Shown one piece after another: positions 1 to 64,000 of a stretch of 64,000 bases of DNA. Origin of the DNA: Micromonospora sp. WMMD1082 (GTDB lineage: Bacteria > Actinomycetota > Actinomycetes > Mycobacteriales > Micromonosporaceae); NCBI RefSeq assembly GCF_029626175.1, contig NZ_JARUBM010000002.1:558001-622000 (forward strand), given 5' to 3'. Each line of letters begins with the position of its first letter. Positions within the stretch are counted from its first letter, which is position 1. The position numbers and the translations under genes were made by a program. Under the pieces are notes generated by a model. The model did not search any database. It worked only from the letters and a program-made list of their open reading frames with translations, and was not told where the DNA came from.

Positions 1-446
1 TTCTCCTCGTCCTCCAGGGGCGCGATGCCCACCGGGGACAGCGACGCCGCCATCAGCTCGTCGTGCACCTGCTGATCGACCCGGCGGCCCACCAGATCCC
101 CGAGCGAGGACCGCAGCGGCGTGAGCACCTGCTGCGCGACAAAGGCCAGGGCCGCTCCGACGAAGACAGTCACCAGCGAGTCCCAGGCCGGGGAGCCCAG
201 ACCGTCGCTGACGGCCGCCGGCACCCGCCCGAGCAGGACGCTGGTCGCCACGATGAACAGTACGGGCAGCACACCCAGGAGCAGGTTGATCACGACCAGG
301 GTGGTGACCAGGCCGGCCCCGCCCCGACGCAGCAGGCGCACGGTCTGCCAGCGGGCGCGCAGCAGGTTGGCCGGATTGCTGGCCATCGCGTCGGGGCTCT
401 CGTTCAACGGCACCTCGACCGGGAGATCCCGACGGTGATCGCTCAC
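1..446 (-). CDS. ABC exporter, N-terminal part (runs off the left end)
   Basis: Partial CDS read leftwards from a GTG at 446, with GGAGG four bases upstream. The visible 148 residues hold a short cytosolic lead, a first membrane segment (about residues 42-66, VINLLLGVLPVLFIVAT) and a second (about 84-104). They end in a PLEDEE motif. The sequence is clearly paralogous to the exporter at 40876 in this window (shared INxxLGxLPVxFxVATSxLLGRVP and RVDxQxxDELMxAxL patterns). It is expected to be a fused membrane-ATPase exporter half-molecule acting at the cytoplasmic membrane; the ATPase domain lies outside the window. The cluster may therefore continue further left. Confidence 0.85.
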   Translation of the reverse strand, partial: MSDHRRDLPVEVPLNESPDAMASNPANLLRARWQTVRLLRRGGAGLVTTLVVINLLLGVLPVLFIVATSVLLGRVPAAVSDGLGSPAWDSLVTVFVGAALAFVAQQVLTPLRSSLGDLVGRRVDQQVHDELMAASLSPVGIAPLEDEE

Positions 447-672
447 CACACCTCCAGCTCGGTCCTGGTTCACCCCGCACCCGCGGCGCGGGTGCGGTGG
501 TGCGCCGGACGGCGAGCGGACGCGGCCGACCGGACGCGAATCCGGTCAGCCGTCGTCGCCGGGGTCGGCGTCACCTGGAGCCCGGCGGCGCCCTGACCGC
601 CGCGCCGGTGACGGCATGCGGAGCGGGTGGGACCGAGCTTCGCGTCCATGCTGGACGGGGGGTGCCCGGGCT

Positions 673-690
673 CGCATCTTCCAAGATGCG
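673..690. promoter_or_regulatory. inverted repeat upstream of the ABC exporter
   Basis: Eight-base arms, CGCATCTT and AAGATGCG, are separated by two bases. They lie in the 265-base gap between the phosphotransferase and the ABC exporter. The core ATCTTCCA recurs upstream of glycosyltransferase genes at 39739 and (inverted) 39893, so this could be an operator of a cluster regulator. The rest of the gap 447-711 shows nothing clear. Confidence 0.4.
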
Positions 691-711
691 CCGGTCCGGT
701 CGCGCCGACCG

Positions 712-1515
712 TCAGGCGCCGGCGTGCCGCCGATGGCGGTGCAGCTCGGCCAACCGGCGGCGGGCGTACACCGGCTCGGCCCGCCAGCAGGTCGCCGTCT
801 CCCAGGCGACGCCGGCGGCGCGCAGCTGCGCCCGGTCGCCCGGCCACGGCGTCGTCACCTCGTCGGGCAGGAGGGCGTAGTCGAACCAGGGCACGTCCAC
901 CCGTGCCTCGTCCCAATCCAGCAGGGTGACCCGGGCGCCGTCGACCAGCACGTTGGTGGGGCCGACGTCACCGTGCACCACGCAACGCGGTCCCTGCTGC
1001 ACCGGCAGCCAGGCAGATCGCACCATCCCGGCGGCCGACGCGGGCATCGCGTCCAGCCGCACGTCACCGCCCCGCCCCGCGTCGAGCAGCACCCCGCTGG
1101 CGGCGAACCCGGGGCGCTGCGGCCAGCCGGTCGTCGCCGCGTGCAGCACCGCGAGCTGGTCGGCGACCCGCCGCCAGTCGGCGGGTTCGGCCGGATACCG
1201 GCCGGGGACGAATTCGCTGATCAGCAACCCGTCCACGTGCCGGCGCCCGTCGTCGGTGGGCACCGGCTCCGGTGCCGTCACCCCGCGGTCACGCAGATGC
1301 TCCAGCAGGTCCAGCTCCCACTCCAGGGCGGCGCGGGGCCGGATCGAGCGGCGGACCACCAGCGGCACCCCGGCCCGCTCGGCGAGCATCACCTCGTTGC
1401 GGTGCCCGCCGGTCAGTGGGCGGACCAGCTGCACGCCGGCCCACGCCGCGAGCGCGCTCCATCCCTTGCCGCGAGCAGAGTCGTCCACACCGCCACCCAC
1501 GTCGTCGTCGCCCAT
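712..1515 (-). CDS. aminoglycoside phosphotransferase (APH)-family kinase
   Basis: Predicted 267-residue cytosolic kinase of the APH/choline kinase fold. The catalytic loop HGDVGPTN is at residues 181-188 (Asp183, Asn188). The metal-binding motif LLDWDEA follows, with Asp200. ATG at 1515 was chosen because an in-frame stretch further upstream lies inside the divergent methyltransferase and is low complexity. Family members phosphorylate aminoglycosides, other antibiotics or small metabolites with ATP. Next to a biosynthetic cluster it is a candidate self-resistance or intermediate-phosphorylating enzyme, which would fit the exported PhoX-type phosphatase at 25174. The substrate cannot be told from sequence. 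Confidence 0.85.
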   Translation of the reverse strand: MGDDDVGGGVDDSARGKGWSALAAWAGVQLVRPLTGGHRNEVMLAERAGVPLVVRRSIRPRAALEWELDLLEHLRDRGVTAPEPVPTDDGRRHVDGLLISEFVPGRYPAEPADWRRVADQLAVLHAATTGWPQRPGFAASGVLLDAGRGGDVRLDAMPASAAGMVRSAWLPVQQGPRCVVHGDVGPTNVLVDGARVTLLDWDEARVDVPWFDYALLPDEVTTPWPGDRAQLRAAGVAWETATCWRAEPVYARRRLAELHRHRRHAGA

Positions 1516-1654
1516 AACGGCCCAGGCTAACCGAGCAGGACCGGGCGGCGGCCGGGCCGCGACCCCGCCGGTTGGGGCGACGCTGGTGCTGCCCGCATGG
1601 GTACGCCCGCACGGACAGGTGTCCCTCGCCCGCGTCGATGGAAACACTGAGGGC

Positions 1655-2569
1655 ATGAGTATCGAGGCGGCCGCTTGGGACACCGACCTGTCCGGCGTCG
1701 CCCGGACCGCCCGCTGGACCGCGGCAGCACGGGCGCGGGAGACGGCACGCCCAGACCGACTCTTCGACGACCCGTTCGCCACCCTGCTCGCGGGCACCGA
1801 CGGCGACGCCCTGCTGCGGCACTTCCACACCGAACGGGCCGCTCCCGATGGCAACCCGGTGCTGCCCATCCGCACCCGGTGGTTCGACGACTTCCTGCGC
1901 GGCAGCGTCACCCCCGGGTGCCAGGTGGTCGGTCTGGGCGCGGGACTGGACACCCGTGCGTACCGGCTGGACTGGCCGTCGGGGGTGGTGGTGTTCGAGG
2001 TGGACCAGGCCACCGTGCTGACGTACAAGCGGGAGCGGCTCTCCTGGGTCGCCAACGTGCCGCGGTGCGAGCGCCGGACCGTCGCGACCGACTTCACGGG
2101 TGGGTGGGGGCCGGCGCTGCTCGACGCGGGTTTCGACCCGACGGCGCGGACCGTGTGGTTCGCCGAGGGGCTGCTGTTCTACCTGCCGGCGCCGGTGGCC
2201 GCTGCGGTGGCCGCCCAGGCTTTCGGGCTCTCCGCTCCGGGCAGCCGGATCGCGGTGGATCTCATCGGTACGGGGATCTTCCGGCTGCGCTACATGCGTC
2301 GGTTCCTCGACAAGCTGGCCGACGCCGGCAGCCCGTGGCGATTCGGCACGGACACCCCGGCCGAGTTCCTTCGGCAGGCCGGCTGGGAGGTCGAGCAGGT
2401 CACCGAGCCCGGCGCGGCCGGGACCGACTACGGGCGCTGGCCGCAGGGCGCGCCACCGGTGGACTTCCCGAACCTCCCCCGCAGCTATCTCGTCACCGCC
2501 GGCCGGAGCGCCGGCGGTCCTGGCCCCACACCCGACGGCGCCGCTGCGGCGTCGGATGCCCATCGCTGA
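1655..2569 (+). CDS. class I SAM-dependent methyltransferase, Ppm1/LCMT-like (TIGR00027 type)
   Basis: 304 residues. The SAM motif I is VVGLGAGLDTRAYR at 91-104, followed by the acidic FEVDQ at 114-118 and a WFAEGLLFYLP block. This arrangement is typical of the leucine carboxyl methyltransferase-like actinobacterial O-methyltransferases. Such enzymes often methylate carboxylates or hydroxyls of polyketides and sugars. It heads a plus-strand unit running to the carrier protein at 7050 and is divergent from the kinase at 1515. ATG 1655 has only a weak GAGGG in front. The C-terminal 20 residues are Pro/Ala-rich and probably disordered. Confidence 0.85.
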   Translation: MSIEAAAWDTDLSGVARTARWTAAARARETARPDRLFDDPFATLLAGTDGDALLRHFHTERAAPDGNPVLPIRTRWFDDFLRGSVTPGCQVVGLGAGLDTRAYRLDWPSGVVVFEVDQATVLTYKRERLSWVANVPRCERRTVATDFTGGWGPALLDAGFDPTARTVWFAEGLLFYLPAPVAAAVAAQAFGLSAPGSRIAVDLIGTGIFRLRYMRRFLDKLADAGSPWRFGTDTPAEFLRQAGWEVEQVTEPGAAGTDYGRWPQGAPPVDFPNLPRSYLVTAGRSAGGPGPTPDGAAAASDAHR

Positions 2570-2586
2570 GACAGGAGTCGACCCCG

Positions 2587-3489
2587 ATGCCCGTTCAGTT
2601 CTCCGGAGAGACACATGGCTGTTTCTCGGACTCCCTTCAGATGGCCTTCGGCGACGAGGGCCCCGGCGAGACCGTGGTCGAGGTGCTGACCGGGTCGGCC
2701 TTCGGCATGTACCTGCACCACGACGGACGCCCGTTCTTCGCCCCGATCGGCTGGAACCCGGAGAAGGGCATCGAGAGCATGCTGGACCTGCTCGGGTGGA
2801 CGTGCGAGCGGACCGGCGGCTCCCTCGACGAGGTGGTCCGGGCGCTGGAGAAGGTGGACGACCAGCACCGGGCGGTGGCCGGCCCGGTGGAGATGGGACT
2901 GCTCCCGCACCACCCGGGGCTGGGTCAGCCCATCGGGGCCGATCACTATCTGGTGATCGTCGGCTTCGACGGGGAGAACGTGGTGATCCACGACCCGCGC
3001 GCTCACCCGTACACCGTGCTGCCGGTGCAGAAGCTGCTCGCCGCCTGGCGCACCGAGACGCTGTCCTACACCGTCCCGGACTTCAACCTGCGCACCGGTT
3101 TCCGGCGGGTACGCGAGGTCGACACCGCCGAGGCGGTGCGCCGGCTGCTGCCGATCGCCGCCGACATGGTCGTACCGGATGCCTCCGCGGAGGCATCCGA
3201 GGGCGCGGCGAAGGTGCTCGACGGCGGGCTGAGCACCTTCCTCTTCTTCCACCTGGCCGACTTCATGGTGTGCGTGGGCGCACGGCGGCGCAACGACGCG
3301 GCCGTGGTGCTCGCCCGGTACGGCTACACCCGGGTGGCGGAGGTGCTGGACCAGCAGGCCCGGCTGATCGGGTCGATGGAGTACCCGCTGGTGGCCGGGG
3401 ACTACGCCGCCGCTGCGGCGACGATGCGCAAGCTCACGCCCACGTTCGCCCAGTTGGAGACCGAGTTGCGGGCGGCGGTTCGGGCGTGA
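2587..3489 (+). CDS. BtrH_N-like / C39-like cysteine acyltransferase candidate
   Basis: 300 residues, no signal peptide. A papain-fold-like triad is visible: Cys12 in THGCFSDSL, His120 in GADHYLVIVGFD and Asp136 in VVIHDPRA. The order and spacing resemble the N-terminal domain of butirosin BtrH, which transfers an acyl group from a carrier protein onto an amine of the sugar scaffold. The C-terminal half is helical and unassigned. AGGAG at 2572 precedes ATG 2587, 17 bases after the methyltransferase stop. With three carrier proteins in the cluster, transfer of an ACP-bound aminoacyl chain is an attractive role, but this is inference; a C39-type peptidase or cyclophilin-like fold remains possible. 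Confidence 0.6.
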   Translation: MPVQFSGETHGCFSDSLQMAFGDEGPGETVVEVLTGSAFGMYLHHDGRPFFAPIGWNPEKGIESMLDLLGWTCERTGGSLDEVVRALEKVDDQHRAVAGPVEMGLLPHHPGLGQPIGADHYLVIVGFDGENVVIHDPRAHPYTVLPVQKLLAAWRTETLSYTVPDFNLRTGFRRVREVDTAEAVRRLLPIAADMVVPDASAEASEGAAKVLDGGLSTFLFFHLADFMVCVGARRRNDAAVVLARYGYTRVAEVLDQQARLIGSMEYPLVAGDYAAAAATMRKLTPTFAQLETELRAAVRA

Positions 3490-3561
3490 GGCACGGCTAC
3501 CCGGCAGGGCCACGTTCGCAGGCGGACGGGGCCCTCGTCCGAGGAACGGGAGGCTGACCCG

Positions 3562-4365
3562 ATGCACGCCATCCTGCTCGTGGGGGGCCGGGGCACCCGC
3601 CTCATGCCACACACCAGCAACCGCCCCAAGGCGCTGATGCCGATGGGACGACACTCCCTGCTGGAGATCAGCCTGCGCCGGCTGCGGGCCTGCGGATTCA
3701 CCCGGGCGACGCTGTGCATCTCGCACCTGGGTTCGATGATCCGGTCCGCGATCGGCGACGGATCCCAGCTCGGTCTGCGGGTGGACTACTGCGTCGACGA
3801 ACGTCCGATGGGGACGGCCGCGCCGCTGCTGCTCGTGCCGGACTGGACCGGGCCCGCGGTGGTGATGAACGGCGACCTGCTGACGTCACTCGACTTCGGG
3901 AACCTGCATCGCCGACACGTGGCCAGCGGCGCCGGGTTGACCGTGGCGTACCAGCGGTACTGGATCTCCACCGGGGTCGGGCTGCTGCGCACCGACGGTG
4001 ACCGGATTCGACGGGTGCACGAGAAGCCGACCTTCGCGTGGAACGTCTGCTGCGGCATCTATGTGGCCGACCCGGACGTCCGGTCGTACATCCGTGCCGG
4101 CGAGCCTACCGACATGCCGGCCCTCATCAACGCGCTGACCGACGCCGGCAGGCCGGTCAACGGTCATGCCTTCGACGAGTCCTGGCACGACGTGGGCACG
4201 CCGGCCCGCTACGAGCAGGCGCGGGCCGACTTCCTGGCGGATCCGGACCGCTACCTGCGGTTGGTGCCCTCCGCGCCAACGGCGGGTCGGTCCCGCCCGG
4301 AACTCGACGTCGTCTTCCTCGACGAACCGGTGACGGGCGGCGCCACGATCGAGACGTGGACGTGA
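3562..4365 (+). CDS. sugar-1-phosphate nucleotidylyltransferase
   Basis: 267 residues of the NTP_transferase family. The nucleotide-binding signature GGRGTRL is at 8-14, the sugar-binding-loop lysine is K23 (RPKALMP), and the metal-binding NGD is at 103-105. It lacks the C-terminal beta-helix hexapeptide domain found in bifunctional GlmU-type or longer GMP-type enzymes. It should activate a sugar-1-phosphate with NTP to give an NDP-sugar for the glycosyltransferases nearby; base and sugar specificity are not evident. GGGAGG lies just upstream of ATG 3562. The stop TGA overlaps the GTG start of the glycosyltransferase downstream (GTGA). Confidence 0.85.
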   Translation: MHAILLVGGRGTRLMPHTSNRPKALMPMGRHSLLEISLRRLRACGFTRATLCISHLGSMIRSAIGDGSQLGLRVDYCVDERPMGTAAPLLLVPDWTGPAVVMNGDLLTSLDFGNLHRRHVASGAGLTVAYQRYWISTGVGLLRTDGDRIRRVHEKPTFAWNVCCGIYVADPDVRSYIRAGEPTDMPALINALTDAGRPVNGHAFDESWHDVGTPARYEQARADFLADPDRYLRLVPSAPTAGRSRPELDVVFLDEPVTGGATIETWT

Positions 4366-5459
4366 GCGGCGGCACCGGCGACGTCCTCGTGGTCTTCGCC
4401 GGCTACGGGCAAGCGCGGGCGGGGGCGGAGCGGATGGCGGTACGCGCGGCGGCGGGCCTGGCCGCACGATCGCGGCGGGTGACGGCGCTGGTGACCGACG
4501 CTCATCCGGACACCGTCGCCAGCCTGCGCTCCGCCGGTGTGCCGCTGTGCACCGACGCCGCTCAGCTGCTCCGGGCCCGCCCGGACTTCGCCCCGTCGGT
4601 GGTGCACGCCTTCGACCTGGCCCGCCCCGACGCGCCGGCCGAGGCGGTGCGACTGGCCCGTCGGTACCGCGCCCAACTGGTGCTGACCCCCTGCTCGGCA
4701 CCGGAGGTGTGGCCCGACCCGGTCCGGGCCGGCGAGGTCTGTCGGGCCGCCGACGTGGTCTTCGCCCTGACCGCCGCGGAGGAGACCGCGCTGGGCGACC
4801 TGGGTGTGCGGGACGCTCGGATCCGCCGCCTGCCGTCCGCGTCGGACCTCACCGGGCCGGTCGACACCGCCGGGTTCCGACGCCGCCACGGGATCGACGG
4901 GCCGTTCGTACTCTTCGTCGGGCGTCGGATGGCCAGCAAGGGGTACCGGACGCTGCTGGAGGCGATGGCCACGGTGTGGCGGCGGTTGCCCGCCAGCCGG
5001 TTCGTCTTCATCGGACCGGACGTCGATCCGGACGCGCCCGCCCACTTCGCCGCCCACGCCGATCCGCGCCTGCACGACCTGGGCACGGTCGACGAGCAGA
5101 CCAAACACGACGCGATCGCCGCCTGCGAACTGGTCTGCCTGCCCAGCGTCGCGGACGTGTTTCCGCTGGTCTTCGTCGAGGCCTGGACGTGCGGCCGGCC
5201 GGTGGTCAGCGGCGCGTTCGCCGGCGCGTACGAGGTGGTGCGGCAGGGCGTGGACGGACTTGTCGTCCCGCCCGGCCCGGCGCGCCTGGCCGCCGGGCTG
5301 ATCGAGCTGCTCGGCGACGACGTTCGACGGAGGCAACTCGGGGCGGCGGGGCGGCGGCGCGCCGAGCGGTCGTTCGGCTGGGATCGGGTCCTCGACGCCT
5401 ACGAATCGAGCTACGCGCCCGCGCCCAGCCCGGCCGCACCGACCGCGCTACCACGGTGA
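4362..5459 (+). CDS. GT4-type glycosyltransferase
   Basis: 365 residues with a two-domain GT-B architecture. The C-terminal half carries the group 1 glycosyltransferase features: a VLFVGRRMASKG strand-loop near residue 183, FIGPD, and the conserved FVEAWTCGRPVV segment with the EX7E-like glutamate that contacts the NDP-sugar. The GTG at 4362 was chosen because it overlaps the upstream stop codon (translational coupling); GTG 4356 is an alternative. It is probably a cytosolic retaining transferase using the sugar nucleotide made by the preceding gene. Acceptor unknown. Confidence 0.85.
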   Translation: MSGGTGDVLVVFAGYGQARAGAERMAVRAAAGLAARSRRVTALVTDAHPDTVASLRSAGVPLCTDAAQLLRARPDFAPSVVHAFDLARPDAPAEAVRLARRYRAQLVLTPCSAPEVWPDPVRAGEVCRAADVVFALTAAEETALGDLGVRDARIRRLPSASDLTGPVDTAGFRRRHGIDGPFVLFVGRRMASKGYRTLLEAMATVWRRLPASRFVFIGPDVDPDAPAHFAAHADPRLHDLGTVDEQTKHDAIAACELVCLPSVADVFPLVFVEAWTCGRPVVSGAFAGAYEVVRQGVDGLVVPPGPARLAAGLIELLGDDVRRRQLGAAGRRRAERSFGWDRVLDAYESSYAPAPSPAAPTALPR

Positions 5460-5487
5460 GCCGCACCCGACCTCCTGCCCACCGCCC

Positions 5488-5585
5488 GAAAGGACGCACG
5501 GATGAGCGAGCGTGAGCGAGTGAATCATCGACACAGCGCGGTGGTGCCTCAGGGCGGCACGCAGCGAAGCGGAGTGGCGTCATGA
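5488..5585 (+). repeat. Micromonosporaceae-type short repeat containing a 27-codon ORF
   Basis: The gap between the glycosyltransferase and aminotransferase holds AAAGGA (5488-5493) followed by ATG 5502 and 27 codons (MSERERVNHR...). Its TGA overlaps the aminotransferase ATG. The first 30 bases of this ORF match the first 30 bases of the glycoside hydrolase gene at 11558 (minus strand) with one difference. That suggests a dispersed short repeat rather than a conserved peptide. It could still be translated and couple ribosomes into the aminotransferase. Confidence 0.5.
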
Positions 5586-6778
5586 GCGCACTGGCCGCCC
5601 CGCGTTGGCGGGTCACCCTGGCCGACAACACCGTCGACGAGCAGGAGATCGCCGCGGTCACCGAGGTCCTGCGCTCGCGCTGGCTCTCGGCCGGCGCACA
5701 GACCGCCGCCTTCGAGCGGGAGTTCGCCGACCGGCTCGGCGCCGACGACGCGGTCGCGGTCAGCAGTGGCACGGCCGCCCTGCACCTGGCGATGTTGGCC
5801 CTCGACCTGGGGCCGGGCGACGAGGTGATCATGCCGGCGCTGACGTTCGTGGCCTCCGCCGCGGTGGTGGCGCTGGCCGGCGCCACCCCGGTCCTCGCCG
5901 ACGTGCGCGCCCCGGACGACCTCACCGTGGACCCGGTGGACGTGGCGCGGCTGGTCACCCCGCGGACCCGGGCGGTCGTCGCGATGCACTACGCCGGCTA
6001 CCCGGCGGACCTGGCCGCGCTGCGTACGGTCAGCGACGGGCACGGCGCGGTCCTGGTCGAGGACGCCGCACACGCCCCCGTCGTCGAGCACGACGGGCGG
6101 ATGCTCGGCACGCATGGTGACATCGGCTGTTTCAGTTTCTTCGCCACCAAGAACGTCACCACCGGTGAGGGCGGGATGGTGCTCGCCCGCGATCAGGCGG
6201 TACGGGAACGGATCCGGCTGGCCCGCTCACACCACCTGACCACCTCCACCTGGGACCGGCTCAGCTCGGGCGACGCCAGCTACGACGTCGCCGGGATCGG
6301 GCTGAACTACCGGCCGACGGAGGTCTCCGCCGCGTTGGGGCGCGTCCAGTTGGGCCGGCTCGGACGGGACCGGCAGCGGCGCCGCGAACTGGTCGCCACG
6401 TACCGGGAGGTGCTCGCCGCGGCACCCGAGCTGGTGCTGCCGTTCGCCGGTCGGACCGGCGACTCCGCGCTGCACCTGATGCCGGTCGTGCTGCCCGACG
6501 GGACCGACCGGGGCGCGGTACGCGAGGGACTCGCCGCCGCCGGCGTACAGACCTCGGTGCACTATCCGCCGGTGCACCACCTGTCGGCCTACCGGGGCAG
6601 CGCGGGCGCGAGTCGTTCGGCACTGACCGTGACCGACGCGGTGGCACCGCGTCTGCTGTCCCTGCCGCTACACAGCCGGATGTCCGACGACGACGCCGTG
6701 CTGGCCGCCCGGGCGCTGCTGCGCTGTCTGCGGCCGGACCGCACCACCCCCTCATCGACTGGACGGAGCACATCATGA
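5582..6778 (+). CDS. DegT/DnrJ/EryC1-family PLP sugar aminotransferase
   Basis: 398 residues, fold type I. The PLP lysine is K190 in FFATKNVTTGEGG, the pyridine-contacting Asp161 is in VLVEDAAHA, and SSGTAAL at 61-67 binds the phosphate. Family members transaminate NDP-keto-sugars. With the UDP-sugar dehydrogenase and epimerase at 12555-11555 it could install the amino group of an amino-sugar or amino-pentose. ATG 5582 overlaps the stop of a short repeat-derived ORF, and its own stop overlaps the carrier-protein start at 6775. Confidence 0.9.
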   Translation: MSALAAPRWRVTLADNTVDEQEIAAVTEVLRSRWLSAGAQTAAFEREFADRLGADDAVAVSSGTAALHLAMLALDLGPGDEVIMPALTFVASAAVVALAGATPVLADVRAPDDLTVDPVDVARLVTPRTRAVVAMHYAGYPADLAALRTVSDGHGAVLVEDAAHAPVVEHDGRMLGTHGDIGCFSFFATKNVTTGEGGMVLARDQAVRERIRLARSHHLTTSTWDRLSSGDASYDVAGIGLNYRPTEVSAALGRVQLGRLGRDRQRRRELVATYREVLAAAPELVLPFAGRTGDSALHLMPVVLPDGTDRGAVREGLAAAGVQTSVHYPPVHHLSAYRGSAGASRSALTVTDAVAPRLLSLPLHSRMSDDDAVLAARALLRCLRPDRTTPSSTGRSTS

Positions 6779-7050
6779 TCTCCCCACCAACCGCCGCCAC
6801 GGTCGGGGCGACCATCATCCGACTGCTGACCGAGATGACCGGTATCGACCCGGCGTCGCTGACCGACGACACCAGGATCTTCATGGAACTCGGCCTGACG
6901 TCGGCCAGGATCCTCGAACTGTTGATGCGGTTGGAGGAGGAACTCGGCCAGCCGATGGTCGATCGGGTGGACTGGTTGCGCATGGAGACCATCGCCGACC
7001 TGGCCGGGTTCGTCGCCGGACGACAGGGCGGCGCCGCATCCCGATCCTGA
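6775..7050 (+). CDS. free-standing acyl carrier protein 1
   Basis: 91 residues, acidic four-helix carrier. The phosphopantetheine attachment site is Ser43 in MELGLTSARILELL. This is a variant of the usual GxDS motif with Thr before Ser, but hydrophobic spacing is conserved. It is translationally coupled to the aminotransferase by a 4-base overlap and ends the plus-strand unit before a strong hairpin. One of three discrete carrier proteins in the cluster; it is expected to be modified by the PPTase at 17215. Confidence 0.85.
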   Translation: MISPPTAATVGATIIRLLTEMTGIDPASLTDDTRIFMELGLTSARILELLMRLEEELGQPMVDRVDWLRMETIADLAGFVAGRQGGAASRS

Positions 7051-7055
7051 GTTGG

Positions 7056-7090
7056 GTGGTGCCGGCCCCGGCCGCCGGGGCCGGCACCAC
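7056..7090. terminator. bidirectional terminator hairpin
   Basis: Perfect 14-base arms (GTGGTGCCGGCCCC and its complement) around a 7-base loop. They lie between the convergent carrier-protein gene and the MaoC-like gene. No clear T tract follows. Confidence 0.7.
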
Positions 7091-7099
7091 GGCGAGTCC

Positions 7100-7555
7100 T
7101 CACGCGTAGTTGTGCACCAGCACCTGCGCGACGCAGACCGGCACCCGTCGCCGTTCCACCTCGTAGGTCAGGCTCAGGACCAGCTGAACGCCGCCCCGGA
7201 GCGGCCGGACCTCCCGCAGCCGGACACCCGCCCGGATCCGGGAACCGACCAGCACGGGCGACAGGAAGCGGACCCGGTCGCAGCCGTAGTTCACCTTCAG
7301 GCGTACGCCCTCGGCGACGAGCACCTGCTCCAGCACCCGCGAGGTCAGGGCGAGGATGAGGAAGCCGTGGACGACCGTGCCGCCGAACGGGCCGTCGGCC
7401 GCCCGCTTCGGATCGACGTGGATCCACTGGTAGTCGCCGATCGCCTCGGCGAAGCTGTCCACCTGCTCCTGATCGATCGACATCCACTCACTGAAGCCGA
7501 GGTGGCGCCCCACCAGGGCACGCAGGGGTTCGACCTCGGTACCGACAACGATCAT
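7100..7555 (-). CDS. MaoC-like (R)-specific hydratase/dehydratase
   Basis: 151 residues, single hot-dog fold. The hydratase 2 motif AIGDYQWIHVDP places the catalytic Asp41 and His46. GTVVHGFLILAL matches the following conserved helix. Enzymes of this family hydrate or dehydrate enoyl/3-hydroxyacyl thioesters on CoA or carrier proteins. It is the last gene of the long minus-strand operon that starts with the carrier protein at 15685. Together with the acyl-CoA dehydrogenase at 17961 it could process a carrier-bound chain. Confidence 0.85.
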   Translation of the reverse strand: MIVVGTEVEPLRALVGRHLGFSEWMSIDQEQVDSFAEAIGDYQWIHVDPKRAADGPFGGTVVHGFLILALTSRVLEQVLVAEGVRLKVNYGCDRVRFLSPVLVGSRIRAGVRLREVRPLRGGVQLVLSLTYEVERRRVPVCVAQVLVHNYA

Positions 7556-7605
7556 GTTGCCCCCTTCTCGTGCTGACGGTGATCGGACGGCCAGGGGTCA
7601 CCGGG

Positions 7606-8550
7606 TCACTGGACGAGGAAGTAGGCCGGCCCCAGCCGCTCCGGCGCCGATGCGCCGGCGGTCGCGCCCAGGTGGCGCAGGAACGGGACGTCCAGTCCCA
7701 CGTCCACCCGCCAGTACGCGCCAGCGGGGCTACGGTGCGCGGGCCAGTCGTCGTCGAGCAGTCCCCACCCGACCAGGGTGCGGAGGAAGAACGGGTCGGC
7801 CGGCCACCAGCGGCCCTCGGCGTCACGCAGCTCCAGCCAGTGATGCCGGTTGGCGAAGGGGCGCGACAGGCACAGTCCGGTGGCCGCCCGGACCGGCGTA
7901 CCGAGTTCGCCGCCCCGGGACACCAGGTGACGCACCGCGAGGGTGCAGTCGGCCAGGCCGGTCTCCCGCAGGAATCCGAGGTCGGTGGTGAGTCCCGGCG
8001 GCAGCAGGTGGAACCGTAGCCCCGCCGCCTCGTCGACCAGACGCCGCTGCTCGGGGGTGAGCGCCGTCGGTGCGGCGGCCGGTTCGAGCTGGATGTCCAC
8101 CTCGAAGCGGGACGCCTCGGGTCGCCGGGCCGCCACGACCTGCGGCGCGGACGTCACCGCCGGGTCGAGGACGAAGGTGCAGCCGGCGCAGCGGTCCCGC
8201 GCCGGGCAGTACGCCCGCACGATCACCGTACGCCGCGCGGCCGTTTCGGCCCCGCCGACGCGGAGGGCCGCCGCCATCGCCTCGTACGTCGACCGCTGCG
8301 GTGACCGCACGTCCAGCGCAAGCGCCGCGTTGCGCAGGTCGTAGCGGTCGAACAGCAGGCCCTCGGCGTTCGAGGAGTGCGGGAGCCCCAGCTCGACCAG
8401 TTGCTCCAGGCAGGCCCGGGACAGCCGGTGGAACCGGGTCGCGTGCTCCAGCGACGTGTCGAAGGACCGGTGGCCGTCGGGCACCAGGCTGACCTGCCGC
8501 ACCAGGGCCTCGATCGTCGTCGACCCGGTGGCCGGCGTGGGCGTGGACAT
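7606..8550 (-). CDS. transglutaminase-fold protein with an extra cysteine cluster
   Basis: 314 residues, unrecognised at subfamily level. A transglutaminase/protease-like triad can be seen: Cys202 in GLADCTLAV, His236/237 in NRHHWLELRD and Asp252 in WPADPF. The N-terminal half has a CPARDRCAGC motif (Cys115, 121, 124) that could bind a metal. Transglutaminase homologues in pathways such as andrimid (AdmF) form amide bonds between carrier-bound substrates, so a similar role is possible here; this is inference. ATG 8550 lies 8 bases after the methyltransferase stop. Confidence 0.6.
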   Translation of the reverse strand: MSTPTPATGSTTIEALVRQVSLVPDGHRSFDTSLEHATRFHRLSRACLEQLVELGLPHSSNAEGLLFDRYDLRNAALALDVRSPQRSTYEAMAAALRVGGAETAARRTVIVRAYCPARDRCAGCTFVLDPAVTSAPQVVAARRPEASRFEVDIQLEPAAAPTALTPEQRRLVDEAAGLRFHLLPPGLTTDLGFLRETGLADCTLAVRHLVSRGGELGTPVRAATGLCLSRPFANRHHWLELRDAEGRWWPADPFFLRTLVGWGLLDDDWPAHRSPAGAYWRVDVGLDVPFLRHLGATAGASAPERLGPAYFLVQ

Positions 8551-8557
8551 CGACGTC

Positions 8558-9598
8558 CTACCGGCCGGGCTTACGGGCGAGGAACAAGCCGTTGCCCGGA
8601 GCACTGCGCACCGCCTGGAACTCCACGTCGACCAGCCCGGCGTCGGTGAGCCAGTCGTGTACCTCGTCGAGCGGGTAGGTCTGCTGGCCGACGCTGTTGA
8701 ACATGCTCAGCGCCATCATGGCGCCGAAGGCGCGCCCGATCGGGCCCAGCTCCGGGGCGGGGAACTGGTCGAGGATCACCAGCAGGCCGCCGGGCCGCAG
8801 GGCGGCGGCGGTGCGGGCGACCAGTTCCCGGTTCTGGACGTGGCTCTTGGAGTGGATGACGTTGAACAGCAGCGCCATCGACGTGCTGCCCAGATCGTCG
8901 GTGAAGAAGTCGCCGGCCCGGAAGTCGATCCGGTCGGTCATGTCGTTCTCGGCGATGGCCCGGTCGGCGAGCCGCTGCATCTCCGGGATCTCGAAGATGG
9001 TCGCGCGCAGCTGTGGGTGCCGGCGGCAGAGCGCGATGCTGTAGAGGCCGTAGCCACCGCCGAGATCCAGCAGGTGCCCGGACGGATCCGGCACCGGCAC
9101 CCGCTCGAGCACCTCGTCGATGTTCATGTTGGTGAGGGCCACCATGCCGTCCTGGAACACCCGCCACTCCTTGGCCAGCCAGCGCGGCGTACGCGGCTGG
9201 TCCGGCCCGAACGGGAGGGTCAGGTCGCCGCGCAGCCGGCCCTCCAGGTTCGCCCAGTCGGTGAAGACGATCTTCTCGAAGTACGGGATGCCCATGGTGA
9301 TCATCGGCAGCAGTTCCTTGGTGGTGTCGGTGGCCGCGTACCGGTCACCGACCCGGGAGAGGTAGCCCAGGCAGTCGAGACAGTCGAGCAGGAACGCCGT
9401 ACCGCGGGGATCGAGGTCCGTCTTGCCGGCCACCTGCTCGGCGGTCAGCTCCTCGTCCGCGAGCGCCGCCAGCACGCCGGTGCGGAAGGCCAGGGTGACG
9501 GCCCGGAAACCCCAGGCCGAGAGCATGTCGAACATGAAGGCGGGCACGGCGTTGTCGGCTCCGGTCAGGGACCGCTCGCCCGGGACGGTGATGGGCAT
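8558..9598 (-). CDS. O-methyltransferase, COMT-type with dimerisation domain
   Basis: 346 residues. The N-terminal winged-helix dimerisation domain spans about residues 20-95. The SAM domain follows, with motif I LLDLGGGYG at 176-184 and a downstream GGLLVILDQF motif. Tailoring methyltransferases of this type act on hydroxyls of aromatic compounds, polyketides or sugars. GGAGAG lies eight bases upstream of ATG 9598. It sits between the glycoside hydrolase and the transglutaminase-fold gene in one operon. Confidence 0.85.
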   Translation of the reverse strand: MPITVPGERSLTGADNAVPAFMFDMLSAWGFRAVTLAFRTGVLAALADEELTAEQVAGKTDLDPRGTAFLLDCLDCLGYLSRVGDRYAATDTTKELLPMITMGIPYFEKIVFTDWANLEGRLRGDLTLPFGPDQPRTPRWLAKEWRVFQDGMVALTNMNIDEVLERVPVPDPSGHLLDLGGGYGLYSIALCRRHPQLRATIFEIPEMQRLADRAIAENDMTDRIDFRAGDFFTDDLGSTSMALLFNVIHSKSHVQNRELVARTAAALRPGGLLVILDQFPAPELGPIGRAFGAMMALSMFNSVGQQTYPLDEVHDWLTDAGLVDVEFQAVRSAPGNGLFLARKPGR

Positions 9599-9647
9599 GC
9601 TGCTCTCCAATCGATGGGCATCGCCGATCGGCGACGGCGGACGCGGG

Positions 9648-11558
9648 TCAGTGCGGGACCGGCTGTTCGTGGTGGGATGGCGCCTCGTCGTGCCGCTGCT
9701 CGGGCGGTCGGGCGAGCAGCCGCCAGTCCTTGCCGTCGAGGACCACCTCCTGGCACACCGGTCGGCCGGCGGGCGTCCGCCAGCGCAGCTGGACGCGGCG
9801 CACGGTCGGCGCGTGGTTGACCAGCAGCACCTCGTGCGGGTCGGCGGCCCGTCCGGGCAGGATCTCCACGTCCGGGTCGGCACACTCGACCTCGGGGGCC
9901 AGCCCCGCCAGGGCGGCGACCCGCCGGTACAGGCCCTCCCAGGCGGCGGCGGTGAGCCGACCGGGCACGTCGAGCTGGCGCTCGAACGGAGCCGCGCAGA
10001 AGACCACCTGCCCGGCACCGACCGGGTTACGCACCAGGGCCGGGGTGCCGTCGGGATACCGGCCGAGCACCTGCCCGGTGGTCACCGCCAGCACCGAGGG
10101 CCGGACCCGGGCGGCGGCCCAGTCGATCGCCCACCGGTCGGCGTCCCACTCGACGTGCTCGCGTCCGGCGGCGAGCAGGGTGTAGTCGACCGGTTCGGCA
10201 CCGGCCAGCGCGGACCCCGGAAAGCCGTGCAGGTGATCGGCCATCGAGTAGTAGACGGTCGCTCCGTGTCGGGCCGCGCGACCGAGCCGGTCCAGGTCGG
10301 TCAGGGTGACGTGGCCGACCGACGGGCAGACCACCAGCCGGTAGCCGGTCGGGTCACCGGCGACGATGTCGACGTCCAGGTGTGCGCGTTTGAGCAGAAG
10401 GTAGGCGTAGAAGGTGGCCACCGTCCCGACCCCGGTGTCGAGGTACGAGCCACCGTCGATGCGGGCCCGTTCCGGCAGGTAGAGCGCGACCGGAGCCCGG
10501 CCTGGGCCCGGTCGCAGCCGGGGAGCCGCCCGCAGCGCCTCACGCAGCCCGGCCATCGCCGGCCGGGGTGTCCCGTCGAGTCGGTGCAGGCCCACGAAGC
10601 GCTCACCGGGGCGCTGCTGGTAGGGCTCCTCGGTGGAGGCGATGTCCTGCCAGCACCAGGCCAGCACTCCGGCGGCGCCGTTGCCCAGGGCGGAGGCCGT
10701 GGCGGCGCGCAGGTAGGCCGCCGTGGTGGCCTCGTCGGTGCCGTAGCTGGTCAGCTCGTCGACGAGGGGCACCCCGAACGCCCGCGCGTAGCGGACCAGG
10801 AACGGCACCAGGTTGCTCGCCTTGTAGGAGCTGGTCGACTCGATCGACACCGGGGCCCAGGTGGGAAAGCCGTGCAGCGCGATCAGGTCCAGCCCGGAGG
10901 CGTTGTCCGGACCGAACGGCGCGGCGCCGAGCACGCCGGACGCGTCGTTGGCCTGCGTCACCAGCAGCCCGGGAAGCTCCTCGCGCAGCGCCTCGGCCAG
11001 CCCGGTCTGCCAGGCGGCGACGGTGTCCCGGGGCAGCCGGGCGGCCCCGGGGTCGACGTTGGCGATCTCGTCACCGAGATCCACGGCCAGCACGTTGCCG
11101 GCCCCGTGTAACGCGACGGCCACCCGCCGGGCGTAGGCCCGTTGCCGCTCCAGCAGTTCCGCGTCGTCGAAGAGGCCGCGGCCCCGTCGCCAGGGCAGAT
11201 CCAGGCGCTGCCCGTTCATCCAGATCGTCAGCAGGGAGAGCACGCAGGCCAGCCCCGCTTCGGCGGCCAGGTCGACGGCGGTGCGCAGCCGGTCGAACAC
11301 GACCGGGTCGTGCTGGCCGGCCGTCGGTTCGAAGTCCCGCCAGAACAGGAAGATCCGTACGGTGTTCAGACCCGTGTCGGCCATCGCCCGGAAGTCGCGG
11401 CGCAGGGCCGACGGATCCCAGTCGGTCCAGATCCGGCAGCCGGCCGCCGACGGGTGGTAGTCGACCCCGGCGACGGGGAACGGCGTGCCGTCCCGCCACA
11501 GCCCACCGTCGCGGACCTCGAAACTGAGCCGATGATTCACTCGCGCACGCTCGCTCAT
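9648..11558 (-). CDS. cytosolic glycoside hydrolase, GH5/GH42-like clan A
   Basis: 636 residues. An N-terminal TIM barrel (about 20-350) has a likely acid/base Glu164 in VDLGDEIANV and nucleophile Glu268 in PLVDELTSYG. A C-terminal beta-galactosidase trimerisation-like Rossmann region (about 375-560) follows. There is no signal peptide, so it probably acts in the cytoplasm on a pathway glycoside or storage sugar rather than on plant polymers. The first ten codons (MSERARVNHR) come from the same short repeat as at 5502; homologous sequence starts at about residue 11. ATG overlaps the upstream epimerase stop (ATGA). Confidence 0.75.
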   Translation of the reverse strand: MSERARVNHRLSFEVRDGGLWRDGTPFPVAGVDYHPSAAGCRIWTDWDPSALRRDFRAMADTGLNTVRIFLFWRDFEPTAGQHDPVVFDRLRTAVDLAAEAGLACVLSLLTIWMNGQRLDLPWRRGRGLFDDAELLERQRAYARRVAVALHGAGNVLAVDLGDEIANVDPGAARLPRDTVAAWQTGLAEALREELPGLLVTQANDASGVLGAAPFGPDNASGLDLIALHGFPTWAPVSIESTSSYKASNLVPFLVRYARAFGVPLVDELTSYGTDEATTAAYLRAATASALGNGAAGVLAWCWQDIASTEEPYQQRPGERFVGLHRLDGTPRPAMAGLREALRAAPRLRPGPGRAPVALYLPERARIDGGSYLDTGVGTVATFYAYLLLKRAHLDVDIVAGDPTGYRLVVCPSVGHVTLTDLDRLGRAARHGATVYYSMADHLHGFPGSALAGAEPVDYTLLAAGREHVEWDADRWAIDWAAARVRPSVLAVTTGQVLGRYPDGTPALVRNPVGAGQVVFCAAPFERQLDVPGRLTAAAWEGLYRRVAALAGLAPEVECADPDVEILPGRAADPHEVLLVNHAPTVRRVQLRWRTPAGRPVCQEVVLDGKDWRLLARPPEQRHDEAPSHHEQPVPH

Positions 11559-12562
11559 GTGCGGCCCCTGATGAGCGGCGGCGGGGTGGTGGCCGGGTCG
11601 TCGGCGAGGGCGGTGGCGTACCAGTCGAAGGTCTGCCGCAGCCCTCGGTCCAGGTCGACGCAGGGTGCGTAGCCGAGCGTGCGCCGCAGCCGGCCGAGGT
11701 CGGGCAGCCGCCGGTCCGGGGAGCCGGGCGGGGGGTCGAAGACCTCGAAGGTGGGGGCGTAGCCGCCCAGCCGGGTGACCCGCTCGGCGAGTTCCCGGAT
11801 CACGATCTCCTCGGTGTCGTTGCCGATGTTGGCCACCACCGGCTCGGCGCCGGGCAGGCGGGTCAGGCCGACGGTCGCGTCGACGGCGTCGTCGATGTGA
11901 CAGAACGCGCGGGTCTGGGTCGCCCCGTAGATGGGGAAGGGGTCCTGGCGGGCCAGGGCCCTGGCCACGAAGTGGGGTATCACGTGGTCGTGACCCATCC
12001 GGGGACCGTAGATGTTGTGGTAGCGGCCGATGCGCACCGGGAACAGGTCGGCACACTGGCGCAGCAGCGTCTCGGCGACGATCTTGCTGAGCCCGTAGGA
12101 GGCCCGAGGCAGCGACGGGTCGGGCAGCACGAAGGGCACGTCCTCCGGCACCGGGAACGGCGCCAGCCCGAGGCGGGCGGCACCGTCGGCGACCTCGCTG
12201 GTGGAACTGAGGTAGACCCGCCCCGGTGGGCGACGCCGACACCAGTCGAGCAGGTTCAGCACGGCGCGCAGGTTCACGTTGAGTGCCAGGGACGGGTTCT
12301 CGCTGTTCTGCCGTACGCCGACGACCGCGGCCAGGTGGTAGACCTCGTCGAAGTCGCCGACGAGCAGGTCCGCCGGGATCGGGGCGGTCAGGTCGTGCCG
12401 GACCAGCCGGGCCTCGGTGCGGACCTCGTCGAGATCCCGGTCGGCCCGGCCACGGGACAGGTCGTCGAGCAGGGTCACGTCCGCCCCGTCACGCAGCAGA
12501 CGGCGGGCCAGGTGCAGGCCGACGAACCCGGCGCCGCCGGTGATCAGGATCCGATCAGCCAC
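11555..12562 (-). CDS. NAD-dependent sugar epimerase/decarboxylase (SDR)
   Basis: 335 residues, extended short-chain dehydrogenase. GGAGFVG at 9-15 binds NAD. The catalytic set is Ser120/Thr121 (YLSSTSE) with Tyr156 and Lys160 (SYGLSK). RIGRYHNIYGPRMG resembles UDP-glucuronate decarboxylases and 4-epimerases. Following a UDP-sugar dehydrogenase, conversion of a UDP-uronic acid to UDP-xylose or its 4-keto pentose is a reasonable proposal but not proven. It overlaps the dehydrogenase gene by 8 bases. Confidence 0.8.
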   Translation of the reverse strand: MADRILITGGAGFVGLHLARRLLRDGADVTLLDDLSRGRADRDLDEVRTEARLVRHDLTAPIPADLLVGDFDEVYHLAAVVGVRQNSENPSLALNVNLRAVLNLLDWCRRRPPGRVYLSSTSEVADGAARLGLAPFPVPEDVPFVLPDPSLPRASYGLSKIVAETLLRQCADLFPVRIGRYHNIYGPRMGHDHVIPHFVARALARQDPFPIYGATQTRAFCHIDDAVDATVGLTRLPGAEPVVANIGNDTEEIVIRELAERVTRLGGYAPTFEVFDPPPGSPDRRLPDLGRLRRTLGYAPCVDLDRGLRQTFDWYATALADDPATTPPPLIRGRT

Positions 12563-13898
12563 GGCCCAGCCCCCGGTAGTCCACCTCGGCCACCCCGGAG
12601 AGTGCCGGCGCCAGGTCGCCCCAGACGTCGACCACCAGGGCGGGACGGTTCATGGTGCGGCGCAGCAGCGCCGCGTCGAGGTCGGCGCGGTAGCGCGGGT
12701 GGTCCACCAGGAGTACCAGGGCGTCGGCGCCGGCCAGACCCTCGGCGAGGGACGCCGGGACGTACCCGAGGCGGGCGGTGACGGCGGCGGAGACCAGGTA
12801 GTCGTGGCCGGCCAGCAGCCGGACCCGCTCGCGCAGACCGTCCGCGACCACCGTGGCGGCGGAACCCCGGACGTCGTCGGTCTCCGGCCGGCCCTTGTAG
12901 GCCATCCCGCAGACCAGGACCTTCGCGTCGGCCGGCACCCGGCCGGTGGCGGCCAGTGCCTTGAGGACCCGCTCGGTCACCAGGTGCGGCACCTGCTCGT
13001 TGACGGCGCGGGCGGCGGCCACCAGCGGTGGGTGGTACCCCGCCGTTGCGGCCGAGTACATCAGCAGGTACGGGTCCTTGGTCAGGCAGCTGCCGCCGAC
13101 GAAACCGGGCCGGGCCAGGTCGGGCCGGGGGTAGCCCAGGTTCGCGGCGGCGATGACCTCGGTGGCGTCCACGCCGACCGCCTCGGCGATCATCGCCAGC
13201 TCGTTGCCGAAGCCGTACAGCAGGTCCGTGTGTGCGTTGCAGGCCAGCTTGACCAGCTCGGCCGTCTCCAGGTTGGCGGTGCCGACCTGCTCCGGGGTGA
13301 GCTGGGCGAACAGCCGCCGGGCCCGATCGGTGGAGCGGTCGTCCAAACCGCCGACGACCTGCGGAAGGCTGGTGAGTTCGGCCAGCGCACGGCCCTGGAT
13401 GGTGCGTTCGGGGCAGAAGGCGAGCAGCGGCTCGTCCACCCGTGCGCGCAGCAGCGGCAGCAGGACGCGCCGGGTCGTCCCGACCGGGACGGTGCTGCGC
13501 ACCACGACGAGGGTGTCCGAGGTGGTGGCGGCAGCAGCGGTCTCGGCGGCGGCCGTGAAGTGGCGCAGGTCCGGCCGGCCGGTGCCGGCATCGAGCGGGG
13601 TGCCGACGCAGATGACGATCGCGGACGGCGTGACGCCGTCGAGCGTGCCGGTGACGGTCAGCCGGTCCGCGGGCAGGCTGCGCAGCAGTTCGTCGACACC
13701 GGGTTCGAACAGTGCCGGTGTGCCGGCCCGCAGCGCCGCGCGGGTGCCCGGGTCGGCCTCCACTCCGACGACGGACACGCCCGCCCGGGCGAGGCTCACC
13801 GCCAGGGTCAGGCCGACGTACCCGAGGCCGATGACGGCGACGGGGCCGTCCGGCCCGTCGGCGGGAGTCGACGGTCGTGGGGACGCGGGGTGGGTCAT
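12555..13898 (-). CDS. UDP-glucose/UDP-HexNAc-type nucleotide-sugar dehydrogenase
   Basis: 447 residues with the three-domain UGDH architecture. GLGYVG at 24-29 binds NAD. The catalytic Cys271 lies in FVGGSCLTKDP. VICVGTP and CPERTIQGRA are also conserved. The CPER motif and overall length favour the WecC/UDP-N-acetyl-mannosamine dehydrogenase side of the family, though UDP-glucose cannot be excluded. It oxidises C6 to the uronic acid in two NAD-dependent steps. It is one base from the ligase stop. Confidence 0.88.
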   Translation of the reverse strand: MTHPASPRPSTPADGPDGPVAVIGLGYVGLTLAVSLARAGVSVVGVEADPGTRAALRAGTPALFEPGVDELLRSLPADRLTVTGTLDGVTPSAIVICVGTPLDAGTGRPDLRHFTAAAETAAAATTSDTLVVVRSTVPVGTTRRVLLPLLRARVDEPLLAFCPERTIQGRALAELTSLPQVVGGLDDRSTDRARRLFAQLTPEQVGTANLETAELVKLACNAHTDLLYGFGNELAMIAEAVGVDATEVIAAANLGYPRPDLARPGFVGGSCLTKDPYLLMYSAATAGYHPPLVAAARAVNEQVPHLVTERVLKALAATGRVPADAKVLVCGMAYKGRPETDDVRGSAATVVADGLRERVRLLAGHDYLVSAAVTARLGYVPASLAEGLAGADALVLLVDHPRYRADLDAALLRRTMNRPALVVDVWGDLAPALSGVAEVDYRGLGRG

Positions 13899-13899
13899 C

Positions 13900-15387
13900 T
13901 CAAACCTCGCTTCCGGTCGGTACGGCAGCCACGGCGGCGATCACGGCCCGCCGGTCGACCTTGCCCATCGCGGTACGGGGCAGCCGGTCCAACGGGTGGA
14001 GTTCGTGCGGCACCTCGTACGGAGCGAGACCACGCGCTCGGCAGTGTGCGGCGAGGTCCGCCAGTCCGGTACCGGGCACGAGCACCACCGCCGCGTGCAC
14101 CCGCTGCTCGCCACCGGCGTCGGTCAGGCCGAACACGAAGGCCTCCCGCACCCCGGGGTGCTCGCCGAGGACCCTCGTCACCCGGGTCGGGTTGACCTTG
14201 CGGCCGCCGACGTTGACGAAGGTGTTCTTGCGGCCGAGCAGGTGCAGCCGACCGCTGGCGTCGAGGCGGGCCAGGTCGCCGGTGTCGTAGAACCCCTCCG
14301 GCGTGCACACCGGCCCGGACGCGCCGAGATAGCCGTGGAACAGTGTCGGCGTGTACACCGACAGCTGGCCGACTCCGGCCGGGCCGCCCCGCTCTGGGCG
14401 GGTCAGCCGCAGCCGCACACCGGGCGCCGGCACCCCGACCGACAGGTCGGGCAGTTCGCCGCCGAGGTCCCGCTGATAGCTGATCAGGCCGGTCTCGGTG
14501 CTGCCGTAGAACTGGCGCACCGGCACGCCGAGCGCCGCGCGCGCCTGGGCGCCGAGTTCGGCGGGTAGTGGTCCGCCCGACGACACGGCGGCCCGCAGCC
14601 GGGCCGGCGTCGGGCGGTTGTGCAGCACCGAGGTGAGCAGCCGGTACACCTGCGGGGTGCCGAACAGGATGGTCGCGTCGTCGGCGAGCGCGTCGGCGAC
14701 GCGACCCGGCTGGAACCGCCGGGTGGTCCGGAGTTCGGCGCCGGAGACGACCGCGGCGGTGAGCGCGCCGACCAGGCCGAACGAGTGCGCCAACGGCACC
14801 GCGGCGACGACCACGTCGGCCGGGGTCAGGTCGAGGATCTGGCGGTAGGTGTCTCCGCCACGCCAGACGTTGGCCAGCGAATGACGAACGATCTTGGGTT
14901 CGCCGACCGAACCGGAGGTCAGTTGGAGCACCTCACCGAGCCGGCGCGCGGGGTGTCCGCCGGCCCCGGTGGGATGGGCCCGGCATCGCTCGTAGCTGAG
15001 GAAGGCGATCCCTGCGGGCTCGGTGCCGGCCGCGCGGGCCGGGCCGACGACGGTGCGTACGCCCGGGTTGCGGGTCGGCGCGAGGAGGTCGGTCAGGTGG
15101 GAGTTGACCTCCTCGACCGGCAGGACGTCCACCCCGGCGGTGGTCAGCCCGATCAGGGCCGCCGCGCTGGCCGGGGTGTTGTCCACGATCAGCAGCACCG
15201 GGGCGTCCGGCTCCAGCGTCGCGGCGAAGGTCCGCACGGCGCACGCGGTGTCGTGCAGCTGCGCCCAGGTGACCAGCTGGCCGCCCGTCGCCGTCGCGGT
15301 CCGCAGGGCTACCGCGTCGGGGTGCTCGTCGCGGCGTCGGCGCAGCTCGGTCAGCAGCCCACCGGGCGGCGCGCCGGTGCCGTCAAT
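13900..15387 (-). CDS. AMP-forming acyl/aminoacyl-ACP ligase (ANL family), apparent ATT start
   Basis: 495 residues. Motifs: LQLTSGSVGEPK (P-loop, about 155-166), FYGSTETG (A5-like), YDTGDLARLD and a C-terminal TAMGKVDR lysine. It should adenylate an acid and load it on the adjacent carrier protein. No in-frame ATG, GTG or TTG exists near the conserved N-terminus. The best candidate is ATT at 15387, overlapping the ACP stop as ATTGA and preceded at 7 bases by GGAGGG. A frameshift fusion to the ACP is the alternative. Substrate code not readable. Confidence 0.82.
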   Translation of the reverse strand: MDGTGAPPGGLLTELRRRRDEHPDAVALRTATATGGQLVTWAQLHDTACAVRTFAATLEPDAPVLLIVDNTPASAAALIGLTTAGVDVLPVEEVNSHLTDLLAPTRNPGVRTVVGPARAAGTEPAGIAFLSYERCRAHPTGAGGHPARRLGEVLQLTSGSVGEPKIVRHSLANVWRGGDTYRQILDLTPADVVVAAVPLAHSFGLVGALTAAVVSGAELRTTRRFQPGRVADALADDATILFGTPQVYRLLTSVLHNRPTPARLRAAVSSGGPLPAELGAQARAALGVPVRQFYGSTETGLISYQRDLGGELPDLSVGVPAPGVRLRLTRPERGGPAGVGQLSVYTPTLFHGYLGASGPVCTPEGFYDTGDLARLDASGRLHLLGRKNTFVNVGGRKVNPTRVTRVLGEHPGVREAFVFGLTDAGGEQRVHAAVVLVPGTGLADLAAHCRARGLAPYEVPHELHPLDRLPRTAMGKVDRRAVIAAVAAVPTGSEV

Positions 15388-15685
15388 GACGCTGCCCTCC
15401 GCCGACCGGACCCGGCACCGTCGCGTGGGCGGCGCAGACTGCCGCCAACCCGTCCGGGGTCGCGTCCTCGAAGATGGTCTCCAGAAGGGTGGATCGCAGC
15501 GCCTCGGCGGCCTCCGGCCCGGTGGGTCGACAGATGTCGACGAGCCGTTGCAGCACGTCGACGGCGCGGACCGAGTCGCCGCCGCAGTCGAAGAAGTCCT
15601 CGTTGGGGGCGAGCGGGCCGCGCAGCAGCGCCTCGCCCATAAGCTCACCAATCGTGGCGCTGACGTCGGATTGTCCGTTGCGCAT
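15383..15685 (-). CDS. free-standing acyl/peptidyl carrier protein 2
   Basis: About 100 residues. The phosphopantetheine site is Ser38 in FFDCGGDSVRAVDVL, which is of the PCP-like GGDS type rather than the DSL type. It is immediately upstream of and overlapping the ligase, its probable loading partner. ATG 15685 was chosen; a GTG at 15748 would add 21 unconserved residues. It is the first gene of the minus operon that runs to 7100 and is divergent from the decarboxylase at 15937. Confidence 0.85.
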   Translation of the reverse strand: MRNGQSDVSATIGELMGEALLRGPLAPNEDFFDCGGDSVRAVDVLQRLVDICRPTGPEAAEALRSTLLETIFEDATPDGLAAVCAAHATVPGPVGGGQRH

Positions 15686-15936
15686 CTCGTCCCCGATCAG
15701 TTCGTGTGGTGGGTGGCCGCCACGGTGCGCCGTGCCACCAAGGTTCACCCGGAGCCGGGCCAGGGCAGAAGGCGCGACCGAGCGCGCCAGTGCCCTGCGC
15801 GAACGGGTATGGCGCAGGGCGTCGACCGGTGTTCCGGTAGCTGCCCGCCCTGACCGTCGGAGCGCCCGTTGGCGGCTTGTCCTGCGCTGTGCAGCGCCAA
15901 GAATTGCCAGGGACGGCAGAATCGGGAGGCGGTGGC
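15686..15936. promoter_or_regulatory. divergent promoter region
   Basis: This 251-base gap separates the outward-facing carrier protein operon (minus) and the decarboxylase (plus). It must hold both promoters. No obvious consensus -35/-10 pair or repeat was recognised. Confidence 0.4.
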
Positions 15937-17229
15937 ATGGCAGGCGACGTCGGCGTGCAGGGCGTGCGGTTCGAGGAACTCGCGGCGCGGTACGGCACCC
16001 CGCTGTATGTGTACGACTCGGCGGTGCTGGGGGCCCAGTTCAGCCGGCTCCGGGAGGCGCTGGATCCCCGACTGGAGTTCTTCTTCTCACTGAAGGCAAA
16101 CCCCAATGTGGCGATCTGCGCCCGCCTCGCCGGCCTCGGCGCCCACGCCGAGGTCTCGTCCCTGACGGAGCTGCTCACCGCCCGCCGGGCCGGGGTACGC
16201 CCGGAGAACATCATCTTCCTCGGCCCGGGAAAGAGTGCCGAGGAGTTGCAGGCATGCCTGGCCCAGCGGATCTACGCGATCGTCTGCGAGTCCCTCGGTG
16301 AGCTGCAGCTCATCGACAGCCTGGCCCGGGCGGCGGGCACGATCGCGCCGGTGGCGCTACGGGTCAATCCGAACTTCACCGTCAAGGGTTCGGGCCTGAC
16401 CATGGGAGGGCGGCCCCGGCAGTTCGGCATCGACGAGGACGAGCTGATGCGGCAGACCGGGCTGGGCAGCCGCTACGCCGGTGTCCGGCTGATGGGTGTG
16501 CACGTCTACATGGGCACCCGCATCCTCGACCCGGGGGTGGTCGCCGACAACAGCCGGCGCATCTTCGAGCTGGCCCAGCGGCTCTCCACCCGGCTCGACT
16601 TCCCGCTGGAACTGGTCGACGTCGGCGGTGGTCTGGGAGTCGCGTACTTCGACAACGAACGGGACCTCGACGTCGACACGCTCGCCGCGCGGCTCAACCC
16701 GGTGCTCGGCGAGTTCCGGGCCCGGCACCCCCGTACCCGGCTGGTGATGGAGCTGGGGCGTTACCTGACCGCCCCGGGCGGCATCTACGTGGTCCGGGTC
16801 CGCTACCTCAAGACCTCGGTCGGTCAACGGTTCGCGGTCACCGACGGCGGCACCCACCAGCACATGGCGGCCGTCGGCATCGGCTCCTACGTCAAACGCA
16901 ACTTCCCGATCCGACTGCTGCGTACGGCCACCGGAGCGGCGGAGCCGTGGCAGGTGACCGGGCCACTCTGCACGCCCAACGACACGCTCGGCAAGAACGT
17001 CCTGCTGCCGCCGCTGCGCACCGGCGACCTGCTCGGTGTGCTCCGCTCCGGAGCGTACGGGCCGACCGCCTCACCGGTGCAGTTCCTCAGCCACGGCTAT
17101 CCCGCGGAGGTGCTGGTCCACGATGGACGACCGTTCCTGGTGCGGGAGCGCGACCGCCCCGAGGACATGATGCGCCGCCAGCACCTACCGGGTGCGCTCC
17201 GGGCCCGGCAGGTGCTACCAAGCCGCTGA
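15937..17229 (+). CDS. type III (alanine-racemase-fold) PLP decarboxylase, BtrK-like
   Basis: 430 residues of the ornithine/diaminopimelate decarboxylase family. The PLP lysine is K53 in FFSLKANPNV. The phosphate-binding GGGLG is at 230-234, and the partner-subunit CTPND (Cys345, Asp349) and GAYG motifs are present. Some relatives decarboxylate carrier-bound amino acids (BtrK acts on glutamyl-ACP); others act on free diaminoacids. Adjacency to an ACP-ligase pair favours the carrier-bound option by inference. ATG 15937 has GGGAGG seven bases upstream. The 3' end overlaps the convergent PPTase by 15 bases. Confidence 0.85.
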   Translation: MAGDVGVQGVRFEELAARYGTPLYVYDSAVLGAQFSRLREALDPRLEFFFSLKANPNVAICARLAGLGAHAEVSSLTELLTARRAGVRPENIIFLGPGKSAEELQACLAQRIYAIVCESLGELQLIDSLARAAGTIAPVALRVNPNFTVKGSGLTMGGRPRQFGIDEDELMRQTGLGSRYAGVRLMGVHVYMGTRILDPGVVADNSRRIFELAQRLSTRLDFPLELVDVGGGLGVAYFDNERDLDVDTLAARLNPVLGEFRARHPRTRLVMELGRYLTAPGGIYVVRVRYLKTSVGQRFAVTDGGTHQHMAAVGIGSYVKRNFPIRLLRTATGAAEPWQVTGPLCTPNDTLGKNVLLPPLRTGDLLGVLRSGAYGPTASPVQFLSHGYPAEVLVHDGRPFLVRERDRPEDMMRRQHLPGALRARQVLPSR

Positions 17230-17964
17230 CGGCAGGGCCCGGGTCGACCGGCCGCTCGCACCGGTCAGCGCCCGGGCGAGGTCCACCGGGCGGCAGTGCC
17301 GGTACTCGACGTCGAACGGCTCGGTCCCGGCCAGCGCGACGCTACCCCGGTAGCCGGGTGGGACCCGCAGGTCGCGTACCCGCCACGGGCCCGGGATCCG
17401 GCCGCCGGGCCGGTGCACGAGCAGCCCGTCCGGGCCCGCCACCGGTAGGTCGAGCCCGTTCAACAGGCGGTCCCCGGCGGCCTTGACGCACGCCTCCTTG
17501 CGGGTCCAGAGCGTCAGGTGGAGGGCGGTCCGCTCGGCCGGTGGGGCGGCGGCGACCAACCGCGCCTCGGCCGGCGGGAAGTAGCGCCGGGCGAACGCCT
17601 CGACTGATCGGTCGCGGCGGGCCCGCTCGACGTCGACGCCGATGTCGCGTTCGGCGCTCACCGCCAGCAGGGCGCACCGTCCGGAGTGCGAGATGTTGAA
17701 GCGCAACCCGTCGTCGCCGAGCAGCGGCTTGCCCCACCGCCCGGTACGCAGCGGCACCCGCGACGGCGGCTCCCCCCGATAGGCCCCGAGGATGACGCGC
17801 AACGACCCGTACACGGCCAGGAAGCGGCGCCGCACGGTCCGGTCGGCGTAGCCGTCCCGGCGGGCCCGTTCGGCCGGGCTCAGCACGTCGTCGAAGACCT
17901 GCGCCAGCTGCGGCGTCAGGTCCAGCCCGAGACGCCAGACGTGTGCCACGTCGGGAGCGATCAC
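17215..17964 (-). CDS. 4'-phosphopantetheinyl transferase, Sfp type
   Basis: 249 residues. Signature motifs are DIGVDVE (Asp107, Asp111, Glu113) and WTRKEACVKAAG (Glu157, Lys161), which bind Mg and CoA. FNISHSG precedes them. It converts apo carrier proteins to the holo form and very likely serves the three carriers of this cluster. GTG 17964 overlaps the acyl-CoA dehydrogenase stop (GTGA). Confidence 0.92.
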   Translation of the reverse strand: MIAPDVAHVWRLGLDLTPQLAQVFDDVLSPAERARRDGYADRTVRRRFLAVYGSLRVILGAYRGEPPSRVPLRTGRWGKPLLGDDGLRFNISHSGRCALLAVSAERDIGVDVERARRDRSVEAFARRYFPPAEARLVAAAPPAERTALHLTLWTRKEACVKAAGDRLLNGLDLPVAGPDGLLVHRPGGRIPGPWRVRDLRVPPGYRGSVALAGTEPFDVEYRHCRPVDLARALTGASGRSTRALPSAAW

Positions 17965-19160
17965 CGGCCACCTGCGGTCGCCGTCGTGGCGCTGACGGCG
18001 GGGTACCCGTCGAAGGCGCCACGGTCCATGGCGGCGGCCACCGCCAGGCGTTGCACGTTGCCGGTGCCCTCCATGTACTCCAGCGCCCCGGCGTCCCGCG
18101 CGAACTTGTCCAGCAGCGGCTGGTCCAGTCGGGCGCCCGGCCCGAAGCTGCCCAGCGCCCAGCGCGTCACCTCGATGGCCAGCCGGGTGGCCCGCAACTT
18201 CGCGGCCGAGGCGAGGTGCCCGCTGCCGCTGTCCGAGTCGACCGCCACGGCCGCCCGGCGGGTCAGCCGGCGTACCCCCTCGATCTCCCCCTCGACCCGG
18301 GCCAGCACGTCGCGCTCGTCCGGGCGCAGCGCGCGGCGGTGCTCCCGGACGTAGTCGCAGGCGGCCCGAGCCAGCCCCACGGCCATCGCCGCCACCGTCG
18401 GGCGCAGCAGGTTGAACGTCCGCTGCCAGCCCCAACTGCCCCGGCGCATCGGTGAGAGGTGCCGCCCGAGCAGCTGCTCGGCGGTGATCGGCACCGCGTC
18501 GAGGCGGAGCGCGCCGAGCTGGGCGCCGCGCACACCGAGAGTGGGCACCGGGGCGGCGGTGAAACCGGGGGCGGCGGTGTCGACCAGCGCCGCGCCGAGG
18601 TCGAGCGGACCGTCGCCGGTGCGATGAAACACCACCCCCATGGAGGCGCGTAGGGCGTTGCTGATGTAGCGCTTGCGCCCGGTCAGGCTCCACCCGGCGC
18701 CGTCGGCCAACTCGGTGGCGCGGGTACGCAGACCGCCGGCGTCGGTGCCGCCCTCGGGCTCGGTGAGGGCGAAGAAGGTCCAGGTGGGCCGCTCCAGGAG
18801 CCGGCCGTAGAACCACTCCTGCTGGCTGCGGTCGCCGATGGCGGCGACCAGGACGCCGGACATCGACGCGCCGGGCAGCGCCAGCATCATGCCCAGGTCG
18901 CCGCCGGCGATCTCCTCGCAGAACACCACCCGCTCCAGGGCCGAGGTGAGCAGGAAGCGCTCACCAGCCAGGACCAACGGCGCCGGGTTGAACGCGGCGG
19001 GGATCTGCAGGCGGGCCGCGCAGCTGACCGCGGGCGCGTCCAGCAGCCGCAGCACCACGTCGGGATCGCGGTCCAGGTCCAGGGCGTACGGGCGCAACTC
19101 GGCTGCCCAGCCACGGGCGTGCCGGCGCAGCAACCGCAGCCGGTGGTCCAGCTCGGGCAC
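17961..19160 (-). CDS. acyl-CoA (acyl-ACP) dehydrogenase
   Basis: 399 residues, FAD-dependent. FFALTEPEGGTDAGG is the flavin/substrate motif. The catalytic base is Glu364 in YMEGTGNVQRL, equivalent to the IYEGT motif of the family. It should introduce an alpha,beta double bond in an acyl thioester. In this operon with a carrier protein and KAS-like proteins the substrate may be ACP-bound. It lies 14 bases downstream of a small paralogue-like gene. Confidence 0.88.
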   Translation of the reverse strand: MPELDHRLRLLRRHARGWAAELRPYALDLDRDPDVVLRLLDAPAVSCAARLQIPAAFNPAPLVLAGERFLLTSALERVVFCEEIAGGDLGMMLALPGASMSGVLVAAIGDRSQQEWFYGRLLERPTWTFFALTEPEGGTDAGGLRTRATELADGAGWSLTGRKRYISNALRASMGVVFHRTGDGPLDLGAALVDTAAPGFTAAPVPTLGVRGAQLGALRLDAVPITAEQLLGRHLSPMRRGSWGWQRTFNLLRPTVAAMAVGLARAACDYVREHRRALRPDERDVLARVEGEIEGVRRLTRRAAVAVDSDSGSGHLASAAKLRATRLAIEVTRWALGSFGPGARLDQPLLDKFARDAGALEYMEGTGNVQRLAVAAAMDRGAFDGYPAVSATTATAGGR

Positions 19161-19174
19161 GGCTGGTCACCTCC

Positions 19175-19861
19175 TCACGCCGGCACCCGCACGTCGCAGT
19201 GGGCCGGCAGATAGACGTCGGCGAGCAGGTGGGACAGGTACACCTCCCGCCCGGGACCGTCCTCGGTGAACCCGGCGGCGCCGAGGACCGGCAGCAGCGC
19301 GTGATCCGAGGCGGTCAGTTGGTGGTGCGCCTGCACCAGGTCGGCGACGGGGTCGGCGACCGGGTCCACGTCGGTCAGCAACGCCTGGACGGTGAGCTGG
19401 TCGGTGACCGCCTCGGCGAGGGTGGCCCGCACGAGTTGCTGGCGCAACAGCGGCCCGTCGGCGGCTCGCCGGCCGGCCAGGTGCGCGCGGATCTGGTCCA
19501 GCAGCCCCGCCGAGGTGCCCAGCCGCAGCCAGGCCAGGCCGAGCAGCCAGGTCCGGTACGGCGCCCATCCGGCTCCGTCCGGGCCGGGCAGTCCACGGAA
19601 GGCCATCAGGCCGGCGTCGCGCACCGGCCCGGGCAGCGGGACCGTGGCGACACCGGCGAGCCCGCGCAGCGGTATCCCGCCGGGCCACACCCACTCGGCG
19701 GCGCGGCCGACGGGGCCGGGTGCCAGGGCCTGCCCGGTGGGTCCGGCGACCAGTGACCGGGTGGCGACCCGGTCGTAGAGGTCGGCGAGGGCCGCCTCGA
19801 CACCGGCCGACCGGGCGGTGTCGTACGGTGCGGTCCAGCGGGCCAGGGTGTCGATGGTCAT
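19175..19861 (-). CDS. acyl-CoA dehydrogenase C-terminal-domain-like protein
   Basis: 228 residues, no confident family. It is mostly helical. Near its end, LPVLGAAGFTEDGPGREVYLSHLLADVY resembles the GGxGFTREYPVERLYRDA segment of acyl-CoA dehydrogenases. That suggests a stand-alone C-terminal helical bundle without the FAD N-domain or a catalytic glutamate. It might form a heteromer with the full-length enzyme downstream. ATG 19861 overlaps the upstream stop (ATGA). Confidence 0.45.
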   Translation of the reverse strand: MTIDTLARWTAPYDTARSAGVEAALADLYDRVATRSLVAGPTGQALAPGPVGRAAEWVWPGGIPLRGLAGVATVPLPGPVRDAGLMAFRGLPGPDGAGWAPYRTWLLGLAWLRLGTSAGLLDQIRAHLAGRRAADGPLLRQQLVRATLAEAVTDQLTVQALLTDVDPVADPVADLVQAHHQLTASDHALLPVLGAAGFTEDGPGREVYLSHLLADVYLPAHCDVRVPA

Positions 19862-20736
19862 CGTCGCCCCGCAGCCGGGACGTCGAGCCGGCAGATGGCG
19901 AGCCGTTCCTGGTCGGAGTCGTGGTCGGCGATCAGGACCCGCGCCCCGTCGACCTGCCACCGGGGCAGCCGGGTGGCCACCTCCTGCCACACTCCGGTGA
20001 CCGGCTGCCCGTGCGGCGCCGGCAGCACCAGCGTGCCGGCCGGCACCGCGGGCATCCGCCCGGCCAGGCCCGTCCCCGTCACCAGCACCTGCGGTTTCTC
20101 GTCGGCCAGCGCTTCGGCGAGGGCCACCTCCGGCGTCCGGGACGCGGTCGGCACGCTGCGCGGCGGGTACAGCCGGCCGCCGTCGGCCGCCGGGTCGAAC
20201 GCCAGCACCACTACCACGTCGCGCTCGACCCGCAGCCGGTACGGCACCGGCAGGTCGTGCAGCAACGCGGTCTGGTCGGCCGCGATGAGCAACAGCCGGC
20301 CGGCGCCGTCGCGACGGGCCCGGTTGGCCAGCACCTGTAGCGCCGTGAACGCGGTGACCAGGCCCTGGTCGAGTACGGCGAAGGCGAGCCCGGCGTCGGG
20401 CACCAGGGTGCTCAGGTGACACATCGGGAACCCCGGCTGCGAGTCGGGGGTGGTGGCGGCGAGGACCGCCAGGTCGAACCCGTCGGCGTGGGGACGCAGG
20501 CGGGGCAGCACCGCGGTGACCATGTCGGTGAAGGAGTTGCGCCGCCCCTCGAACGCGCCGGGTGGGCAGGTCGTGCCATAGGAGCGCATCAGGTCCGGGT
20601 AGTAGATGTGGTCGTCGTTGCCAAACGGCCCGCCGGGGCCGAACACCTGGTGCACCGCCCGGGCCAGGCCGAGCGGTGCGGTTTCCCCCGCCGGGGTGCC
20701 GGTCCGCGACCGACGCCCCGGCGCGGTGACGTACAT
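19858..20736 (-). CDS. degenerate ketosynthase/thiolase-fold protein
   Basis: 292 residues. The pattern FDLAVLAATTPDSQPG, then LAFAVLDQG and FTALQVLANRA, follows the N-terminal half of KAS III-like proteins. The position expected for the active-site cysteine appears to be Gly in LDQG, by eye alignment. A structural or chain-length-like partner of the KAS III-like protein at 22555 is possible. It overlaps the carrier protein stop (ATGA) and the downstream gene start. Confidence 0.45.
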   Translation of the reverse strand: MYVTAPGRRSRTGTPAGETAPLGLARAVHQVFGPGGPFGNDDHIYYPDLMRSYGTTCPPGAFEGRRNSFTDMVTAVLPRLRPHADGFDLAVLAATTPDSQPGFPMCHLSTLVPDAGLAFAVLDQGLVTAFTALQVLANRARRDGAGRLLLIAADQTALLHDLPVPYRLRVERDVVVVLAFDPAADGGRLYPPRSVPTASRTPEVALAEALADEKPQVLVTGTGLAGRMPAVPAGTLVLPAPHGQPVTGVWQEVATRLPRWQVDGARVLIADHDSDQERLAICRLDVPAAGRR

Positions 20737-21026
20737 CAGGCGTTCTCCTCGACCTGGCCGGCCACATAGGTGATGAGCGCGCCGACGGTCTCGAAGTCGG
20801 TCGGTTCCAGCGTGTCGGTGTCGAACTCGACACCCAGCTCCGCCTCCAGTTGGATGAGCAGCTCCAGCACGCTGGTGGAGTCGAAGGAGAGGTCCTCGAA
20901 GAGCCGCAGCTGTGCGGAGATGCCCTCCGGGTCGCGGCCCAGCATCTGCCCGAGGGCACCGACCACCACTCCGGTGATGTCGCTGGCGGCAGCCGGCGGA
21001 GCAGCACCGGTGGTCGCGTCACTCAT
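20736..21026 (-). CDS. free-standing acyl carrier protein 3
   Basis: 96 residues. The phosphopantetheine site is Ser50 in LSFDSTSVLELL, with the canonical DS. The long Ala-rich N-terminus (1-15) is probably disordered. AGGGAGA lies upstream of ATG 21026. It heads a minus sub-operon (ACP, KAS-like, ACAD-like, ACAD, PPTase). Confidence 0.9.
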   Translation of the reverse strand: MSDATTGAAPPAAASDITGVVVGALGQMLGRDPEGISAQLRLFEDLSFDSTSVLELLIQLEAELGVEFDTDTLEPTDFETVGALITYVAGQVEENA

Positions 21027-21118
21027 GTCGTCTCCCTGTCTGGTCGCGGTCCCCGCCGAGCGGGCGGGCCGGTGGTGTGGACCGATGCGGGGCGCGTCGG
21101 CCGGGTTACGGCGGGGGT

Positions 21119-21139
21119 CGATCGGCCGGAGGCCGATCG
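21119..21139. terminator. hairpin downstream of the ATP-grasp gene
   Basis: Nine-base perfect arms (CGATCGGCC) around GGA lie in the 121-base gap between the ATP-grasp stop and the carrier protein start. It could attenuate read-through or mark a processing site. Confidence 0.45.
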
Positions 21140-21147
21140 TCTGGCGG

Positions 21148-22533
21148 CTAGGGTTGCGCGACGGTCGCGGAGCAGTTCCGCAGCCGTTCGGTGACCTCCT
21201 GGTCGATGGCGGCGACCTGTCGGGCGGAGTCAGCGGCCACCACGCCGTAGAGCCGGCCGCCGAAGCCGGCGCCGTCGCCGCTGGCGGCGTTCACGGTGGC
21301 GAAGTTGTTGATCACCAGGCCGGGCCGGTCCGGTCGGTCGGCGAGCACGCCGTCCAGCAGTGCCCGCAGCTCGCCGAAGGGCAGCGCTCTGGTCAGCCGC
21401 AGGGGGTACTGCCGGGCCAGTGCGACCGTTTCCGGGCCGAACCAGGTCCGACGCAGCCGCTCCTGATAGGTGGACATGTTGTTGCGCGCGTTGATCTCGA
21501 TGATCGGGTAGAGCCGGCCGTCGGTGGTGGTCAGGGCGTCCACCCCGACCACCCCGAAGTACCCGTCGGCAGCGAGCCGGCGGCCGATCGCGGCGGCGGC
21601 GGAGCGCACCTGCCGGTGCTGCGGTCCCGTCAGGGGCGCCGGCATGCGATGACCCTGGTGCACGCCATCGCTGGTGATCGCCTCCTTGATCACGTCGAAG
21701 TGCACGTCGCCGGCGCGGTCGACGGTCATCTGGTAGTTGAGGTCGTGGCGTTTGGGCAGCCACTCCTCCATGACCACGCCGACCCGGCCGGCGCCGCGAC
21801 GGGCCCGGCGGGCGATCAGCGCGTGCAGTTGCGCGAGTCGTCGGGTGTCCCGGACCACCACGATGCCCCGGCCGGAGACACCGAAGGCGTCCTTGAGCAC
21901 GACCGGCCGCCCGGCGTCGAGCCAGGCGCCGGCCCGGCGTACGGCCTGATCCAGCTCGTCGATGTCGCGGCAGACCATGCCCTCCGGTTGCGGCAGCCCC
22001 ACCTCGTCGGCGAGCAACCGGCTGTAGATCTTGCTGTTGACCCGCTTGCAGACGGTGGCCGCCGGTGTGGCCAGGGGCAGCCCGGTGAGTTCCGCCAGAC
22101 GTTCCTCGACCACCGACACGCCGTGCGGCCACAGTTGCGCCCCGGTGTCGACCAACCGGCCGAGCGCGGCGACCAGTTGCGGATCGGCCACCGCGTCCTC
22201 GCTCACCGTGCGCTGCGGCTGCTGGTTCGCGACGGTCAGGATCCGGGGCAGCGCCAGCCCCAGGTCGCCGAGGTAGCGCAGGTACTCCTCGTCGGGTGGA
22301 GCCTTGAGGACGACGTGGTCGTCCGCGCCGGCGAGCAGCAACGCGCATTCGTCCATCCGGTTCACGATGACCCGGCTGGCCGGCATGACGATCCCGGGCA
22401 GGCCCGCTTCGCCCTGCGCCCAGTGCTCCTCGACCTCGAAGTTGCCGAGCAGCACGAGGGGACGGTCGGCGGAACCGGTCAGCGCGGTACGCAACAGCGC
22501 CAGGACATCACCGCTGAGTGTGTGCGTGTGCAC
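21148..22533 (-). CDS. ATP-grasp ligase (BtrJ-like candidate)
   Basis: 461 residues. The central ATP-grasp lobe has PVVLKDAFGVSGRGIVVV near 225-242 and VVMEEWLP. The metal-binding strand is IIEINARNNMS near 350. An N-terminal pre-ATP-grasp domain precedes it. These enzymes join a carboxylate to an amine or thiol through an acyl-phosphate. BtrJ loads glutamate on carrier proteins, and the ACP context makes that a fair hypothesis. GTG start at 22533. Confidence 0.75.
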   Translation of the reverse strand: MHTHTLSGDVLALLRTALTGSADRPLVLLGNFEVEEHWAQGEAGLPGIVMPASRVIVNRMDECALLLAGADDHVVLKAPPDEEYLRYLGDLGLALPRILTVANQQPQRTVSEDAVADPQLVAALGRLVDTGAQLWPHGVSVVEERLAELTGLPLATPAATVCKRVNSKIYSRLLADEVGLPQPEGMVCRDIDELDQAVRRAGAWLDAGRPVVLKDAFGVSGRGIVVVRDTRRLAQLHALIARRARRGAGRVGVVMEEWLPKRHDLNYQMTVDRAGDVHFDVIKEAITSDGVHQGHRMPAPLTGPQHRQVRSAAAAIGRRLAADGYFGVVGVDALTTTDGRLYPIIEINARNNMSTYQERLRRTWFGPETVALARQYPLRLTRALPFGELRALLDGVLADRPDRPGLVINNFATVNAASGDGAGFGGRLYGVVAADSARQVAAIDQEVTERLRNCSATVAQP

Positions 22534-22554
22534 GGGTCGCTCCAGGCTCGGGGT

Positions 22555-23490
22555 TCAGTGGACGAGGACCATGGCGGAGACGGTGGCGCCGAGCCCCACC
22601 GACGTCATCAGGTACGGGTCGCCGGGCGCCAGCCGGCCCTGGTCGCGGGCCAGCTCGTAGGCGGCGAAGGAGTCCGCGGCGAAGCAGTGCCCGGTACGCG
22701 GGAGGTTGTCCAGGACCAGCCGCCCGGCGCTGCGGATGTTCAGCAGTCGGAGCACCCGCAGCCAGGACAACCGGTTGACGTTGTGCGGCAGGATCGTCCC
22801 GATCCGGTCCAGGTCCAGACCGGACTCCTCGACGGCGGCCCGCACCACCTCGGCGAGCATGACCGGGTAGTCGTCCCGGAAGGCCGCCGCGTCCGCCTCC
22901 GACATCCACGGTCCGGCGGAGAACCGGCCGTAGGTGCCGGCCGCGTAGGAGAGCATTCGGTCGCGCTGGCCGTGCGCGCTGACCAGCACCGCCGAACAGC
23001 TCTCCCCCATCACCCCGGTGCCGGAGATGACCTGGGCGGAGGCCGTGAAGGCCTTCTCTCCGGTGAGCACCAGCGCCAGCGCCGCGGGATCGGGGTCGTC
23101 GGCCAGCAGCGTGCCGGCGAGGTCGACGGCGAGCAGGCCGGACGCGCAGGCGTGCTGACTGACGGTGAACGTGGTGGCGTGGGCCAGGCCCAGCCGGCGG
23201 GCGGCCTCTCGCACCGGGTTGACCGGGTAGGGCGCCACCACCGGCATCGTCCGGGCGTGCAGCACGTAGCGGACCAGGTGCTCCCGGCCGGCCAGCGCGG
23301 CCATCCCGGCGCCCCCGGCAACCAGCAGATCGGCCAGGCTGCCCTGCGGGTCGAGTCGAATCTCGCGAAGCCCGTAGAACCGCTCGTGCATCCGGATCTG
23401 CGCCGCCGAGAACCCGTACTCGGCCAGGCACTCGCCCACCGACACGCGGTTCGGTGGCAGGTACGTGTGCACCGCCTCGATGGACGTCAC
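22555..23490 (-). CDS. KAS III-like thiolase-fold enzyme
   Basis: 311 residues. The nucleophile is Cys115 in VSQHACASGLLA, and His236 lies in LPHNVNRLS. At the position where FabH has its catalytic Asn (GNTSAAS) this protein reads GHCFAAD (His268). That altered triad suggests acyl transfer or an unusual condensation rather than standard decarboxylative elongation. GTG 23490 follows GGAAGGGGG. First gene of the minus unit; its promoter is in the divergent gap. Confidence 0.78.
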   Translation of the reverse strand: MTSIEAVHTYLPPNRVSVGECLAEYGFSAAQIRMHERFYGLREIRLDPQGSLADLLVAGGAGMAALAGREHLVRYVLHARTMPVVAPYPVNPVREAARRLGLAHATTFTVSQHACASGLLAVDLAGTLLADDPDPAALALVLTGEKAFTASAQVISGTGVMGESCSAVLVSAHGQRDRMLSYAAGTYGRFSAGPWMSEADAAAFRDDYPVMLAEVVRAAVEESGLDLDRIGTILPHNVNRLSWLRVLRLLNIRSAGRLVLDNLPRTGHCFAADSFAAYELARDQGRLAPGDPYLMTSVGLGATVSAMVLVH

Positions 23491-23691
23491 CTGACCCCCT
23501 TCCGCCGATGTCGGCCCGTCCGACGTTCGGCGACCCCGGGCCGGGACGGCGGCTCCGGGCCGGGGCCGCCGTGCGTCACTGACCCTCCCGTGCACCGGGT
23601 GCACCGGAAAGCCGCCGACGGGCGCACCAAGCCCCTGACCGGACGAGCATGCCCGCAAGCGGGGGTTCTGGGCCCTGTGATCGACGCGAAG

Positions 23692-23728
23692 ACTGGCCTG
23701 GTCCGTTGTCCGGACGGACCAGGCCAGT
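23692..23728. promoter_or_regulatory. perfect 15-base inverted repeat in a divergent promoter region
   Basis: Arms ACTGGCCTGGTCCGT and its exact complement are separated by 7 bases. The right arm abuts the GGGGAGAG ribosome binding site of the aldehyde dehydrogenase (ATG 23742). The gap 23491-23741 also holds the promoter of the minus operon. An operator or an RNA hairpin masking the RBS is possible. Confidence 0.6.
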
Positions 23729-23741
23729 GGGGAGAGTGCTC

Positions 23742-25148
23742 ATGATCATGCCGATGACCATCGCGGGACGTTCGGCGCGCTCCCCCGATCGGATGCCGGT
23801 GGAGAACCCGGCCACCGCCGAGCTGTTCGCCGAGGTGCCACGGTGCACGGCCGCGCAGCTCGACGACGCGGTCCTGGGTGCCGTCGCCGCCTTCGACCGC
23901 TGGTCCCGCTCGGCTGCGGACTCGCGGCGGGCGGCACTCCTGGCCTGCGGATCGGCGCTGGCGCGGGCGGGCGACGAGGTGGCCGAGCTGCTCACCGCCG
24001 AGCAGGGCAAACCGCTGCGTCAGGCGCGGGCGGAGGTGGCGCTCGCGGCCGACTGGTTCGGCCACACCGCCGAGCTGTCGTTGCCCCGGCAGGAGCTGGT
24101 CACCGAGGAGGCCGTCGAGGTCACGATGGACCGGACGCCGGTGGGACCGGTCGCGGCGATCGCCCCCAGCAACTACCCGATCATCCTGGCCGTCACCAAG
24201 ATCGCACCGGCGCTACTGGCCGGCAACACGGTGGTGCTCAAGCCGTCACCGGTCACCCCACTCGCCAGCCTGCGGATGGGGCAGGTGCTGGCCGAGGTGC
24301 TGCCGCCGGGCGTGCTCAGCACGGTCAGCGGGGACGGGGACCTCGGACCGGCGCTGGTGGCGCACCCGGCGATCCGGATGGTCTCCTTCACCGGCTCGAT
24401 CCGCTCCGGGCAGGCCATCGCGCGCTGCGCGGCCGACTCGTTCAAGCGAGTGGTCCTGGAACTCGGCGGTAACGACCCGTGCGTCCTGCTGCCCGGCACG
24501 CAGATCGACCGGGTCGCCGGGGAGATCTTCCGGCGCGCCACCGTCAACAGTGGGCAGTTCTGCGCGGCGATCAAGCGGGTGTACGTGCCGGCGGGCCAGG
24601 CGGCCGAGCTGACCGAGGCGCTGCGCGCCGAGGCGGAGGCGGCGATCGTCGGCGACGGGCGTGACCCCCGGACCGATCTCGGCCCGCTGGTCAGCCAGGC
24701 CCAGCTCGCGCACGTACACGGGTTGGTGGAATCGGCGGCGCGGGCCGGCGCCCGGGTGGTGACCGGTGGGGCGGCGCTGCCGGGGGTCGGGCACTTCTAT
24801 CCGCCGACCGTGGTGAGTGACCTGCCCCCGGGCACGGACCTGGAGCAGGACGAGCAGTTCGGGCCGGTGGTGCCGGTCATCGGCTACGACGACCTCGACG
24901 AGGCGTTGGCCCGGGCCAACGGCACCCGCTTCGCCCTGGGCGGTTCGGTCTGGGGCGAGCCGGCTGCCGCCCGGGACTTCGCCGCCCGCCTCGAGTGCGG
25001 CACCGCCTGGGTCAACACCCACGGCGACCTGCGCCACGACGTCCCCTTCGGTGGGCTCCGGGAGTCCGGCAGAGGCGTGGAGTACGGGCACTGGGGGCTG
25101 TTGGAGTACACCAACATCAAGATCACCCATACCGCGCGACGGCCCTGA
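23742..25148 (+). CDS. NAD(P)-dependent aldehyde dehydrogenase
   Basis: 468 residues. Catalytic Cys274 is in NSGQFCAAIKR, the general base Glu240 in VVLELGGNDP, and Asn144 in APSNYP. FTGSIRSG matches the cofactor loop. It oxidises an aldehyde intermediate to a carboxylate, or as a succinate-semialdehyde type enzyme acts on amino-acid-derived aldehydes. ATG 23742 has GGGGAGAG five bases upstream. Confidence 0.9.
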   Translation: MIMPMTIAGRSARSPDRMPVENPATAELFAEVPRCTAAQLDDAVLGAVAAFDRWSRSAADSRRAALLACGSALARAGDEVAELLTAEQGKPLRQARAEVALAADWFGHTAELSLPRQELVTEEAVEVTMDRTPVGPVAAIAPSNYPIILAVTKIAPALLAGNTVVLKPSPVTPLASLRMGQVLAEVLPPGVLSTVSGDGDLGPALVAHPAIRMVSFTGSIRSGQAIARCAADSFKRVVLELGGNDPCVLLPGTQIDRVAGEIFRRATVNSGQFCAAIKRVYVPAGQAAELTEALRAEAEAAIVGDGRDPRTDLGPLVSQAQLAHVHGLVESAARAGARVVTGGAALPGVGHFYPPTVVSDLPPGTDLEQDEQFGPVVPVIGYDDLDEALARANGTRFALGGSVWGEPAAARDFAARLECGTAWVNTHGDLRHDVPFGGLRESGRGVEYGHWGLLEYTNIKITHTARRP

Positions 25149-25173
25149 ACCCTATCCCTCCTGGAGGTCAACC

Positions 25174-27093
25174 ATGTCCAGCCCAGTCACCTCGTCCGGT
25201 CCGCTGCCGCAACCGGAGTCGGACGACATCAGCTCCAACCCTTCGGGAAACCGTCTCTTCCATGACGTCGTCGCCGCCCGGCTCTCCCGCCGGACCGCGC
25301 TGACCGGCGGCGTCGTGGCGGCCGCCGGCTTCCTGGGCGCGGGCGTGGCCGGCGGCGGGGCGGCGGCCACCGCCGGGGCGCGGCACCGCCGACGGTTGCT
25401 GAACTTCCCGGCCGTCGAGATCAGCTCCGCGGACACCCTCACCGTCGCCGACGGCTACACCGCGCAGGTCCTCATCCCCTGGGGCACCCCGATCCGCGCG
25501 AACGGGCCGGCCTGGCGCCGGGACGCCTCGAACACCGCGGCCGAGCAGGCCAAGCAGATCGGCATGGGCCACGACGGCATGCAGTTCTTCCCGCTGGGCC
25601 CCGACCGTGGCCTGCTGGTCCTCAACCACGAGTACGCCGACCAGGTGCTGCTCTTCCGCGACGGCGACGCGGTGATGACCCCGGAGAAGGTGGCCAAGTC
25701 GCTGGCGGCGCACGGGGTGAGCGTGGTGGAGGTCGCGCTGCGCCGGGGGCGGTGGCAACTGGTGGACTCCCGGTTCAACCGTCGGATCACCACGGCCACC
25801 CCGGTCCGTTTCGCCGGCCCGCTCGCGGGCAACCATCCCTCGTTGCAAACCGGGGCCGAGGCGCGCGGGACGCTGAACAACTGTTCGTGCGGCGCCACCC
25901 CGTGGGGCACCTACCTGACCTGCGAGGAGAACTGGAACGAGTACTTCGCGACCGAGGACCCGGCCTGGGAGCCCACGCCGGAGCAGGCCCGGTACGGCGT
26001 GACCCGGTACGGCTACGGGTACCGGTGGCACCATGGTGATCCGCGCTTCGATCTCGCGGTGACCCCCAACGAGCCCAACCGGTTCGGGTGGGTGGTGGAG
26101 ATCGACCCGCGTGACCCCACCAGCAAACCGGTGAAGCGCACCGCCCTGGGGCGGATCAAGCACGAGACGGCCACGGTGACCGAGTCCCGGGGACGGGTGG
26201 TGGTCTACACCGGCGACGACCAGGTCGGCGAGTACATCTACAAGTTCGTCAGCGCCGGCAAGTGGCGGGTCATGCGGGCGACCGGCCGGCACCCGCTGGA
26301 CCACGGCACCCTCTACGTCGCCCGCTTCGACGACGACGGCACCGGTCGCTGGTTGCCGCTCACCCACGGCACCGGCCCGCTGACCAAGGCCAACGGCTGG
26401 CGCGACCAGGCCGACGTGCTGCTGCGGACCCGGCAGGCCGCCGACGCGGTCGGCGCCACGCCGATGGACCGGCCGGAGTGGATCGCGGTGCACCCACACA
26501 CCAAGGAGGTGTACGTCACGCTGAGCAACGGACCCGGCTTCCCGAATGCGGCCAATCCTCGGCAGCCCAACCCGTTCGGCCACATCGTCCGGTGGCGTGA
26601 GCGGCACGGCGACGCCACCGCCACCTCCTTCGAGTGGGACATCTTCCTCCTGGCGGGCGATCCCGACTTCGACCCGAGCGTGCCGCTCGACGCGGCGGGG
26701 AAGTTCGGCTCACCGGACGGCCTCGCCTTCGACGCCGACGGACGACTGTGGATCCAGAGCGACATCTCCAACTCGTCGCTGAACAACCCCCAGACGTACT
26801 ACGTCAACCTGGGCAACAACGCGCTGTTGGCGGCCGACCCGGTCACCGGCGAGGTCCGCCGGTTCGCGGTCGGTCCGCGCGGCTGCGAGCTGACCGGGAT
26901 CACCTTCACCCCGGACCACCGGACCATGTTCATCAATGTGCAACACCCGGGTGAGGCGGTGCCCACCCTGGAACGGCCCACGCCGGCGAACCCACGGTCG
27001 GTGAGCAACTGGCCCGACGCCGACCCGGACGGGCGCCCCCGCTCGGCGACCGTGGCGATCCGCCGCCGCGACGGCGGCGTGATCGGCCGCTGA
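25174..27093 (+). CDS. Tat-exported PhoX/DUF839-type phosphatase
   Basis: 639 residues. A twin-arginine signal is visible at residues 38-58 (SRRTALTGG then a hydrophobic, Ala/Gly-rich stretch). The body has the PhoX family blocks NHEY, LNNCSCGATPWGTYLTCEENWNEYF and a C-terminal SPDGLAFD. PhoX enzymes are Ca/Fe-dependent phosphomonoesterases acting outside the membrane. In this cluster it could remove a protective phosphate after export, complementing the APH-type kinase at 712, by analogy with streptomycin. GGAGG precedes ATG 25174. Confidence 0.82.
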   Translation: MSSPVTSSGPLPQPESDDISSNPSGNRLFHDVVAARLSRRTALTGGVVAAAGFLGAGVAGGGAAATAGARHRRRLLNFPAVEISSADTLTVADGYTAQVLIPWGTPIRANGPAWRRDASNTAAEQAKQIGMGHDGMQFFPLGPDRGLLVLNHEYADQVLLFRDGDAVMTPEKVAKSLAAHGVSVVEVALRRGRWQLVDSRFNRRITTATPVRFAGPLAGNHPSLQTGAEARGTLNNCSCGATPWGTYLTCEENWNEYFATEDPAWEPTPEQARYGVTRYGYGYRWHHGDPRFDLAVTPNEPNRFGWVVEIDPRDPTSKPVKRTALGRIKHETATVTESRGRVVVYTGDDQVGEYIYKFVSAGKWRVMRATGRHPLDHGTLYVARFDDDGTGRWLPLTHGTGPLTKANGWRDQADVLLRTRQAADAVGATPMDRPEWIAVHPHTKEVYVTLSNGPGFPNAANPRQPNPFGHIVRWRERHGDATATSFEWDIFLLAGDPDFDPSVPLDAAGKFGSPDGLAFDADGRLWIQSDISNSSLNNPQTYYVNLGNNALLAADPVTGEVRRFAVGPRGCELTGITFTPDHRTMFINVQHPGEAVPTLERPTPANPRSVSNWPDADPDGRPRSATVAIRRRDGGVIGR

Positions 27094-27105
27094 TCCCGCA
27101 CACCG

Positions 27106-27140
27106 TCATGGGCCGGGGAATCCGCTCCCCCGGCCCATGA
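27106..27140. terminator. bidirectional terminator hairpin
   Basis: Perfect 13-base arms (TCATGGGCCGGGG and its complement) around 9 bases, between the convergent phosphatase and ATP-grasp genes. Confidence 0.7.
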
Positions 27141-27144
27141 CGCG

Positions 27145-28503
27145 TCAACCGGCCGACGGCACGGCGGCGGCGATCGGCCGGCGGGCCCGGCCACCGCCGC
27201 CGACCGCGGCGGTCAGCTCCCGGGCGGCGTCCTCGACGACCCGTTGCGCCTGCGCCACGTCGGCGCCCGGGGCCATCAGGGAGAGCACCGGCTGCCGGAA
27301 GTCCAGCCCGCGGACCGACGTCGGATAGATCCGCACCCCGTCGGCCCAGAGCCGGGCGAGCACGGGTCGCACGTCGTCGAGGTAGGACAGCGGCCCGCGG
27401 GCGCCGAGCGTGACCCCGTCGTGCGAGAAGACCACCTGGTCGGCGGAGCCCCAGCGGTGCAGCATGGCGATCGCCGCCATGGCACCGCTGCGCCGGGCGT
27501 TGATCTCGGTCACGTGGTAGGCGCCGTCGTCGGCGAGGACGAAGTCCACGCACATCCAGCCACGGAAGCCCCGGGCGTGCGCGGCGACCCCGATGCCGCG
27601 GCCGATCCGGGTCATCCGTTCCGCCTCGGCCGGGGGCACCGAGGCGGTTCCGACGTGTACGCCCCGGACCCGGGAGACGTCCACCGCCATCGCGGTGGGC
27701 ACGATCTCCCGCACTCCGTCATCGTCGACCCGCAGGTCCACCGCCGGGCAGCCGACTCCCGGCCGGTGCGCCACGAACTGCTGCACGAGCAGTGGGAAGG
27801 TCCGCAGGAAGGGATCCCGCTCCACGGCGGTCCACAGCGCCCCGATGCCCCGGGCGTCGTGGTGCAGCACCACCGAGCCGTCCCCACCGACGCCGTACGG
27901 GCTGCGCACGATGACCCGCTCGTGCCGGGTCAACAGGTGCTCGACCGCGCCCCGCAACTCGGTGTTGTCGACCACCAACAGGCCGGGCGGCACGCGTACC
28001 CCGGGCACCTCGCGGGCCAGGTCGAGGCAGCTCAGCTTCGAATCCAGGTATCGGCTGACCCAGTAGTCCCGCTCCGGCACCCCGTCGAGGCGTACCGCCA
28101 GGCCCCAACCGCGCAGGGTCGCCGCGAGCAGGAAGACCTCCGGAGTCGCCCCCCAGGTGACCAGCCGGACCTCGTCGTGGCCGGTCAACAGGGCACGGAG
28201 CCGGGCCAGTGCCGCGCCGTCGCCCAGCAGGTCCCTCGCCACCATCCCGCTGACCGGGGCCGGCGAGACGACCGGCGGCGCCGGCTCGTCCAGCAGTCGG
28301 TGCACGTCGGCGTACCAGTGCGGGTCGTGGCCCGCGGGCAGCACCAGCACCCGCGGCCGGCTGCTCCAGTAGGCCGCGTAGTCGCCGAGGTGCCCGGCCA
28401 GGCGGGTGACGACGTCGGTGACGGCCGGCCCCAGGGAGACGGCCGGGTTGCGGGTGTTGAACTCGCCCACGTTGGGCACGACGACGTCGATCGGCTCTGT
28501 CAT
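27145..28503 (-). CDS. ATP-grasp ligase 2
   Basis: 452 residues. The ATP-binding loop is VIVRSPYGVGGDGSVVLH (about 200-217) and the metal strand is YHVTEINARRSGAM (about 338-351). It is only distantly like the first ATP-grasp protein (21148). It probably forms an amide between a carboxylate and an amine; small-molecule substrates are unknown. ATG 28503; it follows the amidase gene by 14 bases. Confidence 0.75.
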   Translation of the reverse strand: MTEPIDVVVPNVGEFNTRNPAVSLGPAVTDVVTRLAGHLGDYAAYWSSRPRVLVLPAGHDPHWYADVHRLLDEPAPPVVSPAPVSGMVARDLLGDGAALARLRALLTGHDEVRLVTWGATPEVFLLAATLRGWGLAVRLDGVPERDYWVSRYLDSKLSCLDLAREVPGVRVPPGLLVVDNTELRGAVEHLLTRHERVIVRSPYGVGGDGSVVLHHDARGIGALWTAVERDPFLRTFPLLVQQFVAHRPGVGCPAVDLRVDDDGVREIVPTAMAVDVSRVRGVHVGTASVPPAEAERMTRIGRGIGVAAHARGFRGWMCVDFVLADDGAYHVTEINARRSGAMAAIAMLHRWGSADQVVFSHDGVTLGARGPLSYLDDVRPVLARLWADGVRIYPTSVRGLDFRQPVLSLMAPGADVAQAQRVVEDAARELTAAVGGGGRARRPIAAAVPSAG

Positions 28504-28517
28504 GCGGACCTTCCCGG

Positions 28518-30011
28518 TCAGGGCTGCCCTGCCGGCAGCTCGTCGGTGGCCGCCACGGTCAGCTCGGGGTGGCCGATGGGTGGCAGGACCCCGGCGAGCT
28601 GGCGGGCCACCGCCAGCGTCGTCCGGTCCTGGAGATAGTCACCGGCCACCGCGATGCCGATCGGCAGGCCCCGCGAGTCGGTGCGGACCGGCACCACCGT
28701 GGACGGCAGGTAGCTGACCCCGGTCAGGCCCGCCCAGACGATCTGGTCCCAGTACGGGCGCTGCACCCCGTCGACGGTGACGGTGCGGTCCCGGAACGGC
28801 CGGTGGTCGTGCCGGGCGGCCAGGTTCGGCGCCACCGGCAGCAGGATCGCGTCGTAGCCGGCGAAGAACTGCCGCCACCGGGTCCGCAGCCGGTTCCGCT
28901 GGTCGTCGGCCTCCACCCAGTCGCGGTAGCGCTGGGCGACGTACTCGCCGCCCAGGACCGCGCGGGGCGGACGCCGTCCGGCGGCGATCTCGTCGATGTC
29001 GTCGGCGGTGTGTTCGGGCATCGCCACCGACGCCAACAGCCGCCGGAAGACGCCGTCGCTGGCGGCGAGCCGCACCCCGGAGGGGCGGGCCTCCTCGACG
29101 AGGACACCGCTGTCGGCGAGCCGGTCCGCGGCGTCGCGCAGCGCGGCCCGGACCTCGACGTCGACCGGGCAGTACGGGTCGTCGAACCACGTCGCCACGC
29201 GGCGCACCGGGCGCGGCGGCGGCAGTGACAACCGCCAGGCCGGCGCGTCCCAGGGGTGCGCCACGGCGATCGCCGCCAGAGCGGTCTCCAGATCCGCCAC
29301 GGTGCGGGCGATCGGGCCGACCACGGCGATGTCCGCCTCGCGGGGCTTGAACGGGTAGGGCGGCACGTGACCGACCATCGGCACCGCGCGGTAGCTGGGT
29401 TTGTGGCCGAACACGCCGCAGGCGCCGGCCGGCAACCGGATCGAGCCGGCCACGTCGGAGCCGAGTTCGAGCGGGGTGAAACCGGCGGCGACGGCACCGG
29501 CCGCGCCGCCGGAGGACCCGCTGGTGGTGTAGTCCGGGTGCCACGGATTGCGGGCCACGCCGAACAGCTCGTTGTAGGACTGTAGGTCGCCCGAGCCCGA
29601 CGGCACGTTGGTCTTGCCGAACACGACCACCCCGGCGCCGCGCAGCGCGGCCACCGCCGTGGCGTCCTCCCGGGGCTGATACGTCCGCAGCTCGGTCAGG
29701 CCGCCGGTGGTACGCAGGCCAGCGGTGGCGAGACAGTCCTTGATCGTCATGGCCACGCCGTGCAGCGGCCCCCGGCGGTCGCCCCGGACAGTCGCCTCGT
29801 CGGCCTGCCGGGCGTACTCACGCGCCCGCTCGTCGAGGGTGACGACCAGCCCCAGCCCGGCGTTGAGCTGCTCGATCCGGGCGAGCTGGGTGTCGAGATA
29901 CTCCCGGGCCGAGATTCGACGGGCGGCGATCGCGTCGGCCACCTGCCGTGCCGACCACCAGCACGGATCCGGGCCGGCCTGTCCAGGATCGGGCACCGTA
30001 CGCCACCTCAT
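28518..30011 (-). CDS. amidase signature family hydrolase
   Basis: 497 residues. The Ser-cisSer-Lys triad can be placed: Lys91 in MTIKDCLATAG, Ser166 in TSGSSGGAAG and Ser190 in SDVAGSIRLPA. These enzymes hydrolyse amides or transfer the acyl group. In an antibiotic pathway this could remove a protecting aminoacyl group or an amide, as in some arginine-derived starter routes. It could also be a resistance function. Start at ATG 30011. Confidence 0.88.
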   Translation of the reverse strand: MRWRTVPDPGQAGPDPCWWSARQVADAIAARRISAREYLDTQLARIEQLNAGLGLVVTLDERAREYARQADEATVRGDRRGPLHGVAMTIKDCLATAGLRTTGGLTELRTYQPREDATAVAALRGAGVVVFGKTNVPSGSGDLQSYNELFGVARNPWHPDYTTSGSSGGAAGAVAAGFTPLELGSDVAGSIRLPAGACGVFGHKPSYRAVPMVGHVPPYPFKPREADIAVVGPIARTVADLETALAAIAVAHPWDAPAWRLSLPPPRPVRRVATWFDDPYCPVDVEVRAALRDAADRLADSGVLVEEARPSGVRLAASDGVFRRLLASVAMPEHTADDIDEIAAGRRPPRAVLGGEYVAQRYRDWVEADDQRNRLRTRWRQFFAGYDAILLPVAPNLAARHDHRPFRDRTVTVDGVQRPYWDQIVWAGLTGVSYLPSTVVPVRTDSRGLPIGIAVAGDYLQDRTTLAVARQLAGVLPPIGHPELTVAATDELPAGQP

Positions 30012-30344
30012 TCCGTTGTCGTCGTCAGGTCGCCGCCTGCCCAGTCTTCGCGTCGGTGGCGGGCCCGCGTACCCCTCTCTTCAGCCCTCGATCGGCCATG
30101 GCCAGGCGGGGCCCGGACGGCGGCCGACCGGCCGACCGTCGCGCCAGGGCGCCCGGGTGAACCGTCGGGGCAGGGCGGATCGGCGGCCGTCGGCGGTTGG
30201 TCGGCGGCGGTCCGGCTGGCCCAGGATCGCAGCGACCCCACCAACTGCCGGCGCGGTGCCCCGTGCCGGCCCAGTCGTGAAGGTGCGCCGATGACCATGC
30301 CAGGAACGCGGGCCACGGAGCCCGGACGCGGTGGGAGCCCGACC
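30012..30344. other. intergenic, divergent promoter region
   Basis: 333 bases between the amidase (minus) and alcohol dehydrogenase (plus). I see no gene, hairpin or consensus promoter. An alternative dehydrogenase start at ATG 30291 would shorten the gap. Confidence 0.4.
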
Positions 30345-31397
30345 ATGCGGGCGGTCGTCTATCACGGCCCGGGGTCGGTACGCGTCGACGAGGTGGAGCT
30401 GCCCCGGATCCAGCATCCGCGTGACGTGATCGTGCGGGTCACCCGTACCGCCGTGTGCGGTACCGACCTGCACCCGTACCGGGGAGAGCTGCCGGGATTC
30501 GCGCCCGGCACGGTGCTGGGGCACGAGTTCGCCGGCACCGTCCACGAGGCGGGGTCGCAGGCCCCGTTCGCCGTCGGCACCAGGGTCTTCGCCTCCGACG
30601 TGGTCGCCTGCGGGCGCTGCGCGGCGTGCGCACGCGGCTGGCACTACCAGTGCCCTTCGGTGACCCTCTTCGGGTACGCCGACGTGGTGGGGGCGCCGCT
30701 GCCCGGTGGGCAGGCCGAGTTCGTCCGGGTGCCCTTCGCCGACGTGGTGCTCGCCGCCACCCCGGACGACGTCACCGACGAGCAGGCACTCTTCGCCGGC
30801 GACGTACTGACGACCGGGCTGGCCGCGGTGCACGGGGCGCGGGTGACTCCCGGTGCCCTGGTCGCGGTGGTCGGCGCGGGCCCGCTCGGTCTGCTCGCCG
30901 GGCTCTGCGCGGTGACGGCCGGCGCCGCGCGGGTGGTGATCGCCGACCCGACGCCGGCACGGCGGGAGCGGGCGGCCGGCTTCGGGTTCACCGCTGTCAC
31001 CCCGGAACAGCTCGACGAGGCGGTACGCGACGACGGTGGCCGCGGCGCGGACGCGGTCGTCGAGGCGGTGGGCAGCGACGCGGCGCTGGCCTGCGCGCTA
31101 CGGGCAGCCGCCGCACACGCCACGGTCTGCGCGGTGGGCGCACACCATTCCACCGCGATGCCCTTCCCCACCGGGCTCGCGTTCGCCCGCGAGTTGACCG
31201 TGCGGTTCGCCGTCGGTGACCCGATCCGGATGCGCGAACCGGTGCTGGCGCTGATCCGGTCCGGCCGGCTGGATCCGAGCCGGATCGTCACGCACCGGCT
31301 GCCGCTGGGCGAGGCCGGTGCGGCGTATCGACTCTTCGACCGGCAGGACGCGTTCAAGGTCGTGCTCAGCGCCGACGGCGCCACCCCGGCGTTCTGA
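30345..31397 (+). CDS. zinc-dependent alcohol dehydrogenase (MDR)
   Basis: 350 residues. Catalytic zinc ligands are Cys38 (VCGTD) and His60-Glu61 (GHE). The structural zinc loop has Cys89, 92, 95 and 103. The NAD site is VVGAGPLGLLAG. It interconverts an alcohol and aldehyde/ketone. The aldehyde dehydrogenase at 23742 could be its partner. ATG 30345 has GGGAG at optimal distance; ATG 30291 would add 18 residues. Confidence 0.9.
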   Translation: MRAVVYHGPGSVRVDEVELPRIQHPRDVIVRVTRTAVCGTDLHPYRGELPGFAPGTVLGHEFAGTVHEAGSQAPFAVGTRVFASDVVACGRCAACARGWHYQCPSVTLFGYADVVGAPLPGGQAEFVRVPFADVVLAATPDDVTDEQALFAGDVLTTGLAAVHGARVTPGALVAVVGAGPLGLLAGLCAVTAGAARVVIADPTPARRERAAGFGFTAVTPEQLDEAVRDDGGRGADAVVEAVGSDAALACALRAAAAHATVCAVGAHHSTAMPFPTGLAFARELTVRFAVGDPIRMREPVLALIRSGRLDPSRIVTHRLPLGEAGAAYRLFDRQDAFKVVLSADGATPAF

Positions 31398-31454
31398 CCG
31401 CCCACCGCAGGGGGCCGAGCGGGCAGCCCCGCCGCCCGCCGGAATGCGATCGGG

Positions 31455-31489
31455 CCACCGCCCGCGCCCCAGTCGGGCACGGGCGGTGG
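31455..31489. terminator. hairpin between convergent genes
   Basis: Fifteen-base arms with one mismatch (CCACCGCCCGCGCCC against GGGCACGGGCGGTGG) and a 5-base loop, between the alcohol dehydrogenase and the dioxygenase. Confidence 0.65.
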
Positions 31490-31507
31490 ACGCCGGCCGG
31501 CCCGCCC

Positions 31508-32353
31508 TCAGGCGGCCAGCGGGATGGGGGCGACCTCACGCTCGGCGAGGAAGTCCGGGCGTGGACTCGCCACCGGCCGGGGCGCGTTGCGGACGCCGTT
31601 GTAGACCATCAACAGCATGCCCCGGTCGAACGGCGACAGGTTGGGCGACGAGGCGTGCAGCACGTTCGGGTGGAACATCAGCACGGAGCCGGCCGGCCCC
31701 TTGGGACTGACCAGCCCGCCCTCCTCGGCCAGCCGACGGATGACGGCCCGGTCTACCTGGAACTTCTCGGTGGCGGTGAGCGTCGCCATCCAGTTCGGCC
31801 CGTCCTCGTAGCCGGCCGGCATGCCGTCGGTGTCCGTGCCGGCGAGCAGCCCGTGCCGGTGCGAGCCGGGGATGAACGTCAGCGGACCGTTGAACTCGTT
31901 GACCTCGTTCAGGAACACCGTGACGTTGACCAGGTCCGGCCGCGCAATCCCGTCCCGGTCCCGCCAGTTGATGTAGTCCTGGTGCCACTCCCACTGGTCG
32001 CCCGCGAAGGCGGCCTTGAGGTTGACCTTCGACTGGTGCACGTACACCTCGTCGTCGAGCAGTTGCCGGGCCGCGCCGGCAAGCTCCGCCGACCGGCTGG
32101 CCCGGGCCACCACCGGATCGGTGCGGTGCGGTCCGTACACCGATCGCACGGTCACCCCGTCGCGCTCCAGCACCCGCTGCGGCCCCTCCTGGGCCAGGAT
32201 CCGCGGGGCGGCCTCGACCAGTTCAGCCAGTAGGTCGGCGGGCAGGTGGTCCCCGGGCAGCAGCAGGAACCCGTTGCGGTGGTAGTCCGCCACCATTCCG
32301 GCGGTCAGCGGCGCGGGCCCTGCGGTGGTCCGCGCAGCATCGATCCCGGCCAT
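31508..32353 (-). CDS. phytanoyl-CoA dioxygenase/EctD-like Fe(II)/2-oxoglutarate oxygenase
   Basis: 281 residues. The iron facial triad is His124 and Asp126 (WEWHQDYINW) with a distal His near 233 (HPNVLHASSPN), followed by an Arg for 2-oxoglutarate. FNGPLTFIPGSHRHG is typical of the family. It probably hydroxylates a free or carrier-bound amino acid or similar small substrate. AAGGGA precedes ATG 32353. It stands alone and convergent to the dehydrogenase. Confidence 0.85.
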   Translation of the reverse strand: MAGIDAARTTAGPAPLTAGMVADYHRNGFLLLPGDHLPADLLAELVEAAPRILAQEGPQRVLERDGVTVRSVYGPHRTDPVVARASRSAELAGAARQLLDDEVYVHQSKVNLKAAFAGDQWEWHQDYINWRDRDGIARPDLVNVTVFLNEVNEFNGPLTFIPGSHRHGLLAGTDTDGMPAGYEDGPNWMATLTATEKFQVDRAVIRRLAEEGGLVSPKGPAGSVLMFHPNVLHASSPNLSPFDRGMLLMVYNGVRNAPRPVASPRPDFLAEREVAPIPLAA

Positions 32354-32637
32354 CTGCGCTCCCTTCTCGTGTGCGAACAGGACCCCGCCGGTGTCCGGCG
32401 GTGGTCCGGCGGTCGGGGCCAGCGCCACAGCGTGACGGACCCCGGTATCCCCGCTAGTCAACCTCGGCCGCCGCGCCCGGGTCTGCTCCTCATTGCGACC
32501 TGGTCAGCTGGGCAGGTCGACCGCGCGCGCCTCCTGCGCTTCCGTCGGGTGGCTCACCCACCGAAGGTGGAAACGTGACGCATCAGGGCCTGCTGGTCCG
32601 CCGATGCCTGAACGATCTCGTCCGGAGAGTGAGTCAG

Positions 32638-33714
32638 ATGAGCAGGATCGAATCCGATGCCGGCAACCTCGAAGAGGTCACCCTGACCCACGACGAGGCC
32701 GTGCTGATGCGCGGCCTGTGCGCCGAGGCCGTCAACGCCCTCGGCGACGCAGACCTGAGCACCCAGGCGGCGATGACCACCGTGGAGCTGATCGGTTGCC
32801 GGCTGCCCGAGCGCCTGGTGGCGGCCCTGGTGTCCTTCCGGTGCACCAGCAGTTCGTCGGGTGCTCTGCTGGTGCGCAACGTGCCGGTCGACGAACGGCT
32901 ACCCGCCACACCCACCGACGGCTACCTGGCCGACTGGCGCTCGGTCGGCATCGCCACGGCCGCCCAGCTGATGGTCATGTCCCACCTGGGCGACATCATC
33001 GGGTACACCGACGAGAAGCACGGTCGGGTCGTCCAGGACGTCGCCCCGATCGCCGGCGCCGAGCGCCAGCAGGAGAACAGCGGCTCCGCCTACCTGGAGT
33101 TGCACACCGAGAACGGGTTCCACCCGTACAAGCCGGATTTCCTGAGCCTGCTCTGCCTACGCCCCGACCACGATCGCAGCGGGCACACGTTGACCGGCAC
33201 GGTGCAGCGGGTGCAGCCGCGGCTGTCCGAATCCGGTGTGGCGACCCTGCGCCGGCCGCTGTTCCGGATCCGGTTCAGCAGCTCGTTCGTCCAGCACGGA
33301 TCCAGCGGGTACTCCGAGCCGGTGGCGGTGCTGTCCGGCCCGGTGGACGATCCGGAACTGACCGCGGACTTCCACGCCATGGAGCCGATGACGGACGAGG
33401 CGCGCCAGGCCCTCGACGAGTTGGAGGCCGTGCTCACCCCGTCGCTGGCCTCGGTCGTGCTGGACACCGGGAGTCTGCTGGTGGTCGACAACTGGCGCGC
33501 CGTGCACGGACGTACCAGCTTCACCGCCCGCCACGACGGCACCGACCGGTGGTTGCGCCGGTGCTTCGCGGTGGCCGACCTGCGGCGCTCTCGTGGGGTC
33601 CGGCCGCCCGGCTCACGGGTGCTCGCGCCGCTGACCACGATCCTGGCCGACCGGCCGACCGCGCCGGCGTCGACGCCGCTGGCCGGTGTCACCCGCTCGG
33701 TCTCCGCACGATGA
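32638..33714 (+). CDS. VioC/AsnO-type amino-acid side-chain oxygenase (clavaminate synthase-like)
   Basis: 358 residues. The HxE iron motif is LELHTENGFHPYKPDF (His156, Glu158) and the third ligand is His290 in DNWRAVHGRTSF. Arg304 likely binds 2-oxoglutarate. Relatives beta-hydroxylate arginine, asparagine and similar amino acids. In the segment where VioC holds two Asp residues for the guanidinium (DGDF) this protein reads TADF, by eye alignment, so arginine itself is uncertain. ATG 32638 has GGAGAG upstream; a GTG at 32575 would add 21 residues. Confidence 0.85.
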   Translation: MSRIESDAGNLEEVTLTHDEAVLMRGLCAEAVNALGDADLSTQAAMTTVELIGCRLPERLVAALVSFRCTSSSSGALLVRNVPVDERLPATPTDGYLADWRSVGIATAAQLMVMSHLGDIIGYTDEKHGRVVQDVAPIAGAERQQENSGSAYLELHTENGFHPYKPDFLSLLCLRPDHDRSGHTLTGTVQRVQPRLSESGVATLRRPLFRIRFSSSFVQHGSSGYSEPVAVLSGPVDDPELTADFHAMEPMTDEARQALDELEAVLTPSLASVVLDTGSLLVVDNWRAVHGRTSFTARHDGTDRWLRRCFAVADLRRSRGVRPPGSRVLAPLTTILADRPTAPASTPLAGVTRSVSAR

Positions 33715-33725
33715 AGGGGCACCCG

Positions 33726-35012
33726 ATGCGCCGTTTCATCACCACGCTGGACGAGTTGATCGCCCGGCCGCCCCGGCACCTGGTGCTGTTGTACTCGGGC
33801 GGTCTGGATGGCACCTACCTGCTCCATCTGCTCAAGGACGCGCCGGTCAGTATCACCGCGCTGAACGTCCGCATCGGGGCGCCGGACGACGGCCAGGCCC
33901 GGGATCTGGCCGCCCGGTTCGGCGCGTCGTACCAGGAAGCCGACGTGACCGAGGAGTTCTTCACCGAGGCGGTGCCCGCCGCGATCCACGCCGACGCCTA
34001 CTACCAGGGACAGTTCCCGGTCGGGTCCACCCTGAGCCGACCGTTGATGGCTCGGGCGGCGGTCCGGGTGGCCCGGGACGTCGGCGGCGACGCCATCGGG
34101 CACACCGCGACGTACATGCAGAACAGCACGGCCCGGCTGGGTCGCTCGGTCGTCGCGTTGGCACCGACGCTGCACGTCGTCGCGCCGTTCCTGGGCTCCA
34201 ACGTGACCCGGGCGCAGAAGCAGGCCCGGCTGGCGGAGGTCGGCGTCGTGCTGCCCGACGCGGTGCACAGCGTCGACGTGAACCCGTGGGCGCGGGTGAT
34301 CGAGAACGGCAGCCTGGAGACCCCGGAGAACCGCCTGGACGAGTCGGTCTTCACCCTCACCCGGCACCCGGTCGACTGCCCCGCCGAACCGGCCGAGCTG
34401 AGCCTGACCTTCGCGGCGGGGCTGCCGGTTGCCCTGGACGGCACCACGCTGCCCCTGCGCGACCTGGTGACCGGGCTCAACGAGCTGGCCGGCCGGCACG
34501 GCGTGGGCCGCTACGCCGGGCTGGAGGACACCGCGTTCGGGGTGAAGAACCACGAGGTCCGGGAGTCTCCGGCGGCAGCGGTCATCACGACCGCCCACCG
34601 TGCGCTGGCCAACGCCGTCCTCGACCCGCGCGAACACACCGTACGGACGCTGCTCTCCACCGAGTGGACCACCACGGCGGTGCAGGGCGGCTGGTTCAGC
34701 CACCTCGGGCGTACGCTCCGGCGGTGCCTGGCCGAGCTGGACGAGCCGTTGACCGGCACCGTCGAGCTGCGGCTGTACCGGGGTGCGGTGACGGTACTGC
34801 GGCTGGTCACGCCGCACGGGCTGCACTACGCCCGGCTCGGCGTCGACTTCCACGACTGGATGGACGACTACGGGTACGCCTCCTGGCACCACCTGATGAC
34901 CCTCGCCGACACCGTCCGCACCCGGTCGACGGCGACGCACCGCCTCGGAGGAGACGTCGATGAACGCAGCGGCACCGCAGCGGACGCCTTCGACGGCATG
35001 GCCGACCGCTGA
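33726..35012 (+). CDS. argininosuccinate synthase-like ATP-PPi ligase (divergent)
   Basis: 428 residues, colinear with ArgG: PP-loop LYSGGLDGT (22-30), YQGQFPVGSTLSRPLMA, VNPWARVIENG and the C-terminal NELAGRHGVGRY block. Where canonical ArgG has TGKGNDQVRFE for citrulline/aspartate, it reads HTATYMQNSTARL (126-138). It may thus join an amine to a ureido or carboxylate group of a secondary metabolite rather than make arginine. AAGGGG precedes ATG 33726; ATG 33711 would overlap the upstream stop (ATGA). Confidence 0.82.
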   Translation: MRRFITTLDELIARPPRHLVLLYSGGLDGTYLLHLLKDAPVSITALNVRIGAPDDGQARDLAARFGASYQEADVTEEFFTEAVPAAIHADAYYQGQFPVGSTLSRPLMARAAVRVARDVGGDAIGHTATYMQNSTARLGRSVVALAPTLHVVAPFLGSNVTRAQKQARLAEVGVVLPDAVHSVDVNPWARVIENGSLETPENRLDESVFTLTRHPVDCPAEPAELSLTFAAGLPVALDGTTLPLRDLVTGLNELAGRHGVGRYAGLEDTAFGVKNHEVRESPAAAVITTAHRALANAVLDPREHTVRTLLSTEWTTTAVQGGWFSHLGRTLRRCLAELDEPLTGTVELRLYRGAVTVLRLVTPHGLHYARLGVDFHDWMDDYGYASWHHLMTLADTVRTRSTATHRLGGDVDERSGTAADAFDGMADR

Positions 35013-35036
35013 TCGACCCGTCTGACCCACGCCGTC

Positions 35037-35084
35037 ACGGCCGCTGGGCCGCCATCGGTCGACCGATGGCGGCCCAGCGGCCGT
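35037..35084. terminator. 48-base perfect palindrome, terminator
   Basis: Two exactly complementary 24-base arms meet at GTCGAC, 24 bases after the ArgG-like stop. It is the most extensive hairpin in the window and would end the oxygenase-ArgG-like transcript. Confidence 0.75.
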
Positions 35085-35429
35085 TCTGGAGAAAGACGCT
35101 GGTCAGCCACCGCGCAATCCAGGAGATGAGCCGCCACGGTCGCCGATAGCACGATGGGCCTGTAGCCGATGGAGGTCGGCGGAGACGGCACACGCCGTCA
35201 AGTGGTCGACGTGACGGACGATCCGGACGCACGGCGGCCGGCGGACGCACGCCTCGTCTCATGGCAACGGCGCGGAGGGGCCGGAGACGGGCTCGCCGCG
35301 GCGACGCGGTTACCACCCTAGCCCAGGCACCCGCGCGGCGCCGCCTCATCCATCGGGCCTAGCCGATCGACGAGGGTACGACGTCCGCGTCGACCACGGC
35401 ACAACCGGCGACACAGTGGAGGTAGTGAC
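35085..35429. other. intergenic region upstream of the LuxR-type regulator
   Basis: 345 bases with no supported gene. It must hold the regulator promoter. GGAGG ends seven bases before ATG 35430. I see no clear inverted repeat for autoregulation. Confidence 0.4.
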
Positions 35430-36095
35430 ATGCAGAGCTTGCTCGAGGTCGACCGCGGCACGCTGACCGTTGCGGTCCTGGTGGATAACGAAGTGTTCGG
35501 CCGGGGCATCGAGGCGGTGCTCGGTAGCGTGCCGGAGGTCTCGACCGTGCACCGCTGCGGCTCCCGAGAGGAGTACGAGATGCTGTCGCAGTTCGGCGGC
35601 GTCGACTTCCTCATCGTGGCGCCGCCCGAGGCGCACTGGCTCGAGAACGAGGGCCGGGCGGTACGCGGCAGCACCCACGTCATCCTGCTCGTCGACGAGG
35701 TGGCCACCACCAACGTCACCCAGCTGGCCTCGATGCCGGTGGACGGCTTCGTGTCCCAGCAGCGCCTCACCGCCGATCTGCTCAGCGACACCCTGCACCG
35801 CATCCGCCGCGGCGAGCTGCCGATGCCGCCCACGCTGACCCGTGCCCTGCTCGCCCGCGCCGACGAGCCGGGGACGGGCACCCGCGCCCGCACGGTGAAC
35901 CTGACCGCTCGGGAGACCGAGGCGCTCACCCTGCTGGTGAAGGGGTTGAGCAACAAGCAGATCGCGCGGCGACTCGCCATCTCCAGCCACGGTGCGAAGC
36001 GCCTGGTGGCGAGCATCATGCTCAAGTTGGACTCACCCAACCGCACGACCGCCGCGATCAACGCCATCCGGGCCGGCCTGGTGGAGTGCGACTAG
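35430..36095 (+). CDS. LuxR/NarL-type transcriptional regulator with atypical receiver
   Basis: 221 residues. The C-terminal LuxR HTH spans about 155-215 (NLTARETEALTLLVKGLSNK and following). The N-terminal 130 residues have a receiver-like alternation, but the acidic pocket reads VDNE instead of DD, and the phosphoacceptor position lies in FLIVAPPE with no Asp. It is likely phosphorylation-independent, like other pathway-specific orphan regulators. It is the only obvious cluster-situated regulator. Confidence 0.85.
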   Translation: MQSLLEVDRGTLTVAVLVDNEVFGRGIEAVLGSVPEVSTVHRCGSREEYEMLSQFGGVDFLIVAPPEAHWLENEGRAVRGSTHVILLVDEVATTNVTQLASMPVDGFVSQQRLTADLLSDTLHRIRRGELPMPPTLTRALLARADEPGTGTRARTVNLTARETEALTLLVKGLSNKQIARRLAISSHGAKRLVASIMLKLDSPNRTTAAINAIRAGLVECD

Positions 36096-36219
36096 CGCCC
36101 GCCCCGCCGCACGTCGACAGGTGGCCGGGTTCGCCCGTGCCCCCCGCGGGCGGACGCCACGGCGAGGGCCGGACCTACCGGCCCCACCATGGCATCCCGC
36201 CATCGGGTACGGCGCCCGA

Positions 36220-36972
36220 TCACTCCTGGAGCACGGAGAGGATGTTGCCGGCCGGATCGCGGAACCAGGCGATCGGCGGTCCCTCGCCGCGGTGGATGCC
36301 CTTGGCGTCGACGTTGTCGTACGCCTCGAACCGCACGCCCCGGCCGACCAGCTCGTCCACGGCCGCGTCGATGTCGTCGACCGGGAAGTTGAGCATCGTG
36401 TAGGTGGCCGGCTGGTGCTCGGCCTTGGGATACACGAGCACGTCACGGCCACCGGCCAACCGCAGGTGCAGCATGCCGTACTCCTCGTCGACGGTCAGCC
36501 CCAACGTCTCGCCGTAGAACCTCTTCGCGGCCGGGATGTCGTCCACCGAGAACCCGTTGAACGCCTTGGACTGCGCCAGCAACGTCCCTCCCGCGGGCCG
36601 GTCACCCTGCTTCGCCGCAAGATAGGCCTCGTTGAGTTCGATGACCTGGACGTAGTTGCCGTCCGGGTCGAGCAGCGTGCCGAACAGCCCGTCCTTGCGT
36701 TCCTCCAGGGGCACGAGCCACGTCACCCCCATGCCGTCGAGGTGGGCGGCGACCGCCCGCGCGTCGTCGACCTCGAAGTTGAGGATCACGCGGCCCGGCT
36801 CGGCGTTCTTGCTGCCGACGTCGTCGCGGCCGTCGACCAGCATCTCGAACCCGCCGAAGTCGAGAAACCCTGACGGCGTCTCCACCGGGGCGAAGGCGGC
36901 GACGTACCAGGCGCGCAGGCGTTCCGCGTCGGCCGTGCCAAGCAGGATGCTGCCGAGCTGGATTCGTGGCAT
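36220..36972 (-). CDS. tandem VOC-domain (glyoxalase/bleomycin-resistance-like) protein
   Basis: 250 residues with two VOC modules (about 1-115 and 130-250), each ending in a GN.x.V.Q or [10 protein letters not shown] strand typical of the fold. It could be a binding-type resistance protein, an isomerase or a dioxygenase-like enzyme. GAGGAGGAG lies upstream of ATG 36972. It is convergent with the LuxR-type gene and has its own short upstream region. Confidence 0.78.
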
Positions 36973-37062
36973 GTGGCTCCTCCTCGTGACGTTTCCCACA
37001 AACTTCCATCCATCTATAACACGGGGGCCGAGGCCCGCACCGCGCCCCGCGCGGGGCCGGGC

Positions 37063-38325
37063 TCAACCTGGTGGGGAGTCCCCGATCTGCTCCGCGAACG
37101 CGTCGGTGAGGCGGACGGACCGGCCGATGCGGTGCGCCTCCGTCAGCAGGGCCCGGCCCCATCGGGGCCAGAGCCCGACGAGCCGGGAGGTGAGCAGCAC
37201 GGTGTCGGCCGCGCCGTCCTCCAGCAGGGTGCGCAGACCGATCGCGTGGTGCCCCACGTGCGAGGTGGCGGAGGTCGCCTCGGCGAGCAGGTCCGCGTCG
37301 AAGTCCAGCAGGATCGCCGCGGGCAGGGTCGGTGGCACCCGGTTGCCCGCCCCGACCACGACCGTCCGGCCCGCCGGGTCGAGGCGGGACACCTCCCGTG
37401 CCAGCTCGTCGGCCACATCGATGCCTCGCGCCCGGTCCGCCCACGACAGCAGAAACTGGTAGCTGACCTCCAGGTCCAGCGGGCTGGCGCGTTGCATCAG
37501 CCGCCAGACGATCTCGATCGGTGGCTCCGGGTGCTTCACCAGCAGCCGGCGCAGGTTGCGCATGCAGTCGGCCAGGATCGCGTCCCGGTCCCGACCGTGC
37601 GGGGCGTGCACCACCCACGCCTGCCGGGCGAGGCGAAACCCGACCCCGTCGTTGAACAGGCGGTAGGCGAGTTCCAAATCCTCCAGACCCCAGCCGCGGA
37701 AGTCCTCGTCGAAGCCGCCCAGCCGCCAGAAGTCGTCGGCGCGCAGGGAGCAGTTCAACGTCCAGAACAGCACCCACGGGGCAGCCAGCTGGCCCAGATC
37801 GAAGTCGCAGGCGACGAGCTGCGGTTGTCTGTCGTCGGCGAAGCTCGCCACACCCTGGAACCGGGCGACGACCTGCTCGGGCAGCGCCTCGGCGGCCGCT
37901 GCCGCGAGACCGGGTGTGGTCTCGGCGAGGTCGTATCCGTAGGCGTAGCCCACCACCGCCGTGCGGTCGCCGGCGTCGTGTTCGGCGAGATGGCAGTCCA
38001 GGAAGTCCGGTCCGACGAGCGCACCGGTGTCCAGGAACACCAGGATCGGGGCCGTCGCCAGGCGGGCGCCGGCGTTGCGCGCGGCCCCCGCCCGGAACCC
38101 CTCGTCCGGCTGGAAGTGATATCGGACGGGTAGCGCCTTCGCCGCCTCGGTCACCACCGCACGGGTGTCGTCCGACGAACCGTCGTCGGCGACGATGACC
38201 TCGAACATCTCCGTCGGCATCCGCTGCCGGGCCAGGTTCCCCAGCGTCTGCCTCAACAGGTCGCTGCGGTTGAAGGTCGGAATGATGACCGACAGCTGCG
38301 GGCCGTTTCCGGGTGAGATCGACAT
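37063..38325 (-). CDS. GT2 glycosyltransferase with C-terminal methyltransferase-like domain (copy A)
   Basis: 420 residues. GT-A domain: SVIIPTFNR at 12-20, VADDGSSDD, and FLDTG in place of DxD. GGFDEDFRGWGLEDLELAYR is the galactosyltransferase-type C-terminal motif. Residues about 300-410 (TVVVGAGNR, LLDFDADLL and a helix-strand tail) look like a Rossmann/SAM-type domain lacking full motifs. It is a tandem paralogue of the next gene. ATG 38325 has GAAGGG upstream. Confidence 0.82.
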   Translation of the reverse strand: MSISPGNGPQLSVIIPTFNRSDLLRQTLGNLARQRMPTEMFEVIVADDGSSDDTRAVVTEAAKALPVRYHFQPDEGFRAGAARNAGARLATAPILVFLDTGALVGPDFLDCHLAEHDAGDRTAVVGYAYGYDLAETTPGLAAAAAEALPEQVVARFQGVASFADDRQPQLVACDFDLGQLAAPWVLFWTLNCSLRADDFWRLGGFDEDFRGWGLEDLELAYRLFNDGVGFRLARQAWVVHAPHGRDRDAILADCMRNLRRLLVKHPEPPIEIVWRLMQRASPLDLEVSYQFLLSWADRARGIDVADELAREVSRLDPAGRTVVVGAGNRVPPTLPAAILLDFDADLLAEATSATSHVGHHAIGLRTLLEDGAADTVLLTSRLVGLWPRWGRALLTEAHRIGRSVRLTDAFAEQIGDSPPG

Positions 38326-38383
38326 GAACACCCTTCGGTTCGGGTTGCCAGTAACCAGTCTGGCGACCGCGGGCCCCTGGCAC

Positions 38384-38405
38384 GCCTTACAGATTGCCGT
38401 CGTGC
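38384..38405 (-). promoter_or_regulatory. conserved upstream element, copy A
   Basis: CAGATTGCCGTCGTGC (38390-38405, plus strand) matches the element upstream of the paralogous glycosyltransferase with one difference. It starts about 60 bases before ATG 38325. Confidence 0.5.
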
Positions 38406-38415
38406 CGGTCTCGGC

Positions 38416-39678
38416 TCAGTACCGCCTGAGGGCGTGGACCTGCCGGGCCAGTTCGTCGGTCAGCCGGACGGAGCGGCCGATCCGGTGCGCCTCCAGCAGG
38501 AAGTCCGCGCCCCAACGAGACCAGAGTCCCGCGAGCCGGGAGGTCAGGAGCACGTTCTCCACCGCGTCGTCGGCCACCGGCGTGCGCAGGCCGATCGCGT
38601 GGTGTGCCACGTGCGAGGTGCCGGAGGTCGCCGTCGTCAGCAGGTCGGCGTCGAAGTCCAGCAGCACCGCGGGCGACAACCCGGCCGGTACGCGGCCACC
38701 GGCGCCGAGGACGGCCGTCCGGCCCGCCGCGTCGAGGTGGGGCAGTTCCCGCTCCACCTCGTCGGCCACGTCGACCGTACGCACCTTGTCCGCCCAGGAG
38801 AGCAGGAACTGGTAGTTCTCCTCCAGATCCAGCAGTTCGGTCCGCTGCATCACCTTCCAGACCACCTCTATCGGCGGCTCCGGATGCTGGGCGATGAAGT
38901 GCGCGATGTTGGCCTTGCCGTCGGCCATGTTCGCGTCCCGGTCGCGACCCTGGGGCGCGTGCACCGCCCACGCCGACCGGGTCAGGCGGAAGTTGACCCC
39001 GTCCTTGAACATCCGGTACGCGAGTTCCAGATCCTCGATGCCCCAGCGGTGGAACTCCTCGTCGAACCCGCCGACCCGCCAGAAGTCGTTGGCGCGTACG
39101 GAGCAGTTCAGCGACCAGAACAGCACCCACGGCGCGGCCAGCCGGCCCAGATCGAAGTCGGCCGCGGCGAAGTAGCGGTGCCTCGGATCGAAGAAGGCCG
39201 GCTCGTCGCGGAACCGGGCCACGACGTCCTCGGGCAGTGCCCCCTCCATCGCCTCGGCCAGGCCGGGCATCTCACCGTCGATGTCGTAGCCGTAGGCGTA
39301 GCCGATGACCGCCAGACGTTCGCCACCGGCGTACTCGGCGAGAAGCCGCTCCAGGTATTCGGGGGCGACGAAGGTGCCGGTGTCCAGGAAGGACAACATC
39401 GGCGCGGTAGCCAGGCGGGCGCCGGCGTTGCGCGCGGCACCGGCCCGGAAGCCGTCGTCCGGCTGGAAGTGGTACCGGATGCGCAGTGATCCCGCTGCTT
39501 CCTCCACCACCACACGGGTGTCATCGGAGGATCCGTCGTCGGTGACGATGACCTCGAACCTCTCGACCGGCAGCCGCTGCCGGGCCAGGTGCTCCAGCGT
39601 CAACCGCAGCGCCGCACTGCGGTTGTAGGTCGGAATGACGACCGACACCTCGGCATCGGTCCGCATGGAACGGGGCAT
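38416..39678 (-). CDS. GT2 glycosyltransferase with C-terminal methyltransferase-like domain (copy B)
   Basis: 420 residues, same layout as copy A: SVVIPTYNR, VTDDGSSDD, SFLDTG, GGFDEEFHRWGIEDLELAYR. The C-terminal Rossmann-like tail has AVLGAGGRVP and LLDFDADLL. The two copies presumably arose by duplication that included the promoter region. They may act on successive acceptors. GAAGGG lies six bases upstream of ATG 39678. Confidence 0.82.
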   Translation of the reverse strand: MPRSMRTDAEVSVVIPTYNRSAALRLTLEHLARQRLPVERFEVIVTDDGSSDDTRVVVEEAAGSLRIRYHFQPDDGFRAGAARNAGARLATAPMLSFLDTGTFVAPEYLERLLAEYAGGERLAVIGYAYGYDIDGEMPGLAEAMEGALPEDVVARFRDEPAFFDPRHRYFAAADFDLGRLAAPWVLFWSLNCSVRANDFWRVGGFDEEFHRWGIEDLELAYRMFKDGVNFRLTRSAWAVHAPQGRDRDANMADGKANIAHFIAQHPEPPIEVVWKVMQRTELLDLEENYQFLLSWADKVRTVDVADEVERELPHLDAAGRTAVLGAGGRVPAGLSPAVLLDFDADLLTTATSGTSHVAHHAIGLRTPVADDAVENVLLTSRLAGLWSRWGADFLLEAHRIGRSVRLTDELARQVHALRRY

Positions 39679-39961
39679 GGGGAACCCTTCCGGTTTGGGT
39701 CACCGGCGGTCAGTCTGTCAGCCGCGCCCGGTCACCACATCTTCCAGATTGCGGTCGTGCAGGACACGGCTGGAAGAGGGCGCGGCGAGCGCACGGGCGA
39801 GGATGCCCCCGCGTCGATCGCCCTGACACGCTGGGACGACCCGTCCTTCGCGCGTACCCGCAGACCGTGCGGGTGAGAGCCACGATGGTCATTGGAAGAT
39901 CTGTTAGCCTCGATCGATCTCCGTGCGCATCGTTCGTAGCCGTTGACCACTAGGAGACAAG
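39679..39961. promoter_or_regulatory. divergent promoter with two inverted TGGAAGAT elements
   Basis: ATCTTCCA at 39739-39746 is followed by the CAGATTGCGGTCGTGC element (39745-39760) for the minus gene. TGGAAGAT at 39893-39900 faces the plus gene. Each lies about 60 bases from its ATG (39678 and 39962). They are candidate operators for the cluster regulator. The core also occurs at 676-683. Confidence 0.5.
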
Positions 39962-40875
39962 ATGGCCAACTCGCGGCGCTGTAGCGTGGTAATCCCGACC
40001 TACAACCGGGCCGAACTGCTCGGCCACACACTGGAGTCGCTGACCCGGCAGAGCCTTGCGACCGACCAGTTCGAGGTCCTGATCGGTGACGACGGGTCCA
40101 CCGACCACACCACGTCGGTGATCGACCGCTACCGGGACCGGCTCGACCTGCACCACCTCTATCAGGAGCACGACGGCGTCGGCGCCACCCGGGCCCGCAA
40201 CGCGGGCATCCGGCGGGCGGCGGGCGAGATCTGCGTGATGCTCGACTCCGGCGTCATGGCGCACTCCACGATGCTCGCCGCGCACCTGGCCAGCCACGAT
40301 GCGGCGCCCGGGCCGGTCGCCGTGATCGGCTACGTCTACGGCTTCGACCTCGACGGCGGGAACAACAGCGAACTCGAACGGTTGATCGACCCGTTGGACC
40401 CCGACGGGACGATCGAGCGGCTCGCCACCCGGCGCGACTACTCCGACGTCCGTGAGGGGTTCTATCTCCGCTACGACAACGACGAGTTCGCCGACCTTCC
40501 GGCGCCGTGGATCATGTACTGGACGTGCAACGTCTCGGCGCGTACCCGCCAGCTGCACGACGTGGGCCTCTTCGACGAGACCTTCCGCACCCTCGGCGGT
40601 GAGGACCTGGACCTGGGGTACCGGCTGCACTGTGACGGGGCACGCTTCGTGCTCGACCGCGCCGCCAGATCCGTGCACTACCCCCACCCCAAGGACTTCA
40701 GCCAGAACCTCACGGACGCGACGATCAACTACCAACACATGAACGCGAAGTACCGCTCTCCGGTCATGCCGCTGCTGCTGGCGACTCCGACCATTCACCC
40801 GTTCAACATCAACGATGTGATCGCGGTGCTCGACCTGCCGCCGGAGGCCACCCGGATGGACCGGAAGCAGGCTCG

Positions 40876-40879
<4 letters not shown>
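39962..40879 (+). CDS. GT2 glycosyltransferase
   Basis: 305 residues, GT-A fold: SVVIPTYNR at 8-16, IGDDGSTD, VMLDSG near the DxD position, and LGGEDLDLGYRLHCDG as acceptor-site motif. It lacks the C-terminal extension of its two neighbours. AGGAGACAAG precedes ATG 39962. Its stop overlaps the exporter GTG at 40876, so glycosylation and export are coupled. Confidence 0.85.
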
Positions 40880-42767
<1,888 letters not shown>

Positions 42768-42771
<4 letters not shown>

Positions 42772-44552
42772 CCCACGTGCTCGCCGGCTGCCGGCAGCTC
42801 CTGGCCACCGCGTGGCGGATGGACCGCATCCGGACGATCGGCTCGATCGTCCTGATGGTCTGCGGTGCGCTCGCGGCACCGCTGCTCGCCGTCGGCCTCG
42901 GCGCGATGACCGACGCCGTGGTGGCGGGCAGCTGGCGCGAGGGGGCGCTCTACGGTGTGCTGGTCGCCGTCCTGGCCATCGTCACGCTCACGTTCAGCCA
43001 CTTCGCCCACGTGCTCTACTTCGAACTCTCCGAACTCGCCGAGATCGACTTCGACCGCAAGCTCATCGGCCTCTCCAACGGAGCCGTCGGCATCGGCCAC
43101 CACGAGCAGGCCGAACAGGCCGACTCGCTGACCGTCCTGCAGCGCGAGGCGCGCCGCTTCCGCATCGGGCTGGAGGCGCTGTTCGGCGGGGTGAGCCTGT
43201 TGCTCGCCATGGTGGTCACCGCCGTGCTGCTGGCCCGGCTGCACCCACTGCTCCTGCTGCTGCCGCTGGCCGCGATCCCCCCGCTCTACACCGGGCGGCT
43301 GGCCGAGCGGCGCCTCGACGCGGCCAAGACCGCGACCGCCGAACCCGTCCGCCTCTCGCTCAACCTGTTCAACCTGGCCACCTCCTCCCGTCACGCTGGC
43401 GAGGTGCGGGTCTTCCGGCTGGAGGAGCAGCTTCGCCGCAGGCGTGCCGAGCTGTGGGAGCGCGGCACCGCCGGACTGCACCGGGCCCAGACCACGGCCG
43501 CCGCCACCCTGGTAGCCGGGCAACTGGTCTTCGCCGCCGCGTACGTGGGCGGTGTCCTGCTGATCCTGCGCGACGCCACCACCGGCCGGCACAGCGTCGG
43601 CGCGGTGGTGCTCGCCGTGGCCCTCGCCGCCCAGGTCAACCAGCAGGTCACCACGGCCGTCACGCTGATGCAGGACCTCCTCCGGATGGCCAGCGCCTAC
43701 CGCCGGATGGAGCAGCTCGGCACCGCGGTCGCCCTCCCGGGCAAGGCCTCCGCCGATCAGCTGCCGCCGCAACGGCTGCGGGACGGGATCGTCTTCGACG
43801 GCGTCGAGTTCAGCTACCCGGCCAGCGACGCGGCCGCGCTGCGCGGCGTCGACCTCGCCCTGCCCGCCGGCTCCGTCGTCGCGGTCGTCGGCGAGAACGG
43901 CGCCGGAAAGACCACCCTGGTCAAGCTCCTCTGCGGCTTCTACCAGCCCACCCGGGGTCGACTGCTGGTGGACGGCGTGGACCTGCGCGAGCTGTCCATC
44001 GAGGCGTGGCGGCAACGGATCTCCGCCGGTTTCCAGGACTTCGTCCGCTACGAACTGCTCGCCCGCCAGGCGGTCGGTGTGGGCGACCTGGCCCAGATGG
44101 ACGATGCGGCGGCCGTGCGGGCGGCGCTGGAACGCGCCCGGAGCACCGATGTGCTCACCCACCTGGCGGAAGGGCTGGAGACCCAACTCGGCAAGAGCTA
44201 CGCCGACGGCGCGGAACTGTCCGGTGGTCAGTGGCAGAAGCTGGCGCTCGGCCGGGCCCTGATGCGCGAGACCCCGCTGCTGCTGGTGCTCGACGAGCCC
44301 ACCTCGGCGCTCGACCCGGAGGCGGAGCACGGTCTCTTCGAACGGTACGCCGAACAGTCCCGTCGGGTCGCCGCCACCACCGGCGCGATCACCCTGCTCG
44401 TCTCGCACCGGTTCTCCACCGTCCGCATGGCCGACCAGATCATCGTCGTACGCGACGGACGGATCGCCGAGATGGGCAGCCACGCCGAACTGATCCGCGC
44501 CAACGGCCAGTACGCCGAGCTGTACGCCCTCCAGGCCAGGGTGTACCAGTAA
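42768..44552 (+). CDS. ABC exporter subunit 2
   Basis: 594 residues. Membrane domain about 1-320; ATPase with Walker A GENGAGKTT (about 375-383), signature LSGGQWQK and Walker B LLVLDEPTSALD. Both catalytic motifs look intact. It likely forms a heterodimer with the preceding subunit to export the cluster product. GTG 42768 overlaps the upstream stop. It ends the operon 35 bases from a convergent pseudogene. Confidence 0.9.
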
Positions 44553-44587
44553 CCACCCCGCACGGCGAACGCCACACGGTCAGGCGG

Positions 44588-45276
44588 TCAACCGCCGTGC
44601 ACATCGCTTCGTCCAGCCTCGGCACGGATGGCGATGCGCAGGCCATCAACGGTCAGCCGAGTGAGTTCAGGGAGCTGGGTCTCGCTCAGCGTGACGCCGT
44701 GCAGATTGTCCAGCGGTGCCGTCAAGCCGTGCAGTCGGTTGCCTCGAAGGTCGGCGCCGTCGAGACGGCAGGAGTCCAGTTCCAGGTCGCTGAGGTCACA
44801 GGAGCGCAGCGCGATGCTGGGCAGCCGGCAGGATGACCAAGTGCCGTGGACGAGAACGCAGTCGATGAAGCCACCGAGCCGACGGCGCTGACCCGATTCA
44901 GGGTGGCGTAGTCGAACCGACAGCCCTCGAACAGGACGTCTTTGAGGCGTACGTCGGTGAACCGCGTGCCGGTGAACCGCGAACCGGTGACCGAGCACCG
45001 CTCGATGCTGACGCCGGTGAGGGTCGCCCCGGACAGGTCCGTCCGCACAATCTCGGTGCCGTAGAGAGCCCCACCCTCCCAGGTGATCTCACCGAGGTCC
45101 GCAGCGGTGATCCGGCTACCCCGAATGCTCAGGTCTGCGATCTGTGCACCGCGCCAGGAAACCCCGTCGACAAGGCCGTCGAAGATGTCGTCAGACAAGT
45201 CGGTGACCTGGTCGAGGTCCTCCGGGTCGAGGTCGGGCAGGAGAACCGTCGCGTCACCCACGGTGGTCGTACGCAT
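44588..45276 (-). pseudogene. pentapeptide-repeat protein interrupted by a frameshift
   Basis: From ATG 45276 (GAGGGA upstream) the frame gives a pentapeptide-like pattern (LSGATLTGVS, FTGTRFTDVRL, FEGCRFDYATL) until about 44890. The pattern then continues in another frame (FIDCVLVHGTW, LRSCDLSDLEL, LDGADLRGNRL) to a TGA at 44588. One missing base would restore a roughly 229-residue protein. Causes could be mutation, programmed -1 shift or sequencing error. Pentapeptide proteins can mimic DNA and protect gyrase; no such role is shown. Confidence 0.7.
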
Positions 45277-45595
45277 GTCTCCCTCAACCTGTCCGGACGC
45301 GGGGTGGGCACGCCCACCCCGAACATCGATCGGGTGCGGCCTGTCGGCGGGCTACTTCTTCTTGTTGGCTCGCCGCCGCGCCACACGACGCTGACCGGGT
45401 GGGCGCTGTCCTGCCGCTCGATCGACCGTACGCACGCGGTCGGGATTGACATCGACATCAGCGAGCGAGACCGCCGGTCGGGCAGGTAGCAGTTAGGTGC
45501 AGTCCAGGTTGCAGAACCTGGTCGGTGGACATCCAGCGTGTGGAACCTGCCGGCAATCGCCGGCTGGCCATGGGCATGGATAAGGCCGATGGCGC
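45277..45595. other. intergenic region, no supported gene
   Basis: 319 bases. A minus-strand open stretch ending in a basic ANKKK-stop at about 45353 has no plausible start codon and may be a gene remnant. Nothing else is evident. Confidence 0.35.
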
Positions 45596-45946
45596 TCACG
45601 GCGATGCCTCCTCGTCTCTGACCGCCGTGGCGGTATTGGCGCGGTGGACCCGAGTGCGGGCGGGCCAGCCGAGGAACCGGTCGAACAGGAAGGCGGCGCC
45701 ACCCGTCTCGGTGGGATCGAGCCGGTGCAGATCCTCGATCGCGTCGTGCAGGCAGCTGGCCAGGTAGAGAAACAGGCTCACCGGGCTGTCCTGGTACTCG
45801 GCCACGAGCGCGAGCTTCGCCGCACCGCAGGGCCACGGATGACCGCACCGCCGGCAAAGCCACAGCGGACGCGTCGGCAGATGCTCCTGCCGGAACAGCG
45901 CTGCACCACTCGCTCGAACAGGTCCCTGGTCCCGATCCCCGGTCAT
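45596..45946 (-). CDS. small actinobacterial protein with CRRC...C motif
   Basis: 116 residues of unknown function. LWLCRRCGHPWPCGAAK has a CxxC-x5-C pattern that could bind zinc; the rest is helical (FLYLASCLHDAIEDLHRL). Similar small proteins commonly sit near HTH regulators in actinomycetes. ATG 45946 overlaps the upstream stop (ATGA). Confidence 0.6.
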   Translation of the reverse strand: MTGDRDQGPVRASGAALFRQEHLPTRPLWLCRRCGHPWPCGAAKLALVAEYQDSPVSLFLYLASCLHDAIEDLHRLDPTETGGAAFLFDRFLGWPARTRVHRANTATAVRDEEASP

Positions 45947-46158
45947 CGGCGACCGCCGTCCCGGACCTGCCGCTCGAACAGCTGACGCCACCCGTAGGTG
46001 AGCAACGGTGGATCAGCCGGGTCTGGCCACACGACCGGCCGAACCCCAGCACCCTGGTCTCGCGGTAGCTCGCCGGTCGTGGCGTGACGCGAGACGTACA
46101 CGGTTATGACCGGCCCTTGCGCGGAACCGTCGCCTGTGCGCGGTGGGCTTGCCGGCAT
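45943..46158 (-). CDS. small hypothetical protein
   Basis: About 71 residues if started at ATG 46158, which falls in the loop of a long hairpin. The plausible core is VITVYVSRHATTGELPRD to the end. An internal GTG near 46101 is an alternative start. No family recognised. Coupled to the next gene by ATGA. Confidence 0.35.
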   Translation of the reverse strand: MPASPPRTGDGSAQGPVITVYVSRHATTGELPRDQGAGVRPVVWPDPADPPLLTYGWRQLFERQVRDGGRR

Positions 46159-46176
46159 ACCGGCAAGCCCACCGCG
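46139..46176. repeat. 17-base perfect inverted repeat
   Basis: Arms of 17 bases (CGCGGTGGGCTTGCCGG and its complement) around CATA. On the minus strand the loop carries a possible ATG start (46158). It may be a terminator, an RNA hairpin masking the start, or a repetitive extragenic palindrome. Confidence 0.6.
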
Positions 46177-46531
46177 TTCAACCAGCGGCCGGGAGCGGAC
46201 CGCCGGCCACCCGCCCACGCAGCCCTGTTGGCGGTACGCGAACGGGGAGTCACCCGTGCGGTCGACGGAGTACCCGGCGGGAGCACTTGCCGGTGCGTCG
46301 GGTCGCGTTCCGACCTGTCGCCGATAGGCACGTCCATGTGGAACTCCCTGGCGTGAGATTGCCGCTGGTCAGCCGGTGAGCCTCTGGGGAACGGCGCGCC
46401 GGCACGTCCAGGCTGGTTCGAATGGCAGACCGACGGAATGTCCTGCCGGTGCATTGGCGGTGCACCTGCCGTCACCCCACGTACCGGTACGATCACCAGG
46501 CCGGCGACTGTCCGTTACGGAAGGACGTGCG
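46177..46531. other. intergenic region upstream of the HTH regulator
   Basis: 355 bases without a well supported gene. A minus-strand reading from ATG 46334 (GGGAG upstream) runs through the hairpin to 46104, but codon use is not convincing. It should contain the promoter of the plus-strand regulator. Confidence 0.35.
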
Positions 46532-47869
46532 ATGGCTGCGGTAACGACCTGGACCGGCCGGGATGCGAACGCGCTGCGCAAGGCGTTGCGGATGAGCGTC
46601 ACCGCCTTCGCCGAGCACCTGGGCGCGGCCCGGCGGACGGTGGCCAAGTGGAGCAGCCAGGGCTACAAGGTCATACCGCGCGCCGACATGCAGGCCGCAC
46701 TGGACACCGTGTTGGCCCGAGCCACACCCGACGTCCGGGAACGCTTCGAGGCCCTGCGAGCGGCGGGAACCAGCGGCGCAACCGTGGGTGCCACACTGCC
46801 GGATGCCGCCGCGGATGCGGATACTGGCGGTGAGGGACACACCGACTTGGGCTCGGACGGTGACGTGCGACGAAGAAATCTCCTGCGCGGGGCGGCGATC
46901 GGCGTCGCCGCCGTGCCCAACGTCGTGCCATTACTCGACGCGCTCATCTCGCCACGCCATTCGAACGCGGTGGCGCTGTCCGCTCAGCAGTTTTCCCGGG
47001 CCGTGGCCACCGCAAAGATCGACTACCAGGCCTGCCATTACGAACGCGTCCTCGACCAGCTCGTAACGCTGCTGCCGGCCCTCACGTCGGCCACGGCCGG
47101 TGCCGCGAGCGAGCAGCAAACGCAGATCGAGGTCCTGGCCGCGGACCTGTACCACGTCGTCGGCAGCGTCCTGCTCAAGGTGGGTGACCGAGGAATGGCC
47201 CTGGTAGCGGCGGAGCGCAGCACCCAAGCCGCCGCAGCCAGTGAGGACCCGGTGGCCGTCGCCGCGAGCGCTCGGATCATGACCCACGCCCTGATGAGCA
47301 ACGGCCACGACGAGCAGGCGGTGACCCTCGCCGAGAGCACGGCCGGCATACTCGACCGGGACACGCGCCTCGCGTCAACTGAAGCAGTGGCCGTCTACGG
47401 CGCACTCGTCCTCCGAGGTGCCGTCGCCGCCGCTCGCAGCGACGACCGGGACACCGCACAAGCGATGCTCGATGAGGCAAGCCGCGCCGCTGCCCGACTC
47501 GGCTACGACGGCAACGACCGGTGGACCGGCTTCGGTGCCACCAATGTTCTGCTGCACCGGGTCAACATCGCCCTGGCCCTTGGCGATGCTGGAACGGCCA
47601 TCGCGATCGCTCGCACGGTACCGCTGGACAAGGTCACGCTCGCCGAGCGCAAAGCCTCGCTGTACGTAGACGTCGCCCGCGCCTACACCCAGTGGGGGCG
47701 CTATGAGCACGGCCTGACCTCGCTGAGCATGGCGTACGAAGTGGCACCCGAGGAGATCCGCTGCCGCCCTGCCGTCCAACGCATCGCCGCCGACCTGGCG
47801 CTCCTCACCAAGGGCTCCGCCCGCACCGCCGTCATCGACTTCGCACGAGTGGCCGGGATCCGGCTATGA
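46532..47869 (+). CDS. XRE-like HTH regulator with TPR-like C-terminus
   Basis: 445 residues. The N-terminal HTH (about 10-45, ALRKALRMSVTAFAEHLGAA) resembles lambda-repressor-like domains. The long Ala-rich helical region (about 150-440) resembles TPR repeats. Such proteins are frequent, poorly understood actinomycete regulators. GGAAGGA precedes ATG 46532. ATGA coupling to a flavoprotein gene is typical. Confidence 0.8.
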   Translation: MAAVTTWTGRDANALRKALRMSVTAFAEHLGAARRTVAKWSSQGYKVIPRADMQAALDTVLARATPDVRERFEALRAAGTSGATVGATLPDAAADADTGGEGHTDLGSDGDVRRRNLLRGAAIGVAAVPNVVPLLDALISPRHSNAVALSAQQFSRAVATAKIDYQACHYERVLDQLVTLLPALTSATAGAASEQQTQIEVLAADLYHVVGSVLLKVGDRGMALVAAERSTQAAAASEDPVAVAASARIMTHALMSNGHDEQAVTLAESTAGILDRDTRLASTEAVAVYGALVLRGAVAAARSDDRDTAQAMLDEASRAAARLGYDGNDRWTGFGATNVLLHRVNIALALGDAGTAIAIARTVPLDKVTLAERKASLYVDVARAYTQWGRYEHGLTSLSMAYEVAPEEIRCRPAVQRIAADLALLTKGSARTAVIDFARVAGIRL

Positions 47870-48441
47870 CCGGCGGTCACCTGCAGATCGTCGTCTGCGC
47901 CGCCGGCCCCGCCGCCGACGTGACCCAACTGATCAGCGTCGCGCAGACGCACTCCTGGACGACCGCCGTCACCGCCACGCCCAGCAGCGTCGACTTCATC
48001 GACGCCCCTGCGATCGAGAGGCTGACCGGTGCCGCGGTGCGATCCAGCTACCACGCATCCCCCGGCAACCGCCGCTCGCTACCCGCCACCGACGCCCTGA
48101 TCATCGCACCCGCGACGTACAACTCGATCAACAAAATCGCCCTCGGCCTCGCCGACAACTACGCCATGACCTCGGTCGCCGAACTGATCGGACGGCAGGT
48201 GCCGACCGTCATCGTCCCGTTCGTCAACGCCGCACTCGCCGCCCGCCTGCCCTTCCGCCGCGCCGTGGCAGGCCTCCGCGATGAAGGCATACGGATCCTG
48301 CTCGGTCCCAAAGACGGCTGGGAACCACACCCGCCCGGCAGCGGGCAGAATCAGCAGCGCGCCTTTCCCTGGAAGATGGCGTTCGAGACAGCGGCCCGAC
48401 TCGCCCACCCGGATCGATCGGCCACCTCCGACCACGGCTGA
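47866..48441 (+). CDS. flavoprotein (phosphopantothenoylcysteine decarboxylase-like fold)
   Basis: 191 residues. LQIVVCAAGPAAD near the N-terminus, ALIIAPATYNSINKIALGLADN at about 80-100 and TVIVPFVN match the Flavoprotein (PF02441) fold with an FMN site. Function unknown; it probably works with the HTH protein it overlaps. Confidence 0.75.
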   Translation: MTGGHLQIVVCAAGPAADVTQLISVAQTHSWTTAVTATPSSVDFIDAPAIERLTGAAVRSSYHASPGNRRSLPATDALIIAPATYNSINKIALGLADNYAMTSVAELIGRQVPTVIVPFVNAALAARLPFRRAVAGLRDEGIRILLGPKDGWEPHPPGSGQNQQRAFPWKMAFETAARLAHPDRSATSDHG

Positions 48442-48548
48442 TCGAACCATGCCCAACGCAGGCATCCATGGCATCGCACCGCGCCCCACCGGCGCCAATG
48501 CGGCCCAGCGGTTGCCGAGCGCACCCAGGGCCACCTGCGTCGTACGCG

Positions 48549-48589
48549 AAAAGGCCCCGACCGGCAGAGTTCTACCAGGTCAGGGCCTT
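48549..48589 (-). terminator. rho-independent terminator of tRNA-Lys
   Basis: Twelve-base arms with one mismatch (AAGGCCCCGACC / GGTCAGGGCCTT) are followed on the minus strand by TTTT. Confidence 0.75.
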
Positions 48590-48598
48590 GCTCGGTGG

Positions 48599-48671
48599 TG
48601 CGCCGCCAGGGACTCGAACCCCGAACCCGCGGATTAAGAGTCCGCTGCTCTGCCAGTTGAGCTAGCGGCGC
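48599..48671 (-). tRNA. tRNA-Lys(CTT)
   Basis: Cloverleaf on the minus strand: acceptor GCGCCGC/GCGGCGC, D arm with TAGCTCAACTGGCAGAGCA, anticodon loop with CTT (GACTCTTAATC) and T loop GGTTCGAGTCC. Discriminator A is followed by an encoded CCA (48598-48596). Confidence 0.95.
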
Positions 48672-48852
48672 TCGCTGACAACGGGGAGAACACTAGCACG
48701 CACTCCGAACGGGGTTCCAATCCGATTCCCCGGGTCGTCCCTTCGGCCGAGCTTGACGGACATTTGGTGAGAACGTCACACGAAGTGTGGGACCGGGGTG
48801 ATGCCGGGAGGCAGCGATACGGCACGATGTCCGCCAGGCGCGAAGGACAGGG

Positions 48853-50112
48853 GTGGGCATGGGCAGGTTCGCGCGGGCGGGGGCGCTGCTGGGCGCCGTG
48901 GGCCTGGTGGCGTCGCTGGCACTCTCGGGTTGCACTGCGACATCTGAGGTCGCCCAGTTCGTGGAGGGCGACCAGCCCGAGGTGACCGACTCGGCGACAC
49001 CGGGGGCGCCGGACACACCGAGTGGGCCGCCGCTGGCGCTGAGCCCGGCCGATGGGGCGAAGAACCGGCCGGTCAGCGTGGAGATCGCCGCGAAGCTGCC
49101 GGGTGGCGGCAAGGTGTCGCAGGTCACGCTGACGACCGAGGACGGCAAGAAGGTCAAGGGCAAGCTGCGTACGGACGGCTCCTCCTGGGTTCCGTCGACG
49201 CCGCTGAAGTGGTCCACGCGCTACACCGCCACGGTCACCGCGAGCCGGCCCGACGGCACGGTCGGCGAGGGCACCAGCACCTTCACCACGATGGCCAAGC
49301 CCGGCTCGATGATCACCTCGGGCCTCTACCTGTTCAGCGACCGAACCTACGGGGTGGCGATGCCGGTGGTGGCGGAGTTCCATCCGGGCATTCCGGCCAA
49401 GGACCGGGCCGCCGTGCAGAAGCGGATGTTCGTGCAGACCGACCCGCCGCAGCCGGGCGCCTGGCACTGGGTGAGCAACGGCACCCAGGCGTACTACCGG
49501 GCGCCGGAGTACTGGAAGCCCGGCACCAAACTGTCCGTACGCATCGCGCTGGCCGGCATCCCGCTGAGCAACGGCCGGTACGGCAACGTCGACCGCACGG
49601 CCACCGCCAAGATCGGCTCCGCCTTCGAGATGAAGGTGACCAACAGCGACAAGCAGATGCGGGTGTACGAGAACGGCCAGCTGATCCGCACCCTGCCGGT
49701 GAGCCTGGGCAAGAAGACGACCCCCTCCTCCAGCGGCACCCTCGTGGTGATGGAGAAGAAGGAGTCGACCGTCTTCGACACGATGGACGACCCCGACCCG
49801 GCGAACCGGTACGTCACCGACATCGACTTCGCCCAGCGGATCACCTGGGGCGGCGAGTACATCCACGCGGCACCCTGGTCGGAGCACGTCCAGGGGCGGC
49901 AGAATGTGTCCCACGGCTGCGTGAACGTCTCCATGGCGAACGCCCGCTGGCTCTTCCAACGCACGAAGATCGGTGACCCGATCACCATCAGCGGCACCGA
50001 GCGCAAGCTGGCGCCCGGCAACGGCTGGACAGCGTGGAACCTGAGCTGGTCGGAGTTTGTCAAGGGCAGCGCGCTGCCAGTTCCGGACGGTGGTGCCGGT
50101 CCGGCCCTGTAA
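48853..50112 (+). CDS. L,D-transpeptidase lipoprotein 1
   Basis: 419 residues. A lipoprotein signal is visible (LALSGC, Cys about 27). Ig-like domains (about 60-250) precede the YkuD catalytic domain with SHGCVNVS (His and Cys near 354-356). It forms 3-3 cross-links in peptidoglycan on the outer face of the membrane. An ATG at 48859 is an equally good start. Tandem with a paralogue. Confidence 0.9.
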   Translation: MGMGRFARAGALLGAVGLVASLALSGCTATSEVAQFVEGDQPEVTDSATPGAPDTPSGPPLALSPADGAKNRPVSVEIAAKLPGGGKVSQVTLTTEDGKKVKGKLRTDGSSWVPSTPLKWSTRYTATVTASRPDGTVGEGTSTFTTMAKPGSMITSGLYLFSDRTYGVAMPVVAEFHPGIPAKDRAAVQKRMFVQTDPPQPGAWHWVSNGTQAYYRAPEYWKPGTKLSVRIALAGIPLSNGRYGNVDRTATAKIGSAFEMKVTNSDKQMRVYENGQLIRTLPVSLGKKTTPSSSGTLVVMEKKESTVFDTMDDPDPANRYVTDIDFAQRITWGGEYIHAAPWSEHVQGRQNVSHGCVNVSMANARWLFQRTKIGDPITISGTERKLAPGNGWTAWNLSWSEFVKGSALPVPDGGAGPAL

Positions 50113-50239
50113 CCGGGCAAGATATGTCACTATCCGGACATCCCCCGCTCCACGTGTTTCGGTTCACCTTCCGCAACGGGTACGTGTTCCCGTGCGTCAG
50201 TGATGTGGACGGGCAGCGGACCATGACTGTGAGGACACC

Positions 50240-51517
50240 ATGCGAGTTCGGGACCAGCGCAACCGGAGGCGGGGGGTGCTCGCCGCGGGAATGCTCGCCG
50301 TGGCGTTGGCGCTGACCTCCGCCTGCACCGGCGGCAAGGGCGGCGACAAGGGGCCGGGCTGGCAGGACGGTGTCGACCAGCCGGCCGCGAAGGCGTCGGT
50401 GAGCATCAGCGAGCCGGCCGCCGACGCGAAGGACGTGCCCGCCGCCACGGCGATCACCTTCGTCACCGAGCAGGCCGAGGACACCACCGTCGAGGTGACC
50501 GGCGCCGACGGCGCGGCGGTCGACGGTGAGCTGGCGGCGGACGGCAGGAGCTGGCTGCCGTCGAAGGCGCTGGACTACGGCGGGTCGTACACCGCCACCG
50601 TCACCGCGACCGGCGACGACGGCCGGCCGGTGACCGCCACCAGTGCCTTCACGGTGATGGCACAGCCGCAGCAGCAGGTGCGGATCAGCAGCTTCCTCGG
50701 CGACGACCAGACCGTCGGGGTGGCCATGCCGCTGATCGTGCGGTTCGGCCGGGAGATTCCGGAGAAGTACCGCGCCGACCTGCAGCGCCGGATGACGGTG
50801 ACCTCGGAGCCGGCCCAGGAGGGCAGCTGGCACTGGGTCAGCCCCACCGAGGTCCGTTACCGGCCGAAGGAGTTCTGGCAGGCGGGCAGCAAGGTGTCGT
50901 ACCGGGTGCAGGCGGGCGGCCTGCCGCTGGGCGACGGCTGGTACGGCCGGGCCGACTTGACCGTCGACATCAAGATCGGCCCGAAGCTGCTCATGACGGT
51001 GGACAACCGGACCAAGCGGATGGTGGTCACCCGGGACGGCTCGACGATCAAGACCATCCCGGTGAGCCTGGGCAAGAAGAGCACCCCGTCCTCCAGCGGC
51101 ACGATGATCGTGATGGAGAAGCTGCGCAAGACCGTCTTCGACACGTACGACGAGCTGGGCCCCGAGGACGGCTACCGGACGAAGATCGACTACGCCCAGC
51201 GGTTGACCTGGGGCGGCGAGTTCATCCACGCCGCGCCTTGGTCGGAGGGGCAGCAGGGCACCACCAACGTCTCGCACGGCTGCGTGAACGTCTCGATGGC
51301 CAACGGCGCCTGGCTGTTCACCAACACCAAGGTCGGTGACCCGATCGTGGTCAAGGGCACCGAGCGCAAGCTGCAGCTCGGCAACGGCTGGACCGATTGG
51401 AACGTGAGCTGGGAGGAGTACGTCAAGGGCAGCGCCCTGCCGTACGAGCCGGCGGAGGACGGCGCGGACGACGCGGACGACCCGGATCTCTCGCCGAGCG
51501 AGACCCCCACCGCCTGA
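50240..51517 (+). CDS. L,D-transpeptidase lipoprotein 2
   Basis: 425 residues. Lipobox LTSAC near residue 29, two Ig-like domains, and a YkuD domain with SHGCVNVS near 346-353. It is a close paralogue of the preceding gene, and the acidic C-terminus (EDGADDADDPD) is specific to this copy. Followed by a hairpin. Confidence 0.92.
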   Translation: MRVRDQRNRRRGVLAAGMLAVALALTSACTGGKGGDKGPGWQDGVDQPAAKASVSISEPAADAKDVPAATAITFVTEQAEDTTVEVTGADGAAVDGELAADGRSWLPSKALDYGGSYTATVTATGDDGRPVTATSAFTVMAQPQQQVRISSFLGDDQTVGVAMPLIVRFGREIPEKYRADLQRRMTVTSEPAQEGSWHWVSPTEVRYRPKEFWQAGSKVSYRVQAGGLPLGDGWYGRADLTVDIKIGPKLLMTVDNRTKRMVVTRDGSTIKTIPVSLGKKSTPSSSGTMIVMEKLRKTVFDTYDELGPEDGYRTKIDYAQRLTWGGEFIHAAPWSEGQQGTTNVSHGCVNVSMANGAWLFTNTKVGDPIVVKGTERKLQLGNGWTDWNVSWEEYVKGSALPYEPAEDGADDADDPDLSPSETPTA

Positions 51518-51551
51518 ACCCGTGCCGCACCATCCCGGCACGGACGCTGAA

Positions 51552-51588
51552 GCCCTCAGCCGGAGCTTCTCACGGATCGGCTGAGGGC
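51552..51588. terminator. terminator between convergent genes
   Basis: Eleven-base arms GCCCTCAGCCG / CGGCTGAGGGC around 15 bases, between the transpeptidase and the Fic gene. Confidence 0.6.
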
Positions 51589-52757
51589 TGAGGCCCCACC
51601 GCGGCGGCGGCCTTCGTGGCGAGTACCACGGGCATCCCGACGTAGGGATCCTCGATGGGAGCACGTTGCTGACGAATCCGTTGGCGTACCTGCTCCAGTA
51701 CGGCACCGGCAACGTAGTGCCGGCCCCGCCGCTCGCCGCGCGCCTCCAGCAGGCCGTGCTCGGCAAGTCGAGCAAGATCGCGACTGGCGGTACGCTCCTC
51801 GACCTGGGCGAGTTTGATGTAGAGGGGACGCCGCACCCGGTACCCGAGGACGGCCTCGTACAGCAGGCCCGTCACCCTCTCTGGAAGCGTCTCCTGCGCC
51901 ACCAGAGCGTCGAGTTCGGCCCAGATCGCCGATGCCTCTTGGAATCGCCGGGCAACCGTCTGCGCCTGCATGTGATGAGCGCGCAGGTTGAACGACACCC
52001 AGAGATCCGCCGTGCCCTCGGGGCTCCACCGCCCTCTGCCGGTGATGGCGAGGACCCGGTAGTAGTCCTCGGTATTGCTGCCCAACCACTCTTCGATGCT
52101 GGAGAACGCCGGCTCGACGATGGCCTCCCGGGAGAGCACCAGGGTCTGCAGTGCACGCGCCATGCGGCCGTTGCCGTCCCGAAACGGATGGATCATGACC
52201 AGGTTCAGATGGGCCATCGCCGCCCTGACGAGTGGATCCGCAGGCTCGTCAGAGCGCAGATGCCGCGCCAGTTCCTCCAGCAGCCCAGGTACGTCGCCCG
52301 CGTCCGCACCCTCGTACACACGGCGGTCGGTGCGCTCGTCGTACACGTAGATCGGTCCGGACCGGTACTGCCCGGGGCTCTTCGACAGATCATGCGAAAG
52401 CATCATGTAGTGCATGCTGCGGATGACGGAGGTGTCGAAACGGAAATAGGGATCAGCGGCGCTCTGCAGAACGTAACCCAACGCCTGCCGATAGCCACGG
52501 ATCTCCGCGAACGTCCGCTCGTCAGCGCTCAACGGTTCCTCGTCGTCCAGCGCGGCGGCGGCGTCGTCCTCGGCCACCACGTATCCTTCGATGCTGTTCG
52601 AGCCGAGGATGGCCCGGGCGAGCATGGTCTTACGCAGGCCTCCGGTCCAGCGCCGAGGCGTCCGGAGAACGTCGGCGAGAGTGCGCCGCATCTCGTGGAT
52701 CTCGCCCAGGACCGAGCGATCTTTGCTGGTCAGTTCGGGCGTCGCGTAGATCATCAT
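51570..52757 (-). CDS. Fic-domain AMP-transferase with N-terminal inhibitory motif
   Basis: 395 residues. The Fic core HPFRDGNGRMAR is at 190-201. The inhibitory helix motif SNSIEG (S/TxxxEG) at 53-58 indicates a class II, self-inhibited enzyme. The C-terminus has a winged-helix-like segment (SRDLARLAEHGLLEARGERR). It may AMPylate a cellular target or itself. ATG 52757 with AAGGA upstream; ATG 52754 follows directly. Confidence 0.88.
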   Translation of the reverse strand: MMIYATPELTSKDRSVLGEIHEMRRTLADVLRTPRRWTGGLRKTMLARAILGSNSIEGYVVAEDDAAAALDDEEPLSADERTFAEIRGYRQALGYVLQSAADPYFRFDTSVIRSMHYMMLSHDLSKSPGQYRSGPIYVYDERTDRRVYEGADAGDVPGLLEELARHLRSDEPADPLVRAAMAHLNLVMIHPFRDGNGRMARALQTLVLSREAIVEPAFSSIEEWLGSNTEDYYRVLAITGRGRWSPEGTADLWVSFNLRAHHMQAQTVARRFQEASAIWAELDALVAQETLPERVTGLLYEAVLGYRVRRPLYIKLAQVEERTASRDLARLAEHGLLEARGERRGRHYVAGAVLEQVRQRIRQQRAPIEDPYVGMPVVLATKAAAAVGPQPSADP

Positions 52758-52768
52758 CGCTGTCCTTA

Positions 52769-52835
52769 TGTCTCTATCAATGAGACAACGGTACGGCCCA
52801 TGGCACCGTGGCGCAAAGAAAGAGACAAAGAGACA
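52769..52835. promoter_or_regulatory. GAGACA-motif cluster upstream of the Fic gene
   Basis: TGTCTC (52769-52774) and GAGACA (52782-52787) form an inverted repeat 12 bases upstream of ATG 52757. Two direct copies of GAGACA follow at 52822-52827 and 52830-52835. This is likely an operator for autoregulation through the C-terminal winged helix; inference. Confidence 0.5.
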
Positions 52836-52854
52836 TGACACCGGAACGGAACGG

Positions 52855-52885
52855 GTCAGGCCCCCTCGCGGGGAGGGGGCCTGAC
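52855..52885. terminator. terminator of tRNA-His
   Basis: Perfect 12-base arms GTCAGGCCCCCT / AGGGGGCCTGAC with a 7-base loop, four bases beyond the encoded CCA of tRNA-His. Confidence 0.7.
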
Positions 52886-52891
52886 GTGTGG

Positions 52892-52964
52892 GGTGACTGA
52901 TGGGAATTGAACCCACGACAACCGGGACCACAACCCGGTGCTCTGCCAACTGAGCTACAGCCAC
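52892..52964 (-). tRNA. tRNA-His(GTG)
   Basis: Minus-strand cloverleaf: acceptor GTGGCTG/CAGTCAC, anticodon loop GGTTGTGGTCC with GTG, and T loop GGTTCAATTCC. Discriminator C with encoded CCA (52891-52889). The extra G-1 is encoded at 52965, as expected for tRNA-His. Confidence 0.95.
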
Positions 52965-53058
52965 CATGCCGCCGCACCCGGTCGACTGCCCGGGGCGGGT
53001 GCGGAGAAATCATACCCCCACCACGGCCGACCGCGTCCAGCGGGTTGCCGGCGGGCGC

Positions 53059-53649
53059 TCAGAGGCCGGCGGCGATCGCCTTGGCGCTCTCCACGTCGGG
53101 CCCGGGCAGCGGGACGAAGATCGTACGCCGGTAGTACTCCAGCTCCCGGATGCTCTCCCGGATGTCCGCCAGGGCCCGGTGCGCCAGGCCCTTCTGCGGC
53201 TGGCCGAAGTACACCCGGGGGTACCAGCGGCGGCACAGCTCCTTGATCGAGGAGACATCGATCATGCGGTAGTGCAGGTGGGCGTCGAGGCGGGGCATGT
53301 CCCGGGCGATGAACCCCCGGTCGGTGGCGATCGAGTTGCCGCAGAGCGGGGCGGTCCGCGGATCCCTGACGTGGCGGGTGACGTAGTCGAGCACCCGCTC
53401 CTCGGCCTCGGCCAGGGTGATGGTGGAGCGGCGCACCTCGTCGGTGAGGCCCGACTTGGCGTGCATCGTCCGGACGATCTCCGGCATCGCGTCCAGCGCG
53501 GCGTCGTCAGCGTGGATCACCACGTCCACACCCTCACCGAGCACGTTGAGATCCGGATCGGTGACCAGCGCGGCGACTTCGATCAGCTTGTCGCCACCGA
53601 GGTCGAGCCCGGTCATCTCACAGTCGATCCAGACGAGAAGATCAGCCAC
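53059..53649 (-). CDS. orn: oligoribonuclease
   Basis: 196 residues, DEDDh exonuclease. The four acidic residues lie in [24 protein letters not shown] and [10 protein letters not shown], with the catalytic His in HRALAD. It degrades 2-5 nt RNAs and pGpG to mononucleotides. Length and sequence are typical of actinobacterial Orn. Confidence 0.96.
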
Positions 53650-53722
53650 CGGGACAGCCTACGCGCAGCCCAAGACTCGTGGCTGCGCGCCGCCGGGGTC
53701 ACCGACCGCTAGGGTCTTCCCC

Positions 53723-55018
53723 GTGCCCGCCGAACCCGCCACACCACCCAGCGTCGACCTCGACGGCCCTGGTGACCGTATGGCGCGCCGGGTTCTGGGG
53801 GCGCTGGCGCTCGCGGCGGCGCTTCCGGCGCTCTACCTTCCGGGGACCGTCCACAACTTCTTCGACCTGAAGATCTACATGTCGGCGATGGACTGGTGGG
53901 CGGCCGGCCACCCGCTCTACGACTACGTGCAGCCGGATCGGGTGCAGGGGGAGCTGTACTTCACCTATCCCCCGTTCGCCGCGCTGCTCCTGCTGCCGTT
54001 CTCCTGGCTGAAGCTGGGCGCCACGGTGGCGATCTTCACCGGGCTGACCCTGCTCGGCGTGGTGGTCACCACGAAGTGGCTGCTCGATCCGGTGATCCGT
54101 CGGCACCGCCTGCCCCACCTGTTCACCCTCGTGGTCGGGATGCTGCTCGTGCTCGGGGTGGAGAGCACCCGGGAGACGATCACCTTCGGGCAGATCAACA
54201 TGCTGCTGGTGGTGCTGATCCTGGCCGACCTGCTGTTCGCCGTACCCCGGGGCAGTCGCTGGGCCGGCGTGGGCATCGGCCTGGCGGCGGCGCTCAAGCT
54301 GTTCCCGGGCATCTTCGTGGTCTACCTGCTGGCCGGCCGGCGCTGGCGGGCGGCGACGGTGGCCGCGGCGACCGCCGCCGGGGCGACCCTGCTCGCCGCC
54401 GCGGTCGCACCCGCGGACTCCTGGCGGTTCTGGACGCACGAACTGTGGGCCACCGACCGGGTCGGCCGCACCGACTACACCGGCAACCAGTCCCTGTTCG
54501 GCCTGCTGAGCCGGCTCACCGCGCCGGAGGAGCCGAGCCGGCTGGTCTGGTTGCCGCTGGTCGCGGCCGTCGTCGGGTACGGGCTGTGGCGGGCGGTGCG
54601 GGCGTCGCAGGCCGGGGACGCGCTCACCGGCCTGACGCTGACCGGGTTGGTCGCGGCGTTGATCAGCCCGATCACCTGGACGCACCACATCTACTGGTTC
54701 ATCCCCGCCGTGGTGATCATTGCCGACGCGGCGTTGGGCGCGGATCCGCGCACCATCGCCGGTGCGCGCCGGCGCCGCCGGCTGGTGACGCTCGCCGTCG
54801 CCACCACCGCCATCATCGTGTACGGCGTGGTGTCCTTCTACGACTGGGGAGTCGCGCCCTCGCCCACCGACAGCCCGTGGGAGTTCCTGCTCCGCAACGC
54901 GTACGTGCTGCTCTGCCTGGCGCTGCTGGTCGTCCTGCCGGTGCGCCCCAAGGCCGACGTGCCGCAGCGGCGAGGCACAAAGACGGACACTCTTCCCGAG
55001 ACGCCCATCCACCGGTAA
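53723..55018 (+). CDS. GT87-family alpha-mannosyltransferase, polytopic membrane protein
   Basis: 431 residues with about ten membrane segments. FFDLKIYMSAMDWWAAGHPLYDY is the periplasmic GT-C motif with the expected acidic residue, and FTYPPFAALLLLPF follows. Relatives add mannose from polyprenyl-phosphate-mannose to lipoglycans. GTG 53723 was chosen; ATG 53780 is an alternative. Confidence 0.82.
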   Translation: MPAEPATPPSVDLDGPGDRMARRVLGALALAAALPALYLPGTVHNFFDLKIYMSAMDWWAAGHPLYDYVQPDRVQGELYFTYPPFAALLLLPFSWLKLGATVAIFTGLTLLGVVVTTKWLLDPVIRRHRLPHLFTLVVGMLLVLGVESTRETITFGQINMLLVVLILADLLFAVPRGSRWAGVGIGLAAALKLFPGIFVVYLLAGRRWRAATVAAATAAGATLLAAAVAPADSWRFWTHELWATDRVGRTDYTGNQSLFGLLSRLTAPEEPSRLVWLPLVAAVVGYGLWRAVRASQAGDALTGLTLTGLVAALISPITWTHHIYWFIPAVVIIADAALGADPRTIAGARRRRRLVTLAVATTAIIVYGVVSFYDWGVAPSPTDSPWEFLLRNAYVLLCLALLVVLPVRPKADVPQRRGTKTDTLPETPIHR

Positions 55019-55052
55019 TCTCCCCCGATAACACCGATTTCCCCCGGTGAAG

Positions 55053-55089
55053 GGGCGGCCCTCCGCGTCGGCAGCACGGAGGGCCGCCC
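55053..55089. terminator. terminator between convergent genes
   Basis: Perfect 13-base arms GGGCGGCCCTCCG / CGGAGGGCCGCCC with an 11-base loop. Confidence 0.7.
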
Positions 55090-55100
55090 ACTCCGCGAGG

Positions 55101-56024
55101 TTAGCGGGGTGGGGCGGAAGGGCGGAGGGAGCGGGGAGGAAGGTGGGGAGCGGGGAGGTCGGCGAGGGTTTCGGGGCGGGGTACGGGGCCGATCGCCGCT
55201 CGGGTGGTGGCGGGCACCGCCGCGGCCACCGAGACGAGTTGACGCTCGGGCAGCCGGCGAGGGCCGGGCTGCGCCGGGGCACCCAGGCCGCTGAGCGAAC
55301 TCACCCCGAGCCGCCCGGCGAGCAGCGGCACCTGATCCGGCTCGACCACGAAGACCACCTCGCGCGGGTGAACCGGGCGCAGCAGCACCAGCGCGGCCAG
55401 GATCACCAGCAGCGTTCCGCCGGCGAGCGAGCCCCAGGTCGCCGGGGCGATCCACCCGGCGCGTAGCTCCGCGCGCAGGTCCAGGGTCACCTCGGCCCCG
55501 CCGTCGGGCCGCATCAGCACCAGGCTCAGCCGCTGACCGGCCAGGTCGCCCGGGCTCCATTCGAGGACGCCGGCGCCGGCGCGCACCCAGAAGGTCTGTG
55601 CGGCGGGCCCGGCCGGCACGGTCGGCGGCGTACCGTCCGGCGGGGTGACCTGCTCCAGGCGGACCGGCAGCGGACCCCTGGCCAGCGCCATGCGCTGGAC
55701 CACGGCGTGCGGTGTCCCCGTCAGCCACCGCTGCGCCTCCTCGGCCGGGGCCAACCCGACGAAGGCCGGCCCGTCGGGGGTGCGCGCATCCAGCCGCAGC
55801 CGGGCCTGCCCGCCCCGGGCGAACGGCACCTCCTGCCGCACCAGCGCGTCGAGGTCGGCCACCACCACCGCGTGCCCGGGGGTCTGCACGGTCTCGAACC
55901 GGGCGGTGAAGGCCCCGCCGGGGTCGGCGTGGCCGGTCAGCAGACCGAGCGCGGCGGCGCCGAGCAGCGCGGTGGTACCGATGGTCAGCATCAGCATTCC
56001 GGTCAGCGCCCACACGAAACGCAT
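55101..56024 (-). CDS. hypothetical membrane protein with two TM segments
   Basis: 307 residues. TM1 is at about 8-30 and TM2 (GGTLLVILAALVLLRP) near 201-217. An extracytoplasmic domain lies between, and the C-terminal tail is Pro-rich. No family recognised. It may be a cell-envelope protein. Confidence 0.6.
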   Translation of the reverse strand: MRFVWALTGMLMLTIGTTALLGAAALGLLTGHADPGGAFTARFETVQTPGHAVVVADLDALVRQEVPFARGGQARLRLDARTPDGPAFVGLAPAEEAQRWLTGTPHAVVQRMALARGPLPVRLEQVTPPDGTPPTVPAGPAAQTFWVRAGAGVLEWSPGDLAGQRLSLVLMRPDGGAEVTLDLRAELRAGWIAPATWGSLAGGTLLVILAALVLLRPVHPREVVFVVEPDQVPLLAGRLGVSSLSGLGAPAQPGPRRLPERQLVSVAAAVPATTRAAIGPVPRPETLADLPAPHLPPRSLRPSAPPR

Positions 56025-56165
56025 CCGCCCTGTCCCCCTCCGTAGCCAGATACCCGGCCGACCTTACCTATGTCGACCGGCCAATCAGCGGATATCCACG
56101 GCACGGACGTCGAAAACGGGCGGGCCCACCGGGTGATCCCGGCGGGCCCGCAGCTCTGTCGGTGG

Positions 56166-56942
56166 TCAGGACGTCGACGCCGCCTCGTCGCCCTGGGCCG
56201 CGCCGCTCTCGACCGCGTCGCTCTCGCGCCGGGTACGCGCGAACGCCAACCCGCCGAGCGCCAGCCCGCCGAGCCCGGCGATCAGGCCGGCGAGACCCAG
56301 CCCGACGGCCAGCCCGTTGCCGTCATCGCCGTCGTCCGCGCCGGCCGCTGCGGCGGGCGACTCCTCCGGTGCCGCCGTCGGTGCGTCGGCGGCCGCGGCG
56401 GTGAGGGTGAGCACCGGCGCCGGGCTGGCCGGCTCCTCGCCGCCGGGCTCCGGCTCGTCGATCCAGCGCACCACGGCCCCGTCGGAGTAGGTCTGCAGCG
56501 CCTTGAAGACCATCTGGTCCACCTCGGGCAGCGGGCCCAGGGAGACCGGGAACTCCTGGAAGGTGCCCGGCGCGATCGCGGCCCCCTCGCCGGCGGTCCA
56601 GGTGACCTTGGACACCACCTCGGTGATCTCGCTGCCGTGCACCTGCACCGGCGGGTCGACCTGGCGCTTCTCCACCGCCACCGTCCAGCCGGGCACCGGC
56701 ATCGTCGACACCGAGCCGACCGGGGCGTTCTCCGGCAGGAAGACCTCCAGCTTGGTGGTCGACGCCGTGTCGCTCTCGTTCGGCACCCGGAACGCGAACC
56801 GGCCGTAGCCGCCCTGGGTCGCCTCCCTCGGGTTGACGGTGACGTGGGCCGACGCGGGGGCCACGAAGCCGAACACGGCCGCGGCGACGGCGCCGAGCGT
56901 CAGGGCGGCAGCGGCGGCAGTGGTACGCCGGTGACGGATCAT
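56166..56942 (-). CDS. YcnI-like copper-associated membrane protein (DUF1775)
   Basis: 258 residues. Signal peptide ending in ASA then HVTVNP: the mature N-terminal His typical of YcnI copper sites. The domain has TTKLEVFLPE and a conserved Trp (GWTVAVEKRQV). A C-terminal TM helix follows at about 208-230. It is paired with CopC-CopD upstream in the same direction. Confidence 0.85.
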   Translation of the reverse strand: MIRHRRTTAAAAALTLGAVAAAVFGFVAPASAHVTVNPREATQGGYGRFAFRVPNESDTASTTKLEVFLPENAPVGSVSTMPVPGWTVAVEKRQVDPPVQVHGSEITEVVSKVTWTAGEGAAIAPGTFQEFPVSLGPLPEVDQMVFKALQTYSDGAVVRWIDEPEPGGEEPASPAPVLTLTAAAADAPTAAPEESPAAAAGADDGDDGNGLAVGLGLAGLIAGLGGLALGGLAFARTRRESDAVESGAAQGDEAASTS

Positions 56943-56955
56943 CGATGGAACCTCT

Positions 56956-58617
56956 CTAACGGATGGGCACGGTGGCGGTCACCGTGGCCTGGTCGATCTC
57001 GGTGGTACGGGCGGTGACGCGCAGCTCCCACTCCCCCGCCGCAGGCAGGTTGATCTCCCCGGTGGCGTGGTTGTCGGTAAGCGGGAGCAGCGGGACGGTG
57101 ATCGGCTCGATCCCGGCCGACGGCAGGGCGACGGAGGCGGACCACTCCACGACCGGCTGCGGCTGGTTGTCGAGCGTGTACGCGTAGAAGTGCACGGAGT
57201 TGTTGCCCCGCTCGGCCGGCGACATCTCGATCTGCATCGAGTAGAGGGAGCTGTCCACCGTGGTGGTGAAGTAGCCGCTGTCGGCGGCGGACACGTCCCC
57301 CGAGACGCTACGGGCCGGGGTGGTCTGCACCAGGCTGGCCGACACACCGAGCACGATCGTGGTGATCGCCAGCTCCACCCAGATCGCGCGGCGCACCGGG
57401 GCCGGTCGGCTGGCCGCCACCCGGGTGCGCACCAGATGCCGGGAATACGCGGCCACCGCGAGGACCACACCGAAGAGCCCGATCTTGGCCAGCACCAGCT
57501 GCCCGTACGAGGTGTTCATCAGTGCCGTCGGAGTGCCGACCTCGATCAGCGCCTGGACGATGCCGGCGAGCAGCAGGGCGGAGATCGCCAGGGCGGCCCA
57601 GCGCGACCAGATCGGCAGGATCGCGCCCAGCTCCCGTTCGTCCGCCCGGGGCAGCAGGAACACGGCGAGCATCACCAGCCCGCCCAGCCACACCGCCATG
57701 GCGCCCACGTGCACCGCGTCGACGAGCACCGACACGGCCGGCGCGGGCGAGGCCGCCGGGTGACCGGACAGCGGCCAGGTGAGCAGTGATCCCGCCCCGA
57801 GCACACCGAGGACCACCAGGTCGGCGCGGCTCACCGAGCCGGCCAGCAGGGGTCGGAGCAGGAGCACCGCCGCGGCCAGAATGCCCAGCCGGACGAGGTG
57901 GGCCGCGCCGAAGGCACTGCCGAGCACCAGCCTCAGCCCGTCGCCGGTGACGTCGAACGGCCCACCGCCGTTGGTGTACGGCACCTGCAGCAGTGTCACC
58001 GCGACCGTGGCGAGCGCCACCAGCCCGAGACCGATCCAGGCCAGCCGGGCCGGTCCGCGCCGGGACAGTCGGCGCGGCCAGAGCAGTGCGAGCACCAGCG
58101 CCGGCCCGACGACCAGCAGCAGGCCCGCGTAGCCGACGAACTTGGCGACCTTGATCGCATTGCCGACCGCCGGGTCGGCCCGGCCGTCGTCGCCGGTGTC
58201 CACGGGCGGTTCGGAGGGCGCGCCGACGGAGTAGGTGAACGCGCCGGAGACCGGGTGGCTGTCTGCGGAGATCACCCGGTACGTGACCAGGTAGGTGCCG
58301 TTGCCGCCGGAGGAGTCGACGGGGATGTTGACCACGCCGCCGTTGAAGATCGGCTCGCCCCGGTCCGCGCGGGACCCGTCCGGTGCGATGATCCGGATCC
58401 TGTCGGGCACCCTGCGGACCGTCTCGCTGAAGGTGAGCACCACCTCGGCCGGTCCGGTGGGCACCACGGCGGATGCGGCGGGGCTGCTGCTGGAGAGCAC
58501 GGCGTGTGCGCTGGCCGGGCTGGCCGGGGCGAGCAGCAGGGCGACGACGGTGACCAGCAGGCCGGCAGCGGCGGCCAGCCGGGCGAATCGGCGGTGGGCG
58601 GCAGTCATGCCGCCCAT
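56956..58617 (-). CDS. CopC-CopD fusion copper transport protein
   Basis: About 553 residues. The signal peptide ends in ASA and the mature protein begins HAVLSSSSPA, the copper-binding CopC start. CopC domain to about 145, then an eight- or nine-helix CopD membrane domain (about 165-430) and a soluble C-terminal domain. Start uncertain: ATG 58617, 58608 and 58716 are all possible. Confidence 0.85.
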   Translation of the reverse strand: MGGMTAAHRRFARLAAAAGLLVTVVALLLAPASPASAHAVLSSSSPAASAVVPTGPAEVVLTFSETVRRVPDRIRIIAPDGSRADRGEPIFNGGVVNIPVDSSGGNGTYLVTYRVISADSHPVSGAFTYSVGAPSEPPVDTGDDGRADPAVGNAIKVAKFVGYAGLLLVVGPALVLALLWPRRLSRRGPARLAWIGLGLVALATVAVTLLQVPYTNGGGPFDVTGDGLRLVLGSAFGAAHLVRLGILAAAVLLLRPLLAGSVSRADLVVLGVLGAGSLLTWPLSGHPAASPAPAVSVLVDAVHVGAMAVWLGGLVMLAVFLLPRADERELGAILPIWSRWAALAISALLLAGIVQALIEVGTPTALMNTSYGQLVLAKIGLFGVVLAVAAYSRHLVRTRVAASRPAPVRRAIWVELAITTIVLGVSASLVQTTPARSVSGDVSAADSGYFTTTVDSSLYSMQIEMSPAERGNNSVHFYAYTLDNQPQPVVEWSASVALPSAGIEPITVPLLPLTDNHATGEINLPAAGEWELRVTARTTEIDQATVTATVPIR

Positions 58618-58823
58618 CGTCGCCGACAACACCCGTTTCAAGCGAGCAACAAACATCGATGGATGACGATACCCCATGATCGAGCGCGAGCGCGCAGTCG
58701 TGGGGCCGGGCGTCATATGCGGGTAGTCGGCCGAAACCCGGCAGAAGTTCCCGAAGTGGCGCAGCCCATGGAAGGGTCGAAGGACCCTGCTGCTCAGCGT
58801 GGCGCCGCGTAACCTGGGTTGTC

Positions 58824-59420
58824 GTGATCCCCGCTCCGCGCGATACTCCCCCGCGCGACACCGACACCGGCGCGTACCCGCCGGAGCCGACCGTCGAGTC
58901 GGCCACCGGCTGGGCGCTGGCGGCCCGCGACGGCGACCCGGCCGCCCTGGCCGCCTTCGTGCGCGCCACCCAGGCCGAGGTGTGGCGGTTCGCGGCGGCG
59001 CTGGTCGATGCCGACAGCGCCGACGATCTCACCCAGGAGACCTACCTGCGGGCGTTGCGCGCGCTGCCCGCCTTCGAGGGGCGCTCCAGCGCCCGCACCT
59101 GGCTGCTCGGCATCGCCCGGCGGACCTGCGCCGACCACCTGCGCACCGTGGTCCGGCGGCGGCGGCTCGACCAGCGGCTCACCGCGCACGCGTACACCGA
59201 CGTGCCGCATCCCGACCCGGCCGGACAGCTCGGCGCGGCCGACCTGGTCCGCCGGTTGGCCGCCGAGCGGCGCAGCGCGTTCGTGCTGACCCAGCTGCTG
59301 GGCCTGTCGTACGCCGAGGCCGCCGCGGTGGAGGGCGTGCCGGTGGGCACCATCCGGTCGCGGGTCGCGCGGGCCCGGGCCGACCTGGTCGACGCGGCCG
59401 GCGAGGCGCTGGCCGGGTGA
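58824..59420 (+). CDS. ECF RNA polymerase sigma factor
   Basis: 198 residues. Region 2 is at about 45-85 (AALVDADSADDLTQETYLRA) and region 4 at about 150-195 (FVLTQLLGLSYAEAAAVEGV). The leader of about 30 residues is Pro-rich. No anti-sigma factor is adjacent. GTG 58824 has no clear Shine-Dalgarno, so the message may be leaderless. It overlaps the MauE gene by GTGA. Confidence 0.88.
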   Translation: MIPAPRDTPPRDTDTGAYPPEPTVESATGWALAARDGDPAALAAFVRATQAEVWRFAAALVDADSADDLTQETYLRALRALPAFEGRSSARTWLLGIARRTCADHLRTVVRRRRLDQRLTAHAYTDVPHPDPAGQLGAADLVRRLAAERRSAFVLTQLLGLSYAEAAAVEGVPVGTIRSRVARARADLVDAAGEALAG

Positions 59421-59917
59421 ACGCGAACCCGCTGCGCACCTGGCGCCCGTGGCTCGGGCTCGCCGTCCGGCTCGGCCTGGCCGGGGTCTGGCTGTACGCG
59501 GGCTGGTCGAAGGTCGGCGACCTGGCCGGCTCCGGCCGCGCGGTGCACGCCTACCAGGTCCTGCCGTACGACGTGGCCATGGTGGTCGGCGCGGCGCTGC
59601 CCTTCGTCGAGTTGGCCCTGGGCCTGCTGCTGGTGCTCGGGCTCGCCACCCGGCTGGCCGCCGGGGTCTCGGTGGCGCTGCTGCTGGTCTTCATCGCGGG
59701 CATCGCCTCGGCCTGGTCGCGCGGGCTGGCGATCGACTGCGGCTGCTTCGGCGTGGGCGGCGACCTGCCGGCCGGGCAGAGCCCCAGCTACCTCCCGGAG
59801 ATCCTCCGGGACATCGGCTTCCTGGCGCTGGCCGGGTTCCTGCTGATCTGGCCCCGCTCCGCCGTCTCGGCCGACGGTGTGCTGACGGGCAAACCGGTGG
59901 AGGACGAGGATGAGTAG
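59417..59917 (+). CDS. MauE/DoxX-like membrane protein
   Basis: 166 residues with four TM segments. CGCFG near residue 113 is the redox-active Cys pair typical of methylamine-utilisation-type MauE proteins. It probably relays electrons to or from the DsbA-like protein coded next, with which it overlaps by 8 bases. Confidence 0.82.
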   Translation: MNANPLRTWRPWLGLAVRLGLAGVWLYAGWSKVGDLAGSGRAVHAYQVLPYDVAMVVGAALPFVELALGLLLVLGLATRLAAGVSVALLLVFIAGIASAWSRGLAIDCGCFGVGGDLPAGQSPSYLPEILRDIGFLALAGFLLIWPRSAVSADGVLTGKPVEDEDE

Positions 59918-60626
59918 TCGTAAGGGGCGCAAGGACGCGGCCCGGGTGGTCCGGGAACAGCTGGCCCGGGAGCGGCGCCGCAAGCGGACGCTGTGGATCT
60001 CACTCGGTGCGGTGGTCGTGCTGGTCGTCGCCGGCCTGATCGGCTGGAGTGTCTGGTCGAGCCAGGAGTCGGAGGAGTTCACCGCGCCGCCGGGCGCCAA
60101 CGACGCCGGCACCGGCATCGTGGTCGGTTCCGGGCCGGTGACCGTCGACATCTACGAGGACTACCTCTGCCCGGCCTGCAAGCAGTTCGAGCAGGCCAGC
60201 GGCGGCACCATCGAGCAGTTGGTCAGCGAGGGCAAGGTGCGGGTGGTGTACCACCCGGTGGCGTACCTGAACCGCTTCTCCAGCACCGAGTACTCGACCC
60301 GGTCCTCGGCCGCGTCCGGCTGCGCCGCCGAGGGTGGCAGGTTCACCGAGTTCGGCAAGGCGCTGTTCGAGCGGCAGCCGCCGGAGGGTGGCGCCGGGCT
60401 GAGCGACGACGAGTTGATCGACATCGGCGCCGGGGTCGGGCTGGACCGCGACGCCTTCGGCACCTGTGTCCGCGACGGGAAGTACCGGTCGTGGACGGCG
60501 CACGTCACCGCCGAGGCGAGCCGCGCCAACATCACCGGCACGCCGAGCATCCTGGTCGACGGGCAGCCGGTACGGGAGTGGACGCCGGAGAACATCACCG
60601 CCGCCGTGGAGGCGGCCGGCCGGTGA
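59910..60626 (+). CDS. membrane-anchored DsbA-like thioredoxin-fold protein
   Basis: 238 residues. An N-terminal cytosolic basic stretch and a TM helix (about 28-50) precede a thioredoxin fold with CPAC near 87-90 (YLCPACKQF) and a cis-Pro motif TGTPSILV. It likely oxidises or isomerises disulfides in exported proteins. Overlaps the next gene (GTGA). Confidence 0.9.
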   Translation: MSSRKGRKDAARVVREQLARERRRKRTLWISLGAVVVLVVAGLIGWSVWSSQESEEFTAPPGANDAGTGIVVGSGPVTVDIYEDYLCPACKQFEQASGGTIEQLVSEGKVRVVYHPVAYLNRFSSTEYSTRSSAASGCAAEGGRFTEFGKALFERQPPEGGAGLSDDELIDIGAGVGLDRDAFGTCVRDGKYRSWTAHVTAEASRANITGTPSILVDGQPVREWTPENITAAVEAAGR

Positions 60627-61720
60627 CCCGGACCCTGCTGACCCGGGCCGGGCTGCTGCTCGCCGGCACGGTCACCGCGATCCTCGCGACCGCCGCCCCC
60701 GCCCTCGCGCACGGCGCGGACGCGCCGAACGGCACGGACTACCGCGTCGAGGTCGCCGAGGTGGCCCCCGCCCGGCCGGAGCTGCGGGTACGGGTGGTCG
60801 AGGCGGGTGCCCGGCTGGAGCTGACCAACACCGGCGGCGAGCCGGTCGAGGTGATCGGCTACTCGGGTGAGCCGTACCTGCGGGTCGGTCCGGACGGTGT
60901 CTTCGAGAACACCCGGTCGCCCGCGACGTACCTCAACCGCACCATCGTCGGGGACTCCGCGCTGCCCGCCGAGGTGGATCCGGCCGCCGCGCCGCAGTGG
61001 CGACGCGTCGACGGCGGGACGACGGTCCGCTGGCACGACCAGCGCGCCCTGTGGCGTGAGCCGGAACCGCCGGCAGCGGTCCGCGCCGCACCCGACCGCG
61101 AGCACCGGGTACGCGACTGGGTGGTGCCGCTGCGCGACGCGGAGGGGCCGGTGGAGGTCCGCGGCACCCTGGACTGGGTGCCGCCGCCCGACGCGTACCC
61201 CTGGTGGGTGGCCGCCACGCTCGGCGCGCTGGCGGTGGGCGCGCTCGGCCTGCTGCCGGCGGCCTCGGTCCCGGGCCGGCGGGCGCTGCTCGGCCTCGGC
61301 GGGCTGCTCGGCGTCGGCGGGGTGGCGGCGGTGGCGCTCGCCGTCGGGCGGGTGCTGGACGCCGGAGCGGAGGGGGTCGGCGGGGTGTTGGTCGGCCTGC
61401 TGACCGGCCCGGTGTGGGCCCTGCTGACCGGCCTCGGCGCGATCGTCGCCGGTGGTTGGGCGATGACCGGCACGTCGGCCCCGGACGGCCGGCCCCACGC
61501 CAACTTCGTGGTGGCGCTGGCCGGGGCATGCCTGGCGCTGTTCGCCGGGGTGACCAACGCCGCCGGGTTCGCCCGTGCCGTGCTCCCGGTGCCGTGGCCG
61601 GCCACGGCCGCCCGGGTGCTGGTCCTCCTCGTCGTCGTCGCCGGTGCCGGCGCGCTGGCCGCCGCGTACCTGCGCCTGCACGCCGCCGGCCGCCGCGCGC
61701 CGTCGACCGTCAGTCCCTGA
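60623..61720 (+). CDS. hypothetical membrane protein of the sigma/MauE/DsbA operon
   Basis: 365 residues. A signal peptide ending in AHG is followed by an extracytoplasmic domain (about 30-195) and five TM segments (about 195-355). No catalytic motif recognised. It overlaps the convergent cobalt ATPase gene by 11 bases. Confidence 0.7.
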   Translation: MTRTLLTRAGLLLAGTVTAILATAAPALAHGADAPNGTDYRVEVAEVAPARPELRVRVVEAGARLELTNTGGEPVEVIGYSGEPYLRVGPDGVFENTRSPATYLNRTIVGDSALPAEVDPAAAPQWRRVDGGTTVRWHDQRALWREPEPPAAVRAAPDREHRVRDWVVPLRDAEGPVEVRGTLDWVPPPDAYPWWVAATLGALAVGALGLLPAASVPGRRALLGLGGLLGVGGVAAVALAVGRVLDAGAEGVGGVLVGLLTGPVWALLTGLGAIVAGGWAMTGTSAPDGRPHANFVVALAGACLALFAGVTNAAGFARAVLPVPWPATAARVLVLLVVVAGAGALAAAYLRLHAAGRRAPSTVSP

Positions 61721-62480
61721 CCGGGCTGGACCTCCGGGTGGGACGGAACGGGTAGGGCAGTTCGAGACGGTGCCGGGCCAGCAGGTCCTCGTCGTCGAGG
61801 AGTGCCGGCGTCGGGCCGTCGGCCACGATCCGCCCGCCGTCGAGGATGATCGAGCGGTCGCAGAGTTCGAACGCGTACGGCAGGTCGTGGGTGACCATCA
61901 ACAGGGTCACCGGCAGGGCGCGCAGGATGCCGGCCAGTTCCCGCCGGGCCGCCGGGTCGAGGTTGGACGACGGCTCGTCGAGCACCAGGATCTCCGGGCG
62001 CATGGCGAGCACGGTGGCCACCGCCACCCGGCGGCGCTGCCCGAAGGAGAGGTGGTGCGGGGCGCGGTCACGGTGCTCGGACATGCCCACCGCGGCCAGT
62101 GCCTCGTCCACCCGGGCGGTCAGTTCCGCCCCGCGCAGCCCGAGGTTGGCCGGCCCGAACGCCACGTCCTCGGCGACGGTGGGCAGGAAGAGCTGGTCGT
62201 CCGGATCCTGGAAGACGATGCCCACCCGGCGACGGATCTCCGCCAGCCGCGCCCGGTCCCGGTTCACCGCCAGGCCACCGACGACGATGTCGCCCTCGGT
62301 CGGGGTCAGGATGCCGTTGAGGTGCAGCACCAGCGTGGTCTTGCCGGCCCCGTTCGGGCCGAGCAGGGCGACCCGCTCGCCCCGCGCCACCGTCAGGTCG
62401 ACGCCGTGCAGCGCGACGTGGCCGTCCGGGTAGGCGTACCGGACGCCACGGACGTCCAGGCTCGGCGCGGTGGGCTGCAC
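61710..62480 (-). CDS. cbiO: cobalt ECF transporter ATPase CbiO
   Basis: 256 residues. Walker A GPNGAGKTT, Q-loop FQDPDDQLF, signature LSFGQRR, Walker B ILVLDEPSSNLD and switch His (THD) are all intact. It energises uptake of Co2+ through CbiM-N-Q, coded just upstream. Confidence 0.93.
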   Translation of the reverse strand: MQPTAPSLDVRGVRYAYPDGHVALHGVDLTVARGERVALLGPNGAGKTTLVLHLNGILTPTEGDIVVGGLAVNRDRARLAEIRRRVGIVFQDPDDQLFLPTVAEDVAFGPANLGLRGAELTARVDEALAAVGMSEHRDRAPHHLSFGQRRRVAVATVLAMRPEILVLDEPSSNLDPAARRELAGILRALPVTLLMVTHDLPYAFELCDRSIILDGGRIVADGPTPALLDDEDLLARHRLELPYPFRPTRRSSPVRD

Positions 62481-62487
62481 GCTTCGA

Positions 62488-63255
62488 TCATGTCAGGACG
62501 GCGGCGGTGGCGGCGACGGTGCCCGCCAGCATCGGCACCGTGGCGGCGATCAGCCACTGGCCGGTCGTCGCCGCACCCGCGCCCTGCCACACCGGCATCC
62601 GACCGGCGTAGCCGCGCGACAGCATCGCCAGGTAGACCCGCTCGCCCCGCTCGAAGGCGCGCAGGAACAGCGCGCCGATCCCGGCGGCGAAGCCGCGCAA
62701 CTGCCACACGAAGCGCGGATCGTCACCCCGGGAGATCCGGGCCACCCGCATCCGGCCGGCCTCGCCGACCAGCACGTCCAGGTAGCGCAGCATGAAGGTG
62801 GCGATCTGGGTGAGGATCTGCGGGCAGCGCAGCCGGTCCAGCCCGACGATCAGGTCGCGGGTGGTGGTGGTCGCCGCCAGCAGCAGCGACGCCCAGACGC
62901 CCAAGGTCCCCTTGGCGATGATGTTCCACGCCCCATAGAGGCCGTCGACCGAGAGGCTCAGCCCGGCCACGTCCATCCGCTCGCCGGCGCCGAGGAACGG
63001 CAGGGCGAAGGCGAAGAGCACGAACGGCAGCTCGATCGTGGACCGCAGGAGCAGCCAGCGGGCGGTCACCCGGGCCAGCGCCGCGACGGCCGCGACCAGC
63101 AGGGCGTACGCGCCGAAGGCCCAGAGCGCCTCGCGGGGGGTGGCGACCACGGCGATGGTGAACGCCACCATCGCCGCGATCTTGACCTCGGGCGGCAGCC
63201 GGTGCACCGGCGAGTCGGACTCCCGGTACAGCACGTGGGCGTGCCCGGCCCCCAT
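62488..63255 (-). CDS. cbiQ: cobalt transporter transmembrane subunit CbiQ
   Basis: 255 residues with about five TM helices. The coupling-helix region ARISRGDDPR and SRGYAGRM carries the A-R-G motifs of the energy-coupling T component. Confidence 0.9.
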   Translation of the reverse strand: MGAGHAHVLYRESDSPVHRLPPEVKIAAMVAFTIAVVATPREALWAFGAYALLVAAVAALARVTARWLLLRSTIELPFVLFAFALPFLGAGERMDVAGLSLSVDGLYGAWNIIAKGTLGVWASLLLAATTTTRDLIVGLDRLRCPQILTQIATFMLRYLDVLVGEAGRMRVARISRGDDPRFVWQLRGFAAGIGALFLRAFERGERVYLAMLSRGYAGRMPVWQGAGAATTGQWLIAATVPMLAGTVAATAAVLT

Positions 63256-63262
63256 CCGACCG

Positions 63263-63685
63263 CTACCCCTGGCTCGGGGCGGGCGCGCCCGGCCGCTCCG
63301 CGTCCGACGACCCGGCCGTGCCCGACGACCCGGTCGCGTTCGGCGCCTGCTCCGGGCCGCGCCGGCGGACCAGCCAGAAGGCGCCGCCGGCCACCGCGAA
63401 GGTCAGCAGGACGCCCAGCACTCCGGAGAGCCCGGTGGAGAGGTAGTCGTTGTCGAGGCCGGCGATGCCGTAGTCGGCCAGCGGCCCGCCGATCTCGTGC
63501 TCCTTTGCCTCCTCGGCCGGGCAACTGCCGCCGGTGATCTCGTCGTCGGCGTTGAAGGTGCAGCCCTCCCGCAGCGACGAGTCCAGCCCGTCGGGGTGGG
63601 ACGAGGCGAAGTTGCTCACCACGCCGGCCAGCAGCAGGGCCACCAGCAGGCCACCGGCGATGAAACCCCAGGACCGCTTCCTCAC
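63263..63685 (-). CDS. cbiN: CbiN-like / PDGLE-domain protein
   Basis: 140 residues. Two TM segments (about 7-26 and 88-107) flank an extracytoplasmic loop. SSHPDGLDSSL is the PDGLE motif. It substitutes for CbiN in many actinobacterial cobalt transporters. Confidence 0.8.
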   Translation of the reverse strand: MRKRSWGFIAGGLLVALLLAGVVSNFASSHPDGLDSSLREGCTFNADDEITGGSCPAEEAKEHEIGGPLADYGIAGLDNDYLSTGLSGVLGVLLTFAVAGGAFWLVRRRGPEQAPNATGSSGTAGSSDAERPGAPAPSQG

Positions 63686-64000
63686 TTGACACCTCCGACG
63701 ACCGGGGCGGATGCCGGCGCGGCCGGCTTCAGGGCGCGCAGCGCGTACACCAGGTCGGGGCGGACCTTCGCCACGGTGACCACAGTGGTGGCCGTGATCA
63801 GGCCCTCGCCGATGCCGATGAACAGGTGGGACACGGCCATGGTTCCGGCCAGACCGGCCAGGTTGCCGCCCAGGTCGGTGGTGCCGCCGAGCCAGTACTG
63901 CAGCACGAAGCCCATCGCCGCGACCACCACGCTGACCAGCGCGGCGACGAAGGCGGTGACCGCCAGCCCGGTCGGCGTACGCGGCAGCACCCGTAGCAGC
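63682..64000 (-). CDS. cbiM: cobalt transporter substrate-binding subunit CbiM, C-terminal part
   Basis: Partial CDS; its start is beyond the right end. The visible 106 residues hold three TM segments and HLFIGIGEGLITATTV, matching the CbiM C-terminal half. It overlaps the CbiN-like gene by 4 bases. Confidence 0.88.
   Translation of the reverse strand, partial: LLRVLPRTPTGLAVTAFVAALVSVVVAAMGFVLQYWLGGTTDLGGNLAGLAGTMAVSHLFIGIGEGLITATTVVTVAKVRPDLVYALRALKPAAPASAPVVGGVK

Follow-up and report, generated by a model that had tools for sequence, protein, structure and literature searches.

A putative dehydro-beta-alanine cassette among amino-sugar genes in a PKS/NRPS-free cluster of Micromonospora sp. 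WMMD1082

The window, a 64,000-nucleotide stretch of Micromonospora sp. WMMD1082 DNA, carries genes for three discrete carrier proteins and their putative loading enzymes, a BtrK-type decarboxylase, KASIII-like and acyl-CoA-dehydrogenase-like (ACAD) pairs, and a set of sugar genes (Table 1). Pfam finds no PKS or NRPS domains in the 40 ORFs scanned across 1–45 kb, and neither a modular KS nor a condensation/adenylation megasynthase is present among them, bearing out the description of the cluster as PKS/NRPS-free in a first-pass annotation. Every part named there is present and the residues checked are kept; these parts include the PPTase, the ANL ligase and two ATP-grasp ligases (by Pfam; PF18604 for the ATP-grasps), KAS-like proteins (KAS3 by Pfam, KASl by a profile match to ChlB3), ACADs and a MaoC enzyme. 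The proposed sugar scaffold is likewise supported, the amino-sugar genes being those for the NTP-transferase, GT4, DegT, SDR, UGDH and ADH proteins. An Rfam scan reveals two tRNAs and nothing else. Between 27 and 30 of 30 cluster genes are common to Actinoplanes cyaneus and four relatives, and 27–30 of the 30 are syntenic with the window cluster in four other genomes (overlapping matches counted once, here and in both locus surveys), so the genes are not grouped by chance. A literature search for this gene combination returned no publication, and no known-cluster match was found in the literature available.

Table 1. Features of the cluster, with window coordinates.
Feature	Coordinates	Strand	Basis or remark
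APH-family kinase, possible self-resistance	712..1434	-	Pfam APH E 1.1e-21
LCM-type SAM methyltransferase	1655..2569	+	Pfam LCM E 1.9e-48
BtrH-like Cys/His/Asp acyltransferase candidate	2587..3489	+	C12, H120, D136; homologues carry PF27157
Sugar-1-phosphate nucleotidyltransferase	3562..4365	+	Pfam NTP_transferase
GT4 glycosyltransferase	4356..5459	+	Pfam
DegT-type sugar aminotransferase, PseC/ArnB-like	5582..6778	+	Pfam E 3.8e-106; NCBIfam best PseC, below cut-off
Carrier A	6775..7050	+	Pfam PP-binding E 2.5e-9; Ser conserved
MaoC-type hydratase	7100..7555	-	Pfam E 7.9e-24
Transglutaminase-like amide-bond former candidate	7606..8604	-	Transglut_core E 0.0056, below cut-off
O-methyltransferase	8558..9610	-	Pfam
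GH42-like glycoside hydrolase	9648..11501	-	Pfam; co-travels with sugar genes
SDR, nucleotide-sugar epimerase/decarboxylase type	11555..12562	-	Pfam Epimerase
UDP-glucose dehydrogenase type (UGDH)	12555..13898	-	TIGR03026 over cut-off
ANL ligase, proposed loader of second acyl group	13900..15390	-	best PDB match malonyl-CoA synthetase
Carrier B, adjoins ANL gene	15383..15748	-	PP-binding E 5e-5; start uncertain
BtrK-type PLP decarboxylase (type III)	15877..17229	+	best PDB match BtrK
Phosphopantetheinyl transferase (PPTase)	17215..17964	-	Pfam ACPS
Acyl-CoA-dehydrogenase-type desaturase (ACAD)	17961..19160	-	Pfam
ACADl, short ACAD-like partner without catalytic Glu	19175..19861	-	Glu in 0/9
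KASl, degenerate KASIII-like partner	19858..20736	-	ChlB3 found by KASl profile, E 7e-5
Carrier C, cassette core	20736..21026	-	PP-binding E 2.1e-9; Ser conserved
preATP-grasp ligase 1, proposed amino-acid loader	21148..22533	-	PF18604
KASIII-like acyltransferase KAS3, Cys-His-His	22555..23490	-	Pfam
Aldehyde dehydrogenase	23649..25148	+	Pfam
PhoX phosphatase, Tat-like signal	25174..27093	+	Pfam E 6.6e-161; ATG 25174 and twin Arg by eye
preATP-grasp ligase 2	27145..28521	-	PreAtp-grasp just at cut-off, 27.5 bits
Amidase-signature enzyme	28518..30011	-	Pfam E 6.6e-85
Zinc alcohol/sugar dehydrogenase (ADH)	30345..31397	+	domain match
PhyH dioxygenase, ectoine-hydroxylase-like	31508..32461	-	TIGR02408 E 9e-49, below cut-off
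VioC/GntD/clavaminate-synthase-like dioxygenase	32575..33714	+	NCBIfam, below cut-offs
ArgG-related ligase	33711..35012	+	NF038212 265.6 bits, cut-off 425
LuxR regulator	35430..36095	+	Pfam GerE
Glyoxalase-like protein, three GT2 genes, ABC pair	36220..44552		probably part of cluster

Among the matches listed, the attachment serine is kept in 15/15 (A), 12/12 (B) and 21/21 (C) best-match carriers, though the remoter carrier A matches may not be orthologues; with the PP-binding matches this upholds the earlier view of three free carriers with Ser sites. We rejected assignment of these carriers to primary metabolism, as the genome has 43 PP-binding matches, including a separate 84-residue ORF at C2:4547884. 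PF18604 has two matches only in the whole genome (E <= 0.001), and these are the two preATP-grasp ligases. A VinN-like amino-acid-loading role for the window ANL ligase was also rejected, since VinN is absent from its 33 PDB matches (E <= 1e-20); by contrast, the ligase at locus L113 has VinN as its top PDB match (397 bits).

The decarboxylase matches BtrK at 295 bits in the PDB and the best diaminopimelate decarboxylase at 180 bits, and its PLP lysine is kept in 17/17 homologues. With BtrK as the nearest solved structure, the earlier suggestion of a type III PLP enzyme decarboxylating a carrier-bound amino acid is supported. KAS3 has C115, H236 and H268 invariant in 20/20 sequences, and a His at the position where FabH (the single one compared) has Asn. 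KASl is more divergent, having no Pfam match up to E 0.01 and aligning with KAS3 by hhalign at E 0.0049 and a probability of 7%; this weak likeness to KASIII argues against the explanation we favor below. We rejected KASl as a chain-length factor with Gln in place of Cys, as the profile alignment pairs KAS3 Cys115 with a Leu rather than with the Gln of its DQG motif. The ACAD catalytic Glu is kept in 11/11 sequences, and across 79 KAS3 loci ACADl is never called without an ACAD.

Of 181 confirmed stretches 80 were retained, gene matches below 45 bits were dropped in the first locus survey, and in one follow-up search 9 of 18 places were taken, chosen by us and mostly the best-scoring. All seven cassette genes are present in 25 of the 79 named KAS3 loci, with 20 in one order and strand. 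An ACAD co-occurs with the decarboxylase in 33/44 loci, compared to 5/35 of those without it (Fisher p 7.5e-8; the loci are not phylogenetically independent). The 44 decarboxylase loci have an ATP-grasp loader in 36 instances, a VinN-like ligase in three, both in none and neither in five, the thresholds for the loader and seven-gene counts being set by us. We infer from this exchange of ATP-grasp and VinN-like loaders, the latter form occurring in three loci only, that ATP-grasp ligase 1 may act on an acidic amino acid.

In many other clusters the carrier and decarboxylase recur as a conserved unit with the KASIII and ACAD pairs, so a dehydro-beta-alanine (Dba) cassette appears to account for the core better than an enlarged butirosin chain builder does. 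Such a cassette would comprise a loader, a carrier, a decarboxylase, a KASIII pair for N-acylation and an ACAD pair, and the window has a BtrK/VinO-type decarboxylase, a carrier with its Ser, predicted KASIII-type proteins and an ACAD with its Glu. Several observations run against it: the decarboxylase gene is separate from the cassette operon in the window, a KASl match is present in 35/35 loci with no decarboxylase in view, and in the stretches examined for the 44 decarboxylase loci an ACAD is not seen in 11 and KASl is not seen in nine. The butirosin-type reading of the first-pass annotation survives for BtrK-like decarboxylation, the transferase candidate and the sugar, but not as stated for the core, which is better read as a Dba-type unit matching the bolagladin module.

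A stricter form of butirosin logic, in which an ATP-grasp ligase loads Glu to give a GABA-carrier, ATP-grasp ligase 2 adds a protecting gamma-Glu, the dioxygenases act as hydroxylases, the sugar receives the group from the BtrH-like protein, and the KAS and ACAD proteins serve a separate acyl group, seems unlikely. The decarboxylase does match BtrK best, and two ATP-grasps, a BtrH-like Cys/His/Asp protein and hydroxylases are all present, but in many loci the decarboxylase travels in one cassette with the KAS and ACAD pairs, a BtrH match occurs only at the A. cyaneus locus among the 79 (within the stretches examined), and Pfam finds no BtrO monooxygenase, BtrG cyclotransferase or DOI synthase in the 40 ORFs across 1–45 kb. 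We give still less credence to KAS3 and KASl forming a carbon–carbon bond (type II PKS-like or beta-keto, cispentacin-like) that extends an aminoacyl starter prior to MaoC and ACAD processing. The KASIII family, MaoC and ACAD are at hand and carrier C weakly matches the cispentacin AmcB model, but this match reaches only 27.9 bits where the cut-off is 80, the cassette is without a ketoreductase, MaoC matches are found in 3/79 loci (stretches examined), KAS3 has the His that replaces the FabH Asn, and a bolagladin KASIII protein is proposed to act in N-acylation (PMC7756342).

The Dba-type cassette occurs in varied company. An NRPS accompanies the conserved unit in L113, L110 and L152, and parts of it lie beside a PKS-type ORF in L174 and L175. 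In three actinobacterial loci the cassette and a VinN-like ligase occur alongside ORFs or fragments that, by motif and eye, are of NRPS and diaminopropionate-synthase type, which may correspond to what enamidonins would need; L113, L110 and L133 look like the autucedine/enamidonin/olenamidonin type. A search of Streptomyces with the VinN-like ligase did not find the autucedine cluster; its top places mostly have the ligase with a more distant decarboxylase (L169–L173), which we would guess to be macrolactam-type starter genes. KAS3 relatives (KAS3 alone rather than the whole cassette; E <= 1e-20) are present in 84 of 354 genomes of the window's family.

Cassettes without sugar genes are widespread, as would be expected if a Dba-type cassette for acyl peptides had come by chance to lie next to a sugar pathway unrelated to it. 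We regard this as highly improbable, as the two gene sets are interleaved and syntenic in four relatives, and much of the sugar set recurs with KAS3 in the ATCC 39149, G155, Dactylosporangium, A. italicus and Amycolatopsis loci. The BtrH-like, transglutaminase-like and sugar genes are present in 5/5 other window-type clusters (matches below 40 bits dropped for sugar- and window-type clusters), as are copies of the APH gene (55–92% identical).

The start of the BtrH-like gene was corrected to the ATG at 2587. Aligning 38 sequences shows Cys12 in at least 90% of them, and His120 and Asp136 in all; a Peptidase_C39 match falls below threshold, and a BtrH_N match is found in one of six homologues (E 0.005, below cut-off) and not in the window protein. 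With its residues kept and its domain match below threshold, it stands as a supported transferase candidate, as first proposed. One sequence search of the PDB gave no match, and the best from another was to HopQ fusions (E 0.041). We take the HopQ match as chance; papain-like AvrRpt2 appears at E 0.19. Among nine further KAS3-cluster genomes (eight sugar-type), the BtrH-like gene is absent from five (E <= 1e-20) and on another contig only in two, such that transfer to the sugar may differ in those genomes. In two Amycolatopsis sugar-type clusters a BtrH-like gene is 14–16 kb from KAS3. The Cys, first His and Asp of the transglutaminase-like protein are shared by 7/7 homologues, and a sequence search of the PDB gave it no match up to E 1. 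Metal residues of the PhyH dioxygenase are kept in 4/4 homologues, as is the HxE..H motif of the VioC/GntD/clavaminate-synthase-like dioxygenase.

The position of the cassette beside UDP-sugar, aminotransferase, glycosyltransferase and transfer-candidate genes suggests that an N-acyl dehydro-aminoacyl group is moved onto an amino sugar. We judge the chances to be about even that the cluster encodes a modular, NRPS-free pathway to an acylated amino-sugar antibiotic, all of whose reactions we infer from the gene content. The PPTase would activate all three carriers, and ATP-grasp ligase 1 would attach an acidic amino acid (Asp favored, Glu possible) through its side-chain carboxyl to carrier C, where the BtrK-type enzyme would remove the free alpha-carboxyl to leave a beta-alanyl (or GABA) group. 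Carrier B would receive another acid from the ANL enzyme, and KAS3 and KASl together would pass this acyl group to the amine, forming an amide and not a carbon–carbon bond; ACAD and its short partner would then oxidize the N-acyl-aminoacyl thioester to an enamide of the dehydro-beta-alanine type. The amino sugar, presumably made by UGDH, SDR, ADH and DegT and attached by GT4, would receive the carrier-bound acyl group on its amine through the BtrH-like protein, the transglutaminase-like protein, or both. A further amino-acid unit may come from carrier A and ATP-grasp ligase 2, with the dioxygenases and the ArgG-like protein modifying it. The producer could be protected by APH phosphorylation inside the cell and dephosphorylation outside by exported PhoX.

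More tentatively, this may be an NRPS-free assembly line in which unrelated folds (ATP-grasp, KASIII/Cys-less KASIII heteromer, transglutaminase-like and BtrH-like) form amides between discrete carriers and a sugar to give glycosylated N-acyl dehydro-aminoacyl (enamide) antibiotics, with the condensing enzyme and dehydrogenase each a pair of catalytic and dead partners. If so, the rare Dba module would be a portable unit of Actinobacteria, ATP-grasp- as well as ANL-loaded, and would serve to decorate sugars in addition to its use in lipopeptides. It offers an NRPS-independent hypothesis for amide formation, testable protein by protein, and the catalytic/dead pairing in KASIII and ACAD poses a directly testable enzymological question. 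KAS3 adjoining KASl would provide a genome-mining handle for enamide natural products.

Amide formation between carriers by a transglutaminase-like protein has a precedent in AdmF of andrimid, which the window candidate would parallel. The KASIII-type acyltransferase CloN2 moves acyl groups onto carriers, as does the KASIII-like ChlB3 as described; window KAS3 differs in having a partner that lacks the Cys and in its proposed role in acylating an amine. The butirosin side chain uses BtrI, BtrJ, BtrK and BtrH, and the window shares with it a BtrK-type decarboxylase predicted to act on a carrier, an ATP-grasp ligase, a BtrH-like transferase candidate and a putative amino-sugar acceptor, but adds the KAS and ACAD pairs, and BtrO, BtrG and 2-deoxystreptamine genes are not among the ORFs scanned. 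BtrH and BtrK of that pathway are treated in PMC2922099 and PMC10318531. Solanimycin was set aside, its residues being given as dehydro-alpha-alanine. The Streptomyces compounds autucedine, enamidonin and olenamidonin share a Dba unit and, in the published description, a proposed KASIII-type acylation of Dba-ACP (a 3-oxoacyl-ACP synthase would ligate acyl chains to it in the autucedine/olenamidonin route); they differ in having a lipid acyl group and being NRPS products, and are described without a sugar in the part of the account available (PMC11204786). The bolagladin (bol) module of Burkholderia gladioli consists of an ANL enzyme, an ACP, the BtrK-like BolN and two KASIII proteins, one proposed to N-acylate; deletion of BolN abolishes the product and deletion of the ACAD BolQ yields beta-alanine congeners (PMC7756342). 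From this description the window resembles bol in its free ACP, BtrK-like decarboxylase, two KASIII-like proteins, ACAD and order of chemistry, but bol has a VinN-like ANL loader and feeds an NRPS where the window has an ATP-grasp and sugar genes, and where window KAS3 keeps its Cys the KASIII proteins of bol carry Ser or Thr (PMC7756342).

The core cassette recurs as a unit. A KASIII alignment was used to scan the named genomes with the best 80 of 181 confirmed stretches kept, yielding 79 loci encoding a KASIII-like acyltransferase (KAS3), each viewed with no more than 10 kb on each side. Within these stretches, 70 of the 79 encode the degenerate KASIII-like partner (KASl), 44 the BtrK-type PLP decarboxylase (PLPdc), 39 the preATP-grasp ligase, and 38 ACAD; the short ACAD partner (ACADl) is present in 33, and in none of the 79 without ACAD. 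All seven core genes are present in 25 of these best-matching loci, of which 20 have the order KAS3, ATP-grasp, PLPdc, carrier, KASl, ACADl, ACAD on a single strand; in three PLPdc is displaced and on the opposite strand, as in the window, and in two KAS3 is displaced. The same order is present in all nine Streptomyces loci examined, which were taken from 18 sites identified across 392 genomes. Because gene set and order recur in both collections, the cassette is a unit and chance grouping is rejected.

Among the 44 decarboxylase loci (from the best 80 of 181), ACAD was not seen within 10 kb in 11 and KASl in nine. Conversely, a KASl match is present in every one of the 35 loci lacking a decarboxylase in view. 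The KAS pair is thus not bound exclusively to the decarboxylase and may have other amine acceptors. In two Streptomyces stretches (L174, L175) the pair accompanies the decarboxylase without ACAD: two KAS3 genes, KASl, PLPdc, a carrier, and a VinN-like ligase lie with a 2062–2066-aa ORF that is PKS-type by eye, with no ACAD match within 20 kb. Many of the 35 decarboxylase-less loci (e.g. L134 and L114) have ANL or NRPS-like adenylation matches.

The same 44 loci differ in the candidate loading enzyme, with ATP-grasp alone in 36, a VinN-like ligase alone in three, both in none, and neither in view in five. This exchange suggests that both enzymes load the amino acid. The VinN-like ligase is present, with no ATP-grasp seen, in L113, L110, and L133; the actinobacterial loci L113 and L110 combine the cassette with an NRPS-type ORF and condensation-type and diaminopropionate-synthase-type proteins, and L133 contains fragments of this set (all by motif and eye). 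VinN is the best PDB match of the L113 ligase (397 bits). The ATP-grasp form adjoins an NRPS on a Streptomyces decoyicus plasmid, and the link reaches Gram-negatives, as a Burkholderia record groups relatives of the ligase (33%), decarboxylase (39%), ACAD (34%), and KASIII (28%). A Rahnella plasmid (L153) has a related set with three KASIII-like matches, two ACADs, a P450, a luciferase-like monooxygenase, and a relative of the VinN-like ligase (35% to that of L113).

The ACAD catalytic Glu is kept in 11 of 11 sequences and is missing from ACADl in nine of nine. KAS3 retains Cys and His plus a His where the one FabH compared has Asn, and none of the three residues varies among 20 sequences. KASl resembles KASIII weakly (hhalign E 0.0049, probability 7%), and its profile matches ChlB3 with E 7e-5. 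The window ANL, beside carrier B, is not VinN-like (VinN is not among its 33 PDB matches at E <= 1e-20). Its best PDB matches are malonyl-CoA synthetases, with oxalate-CoA ligases among the next, and it is therefore expected to provide a second acyl group, here taken to be the donor used by the KAS pair.

There are two Cys/His/Asp acyl-transfer candidates, a BtrH-like and a transglutaminase-like protein, both under Pfam thresholds and both encoded in all five other window-type clusters. The BtrH-like protein (C12, H120, D136) has weak C39 similarity, in line with the closeness of BtrH_N to C39 and C70 noted in the cited part of PMC10318531. Among nine further genomes with KAS3 loci, two Amycolatopsis have a BtrH-like gene that shares a contig with KAS3 at a distance of 14–16 kb. 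In two others the gene is confined to a separate contig (the KAS3 contig of one of them is <9 kb), and five have none at E <= 1e-20. A linked BtrH-like gene is missing from the majority of the other sugar-type clusters checked. Three of the four close relatives, and a single Actinoplanes cyaneus contig, combine genes for carrier A, BtrH-like, PhyH, TauD, and ArgG-like proteins, a co-occurrence that hints at an optional second acyl unit. In the ArgG-related protein (ATP motif SGGLDGT, read by eye) YMQNS replaces the usual GKGND stretch, which could mean an amino donor other than aspartate.

The window (C2:558001-622000 of a 7.44-Mb genome) has its closest proteins and loci in Micromonospora. 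Gene calling by codon-position G+C with Pfam and NCBIfam scans bore out every item in the gene list of the first-pass annotation. Of the 30 genes between 1655 and 35012, M. gifhornensis and M. radicis each carry all 30, a Solwaraspora-like genome 29 (without OMT), and Micromonospora sp. KC723 27; in the last, ADH is directly followed by LuxR, and PhyH, TauD, and ArgG-like genes are absent from that position. A. cyaneus has 28 on two contigs (L044-L045, L155-L156), without OMT and with no PhoX seen in its stretches; its 26-kb contig has GT2 fragments at both ends. The extent first proposed (1655-35012) is too narrow: the APH-family kinase is kept in five of five other window-type clusters and the cluster is flanked left and right by GT2 genes with ABC pairs, so these flanking genes seem to belong as well, giving about 1–44.5 kb plus some 7 kb leftward, where two GT2 genes accompany the second ABC pair.

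Coordinates of features within and around the cluster
Feature	Coordinates	Remark
First-pass cluster	1655-35012	30 genes
APH-family kinase	712-1434	
PhoX phosphatase	25174-27093	Tat signal
ArgG-related protein	33711-35012	
GT2 + ABC-transporter pairs	39986-44552 and L186:6617-14449	both flanks; mutually 49-60% identical
Pentapeptide-repeat protein	44722-45276	just past ABC pair
GH42-like gene, Micromonospora sp. ATCC 39149	L047 / G241:C4:6737321-6739089	two reading frames

Streptomycin-like self-protection involves phosphorylation inside and activation outside the cell, and the APH-family kinase and PhoX phosphatase in one cluster are reminiscent of it. A GH42-like gene with other sugar genes (scored as UGDH, SDR, DegT, ADH, GT4, and NTP-transferase) is in view in seven of the 79 KAS3 loci (best 80 of 181), and widening the view brings in ATCC 39149, G155, A. 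cyaneus, and the four close relatives.

The butirosin logic first proposed holds in part. BtrK is the best match of the decarboxylase among solved structures (295 bits; the highest-scoring diaminopimelate decarboxylase reaches 180), but three parts of the butirosin pathway are absent among the ORFs scanned. A search of the open-access PMC literature, mostly at listing level, found no paper on this gene set. In the bolagladin pathway (PMC7756342), an N-acylated dehydro-beta-alanine (Dba) is formed by the BtrK-like BolN and the ACAD BolQ together with a free ACP, two KASIII homologues, and a VinN-like ligase. Deletion of bolN abolishes the product and that of bolQ yields beta-alanine congeners; in that pathway, too, the loading and N-acylation steps are proposed. 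For olenamidonin, a 3-oxoacyl-ACP synthase is suggested in PMC11204786 as the enzyme that joins acyl chains to Dba-ACP. The window cassette likewise has a decarboxylase, carrier, KASIII-type proteins, and ACAD, with ATP-grasp rather than a VinN-like ligase as the loader candidate, and its predicted functions are those of a Dba module.
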